Source: Blepharisma japonicum (taxonomy: Eukaryota > Ciliophora > Heterotrichea > Heterotrichida > Blepharismidae). Taken from it: 64,000 nt of DNA. The position numbers were made by a program, and so were the translations under genes. The notes beneath the pieces were generated by a model, which saw only the letters and a program-made list of their open reading frames with translations, did not search any database and was not told where the DNA came from. Positions within the stretch are counted from its first letter, which is position 1. The number at the start of each line of letters is the position of its first letter. The stretch is taken from contig CATKHK010000002.1 in NCBI GenBank assembly GCA_949751835.1, positions 620,001-684,000 of the forward strand, read 5' to 3'. This document shows, piece by piece, positions 1 through 64,000 of this stretch.

Positions 1-317
1 AAATCAACAAAAATACAAAATTCACTCACTGCGATTTTTCTGGGAAAGAAAACAGTAACAGTGTGAGGCTGGACTCCATCTGACTGTCAGAAGGTATTTA
101 CGTTATCATCACGTAGTTGTTCAACTCCGTTTCCAAGCTTAGCAGATGATAAGGTCCATATCCCAAGCTTTCCTATTTCCCGGCGATGTGCATTTGCAGA
201 TAGCGGGATCCTGGTTTTTGTATAAGGCCTATCAATTGGGAAACCTTCAAGTTCTGAATGACTAAATAAATCAGTGACATCGGTGAACGGACTTCCTATC
301 GGTGAGAGGTAGCTCAT
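1..317 (-). CDS. APC10: Anaphase-promoting complex subunit 10 (APC10/DOC1), 3' end outside window
   Basis: The DOC-domain subunit of the anaphase-promoting complex helps recruit D-box substrates to this ubiquitin ligase. The start is ATG at 317 and the frame stays open to the window edge, so about the first 105 residues are present. The hallmark DOC stretch is clear: REIGKLGIWTLSSAK, then GVEQLRDDN, then WQSDGVQPH, in the same order and spacing as animal and yeast APC10. The Trp of WQSDG is encoded by TGA (87-89); under the standard code the gene would be cut there. It lies head-to-head with the TPX2-like gene, 92 bp between start codons, so both promoters must sit in that gap. Confidence 0.93.
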
Positions 318-409
318 TTTTTCCTAAATATTTAAATTTGCATCTTTTATAAAACACTGCTAAAGTCTGCATATCCAAGCTTAATGTGACCGTTAAATAT
401 TACTTTAAA

Positions 410-1696
410 ATGGAATTCAAAGAAAAATCTGCAATTGTGAGCTCAAGAGACTGCCCCGTGTCAAATTTTCAAATAAAGCGCCCTTTTATGCCCGGATTTG
501 ATACAAAATTCAATGATAATAAAAAAAGAAAACTTTGAAATGGAGTTGAGCATATAAAAGCGGCCCCATCTAACAATCTGACTTCTGAAGAAAGAGAATT
601 ATTAAAAATTGAAGCTGAAATTAATGAATTTGAGCGGCAAAAACTCTTAAATTTAATGGCCTATCAAAGAAGCAAAAATTATACCCCAATTAATTTGCCA
701 CATCATAGCACAGTCCCTCAACCGTTTGTATTAAGAACCGAACAAATACCCTGCGCAAAGGATCATTTGATAGAAGAACGGTGCTTGAATGCAAGACCTA
801 TTTTTAAAGCCCGCCCTATGCCTAGGTACAATGAGCCTCCCATATATAGAAGTGACAAAAAATTAACAGTTCCTAGGGAATTTGAATTTTCAACCCCAAC
901 CTCCACCAGGCATATGGATTGCCACTATTCAACTCCTACAAATCTCTGCCATAGTGTTGATTTCTCTCATAGCATCTGTGATAGTCCTGCTTTTCATGCT
1001 AAAGAGATGCCTGATTTCTCAAACCCTTTTACACCTACAAAAAGTTTTACACCAACAAAGTTCCAGCCTTTTCATTTAAAAACTGAAGAAAGGGGAAGCT
1101 CCAAGAAGAAATCTGAGCAGTTAGAATACCAAAGGAGCCTACAAGAAAATTCTATTAGTATGTTTAGAGCTACCCCTATGCCTGATTTTACACCTCCATC
1201 GTTAAAAAAATCTGAGAGACCCCCTACAACGCCTATCCCATTTGTATTGGCAACTGAGCGAAGAAGCTTGGAGCGTCCCCCCTCCTACTCCCCTTCCATC
1301 TTCCAGAACTTCAAAGCCAAGCCAATGCCAGATTTTTCCCACCCCTTCTTCCCTGTCAGTAACAACATGGAACTGACGCAGCCCATGGACATAGAACTTC
1401 ACACAGATAAACGAGCAGAAGAAAGAGCTGCATTTGAAGAAAGTCTTCGAGAAAAAGAAAGACAAGAAAACCTGCTAAGAAGTTTGGAAGAACAAGAGAG
1501 AAAAAAGAAAGAACACCATGAGGCACAGCTTTTCAGAAAGCAAGCTGAGTTCCGAGCTCGGCCTATGCCAGGATTCTATTATTCTGGCGCTGAAAACAAT
1601 AATCCTAATTTCAAAGAAACTGCTGCAACACATTATTCCTTTATGGAAACAGAAACATCAAGTACACAAGATGAGGAAATGACTGATGCGCCATAG
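410..1696 (+). CDS. TPX2-family-like spindle/microtubule protein
   Basis: Predicted 428 aa. The protein carries six spaced copies of a short motif of the form F-x-A-(K/R)-x-MP-(D/G)-F (for example FKARPMPRY, FRATPMPDF, FKAKPMPDF, FRARPMPGF), alternating with segments like PFVLRTEQ and PFHLKTEER, and a charged helical stretch near the C terminus (RAEERAAFEESLREKERQ). These are the building blocks of TPX2 and plant WVD2-like proteins, which bind and nucleate microtubules. I start at ATG 410 because the frame is open from there; one TGA is read as Trp. It converges on the eIF1A gene with only 14 bp between stop codons. Family membership is inferred from motifs; the exact orthologue is uncertain. 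Confidence 0.7.
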
Positions 1697-1710
1697 ATTA
1701 TAAATAAAAG

Positions 1711-2178
1711 TTATATATTTTCTATATCTAAATCGCTTTTTCGCTCTTCGTCGCTGGAATCACTGTCTTCTTCTGCAACATTGGTCATTCTGGCGAATTG
1801 GATGTGGTCATTTGGATCTTCTTCTTGGTTTTCTGCTACTTTTAGATTTTCAGGTAGCTCGCCAAGAGATTTTAAGTTTCTGACCTCATCGGGTGTGTAT
1901 TTAAGAATGATGTCACATTTAGAGTCTTGATAGTCCCGCAAACCGACTAAGACAATGTCATCCATACCTATCCACACTCTTCTTTTCATCTGGCCTCTAA
2001 TGTGGCAAAGACGCTTTACACCATCAAAACAGTAAGCTTCTAAGCGGCCATTTCCAAGCATCCTTAGGACTTGTGCGTATTCTTGACCATCTTCTTTAAA
2101 AGTCAGCTCTCGTTTGAATTCAGTTCCTTCGTTTTTACCACGACGCTTGTTTTTGCCACCTTTACCTTTTTTTGGCAT
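1711..2178 (-). CDS. EIF1A: Translation initiation factor eIF1A
   Basis: Complete 155-aa protein close to the 144-154 aa usual for eIF1A. The basic N-terminal tail ([17 protein letters not shown]) is followed by the S1/OB fold (about residues 20-95, with [20 protein letters not shown] and [17 protein letters not shown]) and an acidic C-terminal tail rich in Asp, Glu and Ser. eIF1A binds the 40S A site and promotes scanning and start-codon recognition with eIF1. ATG start, TAA stop, no intron and no TGA codon. The gene is tail-to-tail with the TPX2-like gene. Confidence 0.97.
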
Positions 2179-2319
2179 TTATATTAGAGAATCTTAATAG
2201 AATACAGAATTTTCATAATAAAAGATAATTTGAGTATAGTCAAAGTGCCAATAAATTTCTTAAACATCTATTTAATCAAGGGAAAATTAATTATATTTTG
2301 CATTTATTATATTAGTTTT

Positions 2320-2838
2320 ATGGAAAAGAAATTAAAATTTTCTAAAATGTATTTTATTCTTTTAGTTGCCATTGCTTTAGGAAAAGATTTAAAAGAATCC
2401 TCTTGGCTAAAGAGTCAAATTAGCCCAGGTGAAACAAAATTATACACAGTATCAAAGAATGACCTTTACCCAGACAGTGCATATGAAATAAGGGTATCTT
2501 ATCTTGGTACAATTGGGGCTAATTTTTTATTAAAATGAGACTGTGATACCCAGAGCAACTTAAGACGATTATTGGATATAGAAAAAATAGTTTTCCATAC
2601 AGATAGTAATAGACACATTATAGGCCTTTCTTGTTCTGAATACAAACTGAGAGTTAAAGCTTATAGAAATTCAAGAGGAGCTGATATTAATGCAGATAAT
2701 CAAATTATCCAATATGAAATTATTATGGAAAGAGTTGAAAGCTTCACGCTTATTCCTATGAGTACTTTTCCTATGATTATAGTGACCCTTTTTATGATAG
2801 GAACTGCAATTTATATTTCAAGACTTTTAACAAAATAA
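2320..2838 (+). CDS. Small type I membrane protein, unknown function
   Basis: About 172 aa. A hydrophobic N-terminal stretch after the second Met (MYFILLVAIALG) looks like a signal peptide, followed by a roughly 120-residue luminal or extracellular domain and a C-terminal transmembrane helix (FPMIIVTLFMIGTAIYI) with a very short tail. One TGA is read as Trp in the middle (LLKWDCDT). The start may be ATG 2320 or ATG 2347; the latter puts the signal peptide at the very N terminus. I do not recognise the family. The gene converges on the next one with 21 bp between stops. Confidence 0.6.
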
Positions 2839-2859
2839 TTTAATATAAAATATCATAAA

Positions 2860-3840
2860 TTACTTGAAAAAGGGCTCATAAAGCTGGAATTCAAGATTCT
2901 GATAGTTCGGAGACAAATCAGGAGATTCGCAATAATTTCCTAAAGGATCTCTTATAGTTGTAGAAGAGTCCTCAGATGATAACAATATTTGTTTAGGTCT
3001 ACAATGAGGAGAAAGCTTCCTTGAAGACGCAAACTTCAAAGACTCTGTTTTAATTGAGTTACTTCTTGATGAATTTCTCATTCTAGGCGTGGTTTGAAGA
3101 TAATTAATCATGCTTAGATCCCTTCGAATTTCTTCTGAAATTTGCTCTTGCGCTACTTTTTTTCTTTTGTGTTCAGTTTCAAATTCTCTATCACATGAAT
3201 TAGAAATTAAAGGCAAATTTTTATCATGCTTTCTTAATAAAACTTTTCAATCAGTTGGACCTTTAAAAGAGTATTCTCCAAGCTCTTTTTTACGTTTAAT
3301 TGGCGTTTCTGGAGATTTTGATCTTTTTGCAGGCTTTGTTTCTTTGAATTCTAAGTTTTGATAGTTTTTGATCAATGATATCTGTTCTAGCTGTTTATTT
3401 GTAAGGGCACTATTTGGAAGTCTAGATACTTTAACTGATGAATTTTTCAATGTAAGCAATTTTCCTAGAGAATAGCTATCGTCCACGAATTCTTTATGTT
3501 GCTCTTCTGCCAGATCATAATTTGGAAGTGGAGAAATACTCTTTTTAGAGTGCTTATTTGTAATTTCTGCTTTAATATAAGGATGGAACCTCATCTGAAG
3601 TTGGTGATCGCTTGGGATAGTTTTATACGATTGCAACTTATTTTTGATAGGAGAAGGTGTATGAGAAATTTCTTTTAAGATCTTTGGCTTAGTAGATCGA
3701 GAATGTATTGAGAACTTAGGGTGTTTCTGATGAAATAGCGGATCATATCTAAGCTGAGGAAGCTTAGTTAATGCAAGTTGCTCTATTGTGCAACCTTTTC
3801 TAAGATTAGGAATATTTTTACACTCGAAAGATTTATTCAT
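2860..3840 (-). CDS. Basic Ser/Pro-rich protein, unknown
   Basis: 326 aa, read through one TGA (3247-3249) that would split it under the standard code. The protein is basic, rich in Ser, Lys and Pro (KRSKSPETPIKRKK), has no membrane segment and looks mostly disordered. The hexapeptide YQNLEF occurs twice in similar surroundings (IKNYQNLEFKE mid-protein and SPNYQNLEFQL near the C terminus), suggesting a repeated short linear motif. No family recognised. It lies head-to-head with the phosphoesterase gene, 70 bp between starts. Confidence 0.6.
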
Positions 3841-3910
3841 TATTATTAGTGTGATAGTAAAATAAAAACTGTTTAAAATAAAATGCTATTGAGATCTATT
3901 ATAAAAAGTA

Positions 3911-4648
3911 ATGGAAAACACACATATAGAAGTTCACAGTGGAAACATCCCAAAAAAACCTAATCACATCAGATTTGTATGCATTTCAGACACACATGAT
4001 TTTACTGATAATTTGACTTTACCTGATGGAGATGTTTTGATACATGCAGGAGATTTTACATTAGAAGGAAATTATATGGAAGTTACAAAATTTAATCATT
4101 TTTTATCAAAACAAAAACACAAATACAAAATTGTTATAGCAGGAAACCATGATTTTTCTTTTGATAGTTATAAATATAATGAAATTTTACAAATTCACGA
4201 ACTTCCTTATCAAGCAAGCTCACATCAAATAAAAAGTTTATTAAGAAATTGCATTTATTTAGAAGATTCTTATGTGAGAATTTATGGTTATAAAATTTAT
4301 GGATCTCCATGAACTAAAGAGCATTATCCTGCGGCTTTTACAATAAGAAATAGTAGTGAAATACAAAGAAAATGGATGATGATTCCTGATGATACTGATA
4401 TTTTAGTTACACATTCGCCTGCTTATATGACTTTAGATTTAACGATAAAATACCATAATGCGGGTTGCCAATATCTTGCTGAGGAGATTCTTAGAGTTCA
4501 TCCTAAAGTTCATATATTTGGCCATATTCATGAATCTTCTGGGTGGATTGAAAACAGAGGAATTATTTCAATAAACGCAGCAGTGTGCAATAGAAAGTAT
4601 CAGCCAAACAACCCTGCTAAAGTGTTTGATCTGCCGAGGCTTGGCTAA
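3911..4648 (+). CDS. Calcineurin-like metallophosphoesterase, MPPED1/2 type
   Basis: 245 aa, about the size of the MPPED core. The five metallophosphoesterase blocks are present in order: CISDTHD, HAGDFT, AGNHDFSFD, VTHSPAY and FGHIHESSG, plus the MPPED-specific YGSPW and the C-terminal pattern QPNNPAKVFDLP. The Trp of YGSPW is a TGA codon (4310-4312). Family members hydrolyse phosphodiesters using two metal ions. Animal MPPED1/2 have Gly in place of the first His of the last block and are poorly active; here the His is retained (GHIH), so an ordinary two-metal centre is expected. Cytosolic: no signal peptide or TM seen. Confidence 0.88.
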
Positions 4649-5059
4649 ATTAATAATGCTTATATTATTAATAATTTATGTATTTTAATACTTTCTAATC
4701 ATATTAATTATAAATTCTATCTATTGACTTATATAATTTTTATATTTATATATTATATTTTTATACATATACATTATTTATCATTTAATATATATTATAT
4801 TTAACATTATTTGATAATGGAGAGTCTAAATATTTATTCAGAAAAATTATATCATTTAATATAATTTTAATCATCATCCGAATTTAATAAAATTTATATT
4901 CAAAACACTCTTAAAAACTTTAAATTTTATACTTATCCCAATATTAATTATCAACCCAAAACTATGACTAAAAGTTAGTAAATCTTTATAACTCGCTTTA
5001 ATTTTACTGCTTCAAAATTAAACTTATTTTTGCTATGGAGAACTTAAATTCTTTAAAAA
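4649..5059. other. AT-rich intergenic region
   Basis: About 410 bp, extremely AT-rich with TATATA runs, between the phosphoesterase stop and the kinesin start. I see no open frame, intron-like pattern or RNA gene in it. It should hold the kinesin promoter. Confidence 0.7.
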
Positions 5060-7270
5060 ATGCAGCCTGTTGATCAATCCTCTTCAACAAATGTTCAAGT
5101 TTTCTGCCGTTTCCGACCACTTGACGACCACGAACGAAATCTACCAAACCAGAAATTAATTGATATTTCTCCTAATTCAAAATCTGTAATAGTGCACCCA
5201 AATAAAGAAAGTCGTGAAGATGCACACTTTTATTTTGATTATATTTTTGATGAGTTTTCTTCACAGCAGCTTGTATATGATAAAGCAGCAAGAGGTGTTG
5301 TAGAATCTGTCATGCAAGGATTTAATGGGACAGTTTTTGCATATGGCCAGACATCATCAGGGAAAACTTACACAATGTTTGGCCCTGACCTAGATGACCC
5401 AGAAACAATGGGAATAATCCCACACATGATAACAACCGTTTTTTACAACATAGAAGATTCTGACCCAACAAATGAATACTCAGTAAAAGTGGCTTGTTTC
5501 GAGCTATACTTAGAAAAGATAAGAGACTTATTTGACACATCTAAAGAGAATTTGAAAATTAGAGAAGACAAAATGAGAGGGGTATATTTAGAAGGATTAA
5601 CAGAAATTTATGTATCAACTGGAGAAGAAGTGCATGAACTCATGAAGTATGGCCACCAAACTAGAGCTGTTGGTGCCCATAGGATGAATAATGAGTCGTC
5701 AAGGTCACACTTAATTTTTTCCATAATAGTTTCACAAACAAATACAGAGGATTTTACTACAAAAGTAGGAAAACTGCATTTAATTGATCTTGCAGGGTCT
5801 GAAAAAGTTGATAAAACAGGTGCGGAAGGAACAAGACTGGAAGAAGCGAAAAAAATCAACAAATCTTTGACAACTTTGGGGCTGGTAATAACAGCTTTGT
5901 CGGAAGGCAAAAGAGGGTTTATTCCGTATAGAGACTCAAAGTTGACAAGGATTCTTCAAGATTCTTTAGGTGGAAATTCAAGGACTAGCTTAATTATCAC
6001 TTGCTCGCCATCTTCGTGGAACGAATTTGAAACGATAAGTTCCTTGAGATTTGGTATGCGAGCAAAAATGATAAAAAATACTCCAAAAGTAAATATAGAG
6101 TCTACTGTTGGGGAGCTAAAATTATTATTAGCTGCTGCCAAAGAAGAAATTCACCAGAAAAATAAAAAAATCAAAAGATTAGAAAATAATCAAAGTCAGC
6201 TTGAAGAAAGCATGAGTATGATGGATTTTGAAATTGATAAAAAATATGAGGACGTTATTAAAGAATTAGAAGAAACAAGGGCTCGATTATCAGAAGAAAT
6301 TTCAAAAAATTCTCAGCTTAATAATCAGCTATCGAAGGTTCAAAATAACTATGATGATATAAAATCACAATTTGACGCGCTTTTAGCTCAATCTAAGCTT
6401 GCAGATGAAGAGTTTCATGCAGTAGAAGAAATTTTAAAAGCTAAAGAAGAACAAATAGAGCAACTCACTGCTTTTAAAAATTCTTATGAAAATGGCTTTA
6501 CAACTGCCAATGATGCAAAACTAAAGCTTGAACAAGTTATTATTGAGAAAGATTTGGAAATAGAATTATTACGAAGAAAATTAAAATTATCACCAACAGC
6601 TTTTTCAGAAGAGGATAAAGTTAGGCATGAACAAAAAAGAAAGGAAGCACAAGAAAAAGCAATTATAAGTAAATATGCACCTTCTTTATTGGATTTAAGC
6701 ATGGATAGCCAAATAGGTGATGAAAACTGGAGATTGGAGAAAAAGAATTTAATTGAAAATTTAAAGCTGAGAATCAAACAAATAATTGATCTGGAAATTG
6801 CTCTTGACGATGCTAAAAATGATTATAACAGCTTAGAAAATAGCATGAATCTTGACGCAAAAGAAGCCAAACGTAGAAATGATCATCTGCAGCGAAGTCT
6901 GGAACAGCTTACCCTTATGTATCATCAGCTTGTTAACCAAAATTCTGCATTATCAGTCGAAAAACAAATTTTAGATAAAAAATCCACAAGGCTGTCTGAA
7001 AAATTAAAATTAATTGAAACTTCTTCTGCAGCTTTAAAAGGAGAACTTAAAAGAGCAAAAGAAGAAATAGATCTACTTAAAGAAGAATTAAATCAGCCAA
7101 ATTACTTAAAAAACACTATGGGAGCTTTAGCTCCGCTAATACCCAATTCAAGAATCAAAAAGAGAATACGAGGTGGAGGAAACCATCAGCTTTTGGCTAC
7201 ATTTGCTGTGCAGGCTAAGACATTTTCAAACCTCAGAAACTCATTTAATCAATTTGAAGTTGGTAAATAG
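5060..7270 (+). CDS. Kinesin motor protein, kinesin-1-like
   Basis: 736 aa. An N-terminal motor domain (about residues 10-340) has the P-loop GQTSSGKT (96-103), switch I NNESSRSH (210-217), switch II DLAGSE (243-248) and the segment YRDSKLTRILQDSLGGNSRT (290-309). The order and wording resemble conventional kinesin heavy chains, which walk to microtubule plus ends. The rest is a long discontinuous coiled coil (about 350-680) and a short basic tail (SRIKKRIRGGG). It is shorter than animal kinesin-1 (about 960 aa), so the cargo-binding tail may be reduced. No TGA and no intron. It converges on the EFHC1 gene with 20 bp between stops. Confidence 0.92.
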   Translation: MQPVDQSSSTNVQVFCRFRPLDDHERNLPNQKLIDISPNSKSVIVHPNKESREDAHFYFDYIFDEFSSQQLVYDKAARGVVESVMQGFNGTVFAYGQTSSGKTYTMFGPDLDDPETMGIIPHMITTVFYNIEDSDPTNEYSVKVACFELYLEKIRDLFDTSKENLKIREDKMRGVYLEGLTEIYVSTGEEVHELMKYGHQTRAVGAHRMNNESSRSHLIFSIIVSQTNTEDFTTKVGKLHLIDLAGSEKVDKTGAEGTRLEEAKKINKSLTTLGLVITALSEGKRGFIPYRDSKLTRILQDSLGGNSRTSLIITCSPSSWNEFETISSLRFGMRAKMIKNTPKVNIESTVGELKLLLAAAKEEIHQKNKKIKRLENNQSQLEESMSMMDFEIDKKYEDVIKELEETRARLSEEISKNSQLNNQLSKVQNNYDDIKSQFDALLAQSKLADEEFHAVEEILKAKEEQIEQLTAFKNSYENGFTTANDAKLKLEQVIIEKDLEIELLRRKLKLSPTAFSEEDKVRHEQKRKEAQEKAIISKYAPSLLDLSMDSQIGDENWRLEKKNLIENLKLRIKQIIDLEIALDDAKNDYNSLENSMNLDAKEAKRRNDHLQRSLEQLTLMYHQLVNQNSALSVEKQILDKKSTRLSEKLKLIETSSAALKGELKRAKEEIDLLKEELNQPNYLKNTMGALAPLIPNSRIKKRIRGGGNHQLLATFAVQAKTFSNLRNSFNQFEVGK

Positions 7271-7290
7271 CTTAATTAAGACTAATTAGG

Positions 7291-9120
7291 TTAAGCATTA
7301 AGCAAAGCATTATAAGCCTCTTCAATATTGATAATAAAATTGTCCTTTTTCTGCCACTTTCTCAATAAAGATGCTTCTTCTTGAAAAGTAAGTTTAACTC
7401 CAAGGCCTTCAATAGCATCCAAAAAGTGTTTATATTCTATTTCTTTCCCTAGCTTAGGGTCAATATTTTTCAGCATTTCTATCAAAAACGTTTGTGCAGA
7501 ACCATATGATTTTGAAGATCTCATAATTTTTTTCAATATTTGTGAATAAGAGGCTTGAGGAAAATCATCAGGTCTTTCTTCCATATAATTGTGAGTATAT
7601 TCATCACATTTGGTAAGGAAAAATCTGTAGCCTTGCAAAATCAGTGTATTTCCAATCATACAGTCTTTGTGTTGATAATATTCTTGACTGTATGGGTTTT
7701 TGAATTTTCTTCGCTCCAAAAATTTGCCTCCAACAATTCCTGAGTTTCTGTCAACGACTTCGAAAACTTTTATAGTATCATCACCAGGGAAAAATAAGAC
7801 AATAAATTTCCCGAGCTCATCCTCTGGATTTGAACTAACAAGTTTTGCTTCAAATCTGAGCACGTGCTGGTCATTATCAAATGCTTTGAACATGTCAACT
7901 TTTGGGGCATTTGGCAAGAGCTTAAGCACATTTCCTATTGAATCTTCTTCACTACCAAAACCATTGTGAGGAGGAATAGGGTTAGGAAGAATAAATCCTT
8001 TTGGTCTTTGTATTGGAATTGGTTTTAATTCTATGTTTAGTTCTTCTAGGTACCATTTTTTGGTGAAATCATCACAATCAAAAATAAGTAATTCTTTTCC
8101 ATATACAGTTATGCTGTTTCCACAAATTAAATCATTAGGAGTATAATGATCTTCACTCCTTAGTGCCAGCGCTGGACATGGCGTTAAAATCGGTGTCTTT
8201 GGAACTTTCATCCTTCTCAATAGCATTGGGAAAGTTTCATTTCCAGTATTCACCTGCTTAAGCTCCTTAATTTCCATTGTATCATCATATAAGTAATAAT
8301 TCATCCTATAAAACTTCAAGCCCCCGTCATACGAGGTATCATTCCACATCACCTCAAATGAAAGCACCCTTCTATCATTTTCTATAAAACTTCTCAGCTT
8401 TTTATTAGGATGGCCTCCTCCAAGCTTTACTTCATTATATTCTTTTACATCCATCGTATCTGGTGGCGGTTGCTTAAAATTCACCATTAGTCTTGTTACG
8501 TCAAATCTGTCTTCAGGATAGCTTTCAGCTTCTCCAAGATCCACACCCTGCTCAGCATAAAAATTCCTAGTAAACTCATCACAGTCTAAAATCCTGAAAA
8601 CTCGTCCATACATAGTCACATTTTGCCTTAATCTGAAATCTCTCCATGAGTAATAAACTCCATCACTTCTAGGAATCCTATGCTTTTTCACAAAAACACC
8701 TTGAGGAATCCCACTGTTTTCAACTTTTGGCTCAGTAATAAATGTAGTTTCGTCGTCTAGATAGTGCATGATGACGCATTTCCTGACGCGAAAATTTTCA
8801 GTTGAGCTTTCATGGACAGCTTCTTGGAAAAAGCCATAAAAGCGCAAGACTTGACGATCGTGCTTAAGCCAGGCTGGAGGATTGCGAGGAATTGCAATGT
8901 TGTCAGGAGTTTTAGACCGAGCTTGGGAAGGATAATTCATGAGGGTTAGTGTTTTGCGGAGCTCTGATACAAGATCAGGAGTTGCACTTTCTTGATGAAA
9001 TTTAGTGCTTTCAGTCATGTGTCCGTCACGGACTGTAAACATCTGGTGACGGTGGAAATTCGTTTTGGTTGGGTCTCGGAATTGATGACCTGGAAGCTTT
9101 GGAATCTGGGCTGAATCCAT
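7291..9120 (-). CDS. EFHC1: EFHC1/Rib72-type DM10 and EF-hand axonemal protein
   Basis: 609 aa, close to Rib72 and human EFHC1 (about 640 aa). Three DM10 domains are visible, each ending in a (L/I)xxCD(E/D)(F/Y)T block: RILDCDEFTRNFY (about residue 190), LIFDCDDFTKKWY (about 360) and FLTKCDEYTHNYM (about 515). A C-terminal helical region resembling degenerate EF-hands follows (about 540-605). In other ciliates and algae this family is a microtubule inner protein of the doublet A-tubule, needed for normal ciliary motility. ATG start, TAA stop, all Trp codons TGG, consistent with strong expression of an axonemal component. Confidence 0.93.
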   Translation of the reverse strand: MDSAQIPKLPGHQFRDPTKTNFHRHQMFTVRDGHMTESTKFHQESATPDLVSELRKTLTLMNYPSQARSKTPDNIAIPRNPPAWLKHDRQVLRFYGFFQEAVHESSTENFRVRKCVIMHYLDDETTFITEPKVENSGIPQGVFVKKHRIPRSDGVYYSWRDFRLRQNVTMYGRVFRILDCDEFTRNFYAEQGVDLGEAESYPEDRFDVTRLMVNFKQPPPDTMDVKEYNEVKLGGGHPNKKLRSFIENDRRVLSFEVMWNDTSYDGGLKFYRMNYYLYDDTMEIKELKQVNTGNETFPMLLRRMKVPKTPILTPCPALALRSEDHYTPNDLICGNSITVYGKELLIFDCDDFTKKWYLEELNIELKPIPIQRPKGFILPNPIPPHNGFGSEEDSIGNVLKLLPNAPKVDMFKAFDNDQHVLRFEAKLVSSNPEDELGKFIVLFFPGDDTIKVFEVVDRNSGIVGGKFLERRKFKNPYSQEYYQHKDCMIGNTLILQGYRFFLTKCDEYTHNYMEERPDDFPQASYSQILKKIMRSSKSYGSAQTFLIEMLKNIDPKLGKEIEYKHFLDAIEGLGVKLTFQEEASLLRKWQKKDNFIINIEEAYNALLNA

Positions 9121-9231
9121 AATTTATTAAGAATAACTGAAATTTTAATACTAAAAATTATTGAGAGTGAATAGGAATTATGAAAATATTTTTGCATGAT
9201 TTTGCTTATTTTCAGTTAAATTTTAAAATTT

Positions 9232-9960
9232 TTAAAGTTTTCCTCTTCCTCGGCCTCTGCCTCTTCCTCGACCAGTTGGAGAGTTATCTTTAGCCTCTCC
9301 TCGAGGCCCAGGACTTGTATCTCTAGGAATTATGCTACCAGTTGTAGTTTTCAAAGGGGTTGCTTTATTGTCTTTATCAGGCTTTTCTGCAGGTGGAATT
9401 TTAGTCTCATCAACATCGTGAACATAAAAAGAGTCTCCTCTGCCTGTTGTATCTTTGATGTGAGTCACCACTAGAGATTTTAAATTTTTTCCAAAAATTT
9501 TTTTGATGTAGAATTCTCCTATAAGCGTCTAAATAGAAGTTACCATTGAGGTAATCATGAAAAATAAGCTTGAAATATAGAGAAATGATTGGTAGGTTTC
9601 TGGACTGGACATAGTTGCACAGGTCATATCTGATGGGATCATTGATGCATCACTTTGATCTCCACAGAGCTGAGTTGATGCTATAGCGAGTCCAAAAATT
9701 ACATAATAAATACATCATGCAAAGGTCAAGACTAGAAAAGCAGCTGAAGAAATCAGCAGTCTTTTTTTAACCCACCAAACGTTTAGGATCATAAATATTG
9801 CACTAAAGAAGCCACATATGAAGAGAAACAGTTTTACCCAGGGTCTTCATTCATCAGTTCCAAAATCATCTTTATAGGATTCATATAAGTAAGGAATTGA
9901 GAGTAGACTTGCTATCGCAAGAGTGATCGTTATTCCTAAATTATAGTAAAAATAAGTCAT
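9232..9960 (-). CDS. Four-transmembrane protein with RG-repeat tail (1 intron)
   Basis: Exons 9544-9960 and 9232-9528 joined across a 15-nt intron give 237 aa. Four hydrophobic helices are visible: LGITITLAIASLLSIPYL; LFLFICGFFSAIFMILNVWW; LLISSAAFLVLTFAWCIYYV; FLYISSLFFMITSM continuing across the splice into TLIG. A cytoplasmic-looking C-terminal region ends in a (GR)5 tail. The TM3-TM4 loop holds two Cys. Two TGA codons are read as Trp (DEWRPW and FAWCIYY). A longer start at ATG 10035 (262 aa) is possible; I prefer 9960 because it places TM1 at the N terminus. The topology resembles MARVEL or tetraspan proteins but I recognise no family. An RG tail is more typical of RNA-binding proteins. 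Confidence 0.65.
9529..9543 (-). other. 15-nt intron
   Basis: GTAACTTCTATTTAG on the minus strand. Its terminal TAG is an in-frame stop if retained; removing it joins TM4 to its continuation. A is at position 10. Confidence 0.85.
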
Positions 9961-10195
9961 ATATTTATTATGAAAATTCAATATATGAATAAATTTGAAC
10001 TTACAAATTGAGCAATTTTCGCCATTTATTAGCATTGAATTTAATCAACGAAATTTAGAAATACATGGAGTTTTTTTATTTATGAAATCTATCAATTTTT
10101 AGTATAATTTTTATGAAGTCTAAGTTTAAATTCACAAGTTGGATAATTTCTTAGAAATGATATTACATTTTATTTTTTTAATTTTATCTATTAGC

Positions 10196-12412
10196 TTAAG
10201 AAACTAATTCAATTTGGGTGCTTTCTATTTGATATTCATCTTCAAATCTTGCCACTACCTCATCACCTTCATATTCCAACACATTAAATTTAAGTGTTGT
10301 CGGGACCCTTCCTTTTCTAGATCCATCAAGTTTTCTGAGGAGTGCATAAGCTGTTCCAGTTCCTTCTCTATCTACTCTTGGACATGGATAAATTTCAATC
10401 CCTCCATCTATACTAAGTAATGGTTCTAAAAGTGTAGACTCAAGGTGCAAATTTACAACAACGTCTTCTAAAGCTTGGTTGTGCAAAGTATTTGATATAG
10501 AAAATTGCAATAATAAGCATGAAGGGTAATTGTGAGCAACCATTGTCACTATATATTCAGCAGTTTTTTCAGTCAAAATTACACTATTTGTAGACGATAG
10601 AGGTTTTCCTAATTTTTCAAGCTCAGGTATCCCTTGAAATAAATTTGTCTGAGTTTTCTCTGGCAATGATGGACCTTTATATTCTTCAGGTTCTTCCTGT
10701 ATATGTCTTGCTAATTCCAGTGTAAAAGTTCTTCCTGTATCTCTGCATTTTTTGACAGCTTTTTCTATTTGTGCAATTGAAACAGGAAGTGTGGTCTTAG
10801 GGAAATCACCCTTTTCTAAGTAATCTAAATAAAATCTAGCCCTTTCTCTAACCTCATCATCTTTATCCTCTAAACATCTATTTAGTAGGACTTTTACATT
10901 CTGTGTCAGTTCTGGGACTTTAGCAAATTTTCCTAATGCAGTGACAGCAGCTGCTCGGGATTGTCCTTTGTCAAGGATAAAGCGATTATAGATGAACCTA
11001 ATAAGTTGTGATGGGTCTTCTGACTGAGGGCCAAGCTCACCTATAAGATGGATTGCTTTACATTGAAGAATTTCGTAGTGGCAGTCTTCAATAAATTCAG
11101 CCATGATGAGCATTATTAAATCGTGGGAGCTTGGCAAGTCTTGAAGGATTTGCAGTAATGTGTCTAAGACTACAGATTTTAGCTGAAATCCACCTTCACC
11201 TTTTAAGATGTCTCCTACAAAAGTTAATAAAGTTTTTATTTTTCTAGGCATTCTTAAGCATAAAATTTTTAAGGATTCAATTAATTCAATTTTAAAGTCA
11301 TCAGTAATTTCGGTCATAAATTGAGTAATTTGTGTAATTAGCCTATCAACATTTTTTTCTGTGCTTAATTTTAATAATGTGGAGATCGCTAAGGTTGCTA
11401 ATGATCTATTTGATTCAGTAATTAAAGGTTCATAGTCAACTAGTGATCCGACTAATAAATTTTGGCATTTTATTGCATAGTGGTTGATGGTTTTAATCCC
11501 TGCGAATTTTGTTGTATTTTTCCCGGAAGCCAAAAACAGTTGTAAAACTGAAAACCCAGAACTAACATTTTTATTTTCCCATAGCTGTAGAGCATATTCA
11601 GCTAAAGTTTTGGAAGCCTCAAATACAATCATGTCTTGATTTCTCTTAAGTGACTCACAAAGATATTTTTCGATGCTTACTAATGCTGGCTTATCAAATG
11701 GAATAGTTTTTAACGAATACCGAATAAATCTAAGAAGCTGAACTTGTGCCAATGGATTTTTAAAGCCAGAAGAAATCATAAATTCAAAGAACTTGGAAAG
11801 GGCAAGAGGGTCATTTTTCTTCATCTCGAACAATAAAAGCATAGCGTGATAATGAATATTTAAATTTTTTGAAGAGAGCTTTTCTTGTACTTCTGTGACC
11901 CACCTTCTTACTACTTCTGGATGGCTTTTGCATAGTTTGAGGCCAGCAATCATAGCAGCTGAGCTGACTGTATCATTATTATCGACTATTGAATTTTTAA
12001 TAAATCTCTCCATTTGAATCAATAAAGAAGGATCCAGAATCCTGGCCATGACTCTTAGAGCGCTTGCTCGATAATAAGGACTATCTGATGTACTCACATC
12101 TCTGGATAAGGAACTTGTAATCATAAAAACTTCGCCTTCTTTAGGACTGAGCTCTTTGAGCAGCAGATAAAGCATCTTACGAATGTGAGGGTGCTGAGAT
12201 TGGTAGAGCTTGGAAGCTCTGAAAAATATTTCAGTTGATTCGTTCTGTGAAAGTTCTTCACCTTGGTTTATGAGGTATAGGATCTTAGACATCACTGGAA
12301 TTACTTCTTTAGGATCAATTGATGACGCATCAAAGCACCGGGAGTCTTGAAGAACACGAGCTTTTTCGATTTGAGCGAGAGGATCAGTTTTTACTTCATG
12401 TCCTTCTTTCAT
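10196..12412 (-). CDS. COPG: Coatomer subunit gamma, C-terminally short
   Basis: 738 aa. The N-terminal adaptin-like HEAT trunk is well conserved (EIFFRASKLYQS, YYRASALRVMARI, YHAMLLLFEMKKNDPLA, RAAAVTALGKFA). The first appendage subdomain follows (LLLQFSISNTLHNQALEDVVV). Gamma-COP is part of the F-subcomplex of the COPI coat on Golgi-derived vesicles. Usual length is about 870 aa; this protein stops at a TAA just after EDEYQIEST, the point where the family's final platform subdomain would begin. About 110 residues are missing and no in-frame continuation or 15-nt intron was found downstream, before the four-TM gene. The ARF-GAP-binding platform therefore appears absent. No TGA codons. Confidence 0.92.
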   Translation of the reverse strand: MKEGHEVKTDPLAQIEKARVLQDSRCFDASSIDPKEVIPVMSKILYLINQGEELSQNESTEIFFRASKLYQSQHPHIRKMLYLLLKELSPKEGEVFMITSSLSRDVSTSDSPYYRASALRVMARILDPSLLIQMERFIKNSIVDNNDTVSSAAMIAGLKLCKSHPEVVRRWVTEVQEKLSSKNLNIHYHAMLLLFEMKKNDPLALSKFFEFMISSGFKNPLAQVQLLRFIRYSLKTIPFDKPALVSIEKYLCESLKRNQDMIVFEASKTLAEYALQLWENKNVSSGFSVLQLFLASGKNTTKFAGIKTINHYAIKCQNLLVGSLVDYEPLITESNRSLATLAISTLLKLSTEKNVDRLITQITQFMTEITDDFKIELIESLKILCLRMPRKIKTLLTFVGDILKGEGGFQLKSVVLDTLLQILQDLPSSHDLIMLIMAEFIEDCHYEILQCKAIHLIGELGPQSEDPSQLIRFIYNRFILDKGQSRAAAVTALGKFAKVPELTQNVKVLLNRCLEDKDDEVRERARFYLDYLEKGDFPKTTLPVSIAQIEKAVKKCRDTGRTFTLELARHIQEEPEEYKGPSLPEKTQTNLFQGIPELEKLGKPLSSTNSVILTEKTAEYIVTMVAHNYPSCLLLQFSISNTLHNQALEDVVVNLHLESTLLEPLLSIDGGIEIYPCPRVDREGTGTAYALLRKLDGSRKGRVPTTLKFNVLEYEGDEVVARFEDEYQIESTQIELVS

Positions 12413-12779
12413 TTTGTTTATAATTAATGGTTAAATGGGATTTTTGGGGATGAAATATTGAGAAATTTTGAGAAATCGAGATAAAATTTGAAGTCATGAT
12501 AAATAATGAAATTGATATTTAAATAAGAAGAGATGCTCTCTGGAAAACATAGAATATTTTGGCTTATATCAGAATTATTAAAAGGTTTATTAGACTTGAA
12601 GCTGACGTGGAATTTTGCAAATGTATCTCATAATTTTGTATAATATGAATTATATAAAAATATATTTTATTATTGCTTTGATCTACTTCTATTGAAAGAT
12701 ATGTGAAATTTTATTATATTTTTTCTGGTAAGATTTTTATATTAATTATTTCTTAACTGCATCAAAATTTAAGCAATAT
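12413..12779. other. Intergenic, nothing convincing
   Basis: About 370 bp between gamma-COP start and the stop of the next minus-strand gene. A 36-codon plus-strand open frame beginning at about 12533 exists but has no recognisable relative and no flanking intron signal. Confidence 0.6.
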
Positions 12780-13598
12780 CTACAACAATTTAATCAGCTC
12801 TCTTTTATTAGATCTTAGATAGAGTCCTTGATTTCCTTTTCCATATACAAAAGCAATTTTATCCGACTTGAAATCTTTTACAAAAGCATGTACATAATCT
12901 TTATTTAAATTTTCTTTAGGTTTTTCAATATACCTATTCAATCTTTTAAATGCTGATTTTATAACCTTGTCTTCTTCATTTATTCGGTTAGTTTCTTTTT
13001 TATTTAAATTTTCTAAATTTTGGCATTCGTTTATTATCTTGTCTAGACAAACTTGAGAACTTCTTCTAGTAGATTTAAGTTTTCTTGGAGAATTCGGAGT
13101 TGTGTTTCTATATAGATCACAAGAAATTGGTCGAGAAGTAACAGCAGAGTTCGTTATAAAAGGTTTCAGTTCTAATTCAAAATGTTTTCGCTCAGTGACT
13201 GGGATTTTGTAATTTTTTTTAATTTCAGATAGCTGCAAATGCAACTTGGGACTGGACTGTTTTGAGGATGGCCTGGATAGCAAAGGATAAGATCCTATAC
13301 TATGAGAAGGTTTATGCCGAGCTGATGCAAAGTTATGCTTATCATTGATAATAAATTTACTTGGATCAGCTGGAGCAGCTTGCAATTGTGATGGCAATTT
13401 ATTTTCAAGCTTTGTTAAAGAACGCCTCAACTTTTTAGATATAGAAATCACATCGTTTGTAGACAAAAGTCCAGCTTCAACTTTTTTCTTTTTATGCACA
13501 TGATCTGTTATACTTGTAGCTGCATCTTGCAGGCTTTTTTTAGGGCTTCAATTAAGTTTAAAATGCTCCTTTTTTGATTGAATTAAGTTATGCTCCAT
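12780..13598 (-). CDS. Basic Ser/Lys-rich protein, unknown
   Basis: 272 aa from ATG 13598, including one TGA Trp (FKLNWSPKKS). The protein is basic, without membrane segments, and looks disordered with short helical pieces; Ser-Pro motifs (SPKLHLQL, NSPRKLKSTRRSS) suggest phosphorylation sites. The internal Met-like position near 13499 is a GTG and is not a credible eukaryotic start. No family recognised. It is head-to-head with the coiled-coil gene, 126 bp between starts. Confidence 0.6.
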
Positions 13599-13724
13599 TT
13601 AATTAAATGCAAACTATATAAAATTCGCAAATTTTCAGAAATACCTTTGAATAAATTCTAATTAATTTATTTTTAATCAAAGTCTTTCTCTATTTCTTTT
13701 ATAATTCTAATCGAATTACATAAA

Positions 13725-14768
13725 ATGTCAGAAGCCAGGCATCCACTTCGATCAAGTCTTCCTTCGTTCCAATCTTCACAGCATGAACGAGATGAAGAAG
13801 AACTGCGAAATATCATTTACGACTTAGACCAAAGCATCCTCGTTAACAAAAACCTACTTAAAGATGTAGTTTCTACTCTAGTCCCTCAAAAAAGTAAAGA
13901 GCATTCTAATGACACTCAAGTCACTCATTTAATTTCAAGCAAAATTCATGATAAGCTCCTAGTGGAAAATTCACGAATTATGCAGGCTATAGAAAGAATA
14001 AAAGTGGAAATAGAAACCGCAAATGGCAATATTCAAACTTTTGAAGAAAAATCTGCACAAAGTAGAAACAGGAGAAAGGATTATCAAAAGAGGATACAGG
14101 AAGAAGCCAAAAAAATGAGGCAAACACTGCATAATAAAGAAGACGAAATACAAAGATTGGAAGAATATAGAAGCAGAATTGATGAAGATATAGAAGAAAG
14201 TCAGCAAGAAGAGCAAGTAACTCCTGATAAAATTATTGAAGAAGGGAAGAAATTGGTTAATAAATTAAGCAAGCAGCTTAAACAAGCTGAGGAACAAAGG
14301 GATATTGAAGTCAGAAAATGTAAAGATTTTGAAGAAGACATTAAAAAAATCCAAGGATTAGTAAAAGTTGCAATACCAGCAGGAATTGAAATGACAAATG
14401 AAACGTTAAAAAAAGACTATGGACTTGGCTTAAATTATGAGAACTATTGGTTTGATTGTGAAATGAGCGGAGAGCTAAGCGACACTATTCAGTCGTCAAA
14501 TATGACGATAGAAGACAACATTTTTCCTAATAAAGTTGATTTTGCTAGCAAAAATAAGCATTATCTGCCGAAATTGAACTTATCAGTGGTAAGCCAAGGG
14601 GCATCACCAGAGAGAAAGCAATCACCAAGGGTAGAGCTGAGCAAACTAGAGCTGGCATTGCAGATCAAGTGCGAAGAAATCAATTCTTTGCAGAGAATAC
14701 TGAGCCACCTTGAAGCTCAAGAATATTATTTGAGTAAAGTGACCACTAAGACTGATAATAAACTGTAA
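13725..14768 (+). CDS. Coiled-coil protein, unknown
   Basis: 347 aa, ATG start, TAA stop, no intron, no TGA. The middle (about residues 20-215) is a heptad-rich coiled coil (KKMRQTLHNKEDEIQRLEE, KLVNKLSKQLKQAEEQRDIE). A short non-coiled region with aromatic residues (GLNYENYWFDCEM) follows, then a final helix. Such proteins are common in ciliate basal bodies and axonemes, but nothing here fixes the location. Confidence 0.7.
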   Translation: MSEARHPLRSSLPSFQSSQHERDEEELRNIIYDLDQSILVNKNLLKDVVSTLVPQKSKEHSNDTQVTHLISSKIHDKLLVENSRIMQAIERIKVEIETANGNIQTFEEKSAQSRNRRKDYQKRIQEEAKKMRQTLHNKEDEIQRLEEYRSRIDEDIEESQQEEQVTPDKIIEEGKKLVNKLSKQLKQAEEQRDIEVRKCKDFEEDIKKIQGLVKVAIPAGIEMTNETLKKDYGLGLNYENYWFDCEMSGELSDTIQSSNMTIEDNIFPNKVDFASKNKHYLPKLNLSVVSQGASPERKQSPRVELSKLELALQIKCEEINSLQRILSHLEAQEYYLSKVTTKTDNKL

Positions 14769-14973
14769 AATGAATAATAATATGATTTTACTTAAATAAT
14801 TAAAATTAGATAGTTTATTCAATTATTAATTTTCAGTGATATTATTGCATCATTCAAATTTGATATAGCTCGATAATAAATGGATTTGGAAAAATATACC
14901 ATAAATTTAAGCAAACATTAAAATGCTAATATATGCTGGTGAAAAATTAAGATTCATTTATAAATAAAAATTA

Positions 14974-16017
14974 ATGGAGTCATTTATCAATTCTCTTCCT
15001 AAAGCTGAACTTCATATGCATCTAGAAGGTGCATTAGAGCCAGAGCTTCTCTTAAAATTAGCTGAAAGAAATGGAGTCCAACTTCCTTATACCTTAGAAG
15101 AGTTGAAATCCCGCAGAGAGTCCTATGAGAATCTTATGGATTTTCTTCGCGAGTTTAATATTGGCACCTTAGTTTTAAAAAATTACCAAGATTTTTATGA
15201 CATGCTCTGATCATATCTGTTAAAATGCTCCCAGCAAAACATTGTTTATACAGAAATAATGATAAATGTGTGCAGATATACTGATGATGTCTCTCTAAAC
15301 TCAGTTATGGAAGCTTATAGAAATGCTTGCCGTGACGCTGAAGCACAATTTGGGGTAAAAGCAAAATTTATTCTGAATATATTAAAAAATGCTTCATATG
15401 AAGCAAACCTGAGAATGGTAGAAAGCTGTGCTGCCTATAAAGACCTTATAATAGGTTTTGGAGTTGCAGGTGCTGAGGTTGTAGCATATTCAAGTAGTTT
15501 AAAACCAATTTTTGAAAGAGCAAAAGAACTAGGACTTTGTGGAGCAAATAAAACCAACATTTGCTGCCATGCTGGAGAAGAAGGAGATCCAAGCTACGTT
15601 ATAGACGCTCTGTGCGGAGTTCATGTTTCTAGAATTGATCATGGAGTCCGCAGCCTAGAAGACCCATTTCTAGTCAAAGCTCTTGCAAGTCTCCAGGTCC
15701 CTCTTACAGTTTGTCCTTTATCAAATCAAAAACTGAAAGTCCTTGAAAGGTATTTTGGTGGAAACCATGTTGTCGGTAGAATGATAGAAGAAGGATTAAT
15801 GGTTACAATTAATTCTGATGATCCTGCATTTTTCGGAGGATACTTGAATGAAAATTTCTTAGAAGTCGTTAAGAGTTTAAGTCATTTATCAGAATCAGAA
15901 ATAAAAGGCCATATAAGGCAATTATGTAAAAATTCGTTTTTAGCAGCATTTATTTCTGATGAAGAAAAAACTTATTATTGCAATCTAGTTGATCAAGCTT
16001 ACAGCCAGCAGTCATAA
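14974..16017 (+). CDS. Adenine/adenosine deaminase family enzyme (AAH1-like)
   Basis: 347 aa, family-typical. Metal-site and catalytic motifs are in order: AELHMHLEGALEPE near the N terminus, CCHAGEEGDP, SRIDHGVRS, VCPLSNQKL and NSDDPAFFGGYL. The last block (NSDDPA-FFGGY) and the short length match the adenine-deaminase group (yeast AAH1 type) better than vertebrate ADA. It would deaminate adenine to hypoxanthine, or adenosine to inosine, in purine salvage in the cytosol. One TGA Trp (DMLWSYLL) joins what would otherwise look like two fragments. Substrate preference is inferred. Confidence 0.88.
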
Positions 16018-16140
16018 GATAACTATTTAGAGTAGCCTTTATTAATTTTTTTCAATTTACGCTGATTAAGAAATTCAGCTTCTCTTTACTGCAATCATCA
16101 ATAATTCAAAAATTTAAATTAAAATTTTCTGAATTTGAAA

Positions 16141-16656
16141 ATGTCATATCTTTTTAAAAACAATTTTAAAATCTTACAACGCTATAAATTATCATCAGAA
16201 ATTTTCAAATTTAAAAAATACCATACTAATTACAAATCAAATTACATTAATAATTTATACATGCAAAACCTGAGTATCATGAAAATTGGGGGAGATAAGT
16301 CTCCACAATTACTAAATACTGACTGTCATAGATTTAAGAATTTTGATGAAAATTCAGCTTCATTATTAATGAAATCCTCTTCTCAGTCGAATTCAATGCT
16401 AGACCCAAGATTAAATCCAGGATTATTCAAAGAAATTACTGAACAAAAATATCGAGACTATAAAAAGTTAAATTTCAAAGTGGGATTACTATTAAATTCG
16501 CTTGAAGATACTATGGAAGCTGTTAGTGTTAGAGATGACTGCTCACTGAGGCCTGTTCCTGTAAGGCTAGATATTAAGTGCTCAAGACTCATGAATCGAC
16601 GAAGAACAGACCCAATGGGGTTTATTAAACGAGTGGAACCCAAACATTTTTATTAA
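16141..16656 (+). CDS. Small basic protein, unknown
   Basis: 171 aa from ATG 16141 to TAA. It is Asn-, Lys- and Ser-rich with no membrane segment; the C-terminal third (LRPVPVRLDIKCSRLMNRRR) is better structured than the N-terminal part. No TGA and no intron. No relative recognised. Confidence 0.5.
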   Translation: MSYLFKNNFKILQRYKLSSEIFKFKKYHTNYKSNYINNLYMQNLSIMKIGGDKSPQLLNTDCHRFKNFDENSASLLMKSSSQSNSMLDPRLNPGLFKEITEQKYRDYKKLNFKVGLLLNSLEDTMEAVSVRDDCSLRPVPVRLDIKCSRLMNRRRTDPMGFIKRVEPKHFY

Positions 16657-16929
16657 TAATTTATTGTATTATTTCTGTTAAATTAACAATTTATAAGAAA
16701 ATAACTTTGCTTATATTATTTTTACATATCGAAAAAGGTTGCATTTATTTAAAAAATTTTATTTCTGATTCTGGTCAATATCATATATTCCACAAAATAT
16801 ATTAAATAAACAATTTAATAAATTTAATATATAATTGCAAACGACCAAAAAATATGCTGAAATTAGTACATTTTCAAGGTAACTTATTAAGGAAATATAA
16901 TTTAAGCTGGCTTATTTCTAATAATTAGA

Positions 16930-17703
16930 TTATTGCGACTTAGAAAACTCGTTTTCTGGATCATAAGTCATAGTGCAATCTGAGTCATCAATTTTATATC
17001 CTTGCGCTAAAGCTTGGAAAATTTCTGGGTTATGAATTTTCCCACGCGCATCCACTCCAATTTTTCTATTTTCTAAATTTTCATAATACTCATGCCAAAA
17101 ATCTGCCTGCAGCAATAAATTATGACTCAATTTTCCTTCTTCGTCAAGAACATCAGCGAATTTTCCTCCATGAGGATCTGCTTCATCAACGGTTGAATTT
17201 CCTAAATAAGGCATAGCGCTACTTGAAGTTTGGGAGAATAATTTGATATTTGATAGCTCCGTGTATGTATGAGTTCCAAGACGGTAAGGTCCAACATTTT
17301 CAAGTTTCCACAGACCTCCTCTGACGTACCAAATTTTATTGACATTATATCTGAGCTCGTAGAGATACCAGCAATGAGGAAGGACAGCTAAAGACATGGT
17401 AATTGGAGCTAGCCACCATACAGACCCAAAAAATCCGTGCCACCAAGCCCATCCCAATGCTGGGGTTGACCAAGTTCCAAGACTCCAAGGAATAGGGAAT
17501 AATACAGGGGTGTTGCCTTGAGGGTCGAATTCGTAGATAAGGATTTCACCTTTTTTGTCAAATTGGATTGGCTTTGAAGGTTTATAGGTTTCTACTGGGC
17601 GAATGTAGCCAGATGGAGGAGCTTTTTGATTGAGCTCTGTTTGAACTGAGGTAAAAGTGCCTGGGAGCTTGAATCCAAATCTTCTTAGGCTTGATCTGAA
17701 CAT
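16930..17703 (-). CDS. Mitochondrial membrane protein, unknown
   Basis: 257 aa. The N terminus (MFRSSLRRFGFKLPG) is a typical amphipathic mitochondrial presequence. Two hydrophobic, Trp-rich segments (WSTPALGWAWWHGFFGSVWW and LAPITMSLAVLPHCWYLYEL) follow, then a soluble C-terminal half. About ten Trp codons are all TGG, unlike many neighbours, suggesting high expression. The pattern fits a lineage-specific respiratory-chain or inner-membrane subunit, but I do not recognise the family. Confidence 0.65.
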   Translation of the reverse strand: MFRSSLRRFGFKLPGTFTSVQTELNQKAPPSGYIRPVETYKPSKPIQFDKKGEILIYEFDPQGNTPVLFPIPWSLGTWSTPALGWAWWHGFFGSVWWLAPITMSLAVLPHCWYLYELRYNVNKIWYVRGGLWKLENVGPYRLGTHTYTELSNIKLFSQTSSSAMPYLGNSTVDEADPHGGKFADVLDEEGKLSHNLLLQADFWHEYYENLENRKIGVDARGKIHNPEIFQALAQGYKIDDSDCTMTYDPENEFSKSQ

Positions 17704-17931
17704 TTATTAATATTTTTAACTATTGATTAAGAATCAAATTCTCTGCATTTATATATATAAAATTTCTTTTAGTCAAAAAATCATCTAATTTATTGCTTCT
17801 TTGATATTAATTGTTTGTATTTGTTAATAATTATATGTTTTCCAAAGTAATAATTCCTTCAAAAAATATATTTTACAGTAATAAACAAGTTAACTCAAGT
17901 ATTTATTTCGTTTTTACATTTATTTATTATC

Positions 17932-18381
17932 CTAATAGTATGGCCTGTACCGCGAGTGTCTAGATCTTCCATATGCAAATGATCCTCTAAATGAACCGCG
18001 AAACCTTGGCCGTGACCTATTATGCCCTGGAAGATTTGTTCTTTTTGGCATAACCTTAAGTTTTCTCCCTTTGAAGCTTTTTTCATTCAAACTCTGTGCT
18101 TTTAACACTCCACTTTGGTCAGAAAATTCTATATATGCATATCCTTTTGGGATCTGTGAAAATTTATCAATAGGGATCGTGACGCGTTCGATGTTTCCAC
18201 AGCCTTTAAAAGCGTCGCGCAATTCCTCAGTGCTGGTGCTGAAATCGACATTTCCTACAAAGATAGAGCGGTTATCTATTTCTTCAGATTCGTGAGGCTT
18301 GAGGTTTTCTTCTGGAGATGATTGAGATTTTTCAGGGGTGTTTTTAGCGTCATCATTTGATTGGGGTTTGCTGTCATCCAT
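17932..18381 (-). CDS. Nuclear poly(A)-binding protein-like RRM protein (PABPN1/PABP2 type)
   Basis: 149 aa. A Ser/Glu-rich N terminus leads to one RNA-recognition motif (about residues 37-112) with RNP2 IFVGNV and RNP1 KGYAYIEF. An Arg/Tyr/Phe-rich tail (RFRGSFRGSFAYGRSRHSR) follows. The phrase SIFVGNVDFSTSTEEL and a single RRM plus RG-rich tail are characteristic of PABPN1/Rrp12-type nuclear poly(A)-binding proteins, which control poly(A) tail length and export. It is shorter than vertebrate PABPN1 (about 300 aa) because the N-terminal region is reduced. Confidence 0.8.
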   Translation of the reverse strand: MDDSKPQSNDDAKNTPEKSQSSPEENLKPHESEEIDNRSIFVGNVDFSTSTEELRDAFKGCGNIERVTIPIDKFSQIPKGYAYIEFSDQSGVLKAQSLNEKSFKGRKLKVMPKRTNLPGHNRSRPRFRGSFRGSFAYGRSRHSRYRPYY

Positions 18382-18541
18382 GTTAAATAATTATTATATG
18401 AAAATTAGATAAATAGAGATAGTGCGAAAAAGCTTTTAGGAATATTAAAATAATGAAGGCTTTACAATTATGGATCTCTAAAGCAATGCCAAACCTCATC
18501 TAAAAATTAAATATCATTAATTTTTGATAAAGCTTTATTAT

Positions 18542-18973
18542 TTATTTGCTTTCTTCCTCTTTTTTCCCTTCTATTGCTTGCTCTGGTTCTTTTTCTGCTT
18601 TATCTTTAGCTTCAATCTCTTCTCTTCTAGGCATATGGCAGGACACATACGGCTTGAGCTACATAAAATTTACCTCAAAATTGTCAATATCCTCAGGAAC
18701 CTCTATAATAGGTGTTTTTAGTCGATTGTACCTGAACCCTTTATGTACGAATTCTCCATAAAGATTTTTGCTTTCTCTTTCAAGCTTTGCTATTGTTAAT
18801 TTTTGCCGATATTTGTCTTTGATTGTTTTCTTGATGTTATTGATGATATGAAGTGGAACAAGCCCTGGTTTCTTGTGCGCATGTTTGCCTCCAATTTTGT
18901 AGCTATAGTTTCCTAGGGATTTACGAAAAGCAGTCGCACGTGTAAAAGGTGCAAGGACATTAAGCATACCCAT
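18542..18973 (-). CDS. MRPL41: Mitochondrial large-subunit ribosomal protein mL41 (1 intron)
   Basis: Exons 18674-18973 and 18542-18658 around a 15-nt intron give 138 aa, similar to human mL41 (137 aa). The diagnostic stretch VPEDIDNF-E/LKPYVS is created only by splicing and matches mL41's VPDL-x-GF-KLKPYVS. Without splicing the frame hits the intron's own TAG and loses the conserved LKPYVS. The N-terminal half is basic (KIGGKHAHKKPG). It is a structural component of the mitoribosome large subunit. The C-terminal tail is Lys/Glu-rich and lineage-specific. Confidence 0.85.
18659..18673 (-). other. 15-nt intron
   Basis: GTAAATTTTATGTAG on the minus strand, phase 0, with A at position 10 and its terminal TAG in frame. 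Removing it restores the conserved mL41 LKPYVS motif. Confidence 0.92.
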
Positions 18974-18991
18974 ATTTAATTTCTAAAAATT

Positions 18992-19137
18992 TTAATCATG
19001 CATTGTACGATCAAAAACTGTCATTGCCACTTCGTCCAATTCTTCCATCGTTAACTCTGTTCCTTTTGCTTGGGTATATCTTTGACCACTTCAACATGCG
19101 TGCTAAGTGGAATAATATCAAAACATACCCTCTCCAT
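18992..19137 (-). CDS. Possible very small gene, weak
   Basis: In an otherwise empty 359-bp gap, a minus-strand frame (about 19102 to 18992) encodes GQRYTQAKGTELTMEELDEV and then AMTVFDRTMHD before TAA, a composition more protein-like than the surrounding AT-rich DNA. To reach an ATG it needs removal of a 26-nt GT...AG segment (19103-19128), which would give 39 aa from ATG 19137, or 43 aa from an upstream ATG in frame. All other introns here are 15 nt, so this model is speculative; a frameshifted gene remnant is the alternative. No family recognised. Confidence 0.22.
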
Positions 19138-19332
19138 GATCGGATGCATCACTTATAATCTTTTTGGATTAACCTGAGAGAATTATCAGAATTTCTAACT
19201 ATTTTAAGTATTTAATATAAAGATTTCTTCCAATTATCCCTAATTTATCAAATAATCAAAATTATATTCATCTCTAACTTAATTTCATAAATCTAGTAAA
19301 TACATCTTTTTAAATTTGTATTGATATTATAC

Positions 19333-20106
<774 letters not shown>

Positions 20107-20344
20107 TTAGATAGAGAAGAACGTTATTAAGTCTTTCTAGGCCATATTGGATTAAACTAGGTTTTAGAAGCTTTATAGTGAAAGATGTCCGATCTTGAAA
20201 AATGAATTAAAAATTTCGGCCATGATGGATTTTTAATTTGAATAAATAGTGAAAGAAATTGAAATGTGATAGATTAAATAGAAAATATTAAGTATATCAA
20301 TTTAATTTATAAAGAAATTTAATTATTATATTATCAATAGATAA

Positions 20345-21241
20345 TTAATAAATTGATTTAAATAGGCTTCGAAGCTCAGATTTTATAGCAAGAGTAGTTT
20401 TAGGTCTTGCAGGGGATTCATCAGCAAATAGAGTTGAATATTTATCCGTCAGCCGCTTTGAAAGTACAGAATCTGCTCTTTCGGTTGATGGATAAAGCCT
20501 ATCAACTGCAGTTTTTAATTTATATCTATTCTGGCTATTCATTTCTTCTTTTTTCCTGTCTGTATTGTCTCCAAAGCTATTGAAATTATCATTAAATGTG
20601 GAATGGTTTAAGTATTTCTTTCTGTCAATTTCATAATAATTTACAATATTTCCTTCTCGGTTACAATGTAAAACCCCAGCATCCATTGCATATGAATCAT
20701 AGCCAGTTGATTTATCATGACTTGGTGTTAGAAGCATTTGATATTTACTTTTTACTGCTAAGTTCTTTTTCTTATAAATCCTGTACTTTCTATTGATTTC
20801 TTCAAACTCCTTTACCCTTTCAGGGCTTGCATTGCTTCGATCTTGAGATAAAAAATGCTTCTCAACAAATAAATTTTCATTATTATAGTCTAAATGCTTC
20901 CCAAACGCTGTTTTGGGTAATTTTATAATTTGCATTCCTTCTGGTCTGGGAGCGTGCTGAGACTTAAGATATTCTGAAATTGATGTTTTCTCTTCTCTAT
21001 GATGGGTAGGAGATTTAGGCTCAGTAAAATCAGAGCTTTGATTTCGAAGTGCTGCCCTTTCGAGCTTTGAGATATAGTCATGTTTCGTTTCGTATCTGTA
21101 TAATGATTTGCTAATTTTTGTCACATGTCGTTTTAGAGTCCTGTACCCTGTTGAGCAGGTTCTTCTATGAGTTATTGATATATTTAAATCAAGGTTCATA
21201 GAATCAGCTGGTCTATGAATTTTCTGAGGAATTTTACTCAT
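20345..21241 (-). CDS. Basic protein with short helices, unknown
   Basis: 298 aa, ATG start, TAA stop, no TGA. It is rich in Lys, Arg, Ser and Tyr, with no TM and no clear domain. Several KxxYR-type basic helices (EFEEINRKYRIYKKKN) and a C-terminal helix (KSELRSLFKSIY) are visible. It resembles in composition the other basic Ser-rich genes of this window, but I see no shared motif. Confidence 0.6.
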   Translation of the reverse strand: MSKIPQKIHRPADSMNLDLNISITHRRTCSTGYRTLKRHVTKISKSLYRYETKHDYISKLERAALRNQSSDFTEPKSPTHHREEKTSISEYLKSQHAPRPEGMQIIKLPKTAFGKHLDYNNENLFVEKHFLSQDRSNASPERVKEFEEINRKYRIYKKKNLAVKSKYQMLLTPSHDKSTGYDSYAMDAGVLHCNREGNIVNYYEIDRKKYLNHSTFNDNFNSFGDNTDRKKEEMNSQNRYKLKTAVDRLYPSTERADSVLSKRLTDKYSTLFADESPARPKTTLAIKSELRSLFKSIY

Positions 21242-21972
21242 GTCTATATGATAACTGCTTAATTATTGTAAAATAAACAAAAATAAATTTTTAAACATAA
21301 ATTAGTTATATTATCTAATAGCTTAAAATTTTTGGTTTAAATTCATCACGTCGGTTTCTTTTCATGTAAAATCTCTAATATTTTCTTTTTAATGCTGGGC
21401 ATCTCTAAGCTTTTTATTTTGGATCTTTTGATATATTAAAATGTTTTAATTTATAATAGAACTCTTTTTTAAGAAAATTTACTGGCTTCAATGAGTTTTC
21501 TCCTTTCAGAATAATTCAACTTTTCTAACGGTATTAAAGTTCTCACTTAAAATCGACTCTCCAAATGATTTAGTTATTTTTTTCTAAACCCCAATAAAAT
21601 TAATTAAATTATCTAAAATATAGCACATTTCATAGCAGCTCAGTGGTATCCATCTCAAAATATTTATTTTATTGGCGCTCTTGGTGCTATGAAAATAATA
21701 ATTCACAGCTTGCTCAATTTTTTTATATGGATTTAACATTGGAAGTTCTCAAAATAGGCCTTTTTGCAGGGATGATGCTTGATTATGATAACTAATGTTT
21801 TATATAAATCATTCACTAGCATTTCAAATAGCAAATATTAGCATTTTATTAAATATCTCTTGGTAAAGTATTTCACAAAACTCTTTAAATTAAATTAAAG
21901 ATTTTTTATAATTTTAGTAGTAAAAGATTTTTAGATTTTACCATAATAAAATTATTTAATTTTCTCCCAAAA
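21242..21972. other. Long intergenic stretch
   Basis: About 730 bp, AT-rich, with stops in every frame. Nothing recognisable is seen until the GST relic begins at about 21973. Confidence 0.6.
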
Positions 21973-22200
21973 ATGCAAGATTAAGATTTGAAAAATCCAT
22001 GGGTATTTGAGCAATTTAAAATGCTCCTTAAACATTTAGAATCTCTTTTTGGGATAGCTAATGCAATTGTGACCTAACCTTGATTTCGTCAGATAAGATC
22101 GGGCTAAATTTAAAGTTAAAAATAGTAGGGGATTTCCAAATATATCTTATTTACGAAAATATCAAGCTAAACAGAGTTTGGGAATTTGGAATGCAAGCAT
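21973..22200 (+). pseudogene. Degenerate glutathione S-transferase relic (N-terminal part)
   Basis: This stretch aligns collinearly with the first about 230 bases of the two GST genes downstream. Matching landmarks are AAAATGCAA at the start, TTAAGAT...ATCCATGGGTAT against TTAGGAT...ATCCGTGGCTAT, AATGCTCCTTAAACATTTAG against AATGCTTCTTACTCATTTAG, GATTTCGTCAGATAAGAT against GACTTCGACAAGTTAGAT, and GAAAATATCAAGCTAA, which is identical. Frames are broken by many indels and stops, and similarity fades before the C-terminal domain. It is an old, decayed tandem copy. Confidence 0.7.
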
Positions 22201-22302
22201 TCCATATAAAATATTTCACCATATTTCTAATTCGAATTACAAGTTTTCATTTATTTTAATAGTAAAATTTTTTAAGCTTCTCCACCGCTAATAAAAATAA
22301 AA

Positions 22303-22967
22303 ATGCAACAACCAACATTAGGATATTGGGACATCCGTGGCTATGCTGAGCCTCTGAGAATGCTTCTTACTCATTTAGGAGTTGCCTTTGAGGACAAGCA
22401 ATATCAGTATGGCCCTGCTCCTGACTTCGACAAGTTAGATTGGTTTAATGTCAAGAGACTTTAGGCATGGATTTTCCAAATTTGCCTTATTTTATTGATG
22501 AAAATATCAAGCTAAGCGAAACTTTGGCGATTTTTGAATACATTTGTGCGAAGTACAACCCATCGTATCTTGGCAGCACAGTTGTTGAGAAAGCTTATGT
22601 TTCAATGATTGCTGGGGTTCTCAAAGATTTTAATGGGCAAATCGGCAATGCATGCTATAGCCCAGATGCAGCGACCCGTGTTCCTCAAACTCTTGAAAGT
22701 CAAAGATCAGTCGTGGCCAGAATAGTTAAATATCTTGAAGGCAAAACATTTTTAGTTGGAGGTCATCCCACATATATTGACTTTTACTTTTATGAAACAA
22801 TTGATAGACTTGATGCAATTGACCCAGGCTACACTGCTGGAGTTTCACCAGTCATCGCTGCTTACAAAAGCCATATAAGAAGCCTAGCACATGTGGAAGA
22901 ATTTCTTGCAAGACCAACAAAACCGCGTTTCTTTCATGGACCTCAAGCTAGCTGGCAAGGTTATTAA
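22303..22967 (+). pseudogene. Glutathione S-transferase copy with one-base frameshift
   Basis: It starts at ATG 22303 with the thioredoxin-fold N terminus (YWDIRGYAEPLRMLL) and continues to TAA 22967 through the alpha-helical C-terminal domain. One base is missing relative to the intact paralogue near 22453-22457, in the run encoding VKETLGMD; the reading frame therefore meets TAG at 22462-22464 and resumes one frame over at 22465. No 15-nt intron explains the shift. Everything else is intact and gene-like, including third-position changes from the paralogue, so the lesion is recent, a sequencing error in a short A run, or a programmed -1 shift. I label it a pseudogene provisionally. Confidence 0.6.
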
Positions 22968-23726
22968 TTAAATATCCAATATGATTATTTTACGCATTAG
23001 TTATAAATATCTTACGCATTTAATAAAATAATAAATAAAAATTGCTAATAAATAGTTTGAAAAATAATGGAAGCCATAATTTGCAATTAAAAACACTTTT
23101 TAATTTTTACTATTTTTGAGATTTAATTATATTTATTGTTTTCAATCCAGCCTGCAATAAACATATTTGATTTTTCATTGAATAATAAATTAGAGCTATC
23201 TTCTCTAGCTATAATAAATTATTTACATTTATTATTAATCTATTCAATATTGCAAAGATTTGTGTGAATTTGGGTTTCTTACCCCCTACTGCATATTTTT
23301 AGCAAATATTTCACTAATCAAATAGCTTCAGGTGACTTGTCAAGGGCAACATGAAAATATTTGCTATTAGCATTAAATTAGATATTAGATTCAAATGTAG
23401 ATTTGATTAGATAAAATAAATTTGGTTTATGCTGATTACAATTTCTTGTTTTTGGATTGAATGAGCAATAACAAAATTTTCTGTGATTTCCCAATTTTTA
23501 GAAGGTATCAATTATAGGATATCTGAGAAAAAATAACTACGAACTAATTTGGTTTACTTAATTGCTGGCTTATTAATATAAAAATTGATAAATATTTTAG
23601 TTTTATAATTTCTTAATTGAATCGAGGCTTAAATAAAATTTTATACTTAAATATTAATTTAATAGTAAAAATAAAATCATTTCAGAACCACTACTAAAAA
23701 TCGTATAAACTAATAATTTTTCTTAA
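22968..23726. other. Spacer between GST copies
   Basis: About 760 bp of AT-rich DNA with no supported gene. A short stretch near 23165-23220 faintly resembles the GST segment around ENVKLSETSAIFEYI, but the match is too weak to call another relic. Confidence 0.5.
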
Positions 23727-24386
23727 ATGCAACAACCAATATTAGCATACTGGAATAATCGTGGCTTTGCCGAACCTCTAAGAATGCTTTTGGCTCACTT
23801 TGGGGTTGCTTTTGAGGATAAACAATATATCCCTGGCCCTGCCCCGGATTTTGACAGATCAGATTGGCTTCGCGTTAAAGAAACCTTAGGAATGGATTTT
23901 CCAAATTTGCCTTATTTTATTGATGAAAACGTCAAATTAAGCGAAACTTCAGCAATTTTTGAATACATCTGTGCCAAATATAACCCGTCTTATCTTGGCA
24001 ATACTCTTACTGAAAAAGCTTATGTCTCAATGATTGCTGGTGTCCTTAAAGATATCATGGGCAAAGTTGGCATGGCAGCCTATAATCAAAATGCAGCTAC
24101 TCTTGTTCCTCAAGCTCTTGAGAGCCAAAAGTTAGTGATGGAAAGATTTGTCAAATACTTGGCTGGGAAAAGATTATTAGTAGGTGATCATCCTACATAT
24201 GTTGATTTTTATTTTTATGAGGTTCTTGATAAGCTTGATGCTATTGATCCAAGCTATACAGCTGGAATTTCGCCAGTTTTTTCACCTTATAAAGCTTACA
24301 TAAGGAGCTTAACTAATATCGAAGAATTCGTTTCAAGACCGAATAGGCCACCTTTCCATGGCCCAATGGCTGGCTGGAGAATTTAA
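23727..24386 (+). CDS. Glutathione S-transferase, mu/sigma-like, intact
   Basis: 219 aa, typical length. The N-terminal thioredoxin-like domain begins MQQPILAYWNNRGFAEPLRM, with the catalytic Tyr expected at position 8; the glutathione-binding segment LPYFIDENVKLSETSAI follows, then an all-helical C-terminal domain. GSTs conjugate glutathione to electrophiles in the cytosol. The usual W-D/N-I/N-RG-x-AEP motif puts it near the mu/sigma classes. It is the only intact member of the tandem array; all Trp codons are TGG. Compared with the frameshifted copy, YWDIRG is YWNNRG here, so substrate range may differ. Confidence 0.92.
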   Translation: MQQPILAYWNNRGFAEPLRMLLAHFGVAFEDKQYIPGPAPDFDRSDWLRVKETLGMDFPNLPYFIDENVKLSETSAIFEYICAKYNPSYLGNTLTEKAYVSMIAGVLKDIMGKVGMAAYNQNAATLVPQALESQKLVMERFVKYLAGKRLLVGDHPTYVDFYFYEVLDKLDAIDPSYTAGISPVFSPYKAYIRSLTNIEEFVSRPNRPPFHGPMAGWRI

Positions 24387-24452
24387 TAACTTAAAATCAT
24401 CCATTTATTTTCAATTAATTAAAATAAAGACATTTATAGAGTAGATCATTAT

Positions 24453-26537
24453 TTATTTTAATTCTATTGCGTTTCTTACTTGCTTTAAGATAGGCAACCA
24501 TGTCGGTGGGTCATACACTCTTTTAGAAGCTTCAACCGCTTTTATTATATTGCTATACATCTGCCCATCTGCATTTCCTATTGCTGATCCTAGTATTTTG
24601 TCTGGTGCTGCAATTGCATCTATTATATGGAGACTGTCTTTGGCTAATTCCCTGCACAGATTGACTTCAGCATCTTTTACTATTCTTATCTGGCTACCAT
24701 TAAATGCATTTTCCAAATAAAGTCCACTATTTTTTTCAATTCTTTCTAAAACAAACAAATAAAAAAGCTTCTTTATTACAGCTCCTGTCATTTGATTTTT
24801 TTCTAAAACTCCATTTACTAGTTTTAATAACTGTTTTGCCATGATGCATTCTCCATATGATTTTCCTAAATCTTGTAAATAATGCACTTGTGTGTTATTT
24901 CAGGCGTCAAATATATCGTCGAATTTTGAACCGTTTTCTTGTAGCTTGGCTATAGATTGGTGTAAGTGCCAGTTTACACGATATTCCATAAGTTCAATTA
25001 ATAGTTTCTCATTATAAAGTTCTTCCTCTGTGTTAAAGTCTACTTTAAAAGATTTGACTTGGTCTAAATCTAAGGTCAAATATGATAGACTTGGAGCAGC
25101 AATTTTAATACCTTTGAATGCTCGTTGTACCTGCTTGAAAATAAATTTTCCGGCTTGCTGGATAAGAACAGTATTATCACCTTCCCAGGTAGTATGGACA
25201 TCACTCATATTTCTTTGAGAGTTTAATCTTGAATATGCCTGGAAGCCCATCCCACCAGTGGCTTCTCTACATTCTTGAGTAGCAGCTACAGCAAAGCTAC
25301 TAGAAATATTTTTCATCGCAGAAAGTATTGAGTGGTATTCTGCCAGCTCATTGCATTCAGGATCGTCAAAAGTTTTGATTCTAACATTTTTAAATTCCTC
25401 CATTAAAAACATCCCACATGATTTTATACCAAACATCTTCGCTAAGTGAGGAATTAAGCGATATTGCTGGGTTTGATAATCTAAAATAGGAACTTCTGGG
25501 CCATTTTGTTTGGAGAACTGCTTTTTAATTGCTGCAAATCTTAGAGCAATAGTCAGGGAGTGCCTCATACACACTTCACTGCCATTAACAACCGCAATTC
25601 TGCCTCTTATAAGTCCACCTAGCATAATTCCAAGTCTTTTTTCTTTGTTTTTAATAGAGCTCTTAAATTTTCCTTCAGGTGTAATTTGACTTAACCTGTC
25701 TAGCAAGCAGTCATAAGGAACCCTATAGTCTTTAAAAATTAAAAATCCATTGTCAACTCCATCTAAATATATTTTCTTCCCGCAATCACCAAGAATTACA
25801 CCAGGAAGTGGCTGATGAGTTTCATAATCCCTAATAGGAATCACAAAAGCATGGACTCCTTTATCAACTCCATCCACAATTAGCTTCGCGAACAATGAGG
25901 TCATATTAGCCGTTTTACCGACTGCTCCAATGAGCCATTTCGCAGATGTAGGCTTTGGAGAATTTATTATAAACTCCCTAGTTTTGTGATCATAAGTTGC
26001 TGTTGTTTCTAATCCAGCTACATTAGAGCCATGTCCAAGTTCAGTCATTGCAAACGAGCCATAATCTTTAAGAGAGTATGCTCTATCAATGCTGTTTCTA
26101 TGTTTTTGTGTTCCTAAGTTTTGAATAGTATCAAGGTAAAGGGTTATATGGACTATAAATCTTGTGGATGTCATCTGGCAATACTCACCAATACAATAAA
26201 GAAATTCCGATTTTTTCGCAGGGTCTTTCATATCAATCTCATAGGTTAAGCGGCTTGGAGCATACAGAAAGCCAAGCTGCTCTACAATTTTTTGACGTAA
26301 AGGTTCACGACTTAACTCAACATCTTCGGTATGGTCAAAAAGTGGACTTGAACACATTTTGTTTCTGAGTTCAACGATTTTCGGGTAAAAAGAACCAAAA
26401 TAGGCCTCAGCAACAGTAGTTTTATTGATTTCTTGGCTTCTGCTTAAATATTCAGCAAGGGAAGAATCGTGCTCAGAAACAGGAAATTTCGAAACAAGAT
26501 GGGATTGGAGCAATTTCAATCGGTGGCAGCTAGACAT
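24453..26537 (-). CDS. Peroxisomal acyl-CoA oxidase with N-terminal PTS2
   Basis: 694 aa, the family's usual size. It catalyses the first, FAD-dependent step of peroxisomal beta-oxidation, making trans-2-enoyl-CoA and H2O2. Visible hallmarks are AMTELGHGSNVAGLETTATY (flavin/substrate site), LGGLIRGRIAV, ECREATGGMGFQAYSRL and TTWEGDNTVLIQQ. The N terminus MSSCH-RLKLLQSHL fits the PTS2 consensus (R/K)(L/V/I)x5(H/Q)(L/A) exactly, whereas the C terminus (IELK) is not a PTS1. One TGA (FDAWNNTQ, about 24899) lies between what would otherwise be two reading frames. No intron. Confidence 0.95.
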
Positions 26538-27027
26538 TAATTATTAATAGCCACTAATAGCTAGATAATTAAGCTAGGATGAATAGAAGAATATGTGATA
26601 AATATTAATTGATTTCAGTTTTTGAATAATTTGAGAGTCCTGGAAATTTTGCTATAAAAATTTTTATGCTATTTTGATCTGCTTGCAATAAATTAGAAGT
26701 TTAGTGAAATATTATTTAGAAAAGGTGAACTATTATTTATTTTGGTTAAGTCTTATAAAGGAGTGATTTTGTGTTATAGCAAATGTTTATGAACTGAATA
26801 GTTCATAAATTATTAATAAAGTCAAAGAAGGATTGCTTAATACATTTCAATTTTTTAGGCTCTTTAGAAATTTTTCATTCATGAAATAGCTGAGCCGTCG
26901 CAAGGCTCACGATTGTGAAAAACGCATTTACTCTCTATTAATATGGTGAAATTATAATATCTTCTCGATTTAATAATAAATTTATTAAAATCCTCATTTT
27001 TAATTTTTATTTTAGTAATTCCTAATT
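26538..27027. other. Intergenic with a GC-rich hairpin
   Basis: About 490 bp, AT-rich. A short GC-rich inverted repeat, TGAGCC...GGCTCA (26891-26896 with 26904-26909, 7-nt loop), stands out. No gene supported. Confidence 0.5.
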
Positions 27028-27735
27028 TTAATTATACTTTTTACGATTTGCTTCTCTTTCTCGTTTTATTCTTGCATCTTCCTTCGCTTTTTTCTCGCGG
27101 TATGCGTCTACTTCTACTTTATTTAAATTCAAAATAATTTGCTTTATGCCTGCACTCAACCCAATTCCTCCAAGTCCAAGTAGTATTAGCTGTTCATTGC
27201 TCATTTCATTTAAAAACTGATATGAGAAGCTCCCTGCAGACTTCTTAAACAAAAATTGCATAAAGCAATACCATCCTCCTAAATATACATCAAAAATAAG
27301 CAAAACCCAACTGCTTGGGACAGCAAACTCTTCAATGAATTTCATATCATAAAGAACTAATCCCAGTAATCCTCCGCCTGTCATTATGTCTAGGTAATAT
27401 TCAGATATCCCTTTTACGTATTCGTAATCCTCCTCAATTTCTTCAAGCTTAAACATCTGTATCGAATATTTGAGAATTAGTGATATACATAGCAAGGAGA
27501 GAGTCATAAGATAAATAGATACCAATAGTTCCTGCTTGATTTTCAGGAATCGAATATTGAATGTTGACATGAACGCAAGCAAAAAGTATGTGAATGAGAG
27601 ATAGCAAGAAACCCATTCAATAGAAGTTACTTTGCTAAAAACTCGGATTTTTGCGACCTCATGTGTTTGGTGAGAGGCAGCAAACCATAGAAGAGCATGA
27701 ACTAGAATCATAAGTAAATATCATATTCTTGCCAT
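27028..27735 (-). CDS. Multi-pass membrane protein, unknown
   Basis: 235 aa from ATG 27735 (MARIWYLLMILVHALLWFAA, with one TGA Trp). About five or six hydrophobic segments follow (WVSCYLSFTYFLLAFMSTF, LVSIYLMTLSLLCISLIL, GGGLLGLVLYDM, SSWVLLIFDVYLGGWYCFMQ, LILLGLGGIGLSAGI), then a basic, charged C-terminal tail (KKAKEDARIKREREANRKK). The start at 27735 is preferred over ATG 27711 because the frame stays open. No family recognised. It lies 173 bp downstream of another membrane-protein gene on the same strand. Confidence 0.65.
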
Positions 27736-27908
27736 GATTATTTTATTAAGAAATTGGGATTATTTTATTGTGAATTAAATATTGAGAAGGAAAACTAAAA
27801 TTGAATAATAAAAATATTGAGAAGGGATCAAAAATGAATAATAAATAAAGAAAAGGATAAGACTTAAAAAAGAATGTCATAATTATTAGATTAAATAATT
27901 TAGACCGG

Positions 27909-29300
27909 CTATCTTAATGCGAATCCTATTGCACAACTAGTCAGCAAAATTGCAATAATAACTCCAAATAATCTCTTATCCATAACCCTTTCTCCACCAC
28001 TTCCAAATCTTTCTATTTTTTTAAGCAAATTCCTCGAGCACTCCAATACAAATGCAAGTAATATTTGTCCAGTAATGCAAAAGCCTGCAATATAATCTAG
28101 CCCTACAGACGCAGCACTTCTAATAATTTCACAGCATTCTGAGTTCAAGCACCCATATTTTTCTTCCCCATTATTTTCAACTATTTTTCCTATTTGGTCC
28201 TCATCACATTTAAGCTTATCTTTTGAGCTCTCTATTTCTATATATTTCTCAGTGCATCCTAGATAGCTTAAATGCTTATCTTGCATGATATTTAGCAATT
28301 GATAGCAGTTCGTGCTAATAGAAGTTTGAAAATCTTTTGTGGCAAAAACAATAAGCATGCAATAAAGCCAAAGAAAAATGAATAAAATTACACATATGAT
28401 TTGAGAAAGAATAATAAGAGAAATATGTTCTTTATATGCAGCGAAAAATGAAAAATGAGTATAGATCAATAAAATAAGGCCAAGAATAATACCTGATTGG
28501 GTTATTATAGGTGCGAAATTTTCTGAAATGTCCAAAGCATGCCAATATAGTCAATATATTCCTGTGCATAATATTAATCCAATAGCAGATATCAATATGC
28601 TGATTTGAATCACTTGAACGTAATTGTGAATATTTTCATAATCAATGCAAAGTTTACAAGATAAATAAAATATGTAGATGTAGCCTATAATATATTTCAA
28701 TGCTGCTCCACTAATGAAATATAGCATTCACTTAACTCTTCAGCTTATATCAGGATCTTTAATTGGTCCTAACAAACTTTGATGAGAAATGACTGATACA
28801 ATTCCTATAAAAAAGAAGCAAGAAGCCACTAAATGTAGAATGTATAAAGAAATCGTGAAAAAATCCTGCGCTACGTAATTATTCCACTGTGTTAACATTT
28901 TTATATGTTTTGCTAGTGACTCTTTTGTATATTTTGCTCCAAAATAAACACAAAGAGTTGCACAGATCCCTATTAGTGATACAAAAGGAGGAAACATCAA
29001 GAAATATTTATTTGTATGATGAAAAGCTATTACTCCAGCAATAAGAACAATAATTGGAGCAAATATCATCCCTATACAAGCTTTCTGAAGCCGATTAAGA
29101 ATTTTTTCTTCTTCTTTTATGGTCATTCGATTTGTATGTCTTTCTGAGATTCGTGAAATGCTTGGAAAAGATTTTAATAAATTATTTTGTGTTTCTGTCA
29201 TCTGAGGTATCTCAATTGATTGCTTAAGTTGGCTTGCTCCTTTTTCATCCTCATCAGTAAAGTTTGAGTAATTCTTTATACCTCTTTGCTTTAAATCCAT
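27909..29300 (-). CDS. Eight-or-so-TM membrane protein with tetraspanin-like C-terminal loop
   Basis: 463 aa from ATG 29300. At least five TGA codons are read as Trp (SWRVKW, YWLYWH and others), without which the gene falls into unrelated pieces. After a soluble N terminus there are four TM helices (CIGMIFAPIIVLIAGVIAF, LMFPPFVSLIGICATLCVYF, FTISLYILHLVASCFFFIG, YFISGAALKYIIGYIYIFY), a fifth (ISILISAIGLILCTGIYW), two more, then a Cys-containing extracellular loop (GCTEKY ... CLNSECCEII) and a last helix. A loop with a CC pair between the last two helices recalls tetraspanins, but the canonical CCG is lacking. Function unknown. Confidence 0.6.
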
Positions 29301-29502
29301 ATTAACAAATATTTTATTTTCCAATAAATTTTTCCAACTAATATATCAAAGATCTAACAAAATCTTTCCTTAAAAATTATTATTATTTTTTAGAATTTTC
29401 TTACACTTTTACATTGATAATTATCCTGGTATTTTTCTCTCCATTTAATTGCTCACTTGAGATTTCCAACACTGGATTTTTAAATAAAAGAAATTTTGCG
29501 AG

Positions 29503-30885
29503 ATGTCAGCAGCTGTAGTAAGAGAAAGAAAATCCATAAGGACACATACATCTCCTCCAGATGCAGGGCAGCCTGAATACCGAGACTATAAAATTGAAAA
29601 ATCAATTCTTAAGCCATCTCTTTCACTTACTTATCAAAACCAACCTGAAATAAATATAGTTCCTGATAGCAAAGTAGAGGGTTCTATAAATGCTTTTATA
29701 TCAGAAAATGATAAAATTGAAAAGAGTCCTAGGAAGCTGTCCCCAGCTTTTCGACAAGAAGACATTGACAATGTCAATGAAGAAACAAAATTTCCTATTG
29801 ATATTAAAGGATCTTTATCACCAGTTGATGAAGATTTCCCATCAGACGAGTCAACACCACTAGGCGTTAAGTCAACATTTTCTCAATTTTCTAACGAAAA
29901 ATCGAAGCTCAAATATTCTGAAGGCGAAATAAGAAAAGTAGGAGACGAGGACTGGTCTTGGGTACTACCGATAGAAATAGTAAAAATTATGAGAAGGAAT
30001 TGCGAAAAACCACAAAAGCTGATACGAGACAGCTCTAACTATAAAAATAATTGGCGTGCTGAAGAAGATGAAACTCAGAAAAAAATTAGGCAAGGCGCAA
30101 TTGAAACTACTAAAAAAGTTAATGCCGAGAAAACAACTAAAGAAAAAATCCTATGCCAAATTAAAATAATCTTGAATAAAATGAGCCTTGTAAATTTTGA
30201 CAAGCTTAAGGAAGAATTATTTGAAATTGCTAAGTCCAATGAAGAATATCTAGAGCCATTAGCAGACGCGATTTTTCAAAAAGCCTGTTTTGAGAAAAAA
30301 TATGTAGGGATATATGCTGATTTATGCAAATATTTATCTGGCAAGTATTTAGATTTTCAGCTTGGATATAAAGAAGATCCCATTAAAAGGACGCAAGACA
30401 GTTTATTTAGGAAAATTCTCTTAAATATATGCCAGGAATCTTTTGAAGATATGTGAACAAATAATTTTAAGCACAAAAATGAGCCAGTTTATAAAATTAA
30501 AAGTTTAGGATGTGCAAAATTTATAGGTGAGCTTTTTAAAAATGGTTTTATTCCACCAAAAATTATTTTTACTTGTCTTATGGAATTAATCAGCGAAGAT
30601 TTTAAAGAAAAATACAAAAATCCTGATATAAACTCTTTACAACTTGATGACGATAAATTAGAAGGAGCAATTTTGATACTAATAGCAGGTGGACTTGCTT
30701 TCGAAAATGAAAAAAATTTATCTAGAACTAATGCGGTAGTTAATGCGCTTAGTGAAATAATGAATCGAAATCTGACCAATTCGCGAAACAAATTTTTAAT
30801 ACTAGTAACAATTATTTAGGATATGATTGAACTAAGAGCTTCAGGCTGACAGCCAAAGCCAATTGAATCACCTATCATTAATTAA
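29503..30885 (+). CDS. MIF4G-domain translation factor, eIF4G-like (1 intron)
   Basis: Exons 29503-30804 and 30820-30885 join across a 15-nt intron; 455 aa. A disordered Ser/Lys-rich N terminus is followed by a MIF4G HEAT domain (about residues 215-445): ILCQIKIILNKMSLVNFDKL, ADAIFQKACFEKKYVGIYADLC and, after splicing, KFLILDMIELRASGWQPK, the family's canonical last helix. eIF4G-type MIF4G domains bind eIF4A and scaffold mRNA recruitment to ribosomes. Two TGA codons are Trp (DMWTNN and SGWQPK). The N-terminal region is short and may include an eIF4E-binding site, but I could not identify YxxxxL-phi confidently. Confidence 0.85.
30805..30819 (+). other. 15-nt intron
   Basis: GTAACAATTATTTAG, phase 0, A at position 10, terminal TAG in frame. 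Splicing produces the canonical MIF4G ending DMIELRASGW. Confidence 0.92.
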
Positions 30886-31637
30886 ATTTTATTAATCAAA
30901 AAACTCATTATATTTGTTGGAATATCAATTGCAATCCATTACATTTTCATAAATAATTATGCACTAATAGTATAATATGTATCTTCATTTGCATATACTA
31001 CCAAATAAAATACTTCAACCTTCACTTCCATAGATAAAAATTAATATATTTCCTAAAAACATTTTTACCAAACAAAAGAAAAATATAATCTAAGTAATTA
31101 AGGGAAATATATAGATTTTGCATAATATTTTGTGCTGAAATAAAATTGCTCCTGGAGAGATAATTTCTTGCCATTTGGCTTATAATTTTTTAATCATCAC
31201 TACCAGCAAACTAAGTAGCTTATACAGTTACGATTGCATTTTTCAATAAATTTTTGAACATCTTTTATAGTATTATGTACTAATTTTATTAATGAATGCT
31301 AAATATCCTTCAAATTGAAGCATCGATTAAAGCATTTATATTAATTATATAAATATGGATTTAATTTAATATAAAATAGCGTTGCTTGACTGTTAAATTT
31401 CTATAAACATAATAAAGCTATAGCAACTCCTATTTTAGAGCATGCTACAACAAATCCAAAAAGCTGTTTATTAAAAATAATAATTTTCTAAGTAAAGCAT
31501 TTTAATAATGTTGATTTCTAATTCAGGAAGAGAATGGGCCTAATTAAGTCCTAATTATAATGGTTGTTATTAAAATAATAAGGCTCAATTTTATGCTCAT
31601 ATACATCTTTGTAAAGCTGCTTAAAAAAATTATTTAA
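30886..31637. other. Intergenic, nothing supported
   Basis: About 750 bp, very AT-rich. Only very short open frames in either direction. No RNA gene seen. Confidence 0.6.
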
Positions 31638-32048
31638 ATGGACTCTCCTGCGAGTGTATCTCAATCTCAGCCTGACATTAAGAAGTTCATCAAACACATG
31701 CACAAAAAAATTGAAGAAATTAAAACAGAGATGTTTGATACCAAACAAGATTATGAGAAATTAAGAAGTGAAGCCAAATCATTGGAATCTCAAAATAACA
31801 ATGAAAGCAATAACATAACTAATAGGATCCTTGATGAGCTAGATAGGCTAGAAACTGAGTTTAAAAAGCAGATTAACGAAGAAAGAACTGAAGTCAGCTT
31901 CTTAAAGCAGCAAATTGCTGGTGTGACCCAAGAAAAGATGAAACTGGAACAAAATTATTTGTTGTTGGGAACAAGAGTGGATGAAGCTGAAAGGGTGATA
32001 GGAATTGAGCTGACTTTGCCTTCTATCGAAGATAATAGACATTTCTAA
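31638..32048 (+). CDS. Short coiled-coil protein, unknown
   Basis: 136 aa, ATG start, TAA stop. Nearly all of residues 15-120 is heptad-rich (HMHKKIEEIKTEMFDTKQDYE, LDELDRLETEFKKQINEERT), ending in a short conserved-looking tail (GIELTLPSIEDN). No TGA. Likely a small structural protein of the cytoskeleton or cilium, but there is no direct evidence. Confidence 0.65.
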   Translation: MDSPASVSQSQPDIKKFIKHMHKKIEEIKTEMFDTKQDYEKLRSEAKSLESQNNNESNNITNRILDELDRLETEFKKQINEERTEVSFLKQQIAGVTQEKMKLEQNYLLLGTRVDEAERVIGIELTLPSIEDNRHF

Positions 32049-32136
32049 ATATAATAAATGAGTATATATTATAATACCATTTAAATGGAATTATTTATAC
32101 CAAATCAAGAATGTTGCACAAAATATTCAAAATTAA

Positions 32137-32679
32137 TTAATTCATTGTTTGGACAAAACTTATTGAGCATGGCCTTTTATGCTTCGTATCATTTGATGAA
32201 ATACTTGGACTTCCACTATTAGTGTGGTAAAGTCTATTAACAGCATTTTTTACAATTTTTTGTTTTTCTCGCATGCATTGTCTAGATTTCAGGCTGCGAT
32301 AGTTATAAGTCATTTTCATAAAATAATCAGAGCTAAGATTTCTCAATCTTGGATGCTTTCTTAATGAACTTGTAAAAACATTTCTCTCAACACCAGGAAC
32401 ATAAGCAGCATGCAATCCCCCACTATCACGAGCTATATAAAAATCTCTGCCAGAGCCATCAGAGTGGTATTTGAAGACTGGAGAAGCTAGTCTTGGCGCA
32501 GGGCTGAAAAACCGCCGATTAGGACTTTGGTTGGAGCTTTTAAAGCCTGACGGTGAGCTTGGCCCTGAGTTTATAAAGCCTCCATTATTTACTGAAATAT
32601 ATTTATCCCTTCCATTTCCATCATTGCTATAATGTGTATATTTTGGCATAAAAGTCCGATATAACGATCCTGTATCCAT
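32137..32679 (-). CDS. Protein with two DG(S/N)GRD-YI repeats, probable cytoskeletal
   Basis: 180 aa. Two repeats, YSNDGNGRDKYISVNNGG (near the N terminus) and YHSDGSGRDFYIARDSGG (about residue 70), share the core DG-x-GRD-x-YI followed 4-5 residues later by GG. The C-terminal half is basic and helical (MKMTYNYRSLKSRQCMREKQ). Repeats of this kind recur in proteins of flagellated protists, so a ciliary or cortical role is plausible but inferred. The start is ATG 32679 or, leaving more promoter room, ATG 32649. It is head-to-head with the FYVE gene, 12 bp between start codons. Confidence 0.6.
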   Translation of the reverse strand: MDTGSLYRTFMPKYTHYSNDGNGRDKYISVNNGGFINSGPSSPSGFKSSNQSPNRRFFSPAPRLASPVFKYHSDGSGRDFYIARDSGGLHAAYVPGVERNVFTSSLRKHPRLRNLSSDYFMKMTYNYRSLKSRQCMREKQKIVKNAVNRLYHTNSGSPSISSNDTKHKRPCSISFVQTMN

Positions 32680-32691
32680 TTATAATATAAG

Positions 32692-33414
32692 ATGGGAAAT
32701 GCTCAAATAAAAGAAGAAAAAGAGACTTCCGAAGTGAAGGATCAGGTCTTTGAAAGCCAATTTAAACGAATTATTTATACCCCAGATAAGTTTAACAACG
32801 ACCCAAAAAATACCGAATGAAACAATGTTTTGCTAAAAATTGAAGGCGGAGTTTTGTATTCCTTTATGGACTCTCGTTTAGAGCATAAAGTAAAAATCAA
32901 TAAAGCTATAAGCATTTCGGCTGAAGATGCACATTTAAAAGAATTTTTATTAGGTCTCCAATTATCAGGAGAAGATTTTATTTGGAGGCTAAGGTCGGAA
33001 ACTCTTGTCGAGTTTATACAATGAAAAAAGGCGCTGATGATATGTAGAAGGCCGGAGTGGCAGAAATCAAAAATTTGCCAAGAGTGTGGGGCTGCTTTTC
33101 ATGTTTATAGAAGAGGCCACCATTGTAGATCATGTGGAAGGGAGTTATGTGATAAATGTTCTGCTTATTTTATGGATTTAGAGTCTATGGGTTATATAAC
33201 TCAGCAGAGGTCTTGCAAAAAGTGTATTAGCGAATGAAAAGCTATTAGAAACTCTACAACGGGAAGTATGATAGAAGAAAGGAAAAGAATTAGCAGAACG
33301 ATTATGAAGCAGAAAATGTCGCTTCTAAATGCTACGAAAGACTCGTTTCTAGAAAAAGAATTAAAAGAGTCTAATCCGTCTTTTTTATGTGGTATGGGAA
33401 AAGACGGATATTAA
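32692..33414 (+). CDS. PH-like/FYVE phosphoinositide-binding protein
   Basis: 240 aa including three TGA Trp codons. The N terminus MGNAQ suggests N-myristoylation. Residues about 25-120 look like a PH-type beta-rich domain ending in a typical helix (EDFIWRLRSETLVEFIQWKKAL). A FYVE finger follows (about 130-185): CQECGAAF, the basic RRGHHCRSCG patch and CDKCSAYF, with the eight Cys/His ligands in place and the WxxD motif replaced by PEWQKSKIC. Such proteins bind PI3P on endosomes. Adjacent genes include a PX-domain sorting nexin 2 kb downstream, though no operon is implied. Confidence 0.82.
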
Positions 33415-33685
33415 ATAATTATATAATTAAATGTTTAATATTTCAACATTAATTTCGTAAAATAATAAAAAATAACTCTAAATGTTTTTTTGATAAGCTA
33501 ATTCTCTATTATAATAAACTATTTTAATATGTCTTTAAAATCATTTTTTTATCAGTTTCAATTGTTATCTTATAAAAAACTGCATTTTAAATTTATAATC
33601 ATTATATATGATGTATCAAAACAACCATAACTTGACAATTTAATGGCATCTTCTATACGAAAAAATTCTTATCATAAATTAAAAT

Positions 33686-35647
33686 ATGGGTCAGAGTCAT
33701 TCATACCAATCTTTAAGAATCCAAAATAGCTCAAAACATAAGCACACCCATCGACTCTCAGATGGAGATCGCCCTCATGGATCATCAAAGACATTTTGCA
33801 TCCTTTTTGATACAGAACAAGTCCACATCCAAGTACTTGACGATAACTTGACCTGTGGCTGACTATTATCTGAAGTAATTCGACTCTATAAAGGAGATAA
33901 GCAAATAATAGGTCTCCAAACTGTAAATAATATAGATATCCTTGATTTTTGGTTAAGTGACTATGAAAGACCGCTTCAACCTTTCAAAGACAACGAAACT
34001 TTTGTTCCAATATATGAAGAAGAAATTTCAAAAGAAATATCAACAGCTCATTTTTTACCAATAAGAACTATTGGAAAAGGAGGATTTTCAAGAGTTATTG
34101 AAGCTAGAAAGCTAGATTCTGGGATTATTTATGCAATAAAAATTATGAGCAAAAGCTTTGTGATTAACGAAGAAAAAGTTATACAAATATTAACTGAGAG
34201 AAGTATTATGGGAAAGGTTAAGCATCCTTTTATTGTAGATTTACATTGAGCCTTTCAAACTGTAATTTCTAGCTAGGGAAAAGAGCTTTTTCTTGTAATG
34301 GATTTTTGTCCAGGGGGAGAGTTATTTTTTCATCTGCATAACCTCGGAAGGTTTACAGAAAAACAAGCCAAATTTTATTTTGCTGAAATTTTGTTAGGGC
34401 TGGAGTATTTGCATAATATGAATGTTATATATAGAGATTTAAAGCCAGAAAATATTTTACTAGATATGGATGGTCATATAAAATTGACAGATTTTGGTTT
34501 GTCCAAAGAAATATTTTCTAATAGAGGGAGAAGCTACTCTTTTTGTGGATCCCCAGAATATATGAGTCCTGAAATGCTGAAAGGCACTGGGCATGGCAAA
34601 GAGGTTGATTTTTATAGCCTTGGAGCTTTATTATTTGAAATGTTAACAGGTCTTCCTCCATTTTATGACTCAAATAGATCGAAAATGTATATAAGAATTC
34701 TTCAAGAAGAATTAAACTTACCGAACTTCATTAGTGAAGAAGCTAGAGATCTATTATCCAGGCTCCTTGAAAAAGACCCTGAATTGAGGATTGGATGTAC
34801 TATTGGGGCTGAAGAAATTAAATCACATCCATGATGCCAAAAAATTAATTGGAAAAAATTTGAAAATAAACAGATTTTGCCTCCGTTTCGGCCAAATTTA
34901 AGATACCCGAACTTTGATCCTGAATACATGGCTATTCCAATAGATTTAAATGAATTCTTTGAAAACTCTCCAAATTTGCCGGATGACCCCTTTGAAGAAT
35001 TCAATTTTTGCAGCACAGAAAATGAGCAAAAATTCTCAATTTTTCCTAAAAATGGCATCCAAGCAGACATATCTGCTATATCAACTCAAGCAAGCAAGTC
35101 TACAGGCTTCATGAGCCGAAATATTTCTTTGACGAATTCAGCAATTGCTGAAGAAGAAGATGATGTAAACACTACTCATATCAAAGAATTCCAGCCTGTA
35201 AGCTCACCTAAAGCTTTATTAGATCAAGCGAAAAGAAGGAGAGATACAGAAGTTTCTGAAAAAAAATTTAAATTTTCTTTGAAAGATTTAAAAAATCCTC
35301 CAAAGAAAAGAGCTCTTAATTTAGCAATTTTCCCAACGAATTCAAAGCCTGCACGAATGATTAATGATAGGCAAAATACAGAAATTTTGCTTAAAAGTCC
35401 AAAGTCTTATATAACATTTGACAAAGAAATAAATCAATTAGCTGAATCAGCATCTCCGTCAGTAAGAATTAATAAAAAACAAAAAAGGCATACATTTAAG
35501 CCAGAAATAATTAAAAAAACTCCGAAAACTCAAGATATTTTGCAAGCAAACAAAGTTGCCGATGTTTTAAATGAAATAGAAAAGAAAATAAAAGCAAAAC
35601 CTGGCAAAAAAAGAATAATAAAAACTAAAAATAATGTAATAATTTAA
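33686..35647 (+). CDS. AGC-family Ser/Thr protein kinase (1 intron)
   Basis: Exons 33686-34261 and 34277-35647 give 648 aa. The kinase domain (about residues 124-425) has G-loop IGKGGFSRV, Lys152 (YAIKIM), YRDLKPEN with Asp246, DFG at 264-266 and an activation loop [42 protein letters not shown] across the splice is textbook AGC. An AGC C-terminal tail follows, with a hydrophobic-motif-like FEEFNF. A roughly 100-residue N-terminal domain (FCILFDTEQVHIQVLDD ... FWLSDYERPL) looks ubiquitin-like; MGQSHS at the N terminus suggests myristoylation. Three TGA Trp codons (CGWLL, LHWAF, HPWCQ). Upstream signals and substrates are unknown. The C-terminal 220 residues are basic and disordered. Confidence 0.92.
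34262..34276 (+). other. 15-nt intron
   Basis: GTAATTTCTAGCTAG, phase 0, A at position 10. Retention gives an in-frame TAG within the kinase N-lobe; removal produces the canonical [12 protein letters not shown] segment. Confidence 0.95.
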
Positions 35648-35657
35648 AATAAGAGAA

Positions 35658-36866
35658 ATGGCATATTTAGCTAGTGCAAGTGATTTATCAACAATATACG
35701 AAGTTAACGAGACTTATGCATCTATGGCTTCAGCAAGGCCATTACCTGATAGCTTTCTAGAAAAAAGCATTGAAATAAGCATATCAAAAGTAGCAATTAT
35801 TGAAGAAAATGCCTTTACAAGATATGCACTCTACACAATAACGGGAAGAGATAGTTCAGGACCATTTGAAGCTTCCCGAAGATATAGTGACTTTTTAGCA
35901 TTAAGAAATCAATTAATATATCGATGGCCTGGCTGTTTTGTCCCTCCAATTCCTCCTAAAAAAATCCTGGGGAATCTAACAAGCAATTTTATCGAATCTC
36001 GAAAATCTTTACTTCAAAGATTTTTGCAAAGAATATCACAAACAACTTTTTTATATACAAGTGAAGAGTTCCAGATGTTTATTAGAGGCTCGTCAGATTT
36101 CGAAGTGATTATAAAAAATTTAAAAATAGCGACAAGAGATATTATGATTGTATTTCATAGTTTGTTCTGCGAATTCGTTGATGCTGAGATTACTGATGAA
36201 ATTAAAGTAAAATTGGTTGAATATGATAATTTTTTGAAAAATAGCTTGGTTTTGGTAGTAGAGTTTACGAAAGCAGTTAAAATGATAAAAGAGCAGTTTG
36301 AGAGGTTTAAACTGCATTTTTTGGATGTAAATTCTAAAATTAAGGCTGTAGAAAAAGAGTATATAATGAAACTACAAGAAAACGAAATACAGATTGATAA
36401 TGCACAAGTTAGGTTTTCAATTCCAAACCCTTTTAAAGAGCTTCACACTTGAGCTAAAAACGAAATTGCTGACATTTCAGCTATGATAAATACAATTTCG
36501 ATTTGCCATTCATTTGAAAACAGAAAAAACAAGCTTGAAAGGAAACTTTCTCTTGAAAATAAAATAGTCAACAAGGCACAAAAAGGTATAGACAACATAT
36601 GAAAACATATGGCTCATATCGCTAAAAAATACCCCGAAGACCCCGAGCTAAAGAAAGCTCGAATTAAGTCAGAACTTGAGGACATTACACAAATTTTAAA
36701 AATAATGACAGCCAGGCTATGCGAAGAAGAGTTGCCTGTGTTCAAAGCTGAAAGAGTGAAAGCATATGAAGACATGATGGCATTGTACTCAGAGCTGACT
36801 CTTGAAGGTTTTACACGAATATCAGAATCAGCTATGAGAGTGCATATAGAAATGTTAGATAATTAA
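35658..36866 (+). CDS. Sorting nexin (PX plus BAR-like coiled region)
   Basis: 402 aa with two TGA Trp codons. The PX domain (about residues 38-145) shows RRYSDFLALRNQL, the proline loop PPIPPKK and ESRKSLLQRFLQRIS, i.e. the residues that bind PI3P. The remaining about 250 residues are helical and coiled, as in the BAR domains of SNX1/2/7/30-type proteins that bend endosomal membranes and serve retromer or recycling. It begins only 10 bp after the kinase stop on the same strand, so its promoter must lie in the kinase 3' coding region, unless the two share a transcript. Confidence 0.88.
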
Positions 36867-36907
36867 TTAAAATCAGCTAAGTGTGTATATAGAATGTGGT
36901 TACTTTA

Positions 36908-37150
36908 TTAGCTCTTCTGCGCTGATTGGATAATTTGGAATATTGCTGCTTAAAAATCACCTGAACCGACTACTACAAAGAGGAAGAAGGCTAAAAGAAT
37001 TGGACCAACAGTAAGACCGTCATCTTTTTGTTTCTACTTGGAAATTACTGCAAGTGAGGCTGGAACTTTGCCTCTTTTATCGATATTTGACATGTGCTGT
37101 TCAGTGACCAGCCTTATTTGCTTCTTGGATGACTAAGTAAGACTTACCAT
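36908..37150 (-). CDS. SERP1: Stress-associated ER protein SERP1/RAMP4 (3 introns)
   Basis: Four tiny exons (37148-37150, 37049-37132, 36961-37033, 36908-36945) separated by three 15-nt introns give a 65-aa protein, the size of human SERP1 (66 aa). After splicing, the N-terminal KKQIRLVTEQHMSNIDKRG matches [20 protein letters not shown]; the tail-anchor helix [20 protein letters not shown] and IIQS match [23 protein letters not shown]. Exon 1 is just the ATG codon. The protein sits in the ER membrane at the Sec61 translocon and stabilises new membrane proteins under stress. No uninterrupted frame of useful length exists, so ORF-based annotation would miss it. It converges on the sorting nexin, 41 bp apart. 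Confidence 0.93.
36946..36960 (-). other. 15-nt intron
   Basis: GTGATTTTTAAGCAG, phase 1, A at position 10, in-frame TAA if retained. The only intron here beginning GTG and ending CAG. Its removal makes the conserved [11 protein letters not shown]. Confidence 0.9.
37034..37048 (-). other. 15-nt intron
   Basis: GTAATTTCCAAGTAG, phase 0, A at position 10, terminal TAG in frame. Separates the cytosolic head from the tail-anchor exon of SERP1. Confidence 0.9.
37133..37147 (-). other. 15-nt intron immediately after the start codon
   Basis: GTAAGTCTTACTTAG, phase 0, A at position 10, terminal TAG in frame. It follows the ATG of SERP1 directly, leaving a 3-nt coding first exon. Confidence 0.85.
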
Positions 37151-37249
37151 TTTATATTTATCAATTTTCCACGTGCCTTGATTTTTAAAATAATTGTAAG
37201 AAATATTTAAGATTATGTCTAGTTTTATTTTTTCATAAAAATTAAATAA

Positions 37250-38629
37250 TTAAAGCCTCACATACCCTATTAGATTTTCCTCATAAGGAGTTGTTATTCT
37301 TTTGGCTTTTCTTCTTGCAGCGGTGAATTTGTTATAAAGAGCTGATGAGATGATTCCTAAGAAAATAATAGAAATAAGAACTAAAAGTGCGCTACCAAAT
37401 CTTGATTCTTCTACATGCACATCAGCATTATCAGTGCAAAATTTATCATAACAATATTCTTTGCATTCTTTTTCTTCATTTTCAACTCCTTGGCAAAACG
37501 AATCACATCTGCTCTCACAAGAAGTCATTTTGATTGGTTTTATATTAACAGCATGCACAAAGTCCCAGTCTACTTTCAGGCCTGTGTCTAGGCTCCCTCC
37601 ATCCTTGCTTGTTTCTCTATAAATATGGTCACTACCATTTAAATTAAGAATATGGGTATAATTTTCTTCGTGCTTTGCTATTTGCAAATCCCATTCACTG
37701 TCTCTTTCATTTGTCCAATTGGTATCCTTCATATCTCTACTGAGTGAGCCATTAACTGTAACATTATGGTGAGGAAACTCTATTTCAAAATCTTTATCAT
37801 AGCCTCCTTCACGATGCTTTACTTCAGATTCATAATAGCCATCATGCTCTCCTGAGTAAGTTTTCCATTCTATATAAGTGTCCGAAGTGTTGGTCTCTGG
37901 GTCATAGTTTTGATATTTATCAATTTCTAGAGCATGCCCGCTATCACGCTCATGATGGCATTGGTCACCTTCTTCATGATGATCTCTTCCTTCATGATGG
38001 AAATTAATTTCCCCCTTAATATATCTATGGTGGCCATCATCCCTTTTTGCTTCACATTTCTGGCACTTACAATCCTGGCCCTCATGATGAAGCTCTACAT
38101 CTTCTTGATGATGTTTATGATGATCGTCTTCTTGATGGTACTTATGGTGCTCATCTTCGTGGTAACAGCCATAATCCAAATATTCGTCATCTTCTTTTAT
38201 ATCAAGTCACGCATGATGTTCTTCATAGGTTTCATTATGGTCTCCATACCCTTGGAACTTTAATTTCTTTTTATTTCCATACTCGTCTTCTTTTTTGATT
38301 TTAATTTTCCAATGATTGTCTTCCCCTCTTGGCAATTTCACCTTTATTTTAAAATCAGAGTAAAGCTGAGTTTCTTTAATTTCTGATACCAAGCAGTCGC
38401 AACCACATTGATGAGTGCATTGAACTAATGCTGAGCCTTCAGCGTATTGTAAGCAGACATCACAGCATTTTAAGCTGCAGCCTTTTTCAGATTCATAGTA
38501 TGATTTTTCTTTGTCGCTGACACTGTTTATTTTGTAGTATTTACCTGCCTCAGTTTTTATAATGTGCTCTTCTATAAGTTCTTTTGAGTTGACAACAGAA
38601 AACAACCCTAATATAAGTAATGATAACAT
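37250..38629 (-). CDS. His/Asp/Glu-rich type I membrane protein, possible metal binder
   Basis: 459 aa from ATG 38629. A signal peptide (MLSLLILGLFSVVNS) is followed by a Cys-rich stretch (KGCSLKCCDVCLQ, CTHQCGCDC). A central region of about 100 residues is packed with His and acidic residues (HEDEHHKYHQEDDHHKHHQE, HHEGRDHHEEGDQCHHERD) with two CxxC pairs (CKCQKC). A further Cys cluster (CESRCDSFCQG) precedes one TM helix (ALLVLISIIFLGIISSALY) and a short basic tail. One TGA Trp. The composition suggests extracellular binding of divalent metal ions such as Zn, Ni or Cu, or buffering. I recognise no family. Confidence 0.7.
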
Positions 38630-38895
38630 TATATTATCCAACCAAAAATATGGAAGATATCAGAATTAAAGTGTCTAAAAATGTTAAACAAAATGATAAG
38701 AATTAGACATTCCTTAATTCACAAGTACTACATTATTCAGCCTATGCTTTTACAAATTATTTATAATTTCTAGGTTTGCAAATATTTCGATAAATATTAT
38801 TTTTCCAAACAATTATTTTGGCATTGAATATGAAATTCGACATTTAAGTGATAAATAGACTTTATCTAAATGGTAAAATTATAACTATCACAAGG

Positions 38896-39720
38896 ATGCT
38901 TTCGAAAAACGAGTTTGATTCAATACAGAACTTGAAGGAAATTTCTGAAAATCATGAGTATTTTGGCTTTATTAGAAAAGAAGAAGAGATCTTATGCAAT
39001 GTATCAGAAAGCATGAAGACGTTTAGAAGAGGCAAAAAGCTTGTAACAAGCATAGAAGATATTAAAAGGAAACAAAATGAACGATCAAAAATAAGAATTA
39101 GAACCAACGTTGAGCCATCTACCAGCATTTGTAAAGTAGGCCATAAAAGTGAAGAACCGGCCTCAAAACATTATATATATAGACCTGTCGACAATATACC
39201 AATCCTCCCTCCGATGGAGAGCTGTAAACGTATGAAAATCCATGGAATCCCACTTTCTGACATAAAATGTAAGTGCGTTCAAGTTGCTAGAGGAAAAGAA
39301 GAAAAATCTACAAGCATCCATTTATGAGAAAGATGTGAATCTCCCACTTGCATCAGGCTTAAAAGGAAAAGTGAAAGCAAACATTCACAATTCCTCCCCA
39401 GGCTTCCTATGAATTTGTCTATTTTCTCGAATTTGATGCTGAACTCTAAATTTAAGAAAAGCATCAACACTTTGGAAGATTCTCTTACGAACGTTATGTC
39501 GCCTGTAAGGTCAATGAGCCCAGAAGTAAAAAGAGAATCCACTGCAAGCGTGCACAAATATAAAAAAATGAGAACACGATTTTTTGATGAAAATTTCAAA
39601 GGAAGGAGAAAAGAAATTAAGGATGCATTATGCAAAAGCTCGGAAAATAAGTCTTTTGCAGATTATATGAAAAGCAAAATTTGTATAAATGATCAAGCTA
39701 ATAAAAGTTTGCTTAAATAA
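38896..39720 (+). CDS. Basic Ser-rich protein, unknown
   Basis: 274 aa from ATG 38896, the first ATG in this frame; an upstream GTG is not credible. One TGA Trp (HLWERC) joins the two halves. Basic, with Cys pairs (CKC, CIRL) but no zinc motif and no TM; SPVRSMSPE looks like a phosphosite. No family recognised. Confidence 0.55.
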
Positions 39721-39879
39721 ATTGATTATATATTATATTTTAATAAGTTAAACTTATTCATTTAAGACAAATCCCAGCGAGTTTATTGATTTTATTGATA
39801 GGAAATTTCCAATGATGTGCTACGGAAAATTCATTTTTATTAATATCTTTAATAGTTTGATATTAAAATAATTAATGAA

Positions 39880-41022
39880 CTACAGTATTTTTGCTAAATC
39901 TCTTATGGTCGTCTTTTGTCTTATGACAGGAATTATCGATTTTTTGCTATTTGTAGAGACTTGTGATACAAGTCTTGAAGGCTCCGGGGTGACGATAAAA
40001 GTTGGAGTATGGCTGATTGGGGTTTTTGATAGTACAGTTGATGGTCTATAATCGCTTGGTGTCAGTTTTTTTAATTTATGTAAAAATGAGTCTTTATCTA
40101 TTTGAGGAAGGCTGATTTTAGGGAAAAGAGATGACTCTATTGTTTGGAAAATTAAAGAGTCTTTATGGTTCATTAAGGCATCTCTTGGTGTTAAAACTCC
40201 TGCAGGCAATTTTGGCTTTTTATAACCTTTCTTTATAAATATTGGGATTTGATTTATTACTTCTAATATTCCTGGTCTCTCTTTAGGCTCTTTTTTAAGC
40301 AAAGTTGAGATAAAATCTACTAGTTTAGGAGAATATTTAACTGGGATTGGTCTTGGCTCACTATGTATGATATTAAGTCCAAGAGTGATCATATTATCGC
40401 CTGCAAAAGGAACTTCAAGTGATGCCAAAGTATAAATAATGCAGCCTAATCCTCATATATCCACCTTGTGTCCATATGGCTGCCTTCTTACCTGTTCTGG
40501 GCTCAGAAATAATGGTGTCCCCACATTGGAAGCATGCAGTTCTTTCCTCTTTGAAATCTTCGAAAGGCCTAAATCGCCTATTTTAATCCTTCTATTTTGA
40601 TCCAGTAGCACATTTAAGCATTTAATATCCCTATGAATAATATTATGATTGTGCAAGTATTTAATCCCCAAACAAATTTCATATGTCCATGTTCAAATTT
40701 GTCCTTCCTCAATAGTTTTCCTTTGTTCTTTAGAGCTCTTTATAAAAGTATTTAGATCTCCTAATGCGGCATATTCCATCAGTATGAACATTGTATCATC
40801 TTCAATCAAGCTTGCATAGTATTTAATTATATGAAAGTTATCGAGCTGCTTCAATATTTCTACCTCTTTTTGAGCTTGTTTGCTTTTTTTCGACGACACC
40901 GAGCTTAAATCGATTGCTTTGACGACATAAAATTTCCCATCATTTTTGCTTCGCACTTTGTACACGACTCCTGAAGTCCCTCTTCCAAGCTCTTCAATAA
41001 TAGAAACCCCTAGAGAATTCAT
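39880..41022 (-). CDS. NEK-like protein kinase
   Basis: 380 aa with two TGA Trp codons. The N-terminal kinase domain (about residues 5-275) has GRGTSGVVYKV, Lys35 (VVKAIDL), HRDIKCLNVLL with Asp132, DLG at 150-152, the activation segment ASNVGTPLFLSPEQ and DIWGLGCIIYTLASLEVPF. The DLG in place of DFG, GTPLFLSPE and the N-terminal position of the domain fit the NEK family, which controls cilia length and mitotic events and is expanded in ciliates. The C-terminal about 105 residues are Ser/Thr/Pro-rich (SPSPSTV-type) and regulatory-looking. Confidence 0.9.
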
Positions 41023-41096
41023 ATTAATTCAAATTTATTTACTTCTTTTCAATTCCTGTTTTTATTTTAATAGTTTTTCTACTATATCTTATATAG

Positions 41097-42470
41097 ATGG
41101 GACAAGGCCCTAGCAAAATTAAAAGGAACTTTACAGCTTGGAGACTTTCAAGGAAAAAAGGCAATCAAAAGCTGAAGAACAAGACGTCATGCCCAGTGTG
41201 TAACCAAGAGTTCGAGGGCTGGAGAACATATGATGACTTTAATTATCATATTGACTGATGCTTGAATCAGTCAACTCAGACTCCGCCTCCTGAGCAGAAA
41301 TCGACTCAGAATTTGAAATTTAAGCCGCTGGATAAAAAACTAAAGTGATTGAGAAAGCAAATAGATACAGTCAGAATTCCATGAAGCGAAGAATTCATCA
41401 AACTAGGGGTCCAGCGTGATAATATTTTTGATGACTCCTTGAGGCAGATTCTTTCACTTACAGACAGAGATATGAGAAAAGAATTCCAAATCAGTTTTCA
41501 AGGAGAAATTGCTCAAGATGCAGGAGGACTGATGAGGGAGTGGGTGAATTTATTGATCAAGGTCTTATTTGCACCTGATTTGGGGCTTTTTGAGTTTACT
41601 AAAACTGAAGAAGTGGCTTATACTATACCAATAAAACCTGAAGAGCATATGGAAGAACTTTATTATTTTACTGGGAAAGTACTTGGAAAAGCCCTTTTCG
41701 AAAACATCCCTGTTAATTGTCCACTATCCAAAGTGATTTTTAAGCATTTAGTAGGGAAAAAAGTTATCTTTTCAGATCTAATATATCAGGATCAAGCTCT
41801 GTATAGTTCTTTAAACTATATTACTACAAATTCAGTTAAAGGAGTGCTATTTGAGACATTTTCAGTAATAAAAGAATATCAAGGGCAAGTAAATGTCATT
41901 CCCCTTATTCCTGATGGCGAAGATAAAACTGTGACTGATGGAAATAAAGAAGAATATATTCGACTACGATATCAGTTCGAAATCGACACTGGCTTCAAAG
42001 TTGCTTTAGAAAATTTAAAGCTCGGCTTTTACTCTGTCATTCCCAAAGAAATCATATCTGAGCTCGAACCTGATGAAATTGAGCTTGCTCTCTGTGGTTC
42101 ACCATTTATTGACATAGAAGATTGAAAAGAATTCACTGAGTATCGGGGTGTATTTCATAAAGAACATAGAGTAATACAAAGGTTTTGGGAAATAATGAGG
42201 ACGTTTAGCCAAGAGCAGCTAGCAAATTTTTTGACGTTTGTTACTGGGACATCTAGGATTCCTATAGAAGGGTTCAGCTCCTTAAAAACCTTGAGAGGAG
42301 AAAAAGCGAGGTTTACGCTGGACTCTATGCCGTATACCGACAAAGCGCTGCCAAGAGCTCATACATGCTTCAATAGGCTTGATTTACCGTTATACAAAAG
42401 TAAAGATGAGCTAAAAGAAGCATTAGAGTGTGTATTGAATAATTATACGATTGGCTTTGGCCTGGAATAA
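41097..42470 (+). CDS. HECT-type E3 ubiquitin ligase, compact, with N-terminal zinc finger
   Basis: 457 aa with four TGA Trp codons. It begins MGQGPSK (myristoylation-like) and has a UBZ/C2HC-like finger (CPVCNQEFE ... NYHIDWC) at about residues 36-60. A short linker leads to a HECT domain (about 110-457) with FQGEIAQDAGGLMREW, GKVLGKALFE and the catalytic loop AHTCFNRLDLP (Cys424 expected). HECT ligases pass ubiquitin from E2 to substrate through this Cys. Most HECT ligases are 700-4000 aa with C2/WW or RCC1 domains; this one is unusually small. Head-to-head with the NEK kinase, 74 bp between starts. Confidence 0.9.
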
Positions 42471-42501
42471 CTATTTATGCTATATAATAATATTAGATTT
42501 A

Positions 42502-43692
42502 CTAGTGGGCTTTTTTTGGTCTTTTATTTGTAGATCGTGGCGGACTTATTTTACGTTTGAGGTTTAAACTCTTTATATCTGGAAGAGTTAGGACAGCAGG
42601 ATTCATGAGCATAACTACATGCTGAGACCCTGCACTTATTTCTTCTATAGGTTTGGTTACACTCCAAGCGACTAATGTTGGCATAGATACGTTCTTTTCT
42701 TTTCCATTAAGTAGAACATATGTGTCGCCAAATCCCCAAGAATAAATCCTTTGTGTAGAAGTAATTGCAAAATTAAAATGTGGACCACAGGCAATTTTTC
42801 TAACATTTATTAAGCTCGGGATTTCTTGAGGAGTATAGTGTGATTCGGTTGTGTTAAGACCAAGCTGGTAGTCATCGTTTCTTCCTCATATTAAGACTCG
42901 GCCGTTTTGGAGAAGAGCAAGAGTGTGGTTGTCTCCTCCTGTAATATATTTAATATCAAGATTCCTCAGTGCAAGAATTTCATGAGGAATACAAGTATTT
43001 TTTGTGCTATCATCCCCCAGCTGTCCAAAATTATTCAACCCTCAGCCATAAACCTTATTATTGCTTGACTTTGCAAAGGAGTGGTTTTTCCCTGAATAAA
43101 TGTGTTCAATATTTTTCATACCAATGCTTTCAATTTGTAAAGAATGCGCAATGCTTTTTCTAGACCTAGGCATTCTCCCTATTTGTCCGAACTCTGAGTC
43201 TCCCCAAGCATAAACTCTGTTATCTGCAAGAATTAAGCTATGATTAGCTCCACTGACGATATCTTTAATAAATTTGCTTTTCTTGAATTCGTCGCTTCCA
43301 ATTTCAATTGGGAATTTATGCCCAATTTCCATGTTACCTTGGCTATTTCTATATGTGCCCCATGAATAAAGCTTTCTTGTGTTGGCTGATAATGCAATTG
43401 AGTGGGAATCCCCTGCAGTGACTTTTGTAATAAACTCAACTCCAGAGACCAGCATAGGAATGTTTTCTTCACCAATCCTGCCAAGAGCTCCATCATCGTT
43501 GCATCCCCATGAGTAAACGCGACCTTCTGAAGTGAGGGCTAATGTATGCATACTCCCACATGCGATCATTGTGACTGATTCTGGGAGCTTTAGAAGTCTA
43601 GGCTTTCGAGCATTAAAAACATTGGGAATTCCCAGCTGCTCGCATTCTCCAGAACCGCAGACTAATACTTGCTCATCGGATTCAATATCCAT
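42502..43692 (-). CDS. RCC1-repeat protein, probable Ran GEF
   Basis: 396 aa including at least two TGA Trp codons (VYGWGLNN, LIWGRND). Six to seven RCC1 repeats are visible, e.g. MIACGSMHTLALTSEGRVYS-WGCNDDGALG, DIVSGANHSLILADNRVYAW, TGGDNHTLALLQNGRVLIWG and EISAGSQHVVML, as in a seven-bladed propeller. The C terminus is a strong basic nuclear-localisation-like stretch (KRKISPPRSTNKRPKKAH). A stand-alone RCC1 propeller with a basic nuclear tail suggests the chromatin-bound Ran nucleotide-exchange factor, but other RCC1 proteins are possible. It converges on the HECT gene, 31 bp between stops. Confidence 0.85.
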
Positions 43693-43900
43693 TTAGAACC
43701 TTATAATGGACTCTGTAAAAATGGAGAGAATAGGAAATTTCCTTGAAAATAGTAAGTCAGGATAGGGCTTCCCTAAAAACAAATGTAGGGTATTTCTATT
43801 TCTTTTGATAAATTATGGGAAATATTGGATTTTCAGGGATCTAGATCAATTTTCTTTTATATTATTATAATTTTATTAGATTTTAAACAAAAATTGCAGC

Positions 43901-45565
43901 TTATGCTTTCTTAGGTAATGGCGGAGGAGGGGGGATATTTGCTGGAATTTTATTAGGCAGCGGAGGAGGTGGTGGAGGTGGGTTAGAAACAGGTGAGCGA
44001 GTATAATAATTTATCATCATGGAAGAAGTCGGCGATTCTTCAGACCCTAGCATTCTTGAGTCCTCTTTTTTGTCATACCAATTAAAGCTGTCTTCGTTCC
44101 TAGGTGATACATCAGAGGACTGGAATTTTGCTGAAGACTCCACACTCATCATTCTTCCTTTGTCAAACTGAGTTGATGACTGTTGAGAATGTGCTGAGGA
44201 CTGAATTCTAGCTGATGAAGTCCCAGAAGATAAAGGAACTCTTTTCATGTTATTTTCTATTGAAAAGCCAACGTTCATCATAGGGTCTTGATTCTTCGCA
44301 GGCGAAGTTTCAGGGGTGAAAATTGGGTTTATTAAGCTCATTTCAGCCCTTTTATGTCTTTCTTTTGCTGCTTCTTCATCTAGCAAGTCATGCAGAAGAG
44401 TTAATAGCTCTGTGACTCGATTTAAATCTTCATGATCTGGACAATGCTTTAATAAGTTTTTCCTTATATTATAGCAATGTGAAAGTTTATCTAACGCACT
44501 TTTATAGTCCTTGCTTTTTATATGGATTGACCCAAGAGCTTCTAAAACTTGTGCAACAGGGAGAGAGCTTTCGGAACAGTTTTTTATTCGTGTATTTAAG
44601 GCTTTTTGCAGCAAAGTTGTAGCCTTAAACATATTTCCTTTCATTTTGTGAAGTAAAGCTAGATTATACTCACAATCAGCTACTGTTTCGTGGGATTCTC
44701 CTAAGTTTTCAACCCTAATTTCATGCGATTTTGTAAAACTCATGATAGATTTGCTCATTAATTTTTGGTTTTGGTAAAACAATCCTAGCATGAAGTAGGC
44801 ATTGCTGGCTTCTAAGCTGGATTTTCCAAGATGCAGTTCTATAAGTTTGATATACTGGACATACATTTTCTCAGCATTAATATAGTCACCACACGCGCAA
44901 AGTAAATTGGCTAAAGTTGAGTATACACTTACTTTAGTCTTCAACTGTGTATAGGTCAAGTTTAATTTTTCGCCTTTTCCTTCGTCTGGTCTAAAAGAAG
45001 ATACTGGTATCACTTCATGAGATCCTGAATGAGAAGCCATTTTAGCTGAAATTTGTAGTAGAATTTGTCTTGCCTGATTTAATTCACCTGACTGGATATA
45101 AGCTTTTGTAAGAATGACTCCATCAGTTAATAAATCATAGATGTCAAAGTATCGATTTCTTTCGTATTCACTAATAACTCTATTGAAGTAACTGCGGCCT
45201 TTAGCAACCGCATTGGCTGGGTTTCCTTGGCAAATGCTTGTGATCATATCTTTTCTTATTCGATATCGTCCTGTATATACTTCTTCATCAGCAAAAAAAC
45301 TGTTTTCTGGGCCAGCTTCTAGGTCAAATTTTGAAATTTCAGTTTCACTTAATGGAGTGATGTTTGATAAGTCAGCTGAAGGTGGCTCAGAGATGTCACA
45401 TTCTGGAAGATGAGATTCTCAGTGCTGGATTTGATGGGCCTCACTGCAGTAAAATACTGCTTTGCACGCAGAACAGCACATTAGAGTGGGTCTCTTGCAG
45501 ACAGCGCAGAGAAATCTTGATGAGTCTGACACAGATTCTTCTAGTTGATCATAACGAGTTGTCAT
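43901..45565 (-). CDS. MYND zinc finger + TPR protein with polyproline tail
   Basis: 554 aa from ATG 45565, one TGA Trp (QHWESHLPEC). An N-terminal MYND finger (about residues 20-56: CAVCKRPTLMCCSACKAVFYCSEAH) has the C-x2-C ... C-x2-C ... C-x3-H ... C spacing. A middle region (about 140-400) contains tetratricopeptide repeats (YTQLKTKVSVYSTLANLLCA, ASNAYFMLGLFYQNQKLMSK, VADCEYNLALLHKMKGNMFK, VAQVLEALGSIHIKSKDYKS) of kinesin-light-chain type. The C-terminal region is Ser-rich and ends in two polyproline blocks (PPPPPPPLP, IPPPPPLP) that resemble profilin- or SH3/WW-binding motifs. A scaffold role is inferred; this combination is not one I know. Confidence 0.82.
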
Positions 45566-45837
45566 TTAAAATTTAATTTATTGTTATTTTTATGAATGAA
45601 TTTTACTTTTTTGGAGATTTTATTTAATAAATCGCTCTCATATCATTATAAGAACTATTTATTTCTCCAAAATATAAATTTGTATCTTTGATGGACTTAT
45701 TTAAATGGAGTATCTTATAATTAGATTATAGTGATATTATTATAAATAGAGTAAATAGAATTCCAATAATAATTTTAATTAAATTCTTAATTAAAATGGC
45801 TCTAATAAAATAACCCTAAATTTTCGCCCATTATTAG

Positions 45838-48651
45838 ATGCATGAATCTTCAAGCTCAATGACTTCATCGACTTATGATAATCCTTCTGAATCCCCAAGC
45901 AGCTGAAAAAGAAGCCAAACTCTTAAAGATATAAAAATAAACCTCCACCAGCCTGCTGATCTTGAAAAAGCAAAAGAGTATAGATTAAAGACATCAATTT
46001 CTCAATGAAATGGAAACATTCCTAGACAGCATCGAATATGTTCAACTACAGCAGAAGACCTTGGAGAATATGGTGTAGGTCTTGAACTGCATATTTTATT
46101 TCTAAAACAGCTTATTTTTGCATTTTTCATTATAAGCTCAATTAGCATATGGCCTTTATATACTAATTGAAAAGGAGGATATTTAGAAGATCAAGAAGCA
46201 AACTCGTATACAGATCCTTTTTCTATTGCAAATTTGCATGGTATTTCAAGTAATGAAACAGATTTATCAAATGCTAAAGATTTGCTAGGTGAAATTGACC
46301 GAGACTATTTTGATATTTGAGTAAGTGATACTATGTATACTGCCTCTTTTATTCTTATGATTTTAATTTTTAGTATACAAGGTAATTCAAGGATTAAAAG
46401 AAATAATGAAAAGCATGACAGGGTTTCTGACTATGCAATAAAAATCAAAGGAATCCCAAGAGAAGGGGTCACTGAAGGAGAGATTAAAATTCATTTTGAA
46501 CCTTATGGAGAAATTATTGAAATTTATTTAGGAAGACGCTATAAAGGCTTACTTCGCTATTTCCATAAGCGTTCTATTATCTTAACTAGGATGGCTACTC
46601 GGGACTCATTATTAACTTTTAAAAACAAAGAAAAGGAAAACGACAGGTTACTAAAAACACTTACCAAAAGATTGAAGAAATTAGACAGCAATATAATAAA
46701 TAAAAGCCAAGACATCGTTAGTCATGATTTTTTGCCAATAAAAACAGTTTTTATTATTTTTAATACTAGAGAAAGCAAAGTAAAATGCTTAAAAGCTTAT
46801 AATGGCAGCTGCTTCAGGTCTTATAATAAAAATTTGCTTTTTCAAGGTAGAAAGTTAAAAATTACTCCTGCACCTGAGCCTTCAGATATTATATGAGAAA
46901 ACCTTGAAATCGGCAAATTTTCAAGGTTTATGAGAATAGTTGTATCAATTGTAGCTGCAGCATTACTGATGCTATTTTCAGCCGGAGCTTTAAATTATCT
47001 TAAAACTCAAGAGCAAGCGATACCAAGTAACAGTAAATGTTATGACCTGAATGGGAATTATGACATTTCGCTTACAGAAGCTGAGGATGCTTATAAAGAT
47101 AGTACTGAAATTTTATGTTGATGCAAAATGCAAGGGTGAAGCAATTTAATTACTAATTCTGAAAAAGCATCATATTGCTCTTCTTATATGGAAAAATGGG
47201 TATTTCAAGAATGCATTAAATATCTTGCAAGTTTTGGAGTTATTGTCATTAATTTTTTCTTAAAATTTGTATTACGGAAGCTTACATATTTCGAGAGGCT
47301 GAAAAGTCTTAGCGAGCTACAAAAGAGAATCATGATAAAAGTATTTTTTGCAATTTTTATTAATACTGCTATCATCACATTGATTATCAATATCACTTTC
47401 CCATTGTTTCCTTCTTCAAATGAATACATATTGAGAGGGAAATACCAAGATTTTTCAAGAGATTGATACTTAAAAGTGGGCTCAATATTCGTTGCTATGA
47501 TGCTTATAAGTATTTTTTCTCCTCATGTGATTTATTTAATGATTTCTTACCCATTAGGAATTTTAAAGAGAAAATGCTGCTGAAGACGGTACGCTACACA
47601 GTATGAGCTGAATTTAGCATATCAAGGTCCTGATTATGATATAGCGACAAGGACATCTCAGGTGTTGAACCTTGTTTTAACATGCTTTTTGTATTCAGGA
47701 GGAATGCCCATTTTAAATATTATCTGCTTTATTGCATTAATTTGCATATATTGGACTGATAAATTTCTGATATTAAGGCATTTCTCTCGTCCTCCTAAAT
47801 ATACAGGAGAAATTTATATATCGGCTATCAAGATTTTGATGATCGGAGTTCTCTTGCATTGCTTTATATCAGGATGCATGTATGGAGCACCAGATATATT
47901 TCCGAAAGATTTTTATAAAGATGGAGATTATGTTCAAGCAGATTCTATTAACTTTATTGATAGATTTACAATTCCATCTGGAATATCAATGATTTTATTA
48001 GGAATTTCTGCACTTATACTATCAATTTTTATATTATTTATCAATAAAATTTATGAAATTTGCTTAAGAAGACTTCATTACAATTTTGCAGCAACTAAAG
48101 AATTCAGCACTTTTAACGAGGCTTTACCTGAAATTAAAAAATATGGACTTGTTAGTTATAATGTAAAATATCATCCTGTATATAGGCTTCTTATAGACAG
48201 CATGACTCATAGCAATGAATCTCATTTCCAGATGAAAAATACAGACTTGACCTTAAAAAATCAAGATTTTAATATAGATACTACAAGGACCATTTTAGAA
48301 GAAGATACTATTGGAGTAGTTCAATCTGATTCTTCAATTAAGAAGCAAAATAGCATAGAAGAAGATGAAGATGAAAACTCTGAAGGTGAAGAAGAGTTTG
48401 AAGAAGAAGTAAAGGTGGCTAGAGAAGAAGGGCTAATGAGAAAAATGTCAATTAGGTCTGAAGAGAGGGAATTTAGTCGAAAATCATCAATTAGGTCATC
48501 AAGAGGAAGCTATGTGGAAAATGAGGATTATGAAAAAATAAGAATAATTGAAGATGATAAAGGAGAAAATAAAAGTAAAAATCTTGAAGATGGAAAAATT
48601 AGTTTACCAATTGATAAGAGATTGCAAAGGAGAAGGCGCAGAAAGCATTAA
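45838..48651 (+). CDS. OSCA/TMEM63-like (TMEM16-superfamily) multi-pass channel
   Basis: 937 aa; nine TGA codons read as Trp, so standard-code analysis shatters it into many pieces. A soluble N terminus and TM helices (KQLIFAFFIISSISIWPLY; TASFILMILIFSIQG) precede an RRM-like cytosolic domain (DYAIKIKGIPREGVTEGEIK ... EIIEIYLGRR), a hallmark of OSCA/CSC1 proteins. A second TM block follows, with FVAMMLISIFSPHVIYLMIS, CFLYSGGMPILNIICFIALI and PPKYTGEIYISAIKILMIGV. The C-terminal 180 residues are acidic then basic (RRRRRKH). OSCA/TMEM63 proteins form mechanically gated cation channels; the same superfamily contains TMEM16 scramblases and TMC. Family assignment is inferred from motif order. Confidence 0.72.
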
Positions 48652-49547
48652 GTTAATTAATTATTCAATCGGAGTGTGGAGAAAAATATATGATAAAGTT
48701 TTATAATGGTAAACTCAGCTGATAATCATTTTCCAAAAAAATAAAATAGTTGTCGAAGATCAGAGATCTGCAAGATAGATCCTGTACATCTATGCATCCT
48801 TATTTTTAAAATAAAAATAATTGATATTTTTAAAGACTCTAACGTTTAGCAATATTATATCAGACAAGCTCTGCTTTTATCTGCAAATTCGTAAAAATGC
48901 TATTTTTTAGCGAGACTTTTGATAAATTGCAAATTCATATGAAAAAAATCTTGAAGCATAATATAAAAATCTTGCATAAATTCCATCAAATTTTACCTTT
49001 TTTATTAAAATTATAAAATTCATTTATAAAGGGAGCAACAAATAACTAATTATTGCAGATGGTTGCTGCTGGTGGTAATTTTATACAAGTATCGAGTCAA
49101 GGTTTAAAATTTAAATAAAATACCGACAATATTCCCAGTCCTTACTTGTACAAACTGCTAGCCTGCAGCTTATTTCCTTCTCGCTTAAAAAGTATTATAG
49201 TAACCCATTGAGAATTTAAAGATCAGATCTCTTATTCTAATTAAGAAATTTGGTGGACTCCTTTCTTGACAAATATTAAAAATAAAAACGACAGTTACTA
49301 GTAAATTTGCAAATCACCCTTTTTTGTCGTCACATAGAAGGCACTGCATATTTGAAATTTAATTTTAAAAGCAACGAATTCTGAATAATAGTTATAATAA
49401 TCCCCACTAAATTTATAATAAAATCTTTCAATTGATATTTTTCAATTTAAAGAATAGAGTGGATAATGCAATATTATAACTATAAATAAATTTATTAATA
49501 TGAAAAATAATTGACTAATTATTACCCATTAACTACCATTAAAAATA
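48652..49547. other. Longest gene-free stretch, nothing supported
   Basis: About 900 bp, AT-rich. Short open frames of fewer than 40 codons occur on both strands but none has intron signals or recognisable similarity. No RNA gene seen. Confidence 0.6.
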
Positions 49548-50054
49548 ATGAAAGAAGGTCAAAAGGATAAAGAATTCACATCCATCCTCTACGGCTGCAT
49601 GGAAAACTGTTGTGAGAAGTTATTTACCACGAAATTTAACTTAAGACGTCACATAGAAACAGCCCATAAAAAGACCACAGAGTTCACATGTTTAACTTGT
49701 ATGAAAACTTTCGCAAGCAAGCAAAATTTGTGTGAGCATGAATACCTTCATACAGGGGATAAGCCCTTTAAATGCAATGATTGTCATAAATTATTTAGAC
49801 AGTTAAGTCAGTTATCTCTCCATAAGAGAGTTCATTTGAAGCCAACTTGTGGCTTTAATACAACAAATTATAATAAAGGGATAAAAGAAAGAAAATGGAA
49901 AGTGTTCAATCTTAATAGTTTCGAAGAAGAAGAAGAAGAAAAAGGCCAAGAAAGTGTTGATAAGATAGTGTCAACTTTTCCCCATTTAGAATCGAATATT
50001 GATCATTTAAGACTTCCTAAGATATCGGAGAATATCGACAATAAGGACTTCTAA
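49548..50054 (+). CDS. Three-finger C2H2 zinc-finger protein
   Basis: 168 aa, ATG start, TAA stop, no TGA. Three C2H2 fingers lie in the N-terminal two-thirds: YGCMENCCEKLFTTKFNLRR-HIETAH, FTCLTCMKTFASKQNLCEHE-YLH and FKCNDCHKLFRQLSQLSLHK-RVH, with an HTGDKP linker between the last two. A short acidic run (EEEEEE) and a helical tail follow. The finger wording recalls TFIIIA-type fingers, but three fingers do not fix a function. Probably a DNA- or RNA-binding nuclear protein. Confidence 0.85.
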   Translation: MKEGQKDKEFTSILYGCMENCCEKLFTTKFNLRRHIETAHKKTTEFTCLTCMKTFASKQNLCEHEYLHTGDKPFKCNDCHKLFRQLSQLSLHKRVHLKPTCGFNTTNYNKGIKERKWKVFNLNSFEEEEEEKGQESVDKIVSTFPHLESNIDHLRLPKISENIDNKDF

Positions 50055-50235
50055 AGATCTGTCTATGATACTTAAAAATTCTTATAAATCTCTATTATTT
50101 TTTCTAATTACCATAATATAATCCAAAATATCATTTTAATATTTACATAGCCCAGGTATTCTGTAACTTCTAAATCAGAACCTATCCGAATCTGATATAA
50201 AAAAATATTAAACTCAGCTTAACTTTGATCTGAAT

Positions 50236-51915
50236 ATGCTACCTCGACCCCTCATATTTGAAATTATCACATATCTAGACACCCCATCTCTTCTCTCCAT
50301 TTCTCTTGTTAATCGAAATTTGAATAAAGCAGCAAATTCGCCATGTCTATGGAAGAGAGAATTTTTTAGAATTTGGATTCCATGTGATAACACCCCTGCC
50401 TTAGTTTGCAAAGAATCTAATACAGTGGATTGTATTAGTGTGGACTGAAAAGGCCTTTGTAAGAAAGGCTTTCATCTTCGTAGTGAATGGCTAAAATTAT
50501 CAGGATTTGTACTTTCTTCTTATGAGGTGCTTTTCCTTTATAATGAATTTACAGGGAACTTAAAAGCGCCGATCATTCCTTTTCCAGCCTTGAGAAGAGA
50601 TATACAAAGTTTCCCAACAATTTTGCAAGATTTACTAGGAAATCCTGAAGATCAGTTTGAAGGAGATTTTGATTATGAAGATTATACCATGGCTTTCGCG
50701 AGCTGTCTTCGGGAAAGGCAAGATGAACTATATGCTGAAATAGAAAGTATAAATGACTTGAATTTGTTAACATGCTATAGGTGAAATATGGAAAATACTG
50801 ACATCCCTGCAGAACGGTTAAGCATTGAATCAGTTTCCACAGACTCTTCAGACAATTTTATTGATTTTTCTGACAAAAAGCAGACGGAAAGCATGATTTT
50901 GAACTTTTTCGAAGCTATTAAAAACACCCTTCAGTATTTCTGTGACGGGATAACTGGGACTTTAGTGGAAAGTGATGATTTGATAAGTGAATACTGCAAT
51001 AGATGGACTGATTATTGTGCCTCCATGAAAACTATTAATGGGCTGTTTCTTCCTTTGACAGAAATGATAAATGAAATCTATGAGAGTAAGTTTCCTGATA
51101 GTCCGAATTTTCCAAGAATGAATATGATGAGGCTTATGCCAGCAATATGAAGAAGGCATGTTTTTGAAAAAATAAAAGATAGAATTGCTAGCAGCCTTGT
51201 AAATAAAGTAAATTATCAGAGGCAAAAAGTATATAAGGGAGAAAATCCAGATCCAGAATTCTGTGATACTATTAAAGGCCTTATTGAAGCAGTTATGGAT
51301 ATCAGCTTAAATGAGCTCAGTGTGTACTTCAAAAATCATTCCCAGCTTCAGTTTGATGGCCCATACTCATTTATCCATTCAGAACTTATTTCTCAATCAG
51401 CTGAATATTACACTTCTTTAAATCTACCTATAAGCACCCTTATTGAATTTTTTGAAAACGAGCATGCTTTTTTTACAGCAATTTTGCCTCAATCTACAGT
51501 TACCCAGCTAAAAGTATTGAAATATAAAAAACTTCAAAGCGAAATTCTCAACATTTTGTCAGCTGAAATCATAAATTATGCACCAGAAGATCACCCGATA
51601 AATATTATTAATTATAACATTTTATCATCTGAAATTGGGAAAACCCTATTGCAGGTTGATAATAATCAAGAAAAAGTCGTAAGTTTTTTATTGTCTTGCA
51701 AAGAACATAAAGAAATTGTACAAAAATTTAATGATATCCAGCAACTATTAGATGATAGTTCAAAAAGCGATGAAGATGAAATTATTGAAAGGAGGGCAAA
51801 TATGCTAGGAGTCAGGTTTGATGTGACACCCGAGGAAATAATGCTTTTCTCTTTTTCCAGGGATATCAATTTTAATCAGATGTCGGGTGTATTAAAAGCA
51901 TTTTCAATTTATTAA
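50236..51915 (+). CDS. F-box protein
   Basis: 559 aa read through three TGA Trp codons. The first about 45 residues form an F-box (LPRPLIFEIITYLDTPSLLS, NRNLNKAANSPCLWKREFF) that would bind Skp1 in an SCF ubiquitin ligase. The rest is helical with acidic patches (DEDEIIE) and no WD40 or LRR repeat, so the substrate-binding part is unrecognised. Confidence 0.78.
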
Positions 51916-52134
51916 TTAGGTAGCTAACTATCTAAATACTTATGAGCACAATTTGGAATTAATGTATCAGAAACTGAAAAATAGGGATTTTTTAATGGAA
52001 AATAGGAAAATCTATAGATAGGTTTCTTAGTAACTCCTTTAGTCTAATAATATTTTTACCAATGACAAGCACCAGATTTCAAATCATTGCTATAGTAAAA
52101 GGCAATTTTAATATACATAAACACTAAATTGCAA

Positions 52135-53022
52135 TTAAAGTAAAAGGTCTGCTTTTTGCTTTATATAATTTTCAAGATAAATTCTTATATCTCTCCTATA
52201 ATAACTATCTGCTAAATCTTTAGCATCCTTGCCTTCAATATCAGGCTCCCCGATCGCCATTTTATGCCTTTCAACTAAATATCTTACAGTATCTAGCTGG
52301 TCCATTACCACAGCTCAATGTAAACAATTTCTTCTATACCAAGTATCTTTCGCCTGCAAGTTTCCTTCATATATAATCATTGTCTCCAAGCATGAAATAT
52401 TTCCTTTGCTTGCGGCTATAATTATAGGTGTAAGTCCTCTATAACTTTGTGTATTAGGACTTGCTCTATTTTTTAACAAAATTTCAATGATTTCCAGATT
52501 TCCTTCTTCTGCTGCATAGTGCAGTGCGCAAAATCCATCATCATTATTTAATGGTTGGTTTAAAGGTAATTTTCGCTTTAAAATCTCCCTTAAACGTGTT
52601 GGACTTTTATATAACGTTATTGCTTCATATAACTCTAGTTTTGATTGCTTGCTCAATGTATATTCTCATGAGTTTTCAGGAGTTACAGTTCTTGCATAGT
52701 CATATGCTTGTTTTATTCCATTAAAATCATCTTGAACTAAAGGATTTTCTAAGTTGTTCTGATTCATTTGTGCTCTTGCCCTGAGTTTCCCAAAAGCATC
52801 AGCTTCTAATGAAGCAGCACAGTCATGGGCTGGATGAATTCATTCAGGAATAGTCGAATTAAATCTAGTTGATAAGTGAGGCGAAAAGTAATCCAATGGT
52901 GGCGGAGTAATGGGCTTTTCTGCTTCTTGATCTCCTCTTGAGATTCTTGCAGTCATAGGTTCAACTGGGGGTGGAGGAATTCTTGGTTCGGGTCTTCTAA
53001 GCTTTTCAATAATCTCATCCAT
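52135..53022 (-). CDS. Ankyrin-repeat protein
   Basis: 295 aa including three TGA Trp codons. The N-terminal 60 residues are Pro-rich (PRIPPPPVEP, ITPPPLDYF). Three to four ankyrin repeats follow from about residue 160: DGFCALHYAAEEGNLEIIEI, GLTPIIIAASKGNISCLETM and WYRRNCLHWAVVMDQLDTVR. Ankyrin repeats mediate protein-protein contacts; the partner is unknown. The C terminus (YLENYIKQKADLLL) is helical. Head-to-head with the coiled-coil gene, 88 bp between starts. Confidence 0.82.
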
Positions 53023-53110
53023 TTTCTTTTCTTTTAAAGAACTTATCTTTCAAAGATTTGTTTTATTTATCTGCAAGCAGTCCTCTTTCTTTAAAACACA
53101 CAAATATAAA

Positions 53111-55246
53111 ATGGAAGATTTAATCTCAGTCAATTTTGATTACCAAGCTAAAGGATCTGATTTTCAATTAGGCATGCAAATAGACTACCCTAGCCCAGAT
53201 CTTTATGAAAATGCAGCTTATAAGCCTCACTACAACCAATTTTCTCCATCTCCTATCGCAAATATCGATTTAAATCAAAAATTACTCGAAATGGTTACTC
53301 AGCAGTCCGCTTTTCAACAGCAAATCATAAAGCTTCAAGCTGATTTATTACAAATTGAAAAAGAAAGCACAAGCAAAGACGCAGAAATCAAAAAATTAAA
53401 TAAGCAAGCGAAACAGTTTCAGATTCAGATCGAAGAAAAAACTAAAAATCTGCAAGAGCTTAATATCAATTATCAAGAAAAATTCAGAAATTTTGAAGCT
53501 CAAAATCAAGAACTCCAATCAGCTAATTTAGATCTAGAACAAAAAATTGCATCATTGTCAGCCGCATTAGAACAAAAAACTGCTCAATATGTAAAATTAC
53601 AAAATGCATATAAAGAAAGAGAAAAACGAAGAAGTACTGCTGAAGTTATGCTTGATCAGCAGGAAACAAATAATAAAGACTTGATACAGAAAAATGTGAT
53701 ATTAGAGAAACAAGTACAAGATCTCGAAAAAAAGAATAATGAAAACAACAGAATTATAATGAAACTAAGAGCTGATATTCAATCCACAGATGAAGTTATG
53801 GGACAAAGAGACTCACAAGTAAAGAAAGTCTTAAATAAAATAAAACAGCAAGAAAGTGATATTGTAAAATTAAGAGAAGAAAATAAGAAAAAAGATGACA
53901 CTATCTATCAACTACAAGTAAAGGCCGATTTTTTAGAAAAAAACCTTGAGGAGACTAAAACTGTTTATAAAGAAAGAGATATGAAAAAAGCTTTACAACA
54001 GATATCTGCAAAAGACAGTGAGTTAAAACTTATGAAAGAAATGGCTAAAAATTGGCAGCTTCAATTTAAAAAAGCAGCTGATTCTGGCAAAAGTAAAAAA
54101 CCTGTAAAACTGCCTCCAATTGCTGTCGAAGAAAAATTTGCAGAAAAACCATCAGATAAAAAATTAAGGTTCAGAGAAAATTTAAGAGCTAAAAATTTCA
54201 GAAAACCTGAAGAGTCAAAGTCAGCAGAAACAAATATTATTTCAGCCCCAGGAGATTCTGAAACATCACCACATAAGCAAGTAAGAAAAGGAACCCCAAA
54301 ACCAAAAAATCAAAAAATTTCACATGATAGTGCTCTCAACAGTGTAGGGTCATCAATAAAAGGATTTCCTGAAATAGAGAGGATTGAGATGAAAAGTGAC
54401 GCATCAAGTGGTTTTGAAATCGCTTTTAGAGGTAGAAGCGATGATAAACTTAATGAAGAATTTGGAAGCCCGAACTATGATAAAGATATTAATTTTCGAA
54501 ATATTGATAGCCCTGAAGTTGATTATAAATCAATTTCTTCCCCAGAATTTGAAGTAGTTAAAAGTGCGAAAATTAATATAGAAAAAATTGATCCAAGGAG
54601 TCAGAATAACCCTCAAGGATATATAAATAACACCGAAGAAATGCCACAAGAGAAGGAATTTGTTGAAAATTATCGTGAAGAATATATTCCAGCCAACCAA
54701 TCACCGAACTTTGGGAACGAAGAAGTCAACCAAGAAGAGAATTATCCTGAGCCAGAATACCCTGAAACAACATATCCTGTAGAAGAGCCCAAAAACTTCA
54801 GCCCAGATCCTCCAGCAGATGAAGTTGAAATTCAGCCAATAAAAAGTGAAGAAATTTCTAAACAACCAGAGCAATTAGAAGAAAACGTTAATTGGGGTGA
54901 AAATTTAGAAGATGTAGATTATTTTTCTAGAGACAAGCACGAAGAAGCTACTGAAAATCCAAGAGACCAATATGAGCCTGAAGTGCAACAGCCAATTATA
55001 GCCAAAAAAGAGTCCATTAGAAACCCTCCAAGCGAGAGAGCTGTAGAAGTTGAGCCTTCTCCTCAAACTAATAAAACCCAATTAAACAGCCAAGCAACAC
55101 AGCAAGAAGAATATGAAGCAGAAGAGTTAAATGAAGAAGAAATACCCAAGGAGGAGAAGGAGGAAGAGGAGGAGGGTGAAGGCAGCTCTGAAGAAGGTGA
55201 AGAAGTTGGAGATGTGGATTTAGAAGATCTAGAAGAAGATTTTTAA
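53111..55246 (+). CDS. Long coiled-coil protein with acidic C terminus, unknown
   Basis: 711 aa, no TGA, no intron. A continuous coiled coil spans about residues 55-315 (LDQQETNNKDLIQKNVILEK, LEKKNNENNRIIMKLRADIQ, KVLNKIKQQESDIVKLREEN). The rest is disordered, Ser/Pro/Glu-rich with SPE/SPN phosphosite-like motifs, ending in a very acidic tail (EEEEEGEGSSEEGEEVGDVD). Likely a cytoskeletal or basal-body scaffold; identity not recognised. Confidence 0.78.
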   Translation: MEDLISVNFDYQAKGSDFQLGMQIDYPSPDLYENAAYKPHYNQFSPSPIANIDLNQKLLEMVTQQSAFQQQIIKLQADLLQIEKESTSKDAEIKKLNKQAKQFQIQIEEKTKNLQELNINYQEKFRNFEAQNQELQSANLDLEQKIASLSAALEQKTAQYVKLQNAYKEREKRRSTAEVMLDQQETNNKDLIQKNVILEKQVQDLEKKNNENNRIIMKLRADIQSTDEVMGQRDSQVKKVLNKIKQQESDIVKLREENKKKDDTIYQLQVKADFLEKNLEETKTVYKERDMKKALQQISAKDSELKLMKEMAKNWQLQFKKAADSGKSKKPVKLPPIAVEEKFAEKPSDKKLRFRENLRAKNFRKPEESKSAETNIISAPGDSETSPHKQVRKGTPKPKNQKISHDSALNSVGSSIKGFPEIERIEMKSDASSGFEIAFRGRSDDKLNEEFGSPNYDKDINFRNIDSPEVDYKSISSPEFEVVKSAKINIEKIDPRSQNNPQGYINNTEEMPQEKEFVENYREEYIPANQSPNFGNEEVNQEENYPEPEYPETTYPVEEPKNFSPDPPADEVEIQPIKSEEISKQPEQLEENVNWGENLEDVDYFSRDKHEEATENPRDQYEPEVQQPIIAKKESIRNPPSERAVEVEPSPQTNKTQLNSQATQQEEYEAEELNEEEIPKEEKEEEEEGEGSSEEGEEVGDVDLEDLEEDF

Positions 55247-55358
55247 AATAAATTGGTTAGATTTGCCATTTTAATTAAGCTGTTTTATTTATAAATATTT
55301 ATTTTATAAATTCATAATAAAACAGTCATTAATTAAAAAGTCAACAAATTATACAAAT

Positions 55359-57362
55359 TTAGCTAATTTTTACTCTTGTGCCTTTCGGCGAAGGCAAGGC
55401 TGATTTTTTTGATTTAACAGGAGCTGATGATTCTACTGTTAACTCATCTAAGAATCTACTAGGAATTAGTTGATCTCCGTTATTACTTTGCTGCGCACAA
55501 GAGAGCACTAAAAATCTTTTACTTCTTGTGCACGCTACATAAGCTAGTCTCCTTTCTTCTTCAAGTTGTTCTGGATGCGTATTTGCAGGTAAAATGGACT
55601 CATTAAGTCTAATTAAAAAAACTAAATCTCATTCTTGACCTTTTGCTTGATGAATGCTTGTGAGAGTCACTACGTTTGCAATTAATTCATTTGTTCCACC
55701 AATGGATTCTAAGAAAACACTTAGTCCTTGAGCCCCCCTTTCAGTGTGGCTTCTTGATAGTTTTTGCAAAGGTTCAATTATTTGTTTATTAATTCCTAGC
55801 CTCTCACACATTAGTTCAATAAGTGCAGACGGAGGATATCTTTCTAATAATTCTTGGAAATGTGTAATTGTGATACAAAATTCATTGAAACCTGTTTTTA
55901 ATTTCCCTTTTCCAGTTAAAGATATTATTTTGCAAGCTTCAAACATGGGGATTTCTTTGAGACAACTCATTTCTTTAAGTTTGTCAATAGAATTGGACCC
56001 AATGCCTCTTTTCGGCCAATTTATGATATCCAGTAATATATCATCGCAATTTGTGTCAAGAATAAATTTCAAATAAGAGACGAGGCCTCTGATTTCTGCG
56101 TTAATCATTATATTTTTTTCTTTAGGGATTCTTTGTCTTACAGGAATTCCTGCTTTTTCGAACTCTGGCTGCAGATCATTAAAAATACGATGAAGTCTAT
56201 ATAAAACTGCAATATTTTTATATTCTAATTCATATGCATCTTTTATTCTCAATAAAATATTGACAACTTCTTTAGCCTCTTCTCTTATTGATTGAGCGAT
56301 AAAAATTTGGCATTTATTCCCTAGGGTATTGTTTGTAAAAACATGCTTAACTTCACGTCTTTTATTATTTGTGATAAGCCCTTGTGAAATGTTGACTATA
56401 TGCTGTGTTGATCTATAATTTTCATTCAAAATAATTTTCTCAGATTCTGGATAAAGATTTTTAAACTCCTCAAAGACTTGGCTTGTTGCACCTCTCCAGC
56501 CATAAATTGCTTGGTCGTCATCTCCACATACTGTTACATTTGCAAATTTTCCAATTAGTTCGATTAACTCTAATTGCATTGAATTGGTATCTTGGAACTC
56601 GTCAACAAGAATATATTTATATTTTCGTTGATAATTTTCTAAAACTTGCTGGTGGCTTCTAAGCATATTTGTAGTTAAATACAGAATATCACCTAGGTCT
56701 ATAGATTTTATTTCTCTAAGTTTCGAGTTGTATATAAAAAACAAATGCTGAAACGGTCTATTTAATTTTGTGAACGCAGTCCTGTCTACTTTTGCTCTAC
56801 AGAGAACACCATTAATATAAGAAAAAGACCCTGGCCTAAGGTTCAAGCTAGATCTTCTCATTTCAGAAGGCTGATCATTTATCTCTTCCTTCATAACAGC
56901 CATTTGTTCTTCACTCAATGGCTTGACGTCTTCTTGATACAAATCGTCCTCTGTATATCTTTTTAAAAAATCTTCAAGTGCGCTTTCAAGGACTTTTTTC
57001 TGTTTATTTCCAGAAACTATTTGAAAATCATAAGGAATTTTGGCTCGTCCAGCATTAGCTCGTAATATATACAACGCAAAATGGTGGAAAGTCCCTACAG
57101 TCAAATCATCAGCTCTTACATGTCTTGGCAAGTTTAAAGCTAGTCTCCTTTTCATTTCCATCGCTGCTTTCTTTGTAAAAGTTAAGACTAGAATATTTGC
57201 TGGACTTACGTTTAAATTCAGAAGGTATGCCACTCTTAACGTCAAGGTTAAGGTTTTTCCTGATCCTGGAGCTGCTAAAATCATCAAAGACTTGTCTAGA
57301 AATTCTGTGGAGGCTTGGAATTGATTCCTGTTTAAATTTCGAAAATCTCCATGTTGAATCAT
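55359..57362 (-). CDS. UvrD/Rep-family SF1A DNA helicase
   Basis: 667 aa from ATG 57362; an in-frame GTG at 57389 is not a credible start. SF1A motifs are complete and ordered: Walker A AAPGSGKT (about residues 30-37), TFTKKAAMEMKRRL, VDEFQDTN, VCGDDDQAIYGWRGA, NENYRST, TSIHQAKGQEWDLVF and EERRLAYVACTRSK. The Trp of QEWD is TGA and is needed to reach motif VI. These enzymes unwind DNA 3'-5' and remove recombinase filaments (UvrD/PcrA in bacteria, Srs2/FBH1 in eukaryotes). Proteins of this compact form are more typical of bacteria, yeast Srs2 being longer. A mitochondrial presequence is not obvious. Confidence 0.9.
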
Positions 57363-57681
57363 TTCAATATAAAATATCCCGCTCTTCACATATTTTTCAA
57401 TTGTAGCTTGTTGTGAATTATTTTAAATTTAATTGATTAATTTCTTTGAAGGACATAATAAGCTTACATATTAAATTTGTTATAATATTAAGGATGTTCT
57501 TATAACAAAAATAATTCTCATTTGATGAAATATTAATTTTTAAATTAATTTTTTGCTTAATTTTTGTTAAATCCCCTTTATGTAATCCGCTATTAGTTCA
57601 TAAGTATTTCCCCATCCTATTCAAATTCCCCAAAACTTTTAAGGGCCAACCCAATTAAAGTATATTTCATTATAATAAATA
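57363..57681. other. Divergent promoter region
   Basis: About 320 bp between the helicase and cyclophilin start codons. AT-rich; no gene seen. It should contain both promoters. Confidence 0.6.
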
Positions 57682-58194
57682 ATGGCCGCAACCAGAGTTT
57701 ACTTTGACATTACCATTGGAGATCAGCAAGCAGGAAGAATCATCTTCGAGCTTTTTAGAGAAACTCCAAACACCTCCGAAAACTTCAGAGCTCTCTGTAC
57801 TGGCGAAAGAGGCATGGGAAGATCAGGAAGACCACTTCACTACAGAGGTTCTGCTTTCCACAGAATTATCCCTCAGTTTATGTGCCAAGGTGGAGATTTC
57901 ACCCGTGGAGATGGTACCGGTGGAGAAAGCATTTACGGCGAAAAGTTCAGAGATGAAAACTTCATCAAGCGCCACACCGAGCCTGGCCTTTTGTCAATGG
58001 CTAATGCAGGTCCTAACACCAACGGATCACAATTCTTCATCACCACAGTCCCTTGCCCACATCTTGATGGCAAACACGTCGTTTTCGGAAAAGTTGTTGA
58101 AGGAATGAATGTTGTCAGAGCTATGGAGCAACAAGGAAGCCAAAGCGGACGCCCACGCCAAAGAGTTGTTATTGCAAACAGTGGCCAGCTTTAA
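57682..58194 (+). CDS. Cyclophilin-type peptidyl-prolyl isomerase
   Basis: 170 aa, cyclophilin A size. Active-site and cyclosporin-binding residues are present: [37 protein letters not shown] and [16 protein letters not shown]. It catalyses cis-trans isomerisation of prolyl bonds; a single-domain cytosolic form with no targeting signal. Trp at the usual cyclosporin position is replaced by His (PHLDGKH), which is common in non-CypA types. Codons are visibly more GC-rich than the neighbours, suggesting high expression. Confidence 0.97.
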
Positions 58195-58454
58195 AGGTTA
58201 AGTAATCAAGGATTGAAATAAATTTTGATAAGTAATAAGAAAGGAGAGATAATAATTCTTCTGATAGAGATGTAAAAGGGAAATACACAAGCTTTACTGT
58301 GAGAGCATAGAAACTATGGCGTTGAGATTTATGAAAAATTATTAGGATTGTCATAGGGTTGTTAATAGTTCTTAAAATGTGAATGAATTTTCACTGGAAT
58401 TAAAGGGTTTTATTATTGCTGAAAGATAGAGAAATTGAAATAGTATTGCATTAT

Positions 58455-60173
58455 TTATACAGGAAGAGCAGGTAGAAGAGAGCTATTGTTTATAAGATCG
58501 TTTGCTTCGTCGTCGTTTATGAAACTGCTGCTTTCCATATTTCTAATCATGTCCCAAGTAATTCTATCTTTTCTCTGCATAAGCTGCATTCTTCTAAGAT
58601 CTAGTTTTAGTTTATTTGGAACTGATATAGACCTCTTTGGGTTTCTTTCTTCTTTTTCTCTTTTTCAATCTGAAATTCTTTGTTTTACTTCTGTCTGGTC
58701 TTTAAATTTATATTTTTTACTTAAATCATACTCTGGCATTCTAAACCCAGCTTTTTCATTTGAAAATGCATATTTAAAACCTCTGGTTTTTTGCATATAA
58801 ATTTCTTGGTTATCACATTGCAGGTACTGGTAAAGTAAGTTTCTTTTTGCAACGAGACCAATTTCAGATTCTTCAGAGCCGACTTGAATATTATAAAATA
58901 TTTCAGCCAAACAATCAACAGCACAGAAAAATTGTGATAAAGTCATTTTTCTGCCACATTTTGAATTATTTATAAATACCTGTGAAGCTTGCTGCGGATT
59001 TAGCCTTTGAATTCCTTTTTTATCTGAAATCCCAAAATCATTGCAAAATTTAAGAAATTGGCTTAAAGTCATAAATTGCTTTAATTTTGTTAAATGCTCA
59101 AATGTGGGCGACCTTGTCAATTCTTGTGTTTGTGAAGCATAAAACGAAAAAATTGCTTTAAGGCCTTTCACTTGTTTTTCCATAAGATTTTCATCAGAAA
59201 TTTTTATAGATTTTGTATTTGAGCTAGAATAGATAATTTCCATTTGATCAACCATGTCTTTTAGGTCACTGATGCAATGCATATCAGAACCGTAAGTACT
59301 TATTAGTTCTTTATACTCATTTATTGTGTTTTGCAGTTGAGCATGATAGGATAAGCGGCTAAAGGATTCTTTAGCTGCCCACTCTTCAAATAGCTCAAAA
59401 CACTGTGAAAATGTTATCTTCAGGTATTTCATAGAAGATTTTGTAGGAGAGCCATCGATGTGCTTAAAGCGATTCTCAATCATTCTATCGAAAAGAAAAA
59501 GATCTTTGTCTCCAGGAAGCTTCATTAATTGCAATATTTCTCGCAAAATTCTCTTTAGTTTAATAGCTTCAATCATTTTTTTCCCAGTAGGGTCATTAGC
59601 TAGTAATATATTTTCAATATCAGTATGGTATTCTTTTAAATAAGGTTCAAGCCAATTTTGCTTAACTTTTCCAAACAAATTTGGGTTGTTTACGCTTTGA
59701 GTTATTAGGCCTTTAAGGTTAATAGGAGTGTTCTGCTTGTTTTTCAACAATCTTTCACTGTTTGGAGTATTTCACTTCTCTTCAGTATCATTCGAAATAA
59801 TAGTTGATATTTGTTTTTCATCTAAGCTTATAGGATTATTCAAAGGTCTGATGGCACTGCTATCAATTTCTTCATTAAGCATAATTCCCATTCCTTTTGT
59901 CAAATAGTTTCCAAGCCTTATTTTAAATTGCTCTAACGTGACTTCTCTATATATTTTTTACTCAGGGTTAATAATTTCGTTATGATCAAAAGGGTTTTTC
60001 CTCATCTTGAAATAATCTTTAACGTCCCTTAAATCTATATCAAACTCAGCATTTAAATCTCGAAGTAGGTAAGAAATGCATTTGTGTATATTAATTTGCC
60101 CATTTCTAGCATATTTTGAGAAGATTTTCTCAGTTTTTTCTCCTGAAATTAAATCATCAAGCAGTTCTTCCAT
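58455..60173 (-). CDS. Helical protein, possibly EF-hand-like, unknown (1 intron)
   Basis: Exons 59962-60173 and 58455-59946 joined across a 15-nt intron; 567 aa. TGA Trp codons occur at EKWNTPNSE and SDWKREKE. The N-terminal part (GEKTEKIFSKYARNGQINIH, FKMRKNPFDHNEIINPEE) and mid parts (FKHIDGSPTKSSMKYLKITF, RLNPQQASQVFINNSKCGRK) read as degenerate EF-hand-like helix-loop-helix units, without clean DxDxDG loops. No TM. The C-terminal region is basic. It may be a lineage-specific cytoskeletal protein. Head-to-head with MON1, only 27 bp between starts. Confidence 0.65.
59947..59961 (-). other. 15-nt intron
   Basis: GTAAAAAATATATAG on the minus strand, phase 2, A at position 10. If retained, the codon GAG is followed directly by TAA. 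Removal joins NPE to EVTLEQFK. Confidence 0.85.
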
Positions 60174-60200
60174 TATTTACTAAAAATCTAACCTTGCAAA

Positions 60201-61439
60201 ATGGAGCCAGGAAGCAAATCCTTTCAGAAGAAAAAGCTCTTTTATGTCCTCACAAGTGCAGGAAAGCCAGTCTGAACTCGTTATGGCGAGTGCGCAGATC
60301 TTGCTGTCTTTATTGGTGCATTAGCAGCAATTATCTTCAAATTCCAAAGCTATTATAATGGTGTTAAAGACTCTTTGCGATATCTCCGCACTTCAGATAC
60401 CTATATAGTAGTTTTATGCACAGAAGCATTATATTATGTATGCGTTTCTCGAGGAAAAGACAGCTTAGAGTCTTTATATCACCAATTAGAAATGCTCCAC
60501 GCAAAGGTTTTATCAACTTTGACAAGCAGTATTACTCAGACACTACTGAGCCGTCCTGGATTTGATGTAGGCAACCTGATGGGAGGCACTCATGACGCAC
60601 TAGATACTTTAATTAGGACAAGCGCTATAAGTCCTTGTTTCCTTGAAGGATTTATGCCAGTTAGGATGCCTATATCTCAGAGGGCACAAATAAGTTCAGC
60701 GTTTAAGAGCAATATGCATGAAGACATACTTTATGGATTTCTAATGACCCCTGAATTTATGATTTATAAGTACTGCAGAAGAGGAGAAACAATTCATCCA
60801 ATCGATATTTTTTTATTGACAAACCTGCTTACCTCTTATGCCTCACTGAGATCTACGATGTCCTGGACTCCTATTTGTTTGCCCAACTATAATAATGAAG
60901 GATTTGTGTATGCTTATATTACTTTTATTCAGGATACTAAAATAGGAGTCATTTTGATTTCAGATAATGCAAGCGCATTTAAAGACCTTAAATTGAGGGC
61001 TGATGGGATTGAAAAAGAAATTGTAAGCCTTATTCCAGTGCTTATGGATGGGATTAGGATGATGCCGTATTCTATTACTACTTGTGAGGCTGCAGAGTTT
61101 AAGCATTTTTTATATATGCCAAAAGGAGACCAATATTCCATGCCAGGCTTTTATCCATCTACAAGAAGGATTTTAGAAGAAATCCCTATTGACTGCTACA
61201 AGAGAACGTTAAGAAGATATTACTCAGCTTTTAAACTTTCATCGTTTTCTGAATATTTCAAAGGATATTATGTTAGGATTGATATTTATAGAAATGAGCA
61301 AATTGTGTGTGTAAGACAGCCAGAATTTACTTTACTTGGTTCTTTATCACCTCTTATTTCAAGTACAAATGTGACGCAGAGCATTTCACAACTCTTAAGA
61401 TGGCTTAAGTCAGAAGAACAAAACCTTTTCATTAAATAG
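60201..61439 (+). CDS. MON1: Vacuolar fusion protein MON1
   Basis: 412 aa from ATG 60201. The first longin domain opens with KKKLFYVLTSAGKPVWTRYG (the Trp is TGA), the MON1 signature, followed by FIGALAAIIFKFQS. The second block ends CCTEALYYVCVSRGKDS-like text, and the C-terminal region has HFLYMPKGDQYSMPGF and RIDIYRNEQIVCVRQPEFTL. MON1 with CCZ1 is the Rab7 exchange factor that drives early-to-late endosome conversion and vacuole fusion. It is shorter than yeast MON1 (644 aa) because the disordered N terminus is absent. Confidence 0.9.
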
Positions 61440-61600
61440 CTAATGTTTAATATTAATTAATTCTTATTGAAATTAAACTTGATTTTATATAAGTCTAATA
61501 TGTCTCATTACATGAAAATTAATTTCTTATAAAATGGCAATCAAAAAGTCTGAAGTTTTAAGCTGCCAGTTTATTATACTTTAGACAGGCCCCCCGAAAC

Positions 61601-61620
61601 TATAAATAGCTACGCTATTT
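61601..61620 (+). promoter_or_regulatory. TATA-like box and 7-bp inverted repeat upstream of the Piwi gene
   Basis: TATAAATA (61601-61608) sits about 30 bp before the Piwi ATG at 61637 and overlaps a perfect inverted repeat, AAATAGC-TAC-GCTATTT (61604-61620). Given the AT-rich background the TATA box alone is weak evidence; the hairpin is less expected. Function is inferred. Confidence 0.35.
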
Positions 61621-61636
61621 TAGCTTTATAAACATA

Positions 61637-63976
61637 ATGGAAGTCCTCCAACCGGCTACTCGTCCAAACTACTGCCGCTTAGGCACACAAATTCCTCTCT
61701 TCGGCAACTTTTTCAAATTCAATCTAGCATCAGGCACCGACATAATCCAAAAATATGCAGTCTTTTTCAACCCAGACATAGCAGCATCACTTGGAAAGCA
61801 CCGTGAAAAAGTTCTACGTAAGGCAAGTTCTCAAATTGTCCCAGTCATTGGAAAGTATGTGTTTGCTAATACAGCCATCTATGCAGCCCAATCCAACTCT
61901 GGAGGAGGAGATGCAAGTCAAACATACACTGCTAACTATGATAACACAGATTACACAATTACTCTTCAGCCTGTTGGACGGGTTGAAAGTCAAGAAGAAA
62001 CGAGACATTTCTATAACAAGTTTTTTAACTCTGTACAAGGAAAGCTTAGTTTAGTCATGATAGGGAGGAAGTTCTATAACCCTGATAGGGCTATTGACTT
62101 GCCTCAACACAAAATGAGCATTTGGCCTGGATATGCCTCTTCTGTAGGAGGCTATGAAGGCGGAGTAATGATAAACATTGATATATCGCACAGGTGCTTA
62201 AGGACAATTACACTCTATGATCAAATTATGGAGCTCAAAAACAAGCCAAACACTGATTTCAGACAAGCTGTAATGAAGTTACTCATTGGCTCTATTGTAT
62301 TGACACTTTATAATAAGAAAAATTACAGAGTTGATGATATTGATTGGGACTCAAGTCCTCTTAGCTCGTTTGCTGATAGAACCGGCGGACAATGTACTTA
62401 TAAAGACTATTATGAAAGAAGATGGCAAAAGCCAATTCAGCATGACGATCAGCCACTCCTTCTGTCAAAAACCAAAACTGTAGACTGTTACTTGATTCCT
62501 GAATTTTGTGTTATGACAGGGCTCACTGATGAAATCAGAGCTGACTTCAACATCATGAAAGACATGGCCAACGCAACCAAAAAAGAACCTCAAAGCAGGC
62601 TTCAAGAGTCAGGCGGCCTTATAAAAGCACTCAAAGACAATCCAAGAACTAATGCAGAAATCAATGAATGGAGAGTCAACATCACCCCAGACCCAGCTGC
62701 CTTTGATGGCTTTGTGCTCCCTGCTGGTAGCATCATGATGGGTGGTGGCAACTCTTTCAAAATAAATGAACAGAACGGAAGCTTTGACCGTGAAGTCCAA
62801 AACACAATGTTTCAGCAGCCTCCATTGGACCGTTGGGGTATTTTTTACTGTGAAAACGATAAAAGGCTTATCGATCAGTTCATGACTGTTCTCCAACAAG
62901 TTATTGGGACTTATAAAGTTAACTGTCAAAAGCCTTTAATGTTTGGAGTTAGAACTGATAGATGGAATGATTGGGATCAAAAGCTTAAAGAATGCTTAAA
63001 CCCACAGGTGCAGATGATTGTATGCATATTGCCAGGAGCAAGAGGCAAGTCAAGACTCTATGATGATCTCAAAAGACTCACGTTTTCACAGCTTCCTGTG
63101 CCGAGCCAATGCATTTTGAATGCTACTTTGAAAAAAGATAAAGGTCTGAGGTCTGTTGTTAACAAAGTAATGATGCAAATTAACGCCAAAGCTGGAGGAA
63201 TTCCATGGGCAATGCAAGGATTACCTTTCACAGACCAGCCTACTATGATAGTTGGCATCGACATCTTCTCCAAAAGAAATTCTCATAGTGTCCTTGGTTT
63301 TTGTGCCACCACAGACAGCAACTTTGGCCGTTATGTGTCTTGTCCCAAAGTAAACAACCCAGGCGAAGACCCCACAACAAAAATATCTGAATGTACCTAT
63401 CAAGCTTTATCCCAATTCAAAGCAGAAAATGGAATTTTCCCCAAAAGAATTTGTGTATTTAGAGACGGAGTATCCGATTCTCAAATAAAAGTCCTCCTAA
63501 ACGGTGAAATCCCTCAAATGAAGCAAGCTTTCAAAAGACTCCAAGATGAGAACGTCATGCAAGAAGAGCCAAAACTCGTATTTGTAGTGGTAAATAAACG
63601 TATTAATGCAAGATTTTACCATAATCAAGGAGGTAGGGTCAATAACCCACCACTCGGGACATGCATTGATAGACTAGTAGTTGATAAAACTGGATATGAT
63701 TTTTATATCATGCCAGCTAAAGCTACACAAGGTGCAATGACCCCAACTTACTTCACCGTTGCTTATGACAACTCTGGAGCAAGAGCTGAAGAAGTTGAGC
63801 AGCTTGCCTATAGACTTTGCTACTCGTATTATAACTGGAGTGGGTCTATCAGAGTCCCAGCTCCTTGTCAGTATGCACACAAGCTTGCCTATCAGTATGG
63901 AGAAAGAGCAAATCAGCAAGGACCTCCAATTCCTCATCAACATTGGCAAAATACAAGGTCGTTATACTTCTTATAA
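61637..63976 (+). CDS. Piwi-clade Argonaute protein
   Basis: 779 aa, complete: ATG start, TAA stop, ending in the typical hydrophobic C terminus SLYFL. N-terminal and PAZ regions (PAZ about residues 185-300) precede MID and PIWI domains (about 400-779). The RNase-H-like catalytic residues are visible: Asp542 (VGIDIF), a candidate Glu finger at 577 or 585, Asp610 (FRDGVSD) and His747 (PAPCQYAH), so slicing activity is plausible. In ciliates, Piwi proteins load small RNAs that guide development-specific DNA elimination in the new macronucleus, but other roles exist. All about 11 Trp codons are TGG, unlike most neighbours; codon use is GC-richer, consistent with high expression. Confidence 0.96.
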   Translation: MEVLQPATRPNYCRLGTQIPLFGNFFKFNLASGTDIIQKYAVFFNPDIAASLGKHREKVLRKASSQIVPVIGKYVFANTAIYAAQSNSGGGDASQTYTANYDNTDYTITLQPVGRVESQEETRHFYNKFFNSVQGKLSLVMIGRKFYNPDRAIDLPQHKMSIWPGYASSVGGYEGGVMINIDISHRCLRTITLYDQIMELKNKPNTDFRQAVMKLLIGSIVLTLYNKKNYRVDDIDWDSSPLSSFADRTGGQCTYKDYYERRWQKPIQHDDQPLLLSKTKTVDCYLIPEFCVMTGLTDEIRADFNIMKDMANATKKEPQSRLQESGGLIKALKDNPRTNAEINEWRVNITPDPAAFDGFVLPAGSIMMGGGNSFKINEQNGSFDREVQNTMFQQPPLDRWGIFYCENDKRLIDQFMTVLQQVIGTYKVNCQKPLMFGVRTDRWNDWDQKLKECLNPQVQMIVCILPGARGKSRLYDDLKRLTFSQLPVPSQCILNATLKKDKGLRSVVNKVMMQINAKAGGIPWAMQGLPFTDQPTMIVGIDIFSKRNSHSVLGFCATTDSNFGRYVSCPKVNNPGEDPTTKISECTYQALSQFKAENGIFPKRICVFRDGVSDSQIKVLLNGEIPQMKQAFKRLQDENVMQEEPKLVFVVVNKRINARFYHNQGGRVNNPPLGTCIDRLVVDKTGYDFYIMPAKATQGAMTPTYFTVAYDNSGARAEEVEQLAYRLCYSYYNWSGSIRVPAPCQYAHKLAYQYGERANQQGPPIPHQHWQNTRSLYFL

Positions 63977-64000
63977 TTAAAAATTTTTTGCTTTTAAATT

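Follow-up and report, generated by a model that had tools for sequence, protein, structure and literature searches.

Fifteen-nucleotide introns of Blepharisma japonicum and the in-frame stops of their splice signals

The window discussed here, which is the whole stretch of 64,000 nucleotides of Blepharisma japonicum that was analysed, contains eight introns of 15 nt. They appear to be real and match the 15-base introns known from heterotrich ciliates. Very probably they are ordinary U2-type spliceosomal introns of this heterotrich class, and their in-frame stops would stem mostly from the splice signals. Presumably such an intron opens with GTAA, closes with (T>C)AG and branches at the adenosine of position 10, which lies in a yUnA-like context. 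With length and signals fixed, the splice signals would therefore provide two of the three phases with an in-frame stop: in phase 0 it would be the 3' TAG, in phase 2 the TAA within GTAA. In phase 1 a stop is expected mainly where a purine happens to follow T9-A10 at position 11. Upon intron retention, translation of most mRNAs would stop immediately, which would make them candidates for nonsense-mediated decay (NMD); in about one intron out of seven, the stopless ones, retention would add five residues.

To our knowledge, no intron class is shorter than the one of 15 nt. The way in which a lineage copes with introns that are almost all divisible by three becomes a testable question, and at stake are the decay upon retention of a 15-nt intron and whether the stop comes free with the splice signals. 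The junctions are supported here by DNA and protein homology, and we infer splicing, branching at A10 and the decay of retained transcripts. Sequences, phases, the genome-wide motif excess, the homology-backed stopless examples and the UPF1/UPF2 domains (see below) were observed directly.

The eight introns and their host genes

All eight 15-mers were confirmed (Table 1), two on the forward strand (30805 and 34262) and six on the reverse strand. A preliminary description of the window had listed their coordinates, the length of 15 nt, a 5' GT(A/G)A, an A at position 10 and a terminal AG, all of which hold for each of the eight. The 5' end is GTAA in seven cases and GTGA in intron 36946 only; the latter ends with CAG, the seven others with TAG. 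Position 10 is A throughout, which supports its presumed role as branch point as a likely one. An in-frame TAA or TAG is present in 8/8, as had also been claimed, and in the six phase-0 introns it is the 3' TAG itself. The stop of intron 36946 includes the presumed branch A. When phased blind to their content (see below), the seven GTAA introns fell into the phases assigned to them, and 36946 fell into phase 1 with zero margin.

Table 1. The 15-nt introns of the window and the gene that harbours three of them
Feature	Position	Strand	Phase	In-frame stop	Gene or structure
Intron GTAACTTCTATTTAG	9529..9543	-	0	3' TAG	predicted membrane protein
Intron GTAAATTTTATGTAG	18659..18673	-	0	3' TAG	mitochondrial ribosomal protein mL41 family
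Intron GTAACAATTATTTAG	30805..30819	+	0	3' TAG	eIF4G-like protein
Intron GTAATTTCTAGCTAG	34262..34276	+	0	3' TAG	AGC protein kinase
Intron GTAAGTCTTACTTAG	37133..37147	-	0	3' TAG	RAMP4/SERP1, right behind ATG
Intron GTAATTTCCAAGTAG	37034..37048	-	0	3' TAG	RAMP4/SERP1
Intron GTGATTTTTAAGCAG	36946..36960	-	1	TAA, intron positions 9-11 (3' end CAG)	RAMP4/SERP1
Intron GTAAAAAATATATAG	59947..59961	-	2	TAA out of 5' GTAA	
RAMP4/SERP1 gene	36908..37150	-			four exons: 37148-37150, 37049-37132, 36961-37033, 36908-36945

Homology backs six of the eight introns, three in RAMP4/SERP1 and one each in mL41, eIF4G and the AGC kinase. The first exon of RAMP4/SERP1 codes for the start methionine alone. The spliced product matches Pfam RAMP4 with 76.6 bits and aligns to SERP1 (8rjb_4) without a gap over residues 2-63, hence across the second and third junctions; at intron 37133 homology starts immediately downstream. 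The spliced mL41-family protein (18659) is gapless at the junction when compared with 6z1p_AI (Ribosomal protein L27; E 3.3e-12), its Pfam match to MRP-L27 (24.4 bits) being slightly below the 25-bit cut-off. Equally gapless is the eIF4G-like protein (30805) versus eIF4G1 (8huj_B; E 1.5e-18); its 91-residue piece on its own gave no Pfam match. In the AGC kinase (34262), Pkinase spans the junction with 143.8 bits, and the alignment with Sgk1 (7pue_A; E 5e-40) has no gap there.

It is highly improbable that any of the eight is a frameshift, a sequencing error or a pseudogene rather than an intron. The suspicion could be raised for 9529 and 59947, for which the Pfam search gave no domain support across the junction (9529 had a sub-cut-off match only), and for 37133, where the one-codon exon puts the 5' side beyond the reach of homology. 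Yet the gene finder (see below) called both 9529 and 59947, the motif is present in 8/8, and homology spans the junction in five others and begins directly after 37133.

The window contains seven further sites of a looser motif (GTGG, GTGA or GTAG; A10; any NAG) that are stopless in the coding frame; they are candidates only. Searching the window with Rfam at gathering scores yielded no match, and no tRNA was found in it.

A genome-wide class of 15-nt introns

That TGA is sense and stops are limited to TAA and TAG, as the preliminary description had it, is corroborated by two counts. In 264 kb, 38 open frames have 500 codons or more if the stops are TAA and TAG, versus 21 if TGA is counted too, and predicted genes longer than 150 codons contain 222 TGA versus 417 TGG codons.

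On both strands of the 45.19-Mb genome (224 contigs), GTAAN5ANNTAG occurs 4920 times versus 1138 for its 18-nt control, and GTAAN5ANNCAG 1960 times versus 1136. The 18-nt motifs have the same reading-frame relation as the 15-nt ones; they were used instead of a reversed-pattern control, which was set aside because its composition is unlike that of the motif. In the window, sites less than 150 nt from its ends being left out, GTAAN5ANNTAG is found seven times, each time as a claimed intron, versus about 1.6 expected from the control density (1138 sites/45.19 Mb).

A gene finder with knowledge of GT..AG alone and flat lengths of 9-40 was run on 264 kb. It made 9-13 calls at exactly 15 nt, whereas eight control dinucleotide pairs gave 0-2 such calls apiece; the de novo intron length peaks at 15 nt, which is the dominant length. 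Position 10, which was unused in calling, was A in 8/8 of the 15-nt calls of the flat-length run and in 20/20 of a run favouring lengths 15/16 (18 once two tandem copies are left out). Intron 9529 was called in both runs and 59947 in the latter, which, unaided, recovered only these two of the eight window introns. An earlier scan that scored single codons in flanks fixed at 40 codons was powerless. Introns of 16 nt are a minor class (343 YTA-TAG sites versus about 150 by chance). No sizable class with A or G at position 13 was seen; RAG15 (n=23) resembles RAG18 (n=28).

The genome holds three copies of U2 snRNA, as expected for a major (U2-type) spliceosome, and the one copy that was read contains GTAGTA. 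A UPF1 domain is found at two places (206 and 134 bits) and an Upf2 domain once (38.9 bits). Judged from these domains, NMD machinery is present.

In-frame stops: splice signals, ascertainment or selection

For content-blind phasing, sites were taken non-randomly in listing order from contigs 1-3. The TAG15 sites (n=77) comprised 40, 10 and 16 in phases 0, 1 and 2, with 11 outside same-strand coding; for CAG15 (n=83) the numbers were 23, 11, 23 and 26. Among the controls, TAG18 (n=30) had four in phase 1 and 26 outside same-strand coding, and CAG18 (n=24) three in phase 0, four in phase 1 and 17 outside. The control-subtracted estimates (n 77, 71, 30 and 24) cover introns with 5' GTAA; one cell, that of stopless CAG introns in phase 1, yielded -79 and was taken as zero. 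They amount to about 4,980 GTAA-type 15-nt introns genome-wide, distributed over phases 0/1/2 as 56/12/32% (interval for phase 1, 5-21%). An in-frame stop is present in 0.86 of them (bootstrap 0.77-0.94), and about 14% are stopless. The earlier statement that every one carries a stop is correct for the eight cases but finds no support as a law. A stopless 15-nt intron keeps the frame open; therefore the rule is largely one of ascertainment, and the stop in all eight is owed largely to ascertainment plus splice consensus.

In the same genome 15-nt introns without a stop seem indeed to exist, e.g., at C1:174039, C1:174167 and C2:893635, as far as homology can tell. The 35 stopless 15-nt sites and 11 control sites, together with three that were classed as non-coding at that stage, formed the pool from which 16 candidates and four controls were picked by eye for recognisable domains. 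In 10 of 12 assessable candidates the site-spanning Pfam family scored higher once the 15 nt were removed, with gains for, e.g., Mito_carr (+11.3 and +11.8), Synaptobrevin (+8.7), Ras (+7.4) and PX (+6.6). The best family lost score in 3/3 assessable controls upon removal of 18 nt, by just 0.9 in C1:311179, where the lower-ranked WD40_Gbeta rose by 1.6. Read through, a Rab-like protein aligns to the Rab1 chain 2rhd_A only with two gaps around the site, of 3 and 2 residues. The other two assessable candidates, kinases whose sites are alike, lost score on splicing (Pkinase -1.9 and -1.8, PK_Tyr_Ser-Thr -3.1 and -5.3), and in the spliced Ras candidate a second family, Roc, lost 1.5 bits. The Pfam test was unusable for candidates 437007, 594294, 578760 and 520050 and for the 18-nt control 634479, the site being outside the matched domains. 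C3:520050 was counted as non-assessable with its site between domains; when it was spliced, the EF-hand_7 score dropped from 34.2 to 22.3 bits with the loss of another stretch, whose place is not shown, and a weak match to DUF5048 covering the site disappeared. Surveys built on broken open frames miss stopless 15-nt introns and produce gene models with five spurious residues. This practical lesson on survey bias is firmer than the evolutionary question.

As to the latter, pure splice consensus (TAG, GTAA) and ascertainment by open-frame reading, with zero selection on stops, may account for the pattern; we consider the chances of this to be about even. It agrees with the homology-backed stopless introns and with the ratio of T to C at the third-last base, which is about 3:1 in 15-nt YTA sites (2192 versus 743) and no lower in 16-nt ones (343 versus 126, chance not yet subtracted). 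The stop excess over phase-shuffled introns that the preliminary description proposed to test for is not significant overall in the sequence-based set: the weighted stop fraction of YTA introns (n=63) is 0.75 versus a phase-randomised null of 0.73 ± 0.05 (P 0.32). Consensus and ascertainment leave unpredicted, however, the scarcity of phase 1 and the difference in T13, the T before AG, which amounts to 0.86 in phase 0 versus 0.65 in phase 2 (bootstrap difference 0.05-0.40).

Alternatively, selection against translated retained introns might keep the stops and, in phase 0, favour TAG, as in the 3n introns of Paramecium. This is conceivable, if rather doubtful. It would fit the T13 difference, for which 15/15 subset/threshold combinations gave odds ratios above 1 (1.85-4.07; Fisher p 0.025-0.233), the rarity of phase 1, which has no built-in stop, and the presence of UPF1 and UPF2 domains. 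The stopless introns and the position of the YTA set inside its null argue against it, and so does the T fraction of 16-nt introns, whose 3' TAG is in frame in neither phase 0 nor phase 1: at 0.89 (0.65-1.0) it is at least as high. Phase 1 displays no excess of purine at position 11 (3/16, versus 9/44 in phase 0 and 9/29 in phase 2), its T13 of 0.80 lies between those of the other phases with a wide interval (0.46-0.96), and at gene ends UAG is the less used stop (28/147). The former suggestion that there may be added selection for TAG at the 3' end fits the higher T13 in phase 0, but the null test and the equally T-rich 16-nt introns do not favour it. The extra T in phase 0 is a modest, suggestive excess, and selection of TAG as a stop is possible but unproven.

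The 3' TAG was rejected as proof of stop selection, TAG being the prevailing end in the other two phases and in introns of 16 nt as well. Proto-splice-site preference was considered as a cause of the scarcity of phase 1; in this small sample the phases had no base in common at -1 or +1.

To return to splice signals as the main source of stops, it might be their doubling as stops (UAA via GTAA in phase 2, UAG via TAG in phase 0) that allows heterotrichs to afford 3n introns, phase being a selected trait. We regard this as unlikely. If true, phase 1 should be depleted and phase-0 introns should hold extra T at the third-last base. UAA and UAG are exactly the codons that are still stops after UGA reassignment. 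In Condylostoma stops are ambiguous, and in such relatives with sense UAA/UAG the pattern should fail or change.

Comparison with known systems

Introns of 15/16 nt in heterotrichs and A10 in Stentor are already published. Slabodnick (2017) reportedly found 15-16-nt introns in Stentor coeruleus, and Jaillon (2008) is said to have described stop-enriched 3n introns in Paramecium. According to Bondarenko and Gelfand 2016 (PMC5014332), 3n introns of Paramecium and other ciliates often have in-frame stops, NMD being the proposed check, and are under-represented in most length ranges; here, in contrast, the dominant length itself is 3n. Unlike the Paramecium type, the stops here sit in the splice signals, and their excess over a phase-randomised null is non-significant. 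PMC11441545 assigns to Loxodes magnus, of the sister group of heterotrichs, very short introns too, yet with a mode of 17 bp and depletion of 3n instead of the 15 nt seen here; for heterotrichs about 95% of introns are stated to be 15 bp.

In Stentor coeruleus, 92.8% of 8806 annotated introns have 15 nt, according to Nuadthaisong 2022 (PMC9505925); the introns are of the GT-AG type, 8005 of them have the branch A at position 10, and all major snRNAs are reported. The terms 'stop codon', 'nonsense' and 'in-frame' did not turn up in a search of its main text. Stentor thus shares the 15-nt GT-AG introns and A10 with the organism studied here, but uses the standard code, whereas TGA is sense here. 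In Blepharisma stoltei, according to Singh 2023 (PMC9942806), UGA encodes Trp and introns are predominantly of 15 and 16 bp in an AT-rich genome of 41 Mb, versus 45.19 Mb here; sense UGA and 15/16-nt introns are common to both.

Eight putative introns of 15 nt

All eight 15-nt introns listed in the preliminary description lie where it placed them (see table), and the A at position 10 (A10), its presumed branch point, is present in 8/8. Their phases were taken from the reading frames on both flanks. That TGA is a sense codon also holds: open frames of at least 500 codons number 38 with TAA and TAG as stops versus 21 if TGA is a stop too, and predicted genes contain 222 TGA versus 417 TGG codons.

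Coordinates of introns and related features (window positions, or contig:position in the 45.19-Mb genome)
Feature	Position	Strand	Details
15-nt intron	9529	-	GTAA..TAG, phase 0, retention stop 3' TAG
15-nt intron	18659	-	GTAA..TAG, phase 0, retention stop 3' TAG
15-nt intron	30805	+	GTAA..TAG, phase 0, retention stop 3' TAG
15-nt intron	34262	+	GTAA..TAG, phase 0, retention stop 3' TAG
15-nt intron	36946	-	GTGA..CAG, phase 1, retention stop TAA at intron positions 9-11
15-nt intron	37034	-	GTAA..TAG, phase 0, retention stop 3' TAG
15-nt intron	37133	-	GTAA..TAG, phase 0, retention stop 3' TAG
15-nt intron	59947	-	GTAA..TAG, phase 2, retention stop TAA of GTAA
Looser-motif 15-mers	4543, 31995, 46289	+	content-blind phasing
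Looser-motif 15-mers	2127, 9761, 44659, 56786	-	content-blind phasing
U2 snRNA	C41:9489-9679		161 bits, above Rfam cut-off
U2 snRNA	C12:268511-268701		157 bits, above Rfam cut-off
U2 snRNA	C33:149801-149993		131 bits, above Rfam cut-off, lowest
UPF1-type zinc-binding domain	C32:96935-97393		206 bits, long open frame
UPF1-type zinc-binding domain	C54:277779-278231		134 bits, long open frame
Tandem duplicate genes	C1:56314-59002		15-nt introns at two matching places (56314/56786, 58516/58988)

Protein homology supports six of the eight putative introns. Three belong to a RAMP4/SERP1 gene of 65 codons (36908-37150, minus strand), whose spliced product scores 76.6 bits with Pfam RAMP4 and aligns without gaps to SERP1 over residues 2-63. 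Its first exon comprises the start Met only, ATG being followed directly by GTAAGT; the homology argument for 37133 is therefore just that the protein continues directly after the intron. Alignments without a gap at the junction were further obtained for 18659 in mL41 (chain 6z1p_AI; Pfam MRP-L27 24.4 bits, slightly below the 25-bit cut-off), for 30805 in an eIF4G-like protein and for 34262 in an AGC kinase (Pkinase 143.8 bits; aligned to Sgk1). The genes of 9529 and 59947 gave no useful Pfam domain match; both introns were called by a gene finder in a run favouring 15/16 nt.

This gene finder used codon usage, two stops and GT..AG introns of any length from 9 to 40 nt, and was applied to 264 kb (C1:1-200000 plus the window). 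Depending on the penalty, it called 9-13 GT-AG introns of length 15, versus 0-2 for each of eight other dinucleotide pairs. A10 was seen in 8/8 calls of 15 nt with flat lengths and in 20/20 in the run favouring 15/16 nt, two of the latter being tandem-duplication copies; that run found only 2/8 of the introns listed for the window.

Branch sites commonly follow a consensus of the yUnAy type. At 40 phase-0 TAG sites, T7 occurs in 26, T or C at position 8 in 34, T9 in 29 and T11 in 24, a pattern at positions 7-11 that fits such a site with A10 as the probable branch base. The genome holds three copies of U2 snRNA, and the one read contains GTAGTA. A retained phase-2 intron would present UAA at once, a retained phase-0 intron UAG as its fifth codon.

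Genome-wide counts and phases

A 15-nt intron lacking an in-frame TAA or TAG keeps the frame open and is thus invisible to a reader of raw sequence. This ascertainment bias (ASCERTAINMENT) was avoided by counting motifs in the whole genome: GTAAN5ANNTAG (TAG15) occurs 4920 times and GTAAN5ANNCAG (CAG15) 1960 times, the 18-nt control versions 1138 and 1136 times. Sites were phased by flanks of up to 300 nt after deletion of the site itself, so that phasing was blind to its stop and 3' base; sampling was not random but followed the order of the listing for contigs 1-3. Phases 0, 1 and 2 and positions outside same-strand coding received 40, 10, 16 and 11 of 77 TAG15 sites, and 23, 11, 23 and 26 of 83 CAG15 sites, the latter including 12 picked for a strong branch context (YTA). 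Among 30 TAG18 controls, 4 fell into phase 1 and 26 outside; among 24 CAG18 controls, 3 into phase 0, 4 into phase 1 and 17 outside. A prior, less sensitive classifier had found no intron among these 54 controls. The same phasing reproduced the phases of the seven GTAA introns of the window and put 36946 into phase 1 with a margin of zero.

After exclusion of the 12 YTA-picked sites and of margins below 1, and with controls subtracted (n = 77, 71, 30 and 24; two tandem copies retained, one negative cell, -79, set to zero), the genome is estimated to contain about 4,980 GTAA-type introns (bootstrap 4,490-5,480), with 56/12/32% in phases 0/1/2. An in-frame stop is estimated for 86% (77-94%) of them; in the YTA set (63 sites, duplicates removed) the weighted stop fraction is 75%. 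The statement that every intron carries a stop stands for the eight; for the genome as a whole it is not supported.

Introns without an in-frame stop

Homology supports the existence of such stopless introns. Sixteen candidates were picked by eye for recognisable domains (13 from a list of 35, plus three others), and each was scored against Pfam with the 15 nt left in and taken out; in 12/16 the site lay inside a domain. Removal raised the score in 10 of these 12: Mito_carr by 11.3 and 11.8 (C1:174039 and C1:174167, which share a gene), WD40_Prp19 by 9.1, Synaptobrevin by 8.7, Ras by 7.4 (yet Roc fell by 1.5 in that candidate), PX by 6.6, TatD by 3.2, Ank_2 by 2.6 and 2.0, and Sec23 helical, under its cut-off, by 1.7. 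The two whose scores fell are kinases, the site having a similar place in the activation segment of both (Pkinase -1.9/-1.8; PK_Tyr_Ser-Thr -3.1/-5.3). At C3:520050, one of the four non-assessable candidates, the EF-hand_7 score, 34.2 bits with the 15 nt, was 22.3 without them, and a weak hit to DUF5048 spanning the site disappeared, which speaks against removal there. Four of 11 18-nt controls were taken; in the three assessable ones the best family lost 0.9, 8.3 and 15.9, a lower-ranked family gaining 1.6 in the first.

The unspliced Rab-like protein at C2:893635, aligned to a Rab1 chain, shows gaps of 3 and 2 residues flanking the site. By eye, its stopless CAG intron and a TAG intron with a stop in the Rab1-like gene at C1:263069, both phase 0, seem to occupy corresponding places in a Rab-like pair. 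Seven looser 15-mers of the window (GTGG/GTGA/GTAG, A10, NAG), in coding frame and without an in-frame stop, are either chance or candidate stopless introns.

Origin of the stops

In our reading, the stops come from the splice consensus. Selection may instead maintain them, or favour an extra 3' TAG in phase 0, as had been suggested. T before the 3' AG is indeed found in 86% (78-95%) of phase-0, 80-82% (46-96%) of phase-1 and 65% (50-77%) of phase-2 introns; phase 0 exceeds phase 2 by 0.215 (0.05-0.40), with odds ratios of 1.85-4.07 and Fisher p of 0.025-0.233 over 15 subset/threshold combinations. Introns are scarce in phase 1, the only one that lacks a built-in stop, and factors of nonsense-mediated decay are encoded: an Upf2 domain and a UPF1 domain at two places, apparently two paralogues. 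However, the stop fraction of the YTA set lies within the phase-randomised expectation (0.753 versus 0.729 ± 0.049, P 0.32). Phase 1 has no surplus of purine 11, which would complete TAA or TAG (3/16 versus 9/44 and 9/29). Introns of 16 nt, which in phases 0 and 1 carry their TAG out of frame, show T just as often (fraction 0.89, 0.65-1.0, from YTA counts of 343 and 126 with chance levels taken into account). UAG is also the minor stop at gene ends (28/147 predicted genes of at least 150 codons). In addition to what the splice consensus supplies, TAG may be modestly preferred in phase 0.

The genetic code, intron length and composition of the assembly point to a Blepharisma. UAA is reported to make up 91% of Blepharisma stops (PMC4967479). 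A search of titles and abstracts found no phase-by-phase stop analysis of 15-nt introns, although one may exist. A term search of the Stentor intron paper (PMC9505925) likewise found no stop-codon analysis; there, 92.8% of introns are 15 nt long and the branch A is at position 10 in 8005/8806. Blepharisma stoltei has introns of 15/16 bp and UGA as Trp (PMC9942806), about 95% of heterotrich introns are 15 bp and those of Loxodes are depleted in 3n lengths (PMC11441545), and introns of other ciliates are described as enriched in stops and depleted in 3n lengths (PMC5014332).
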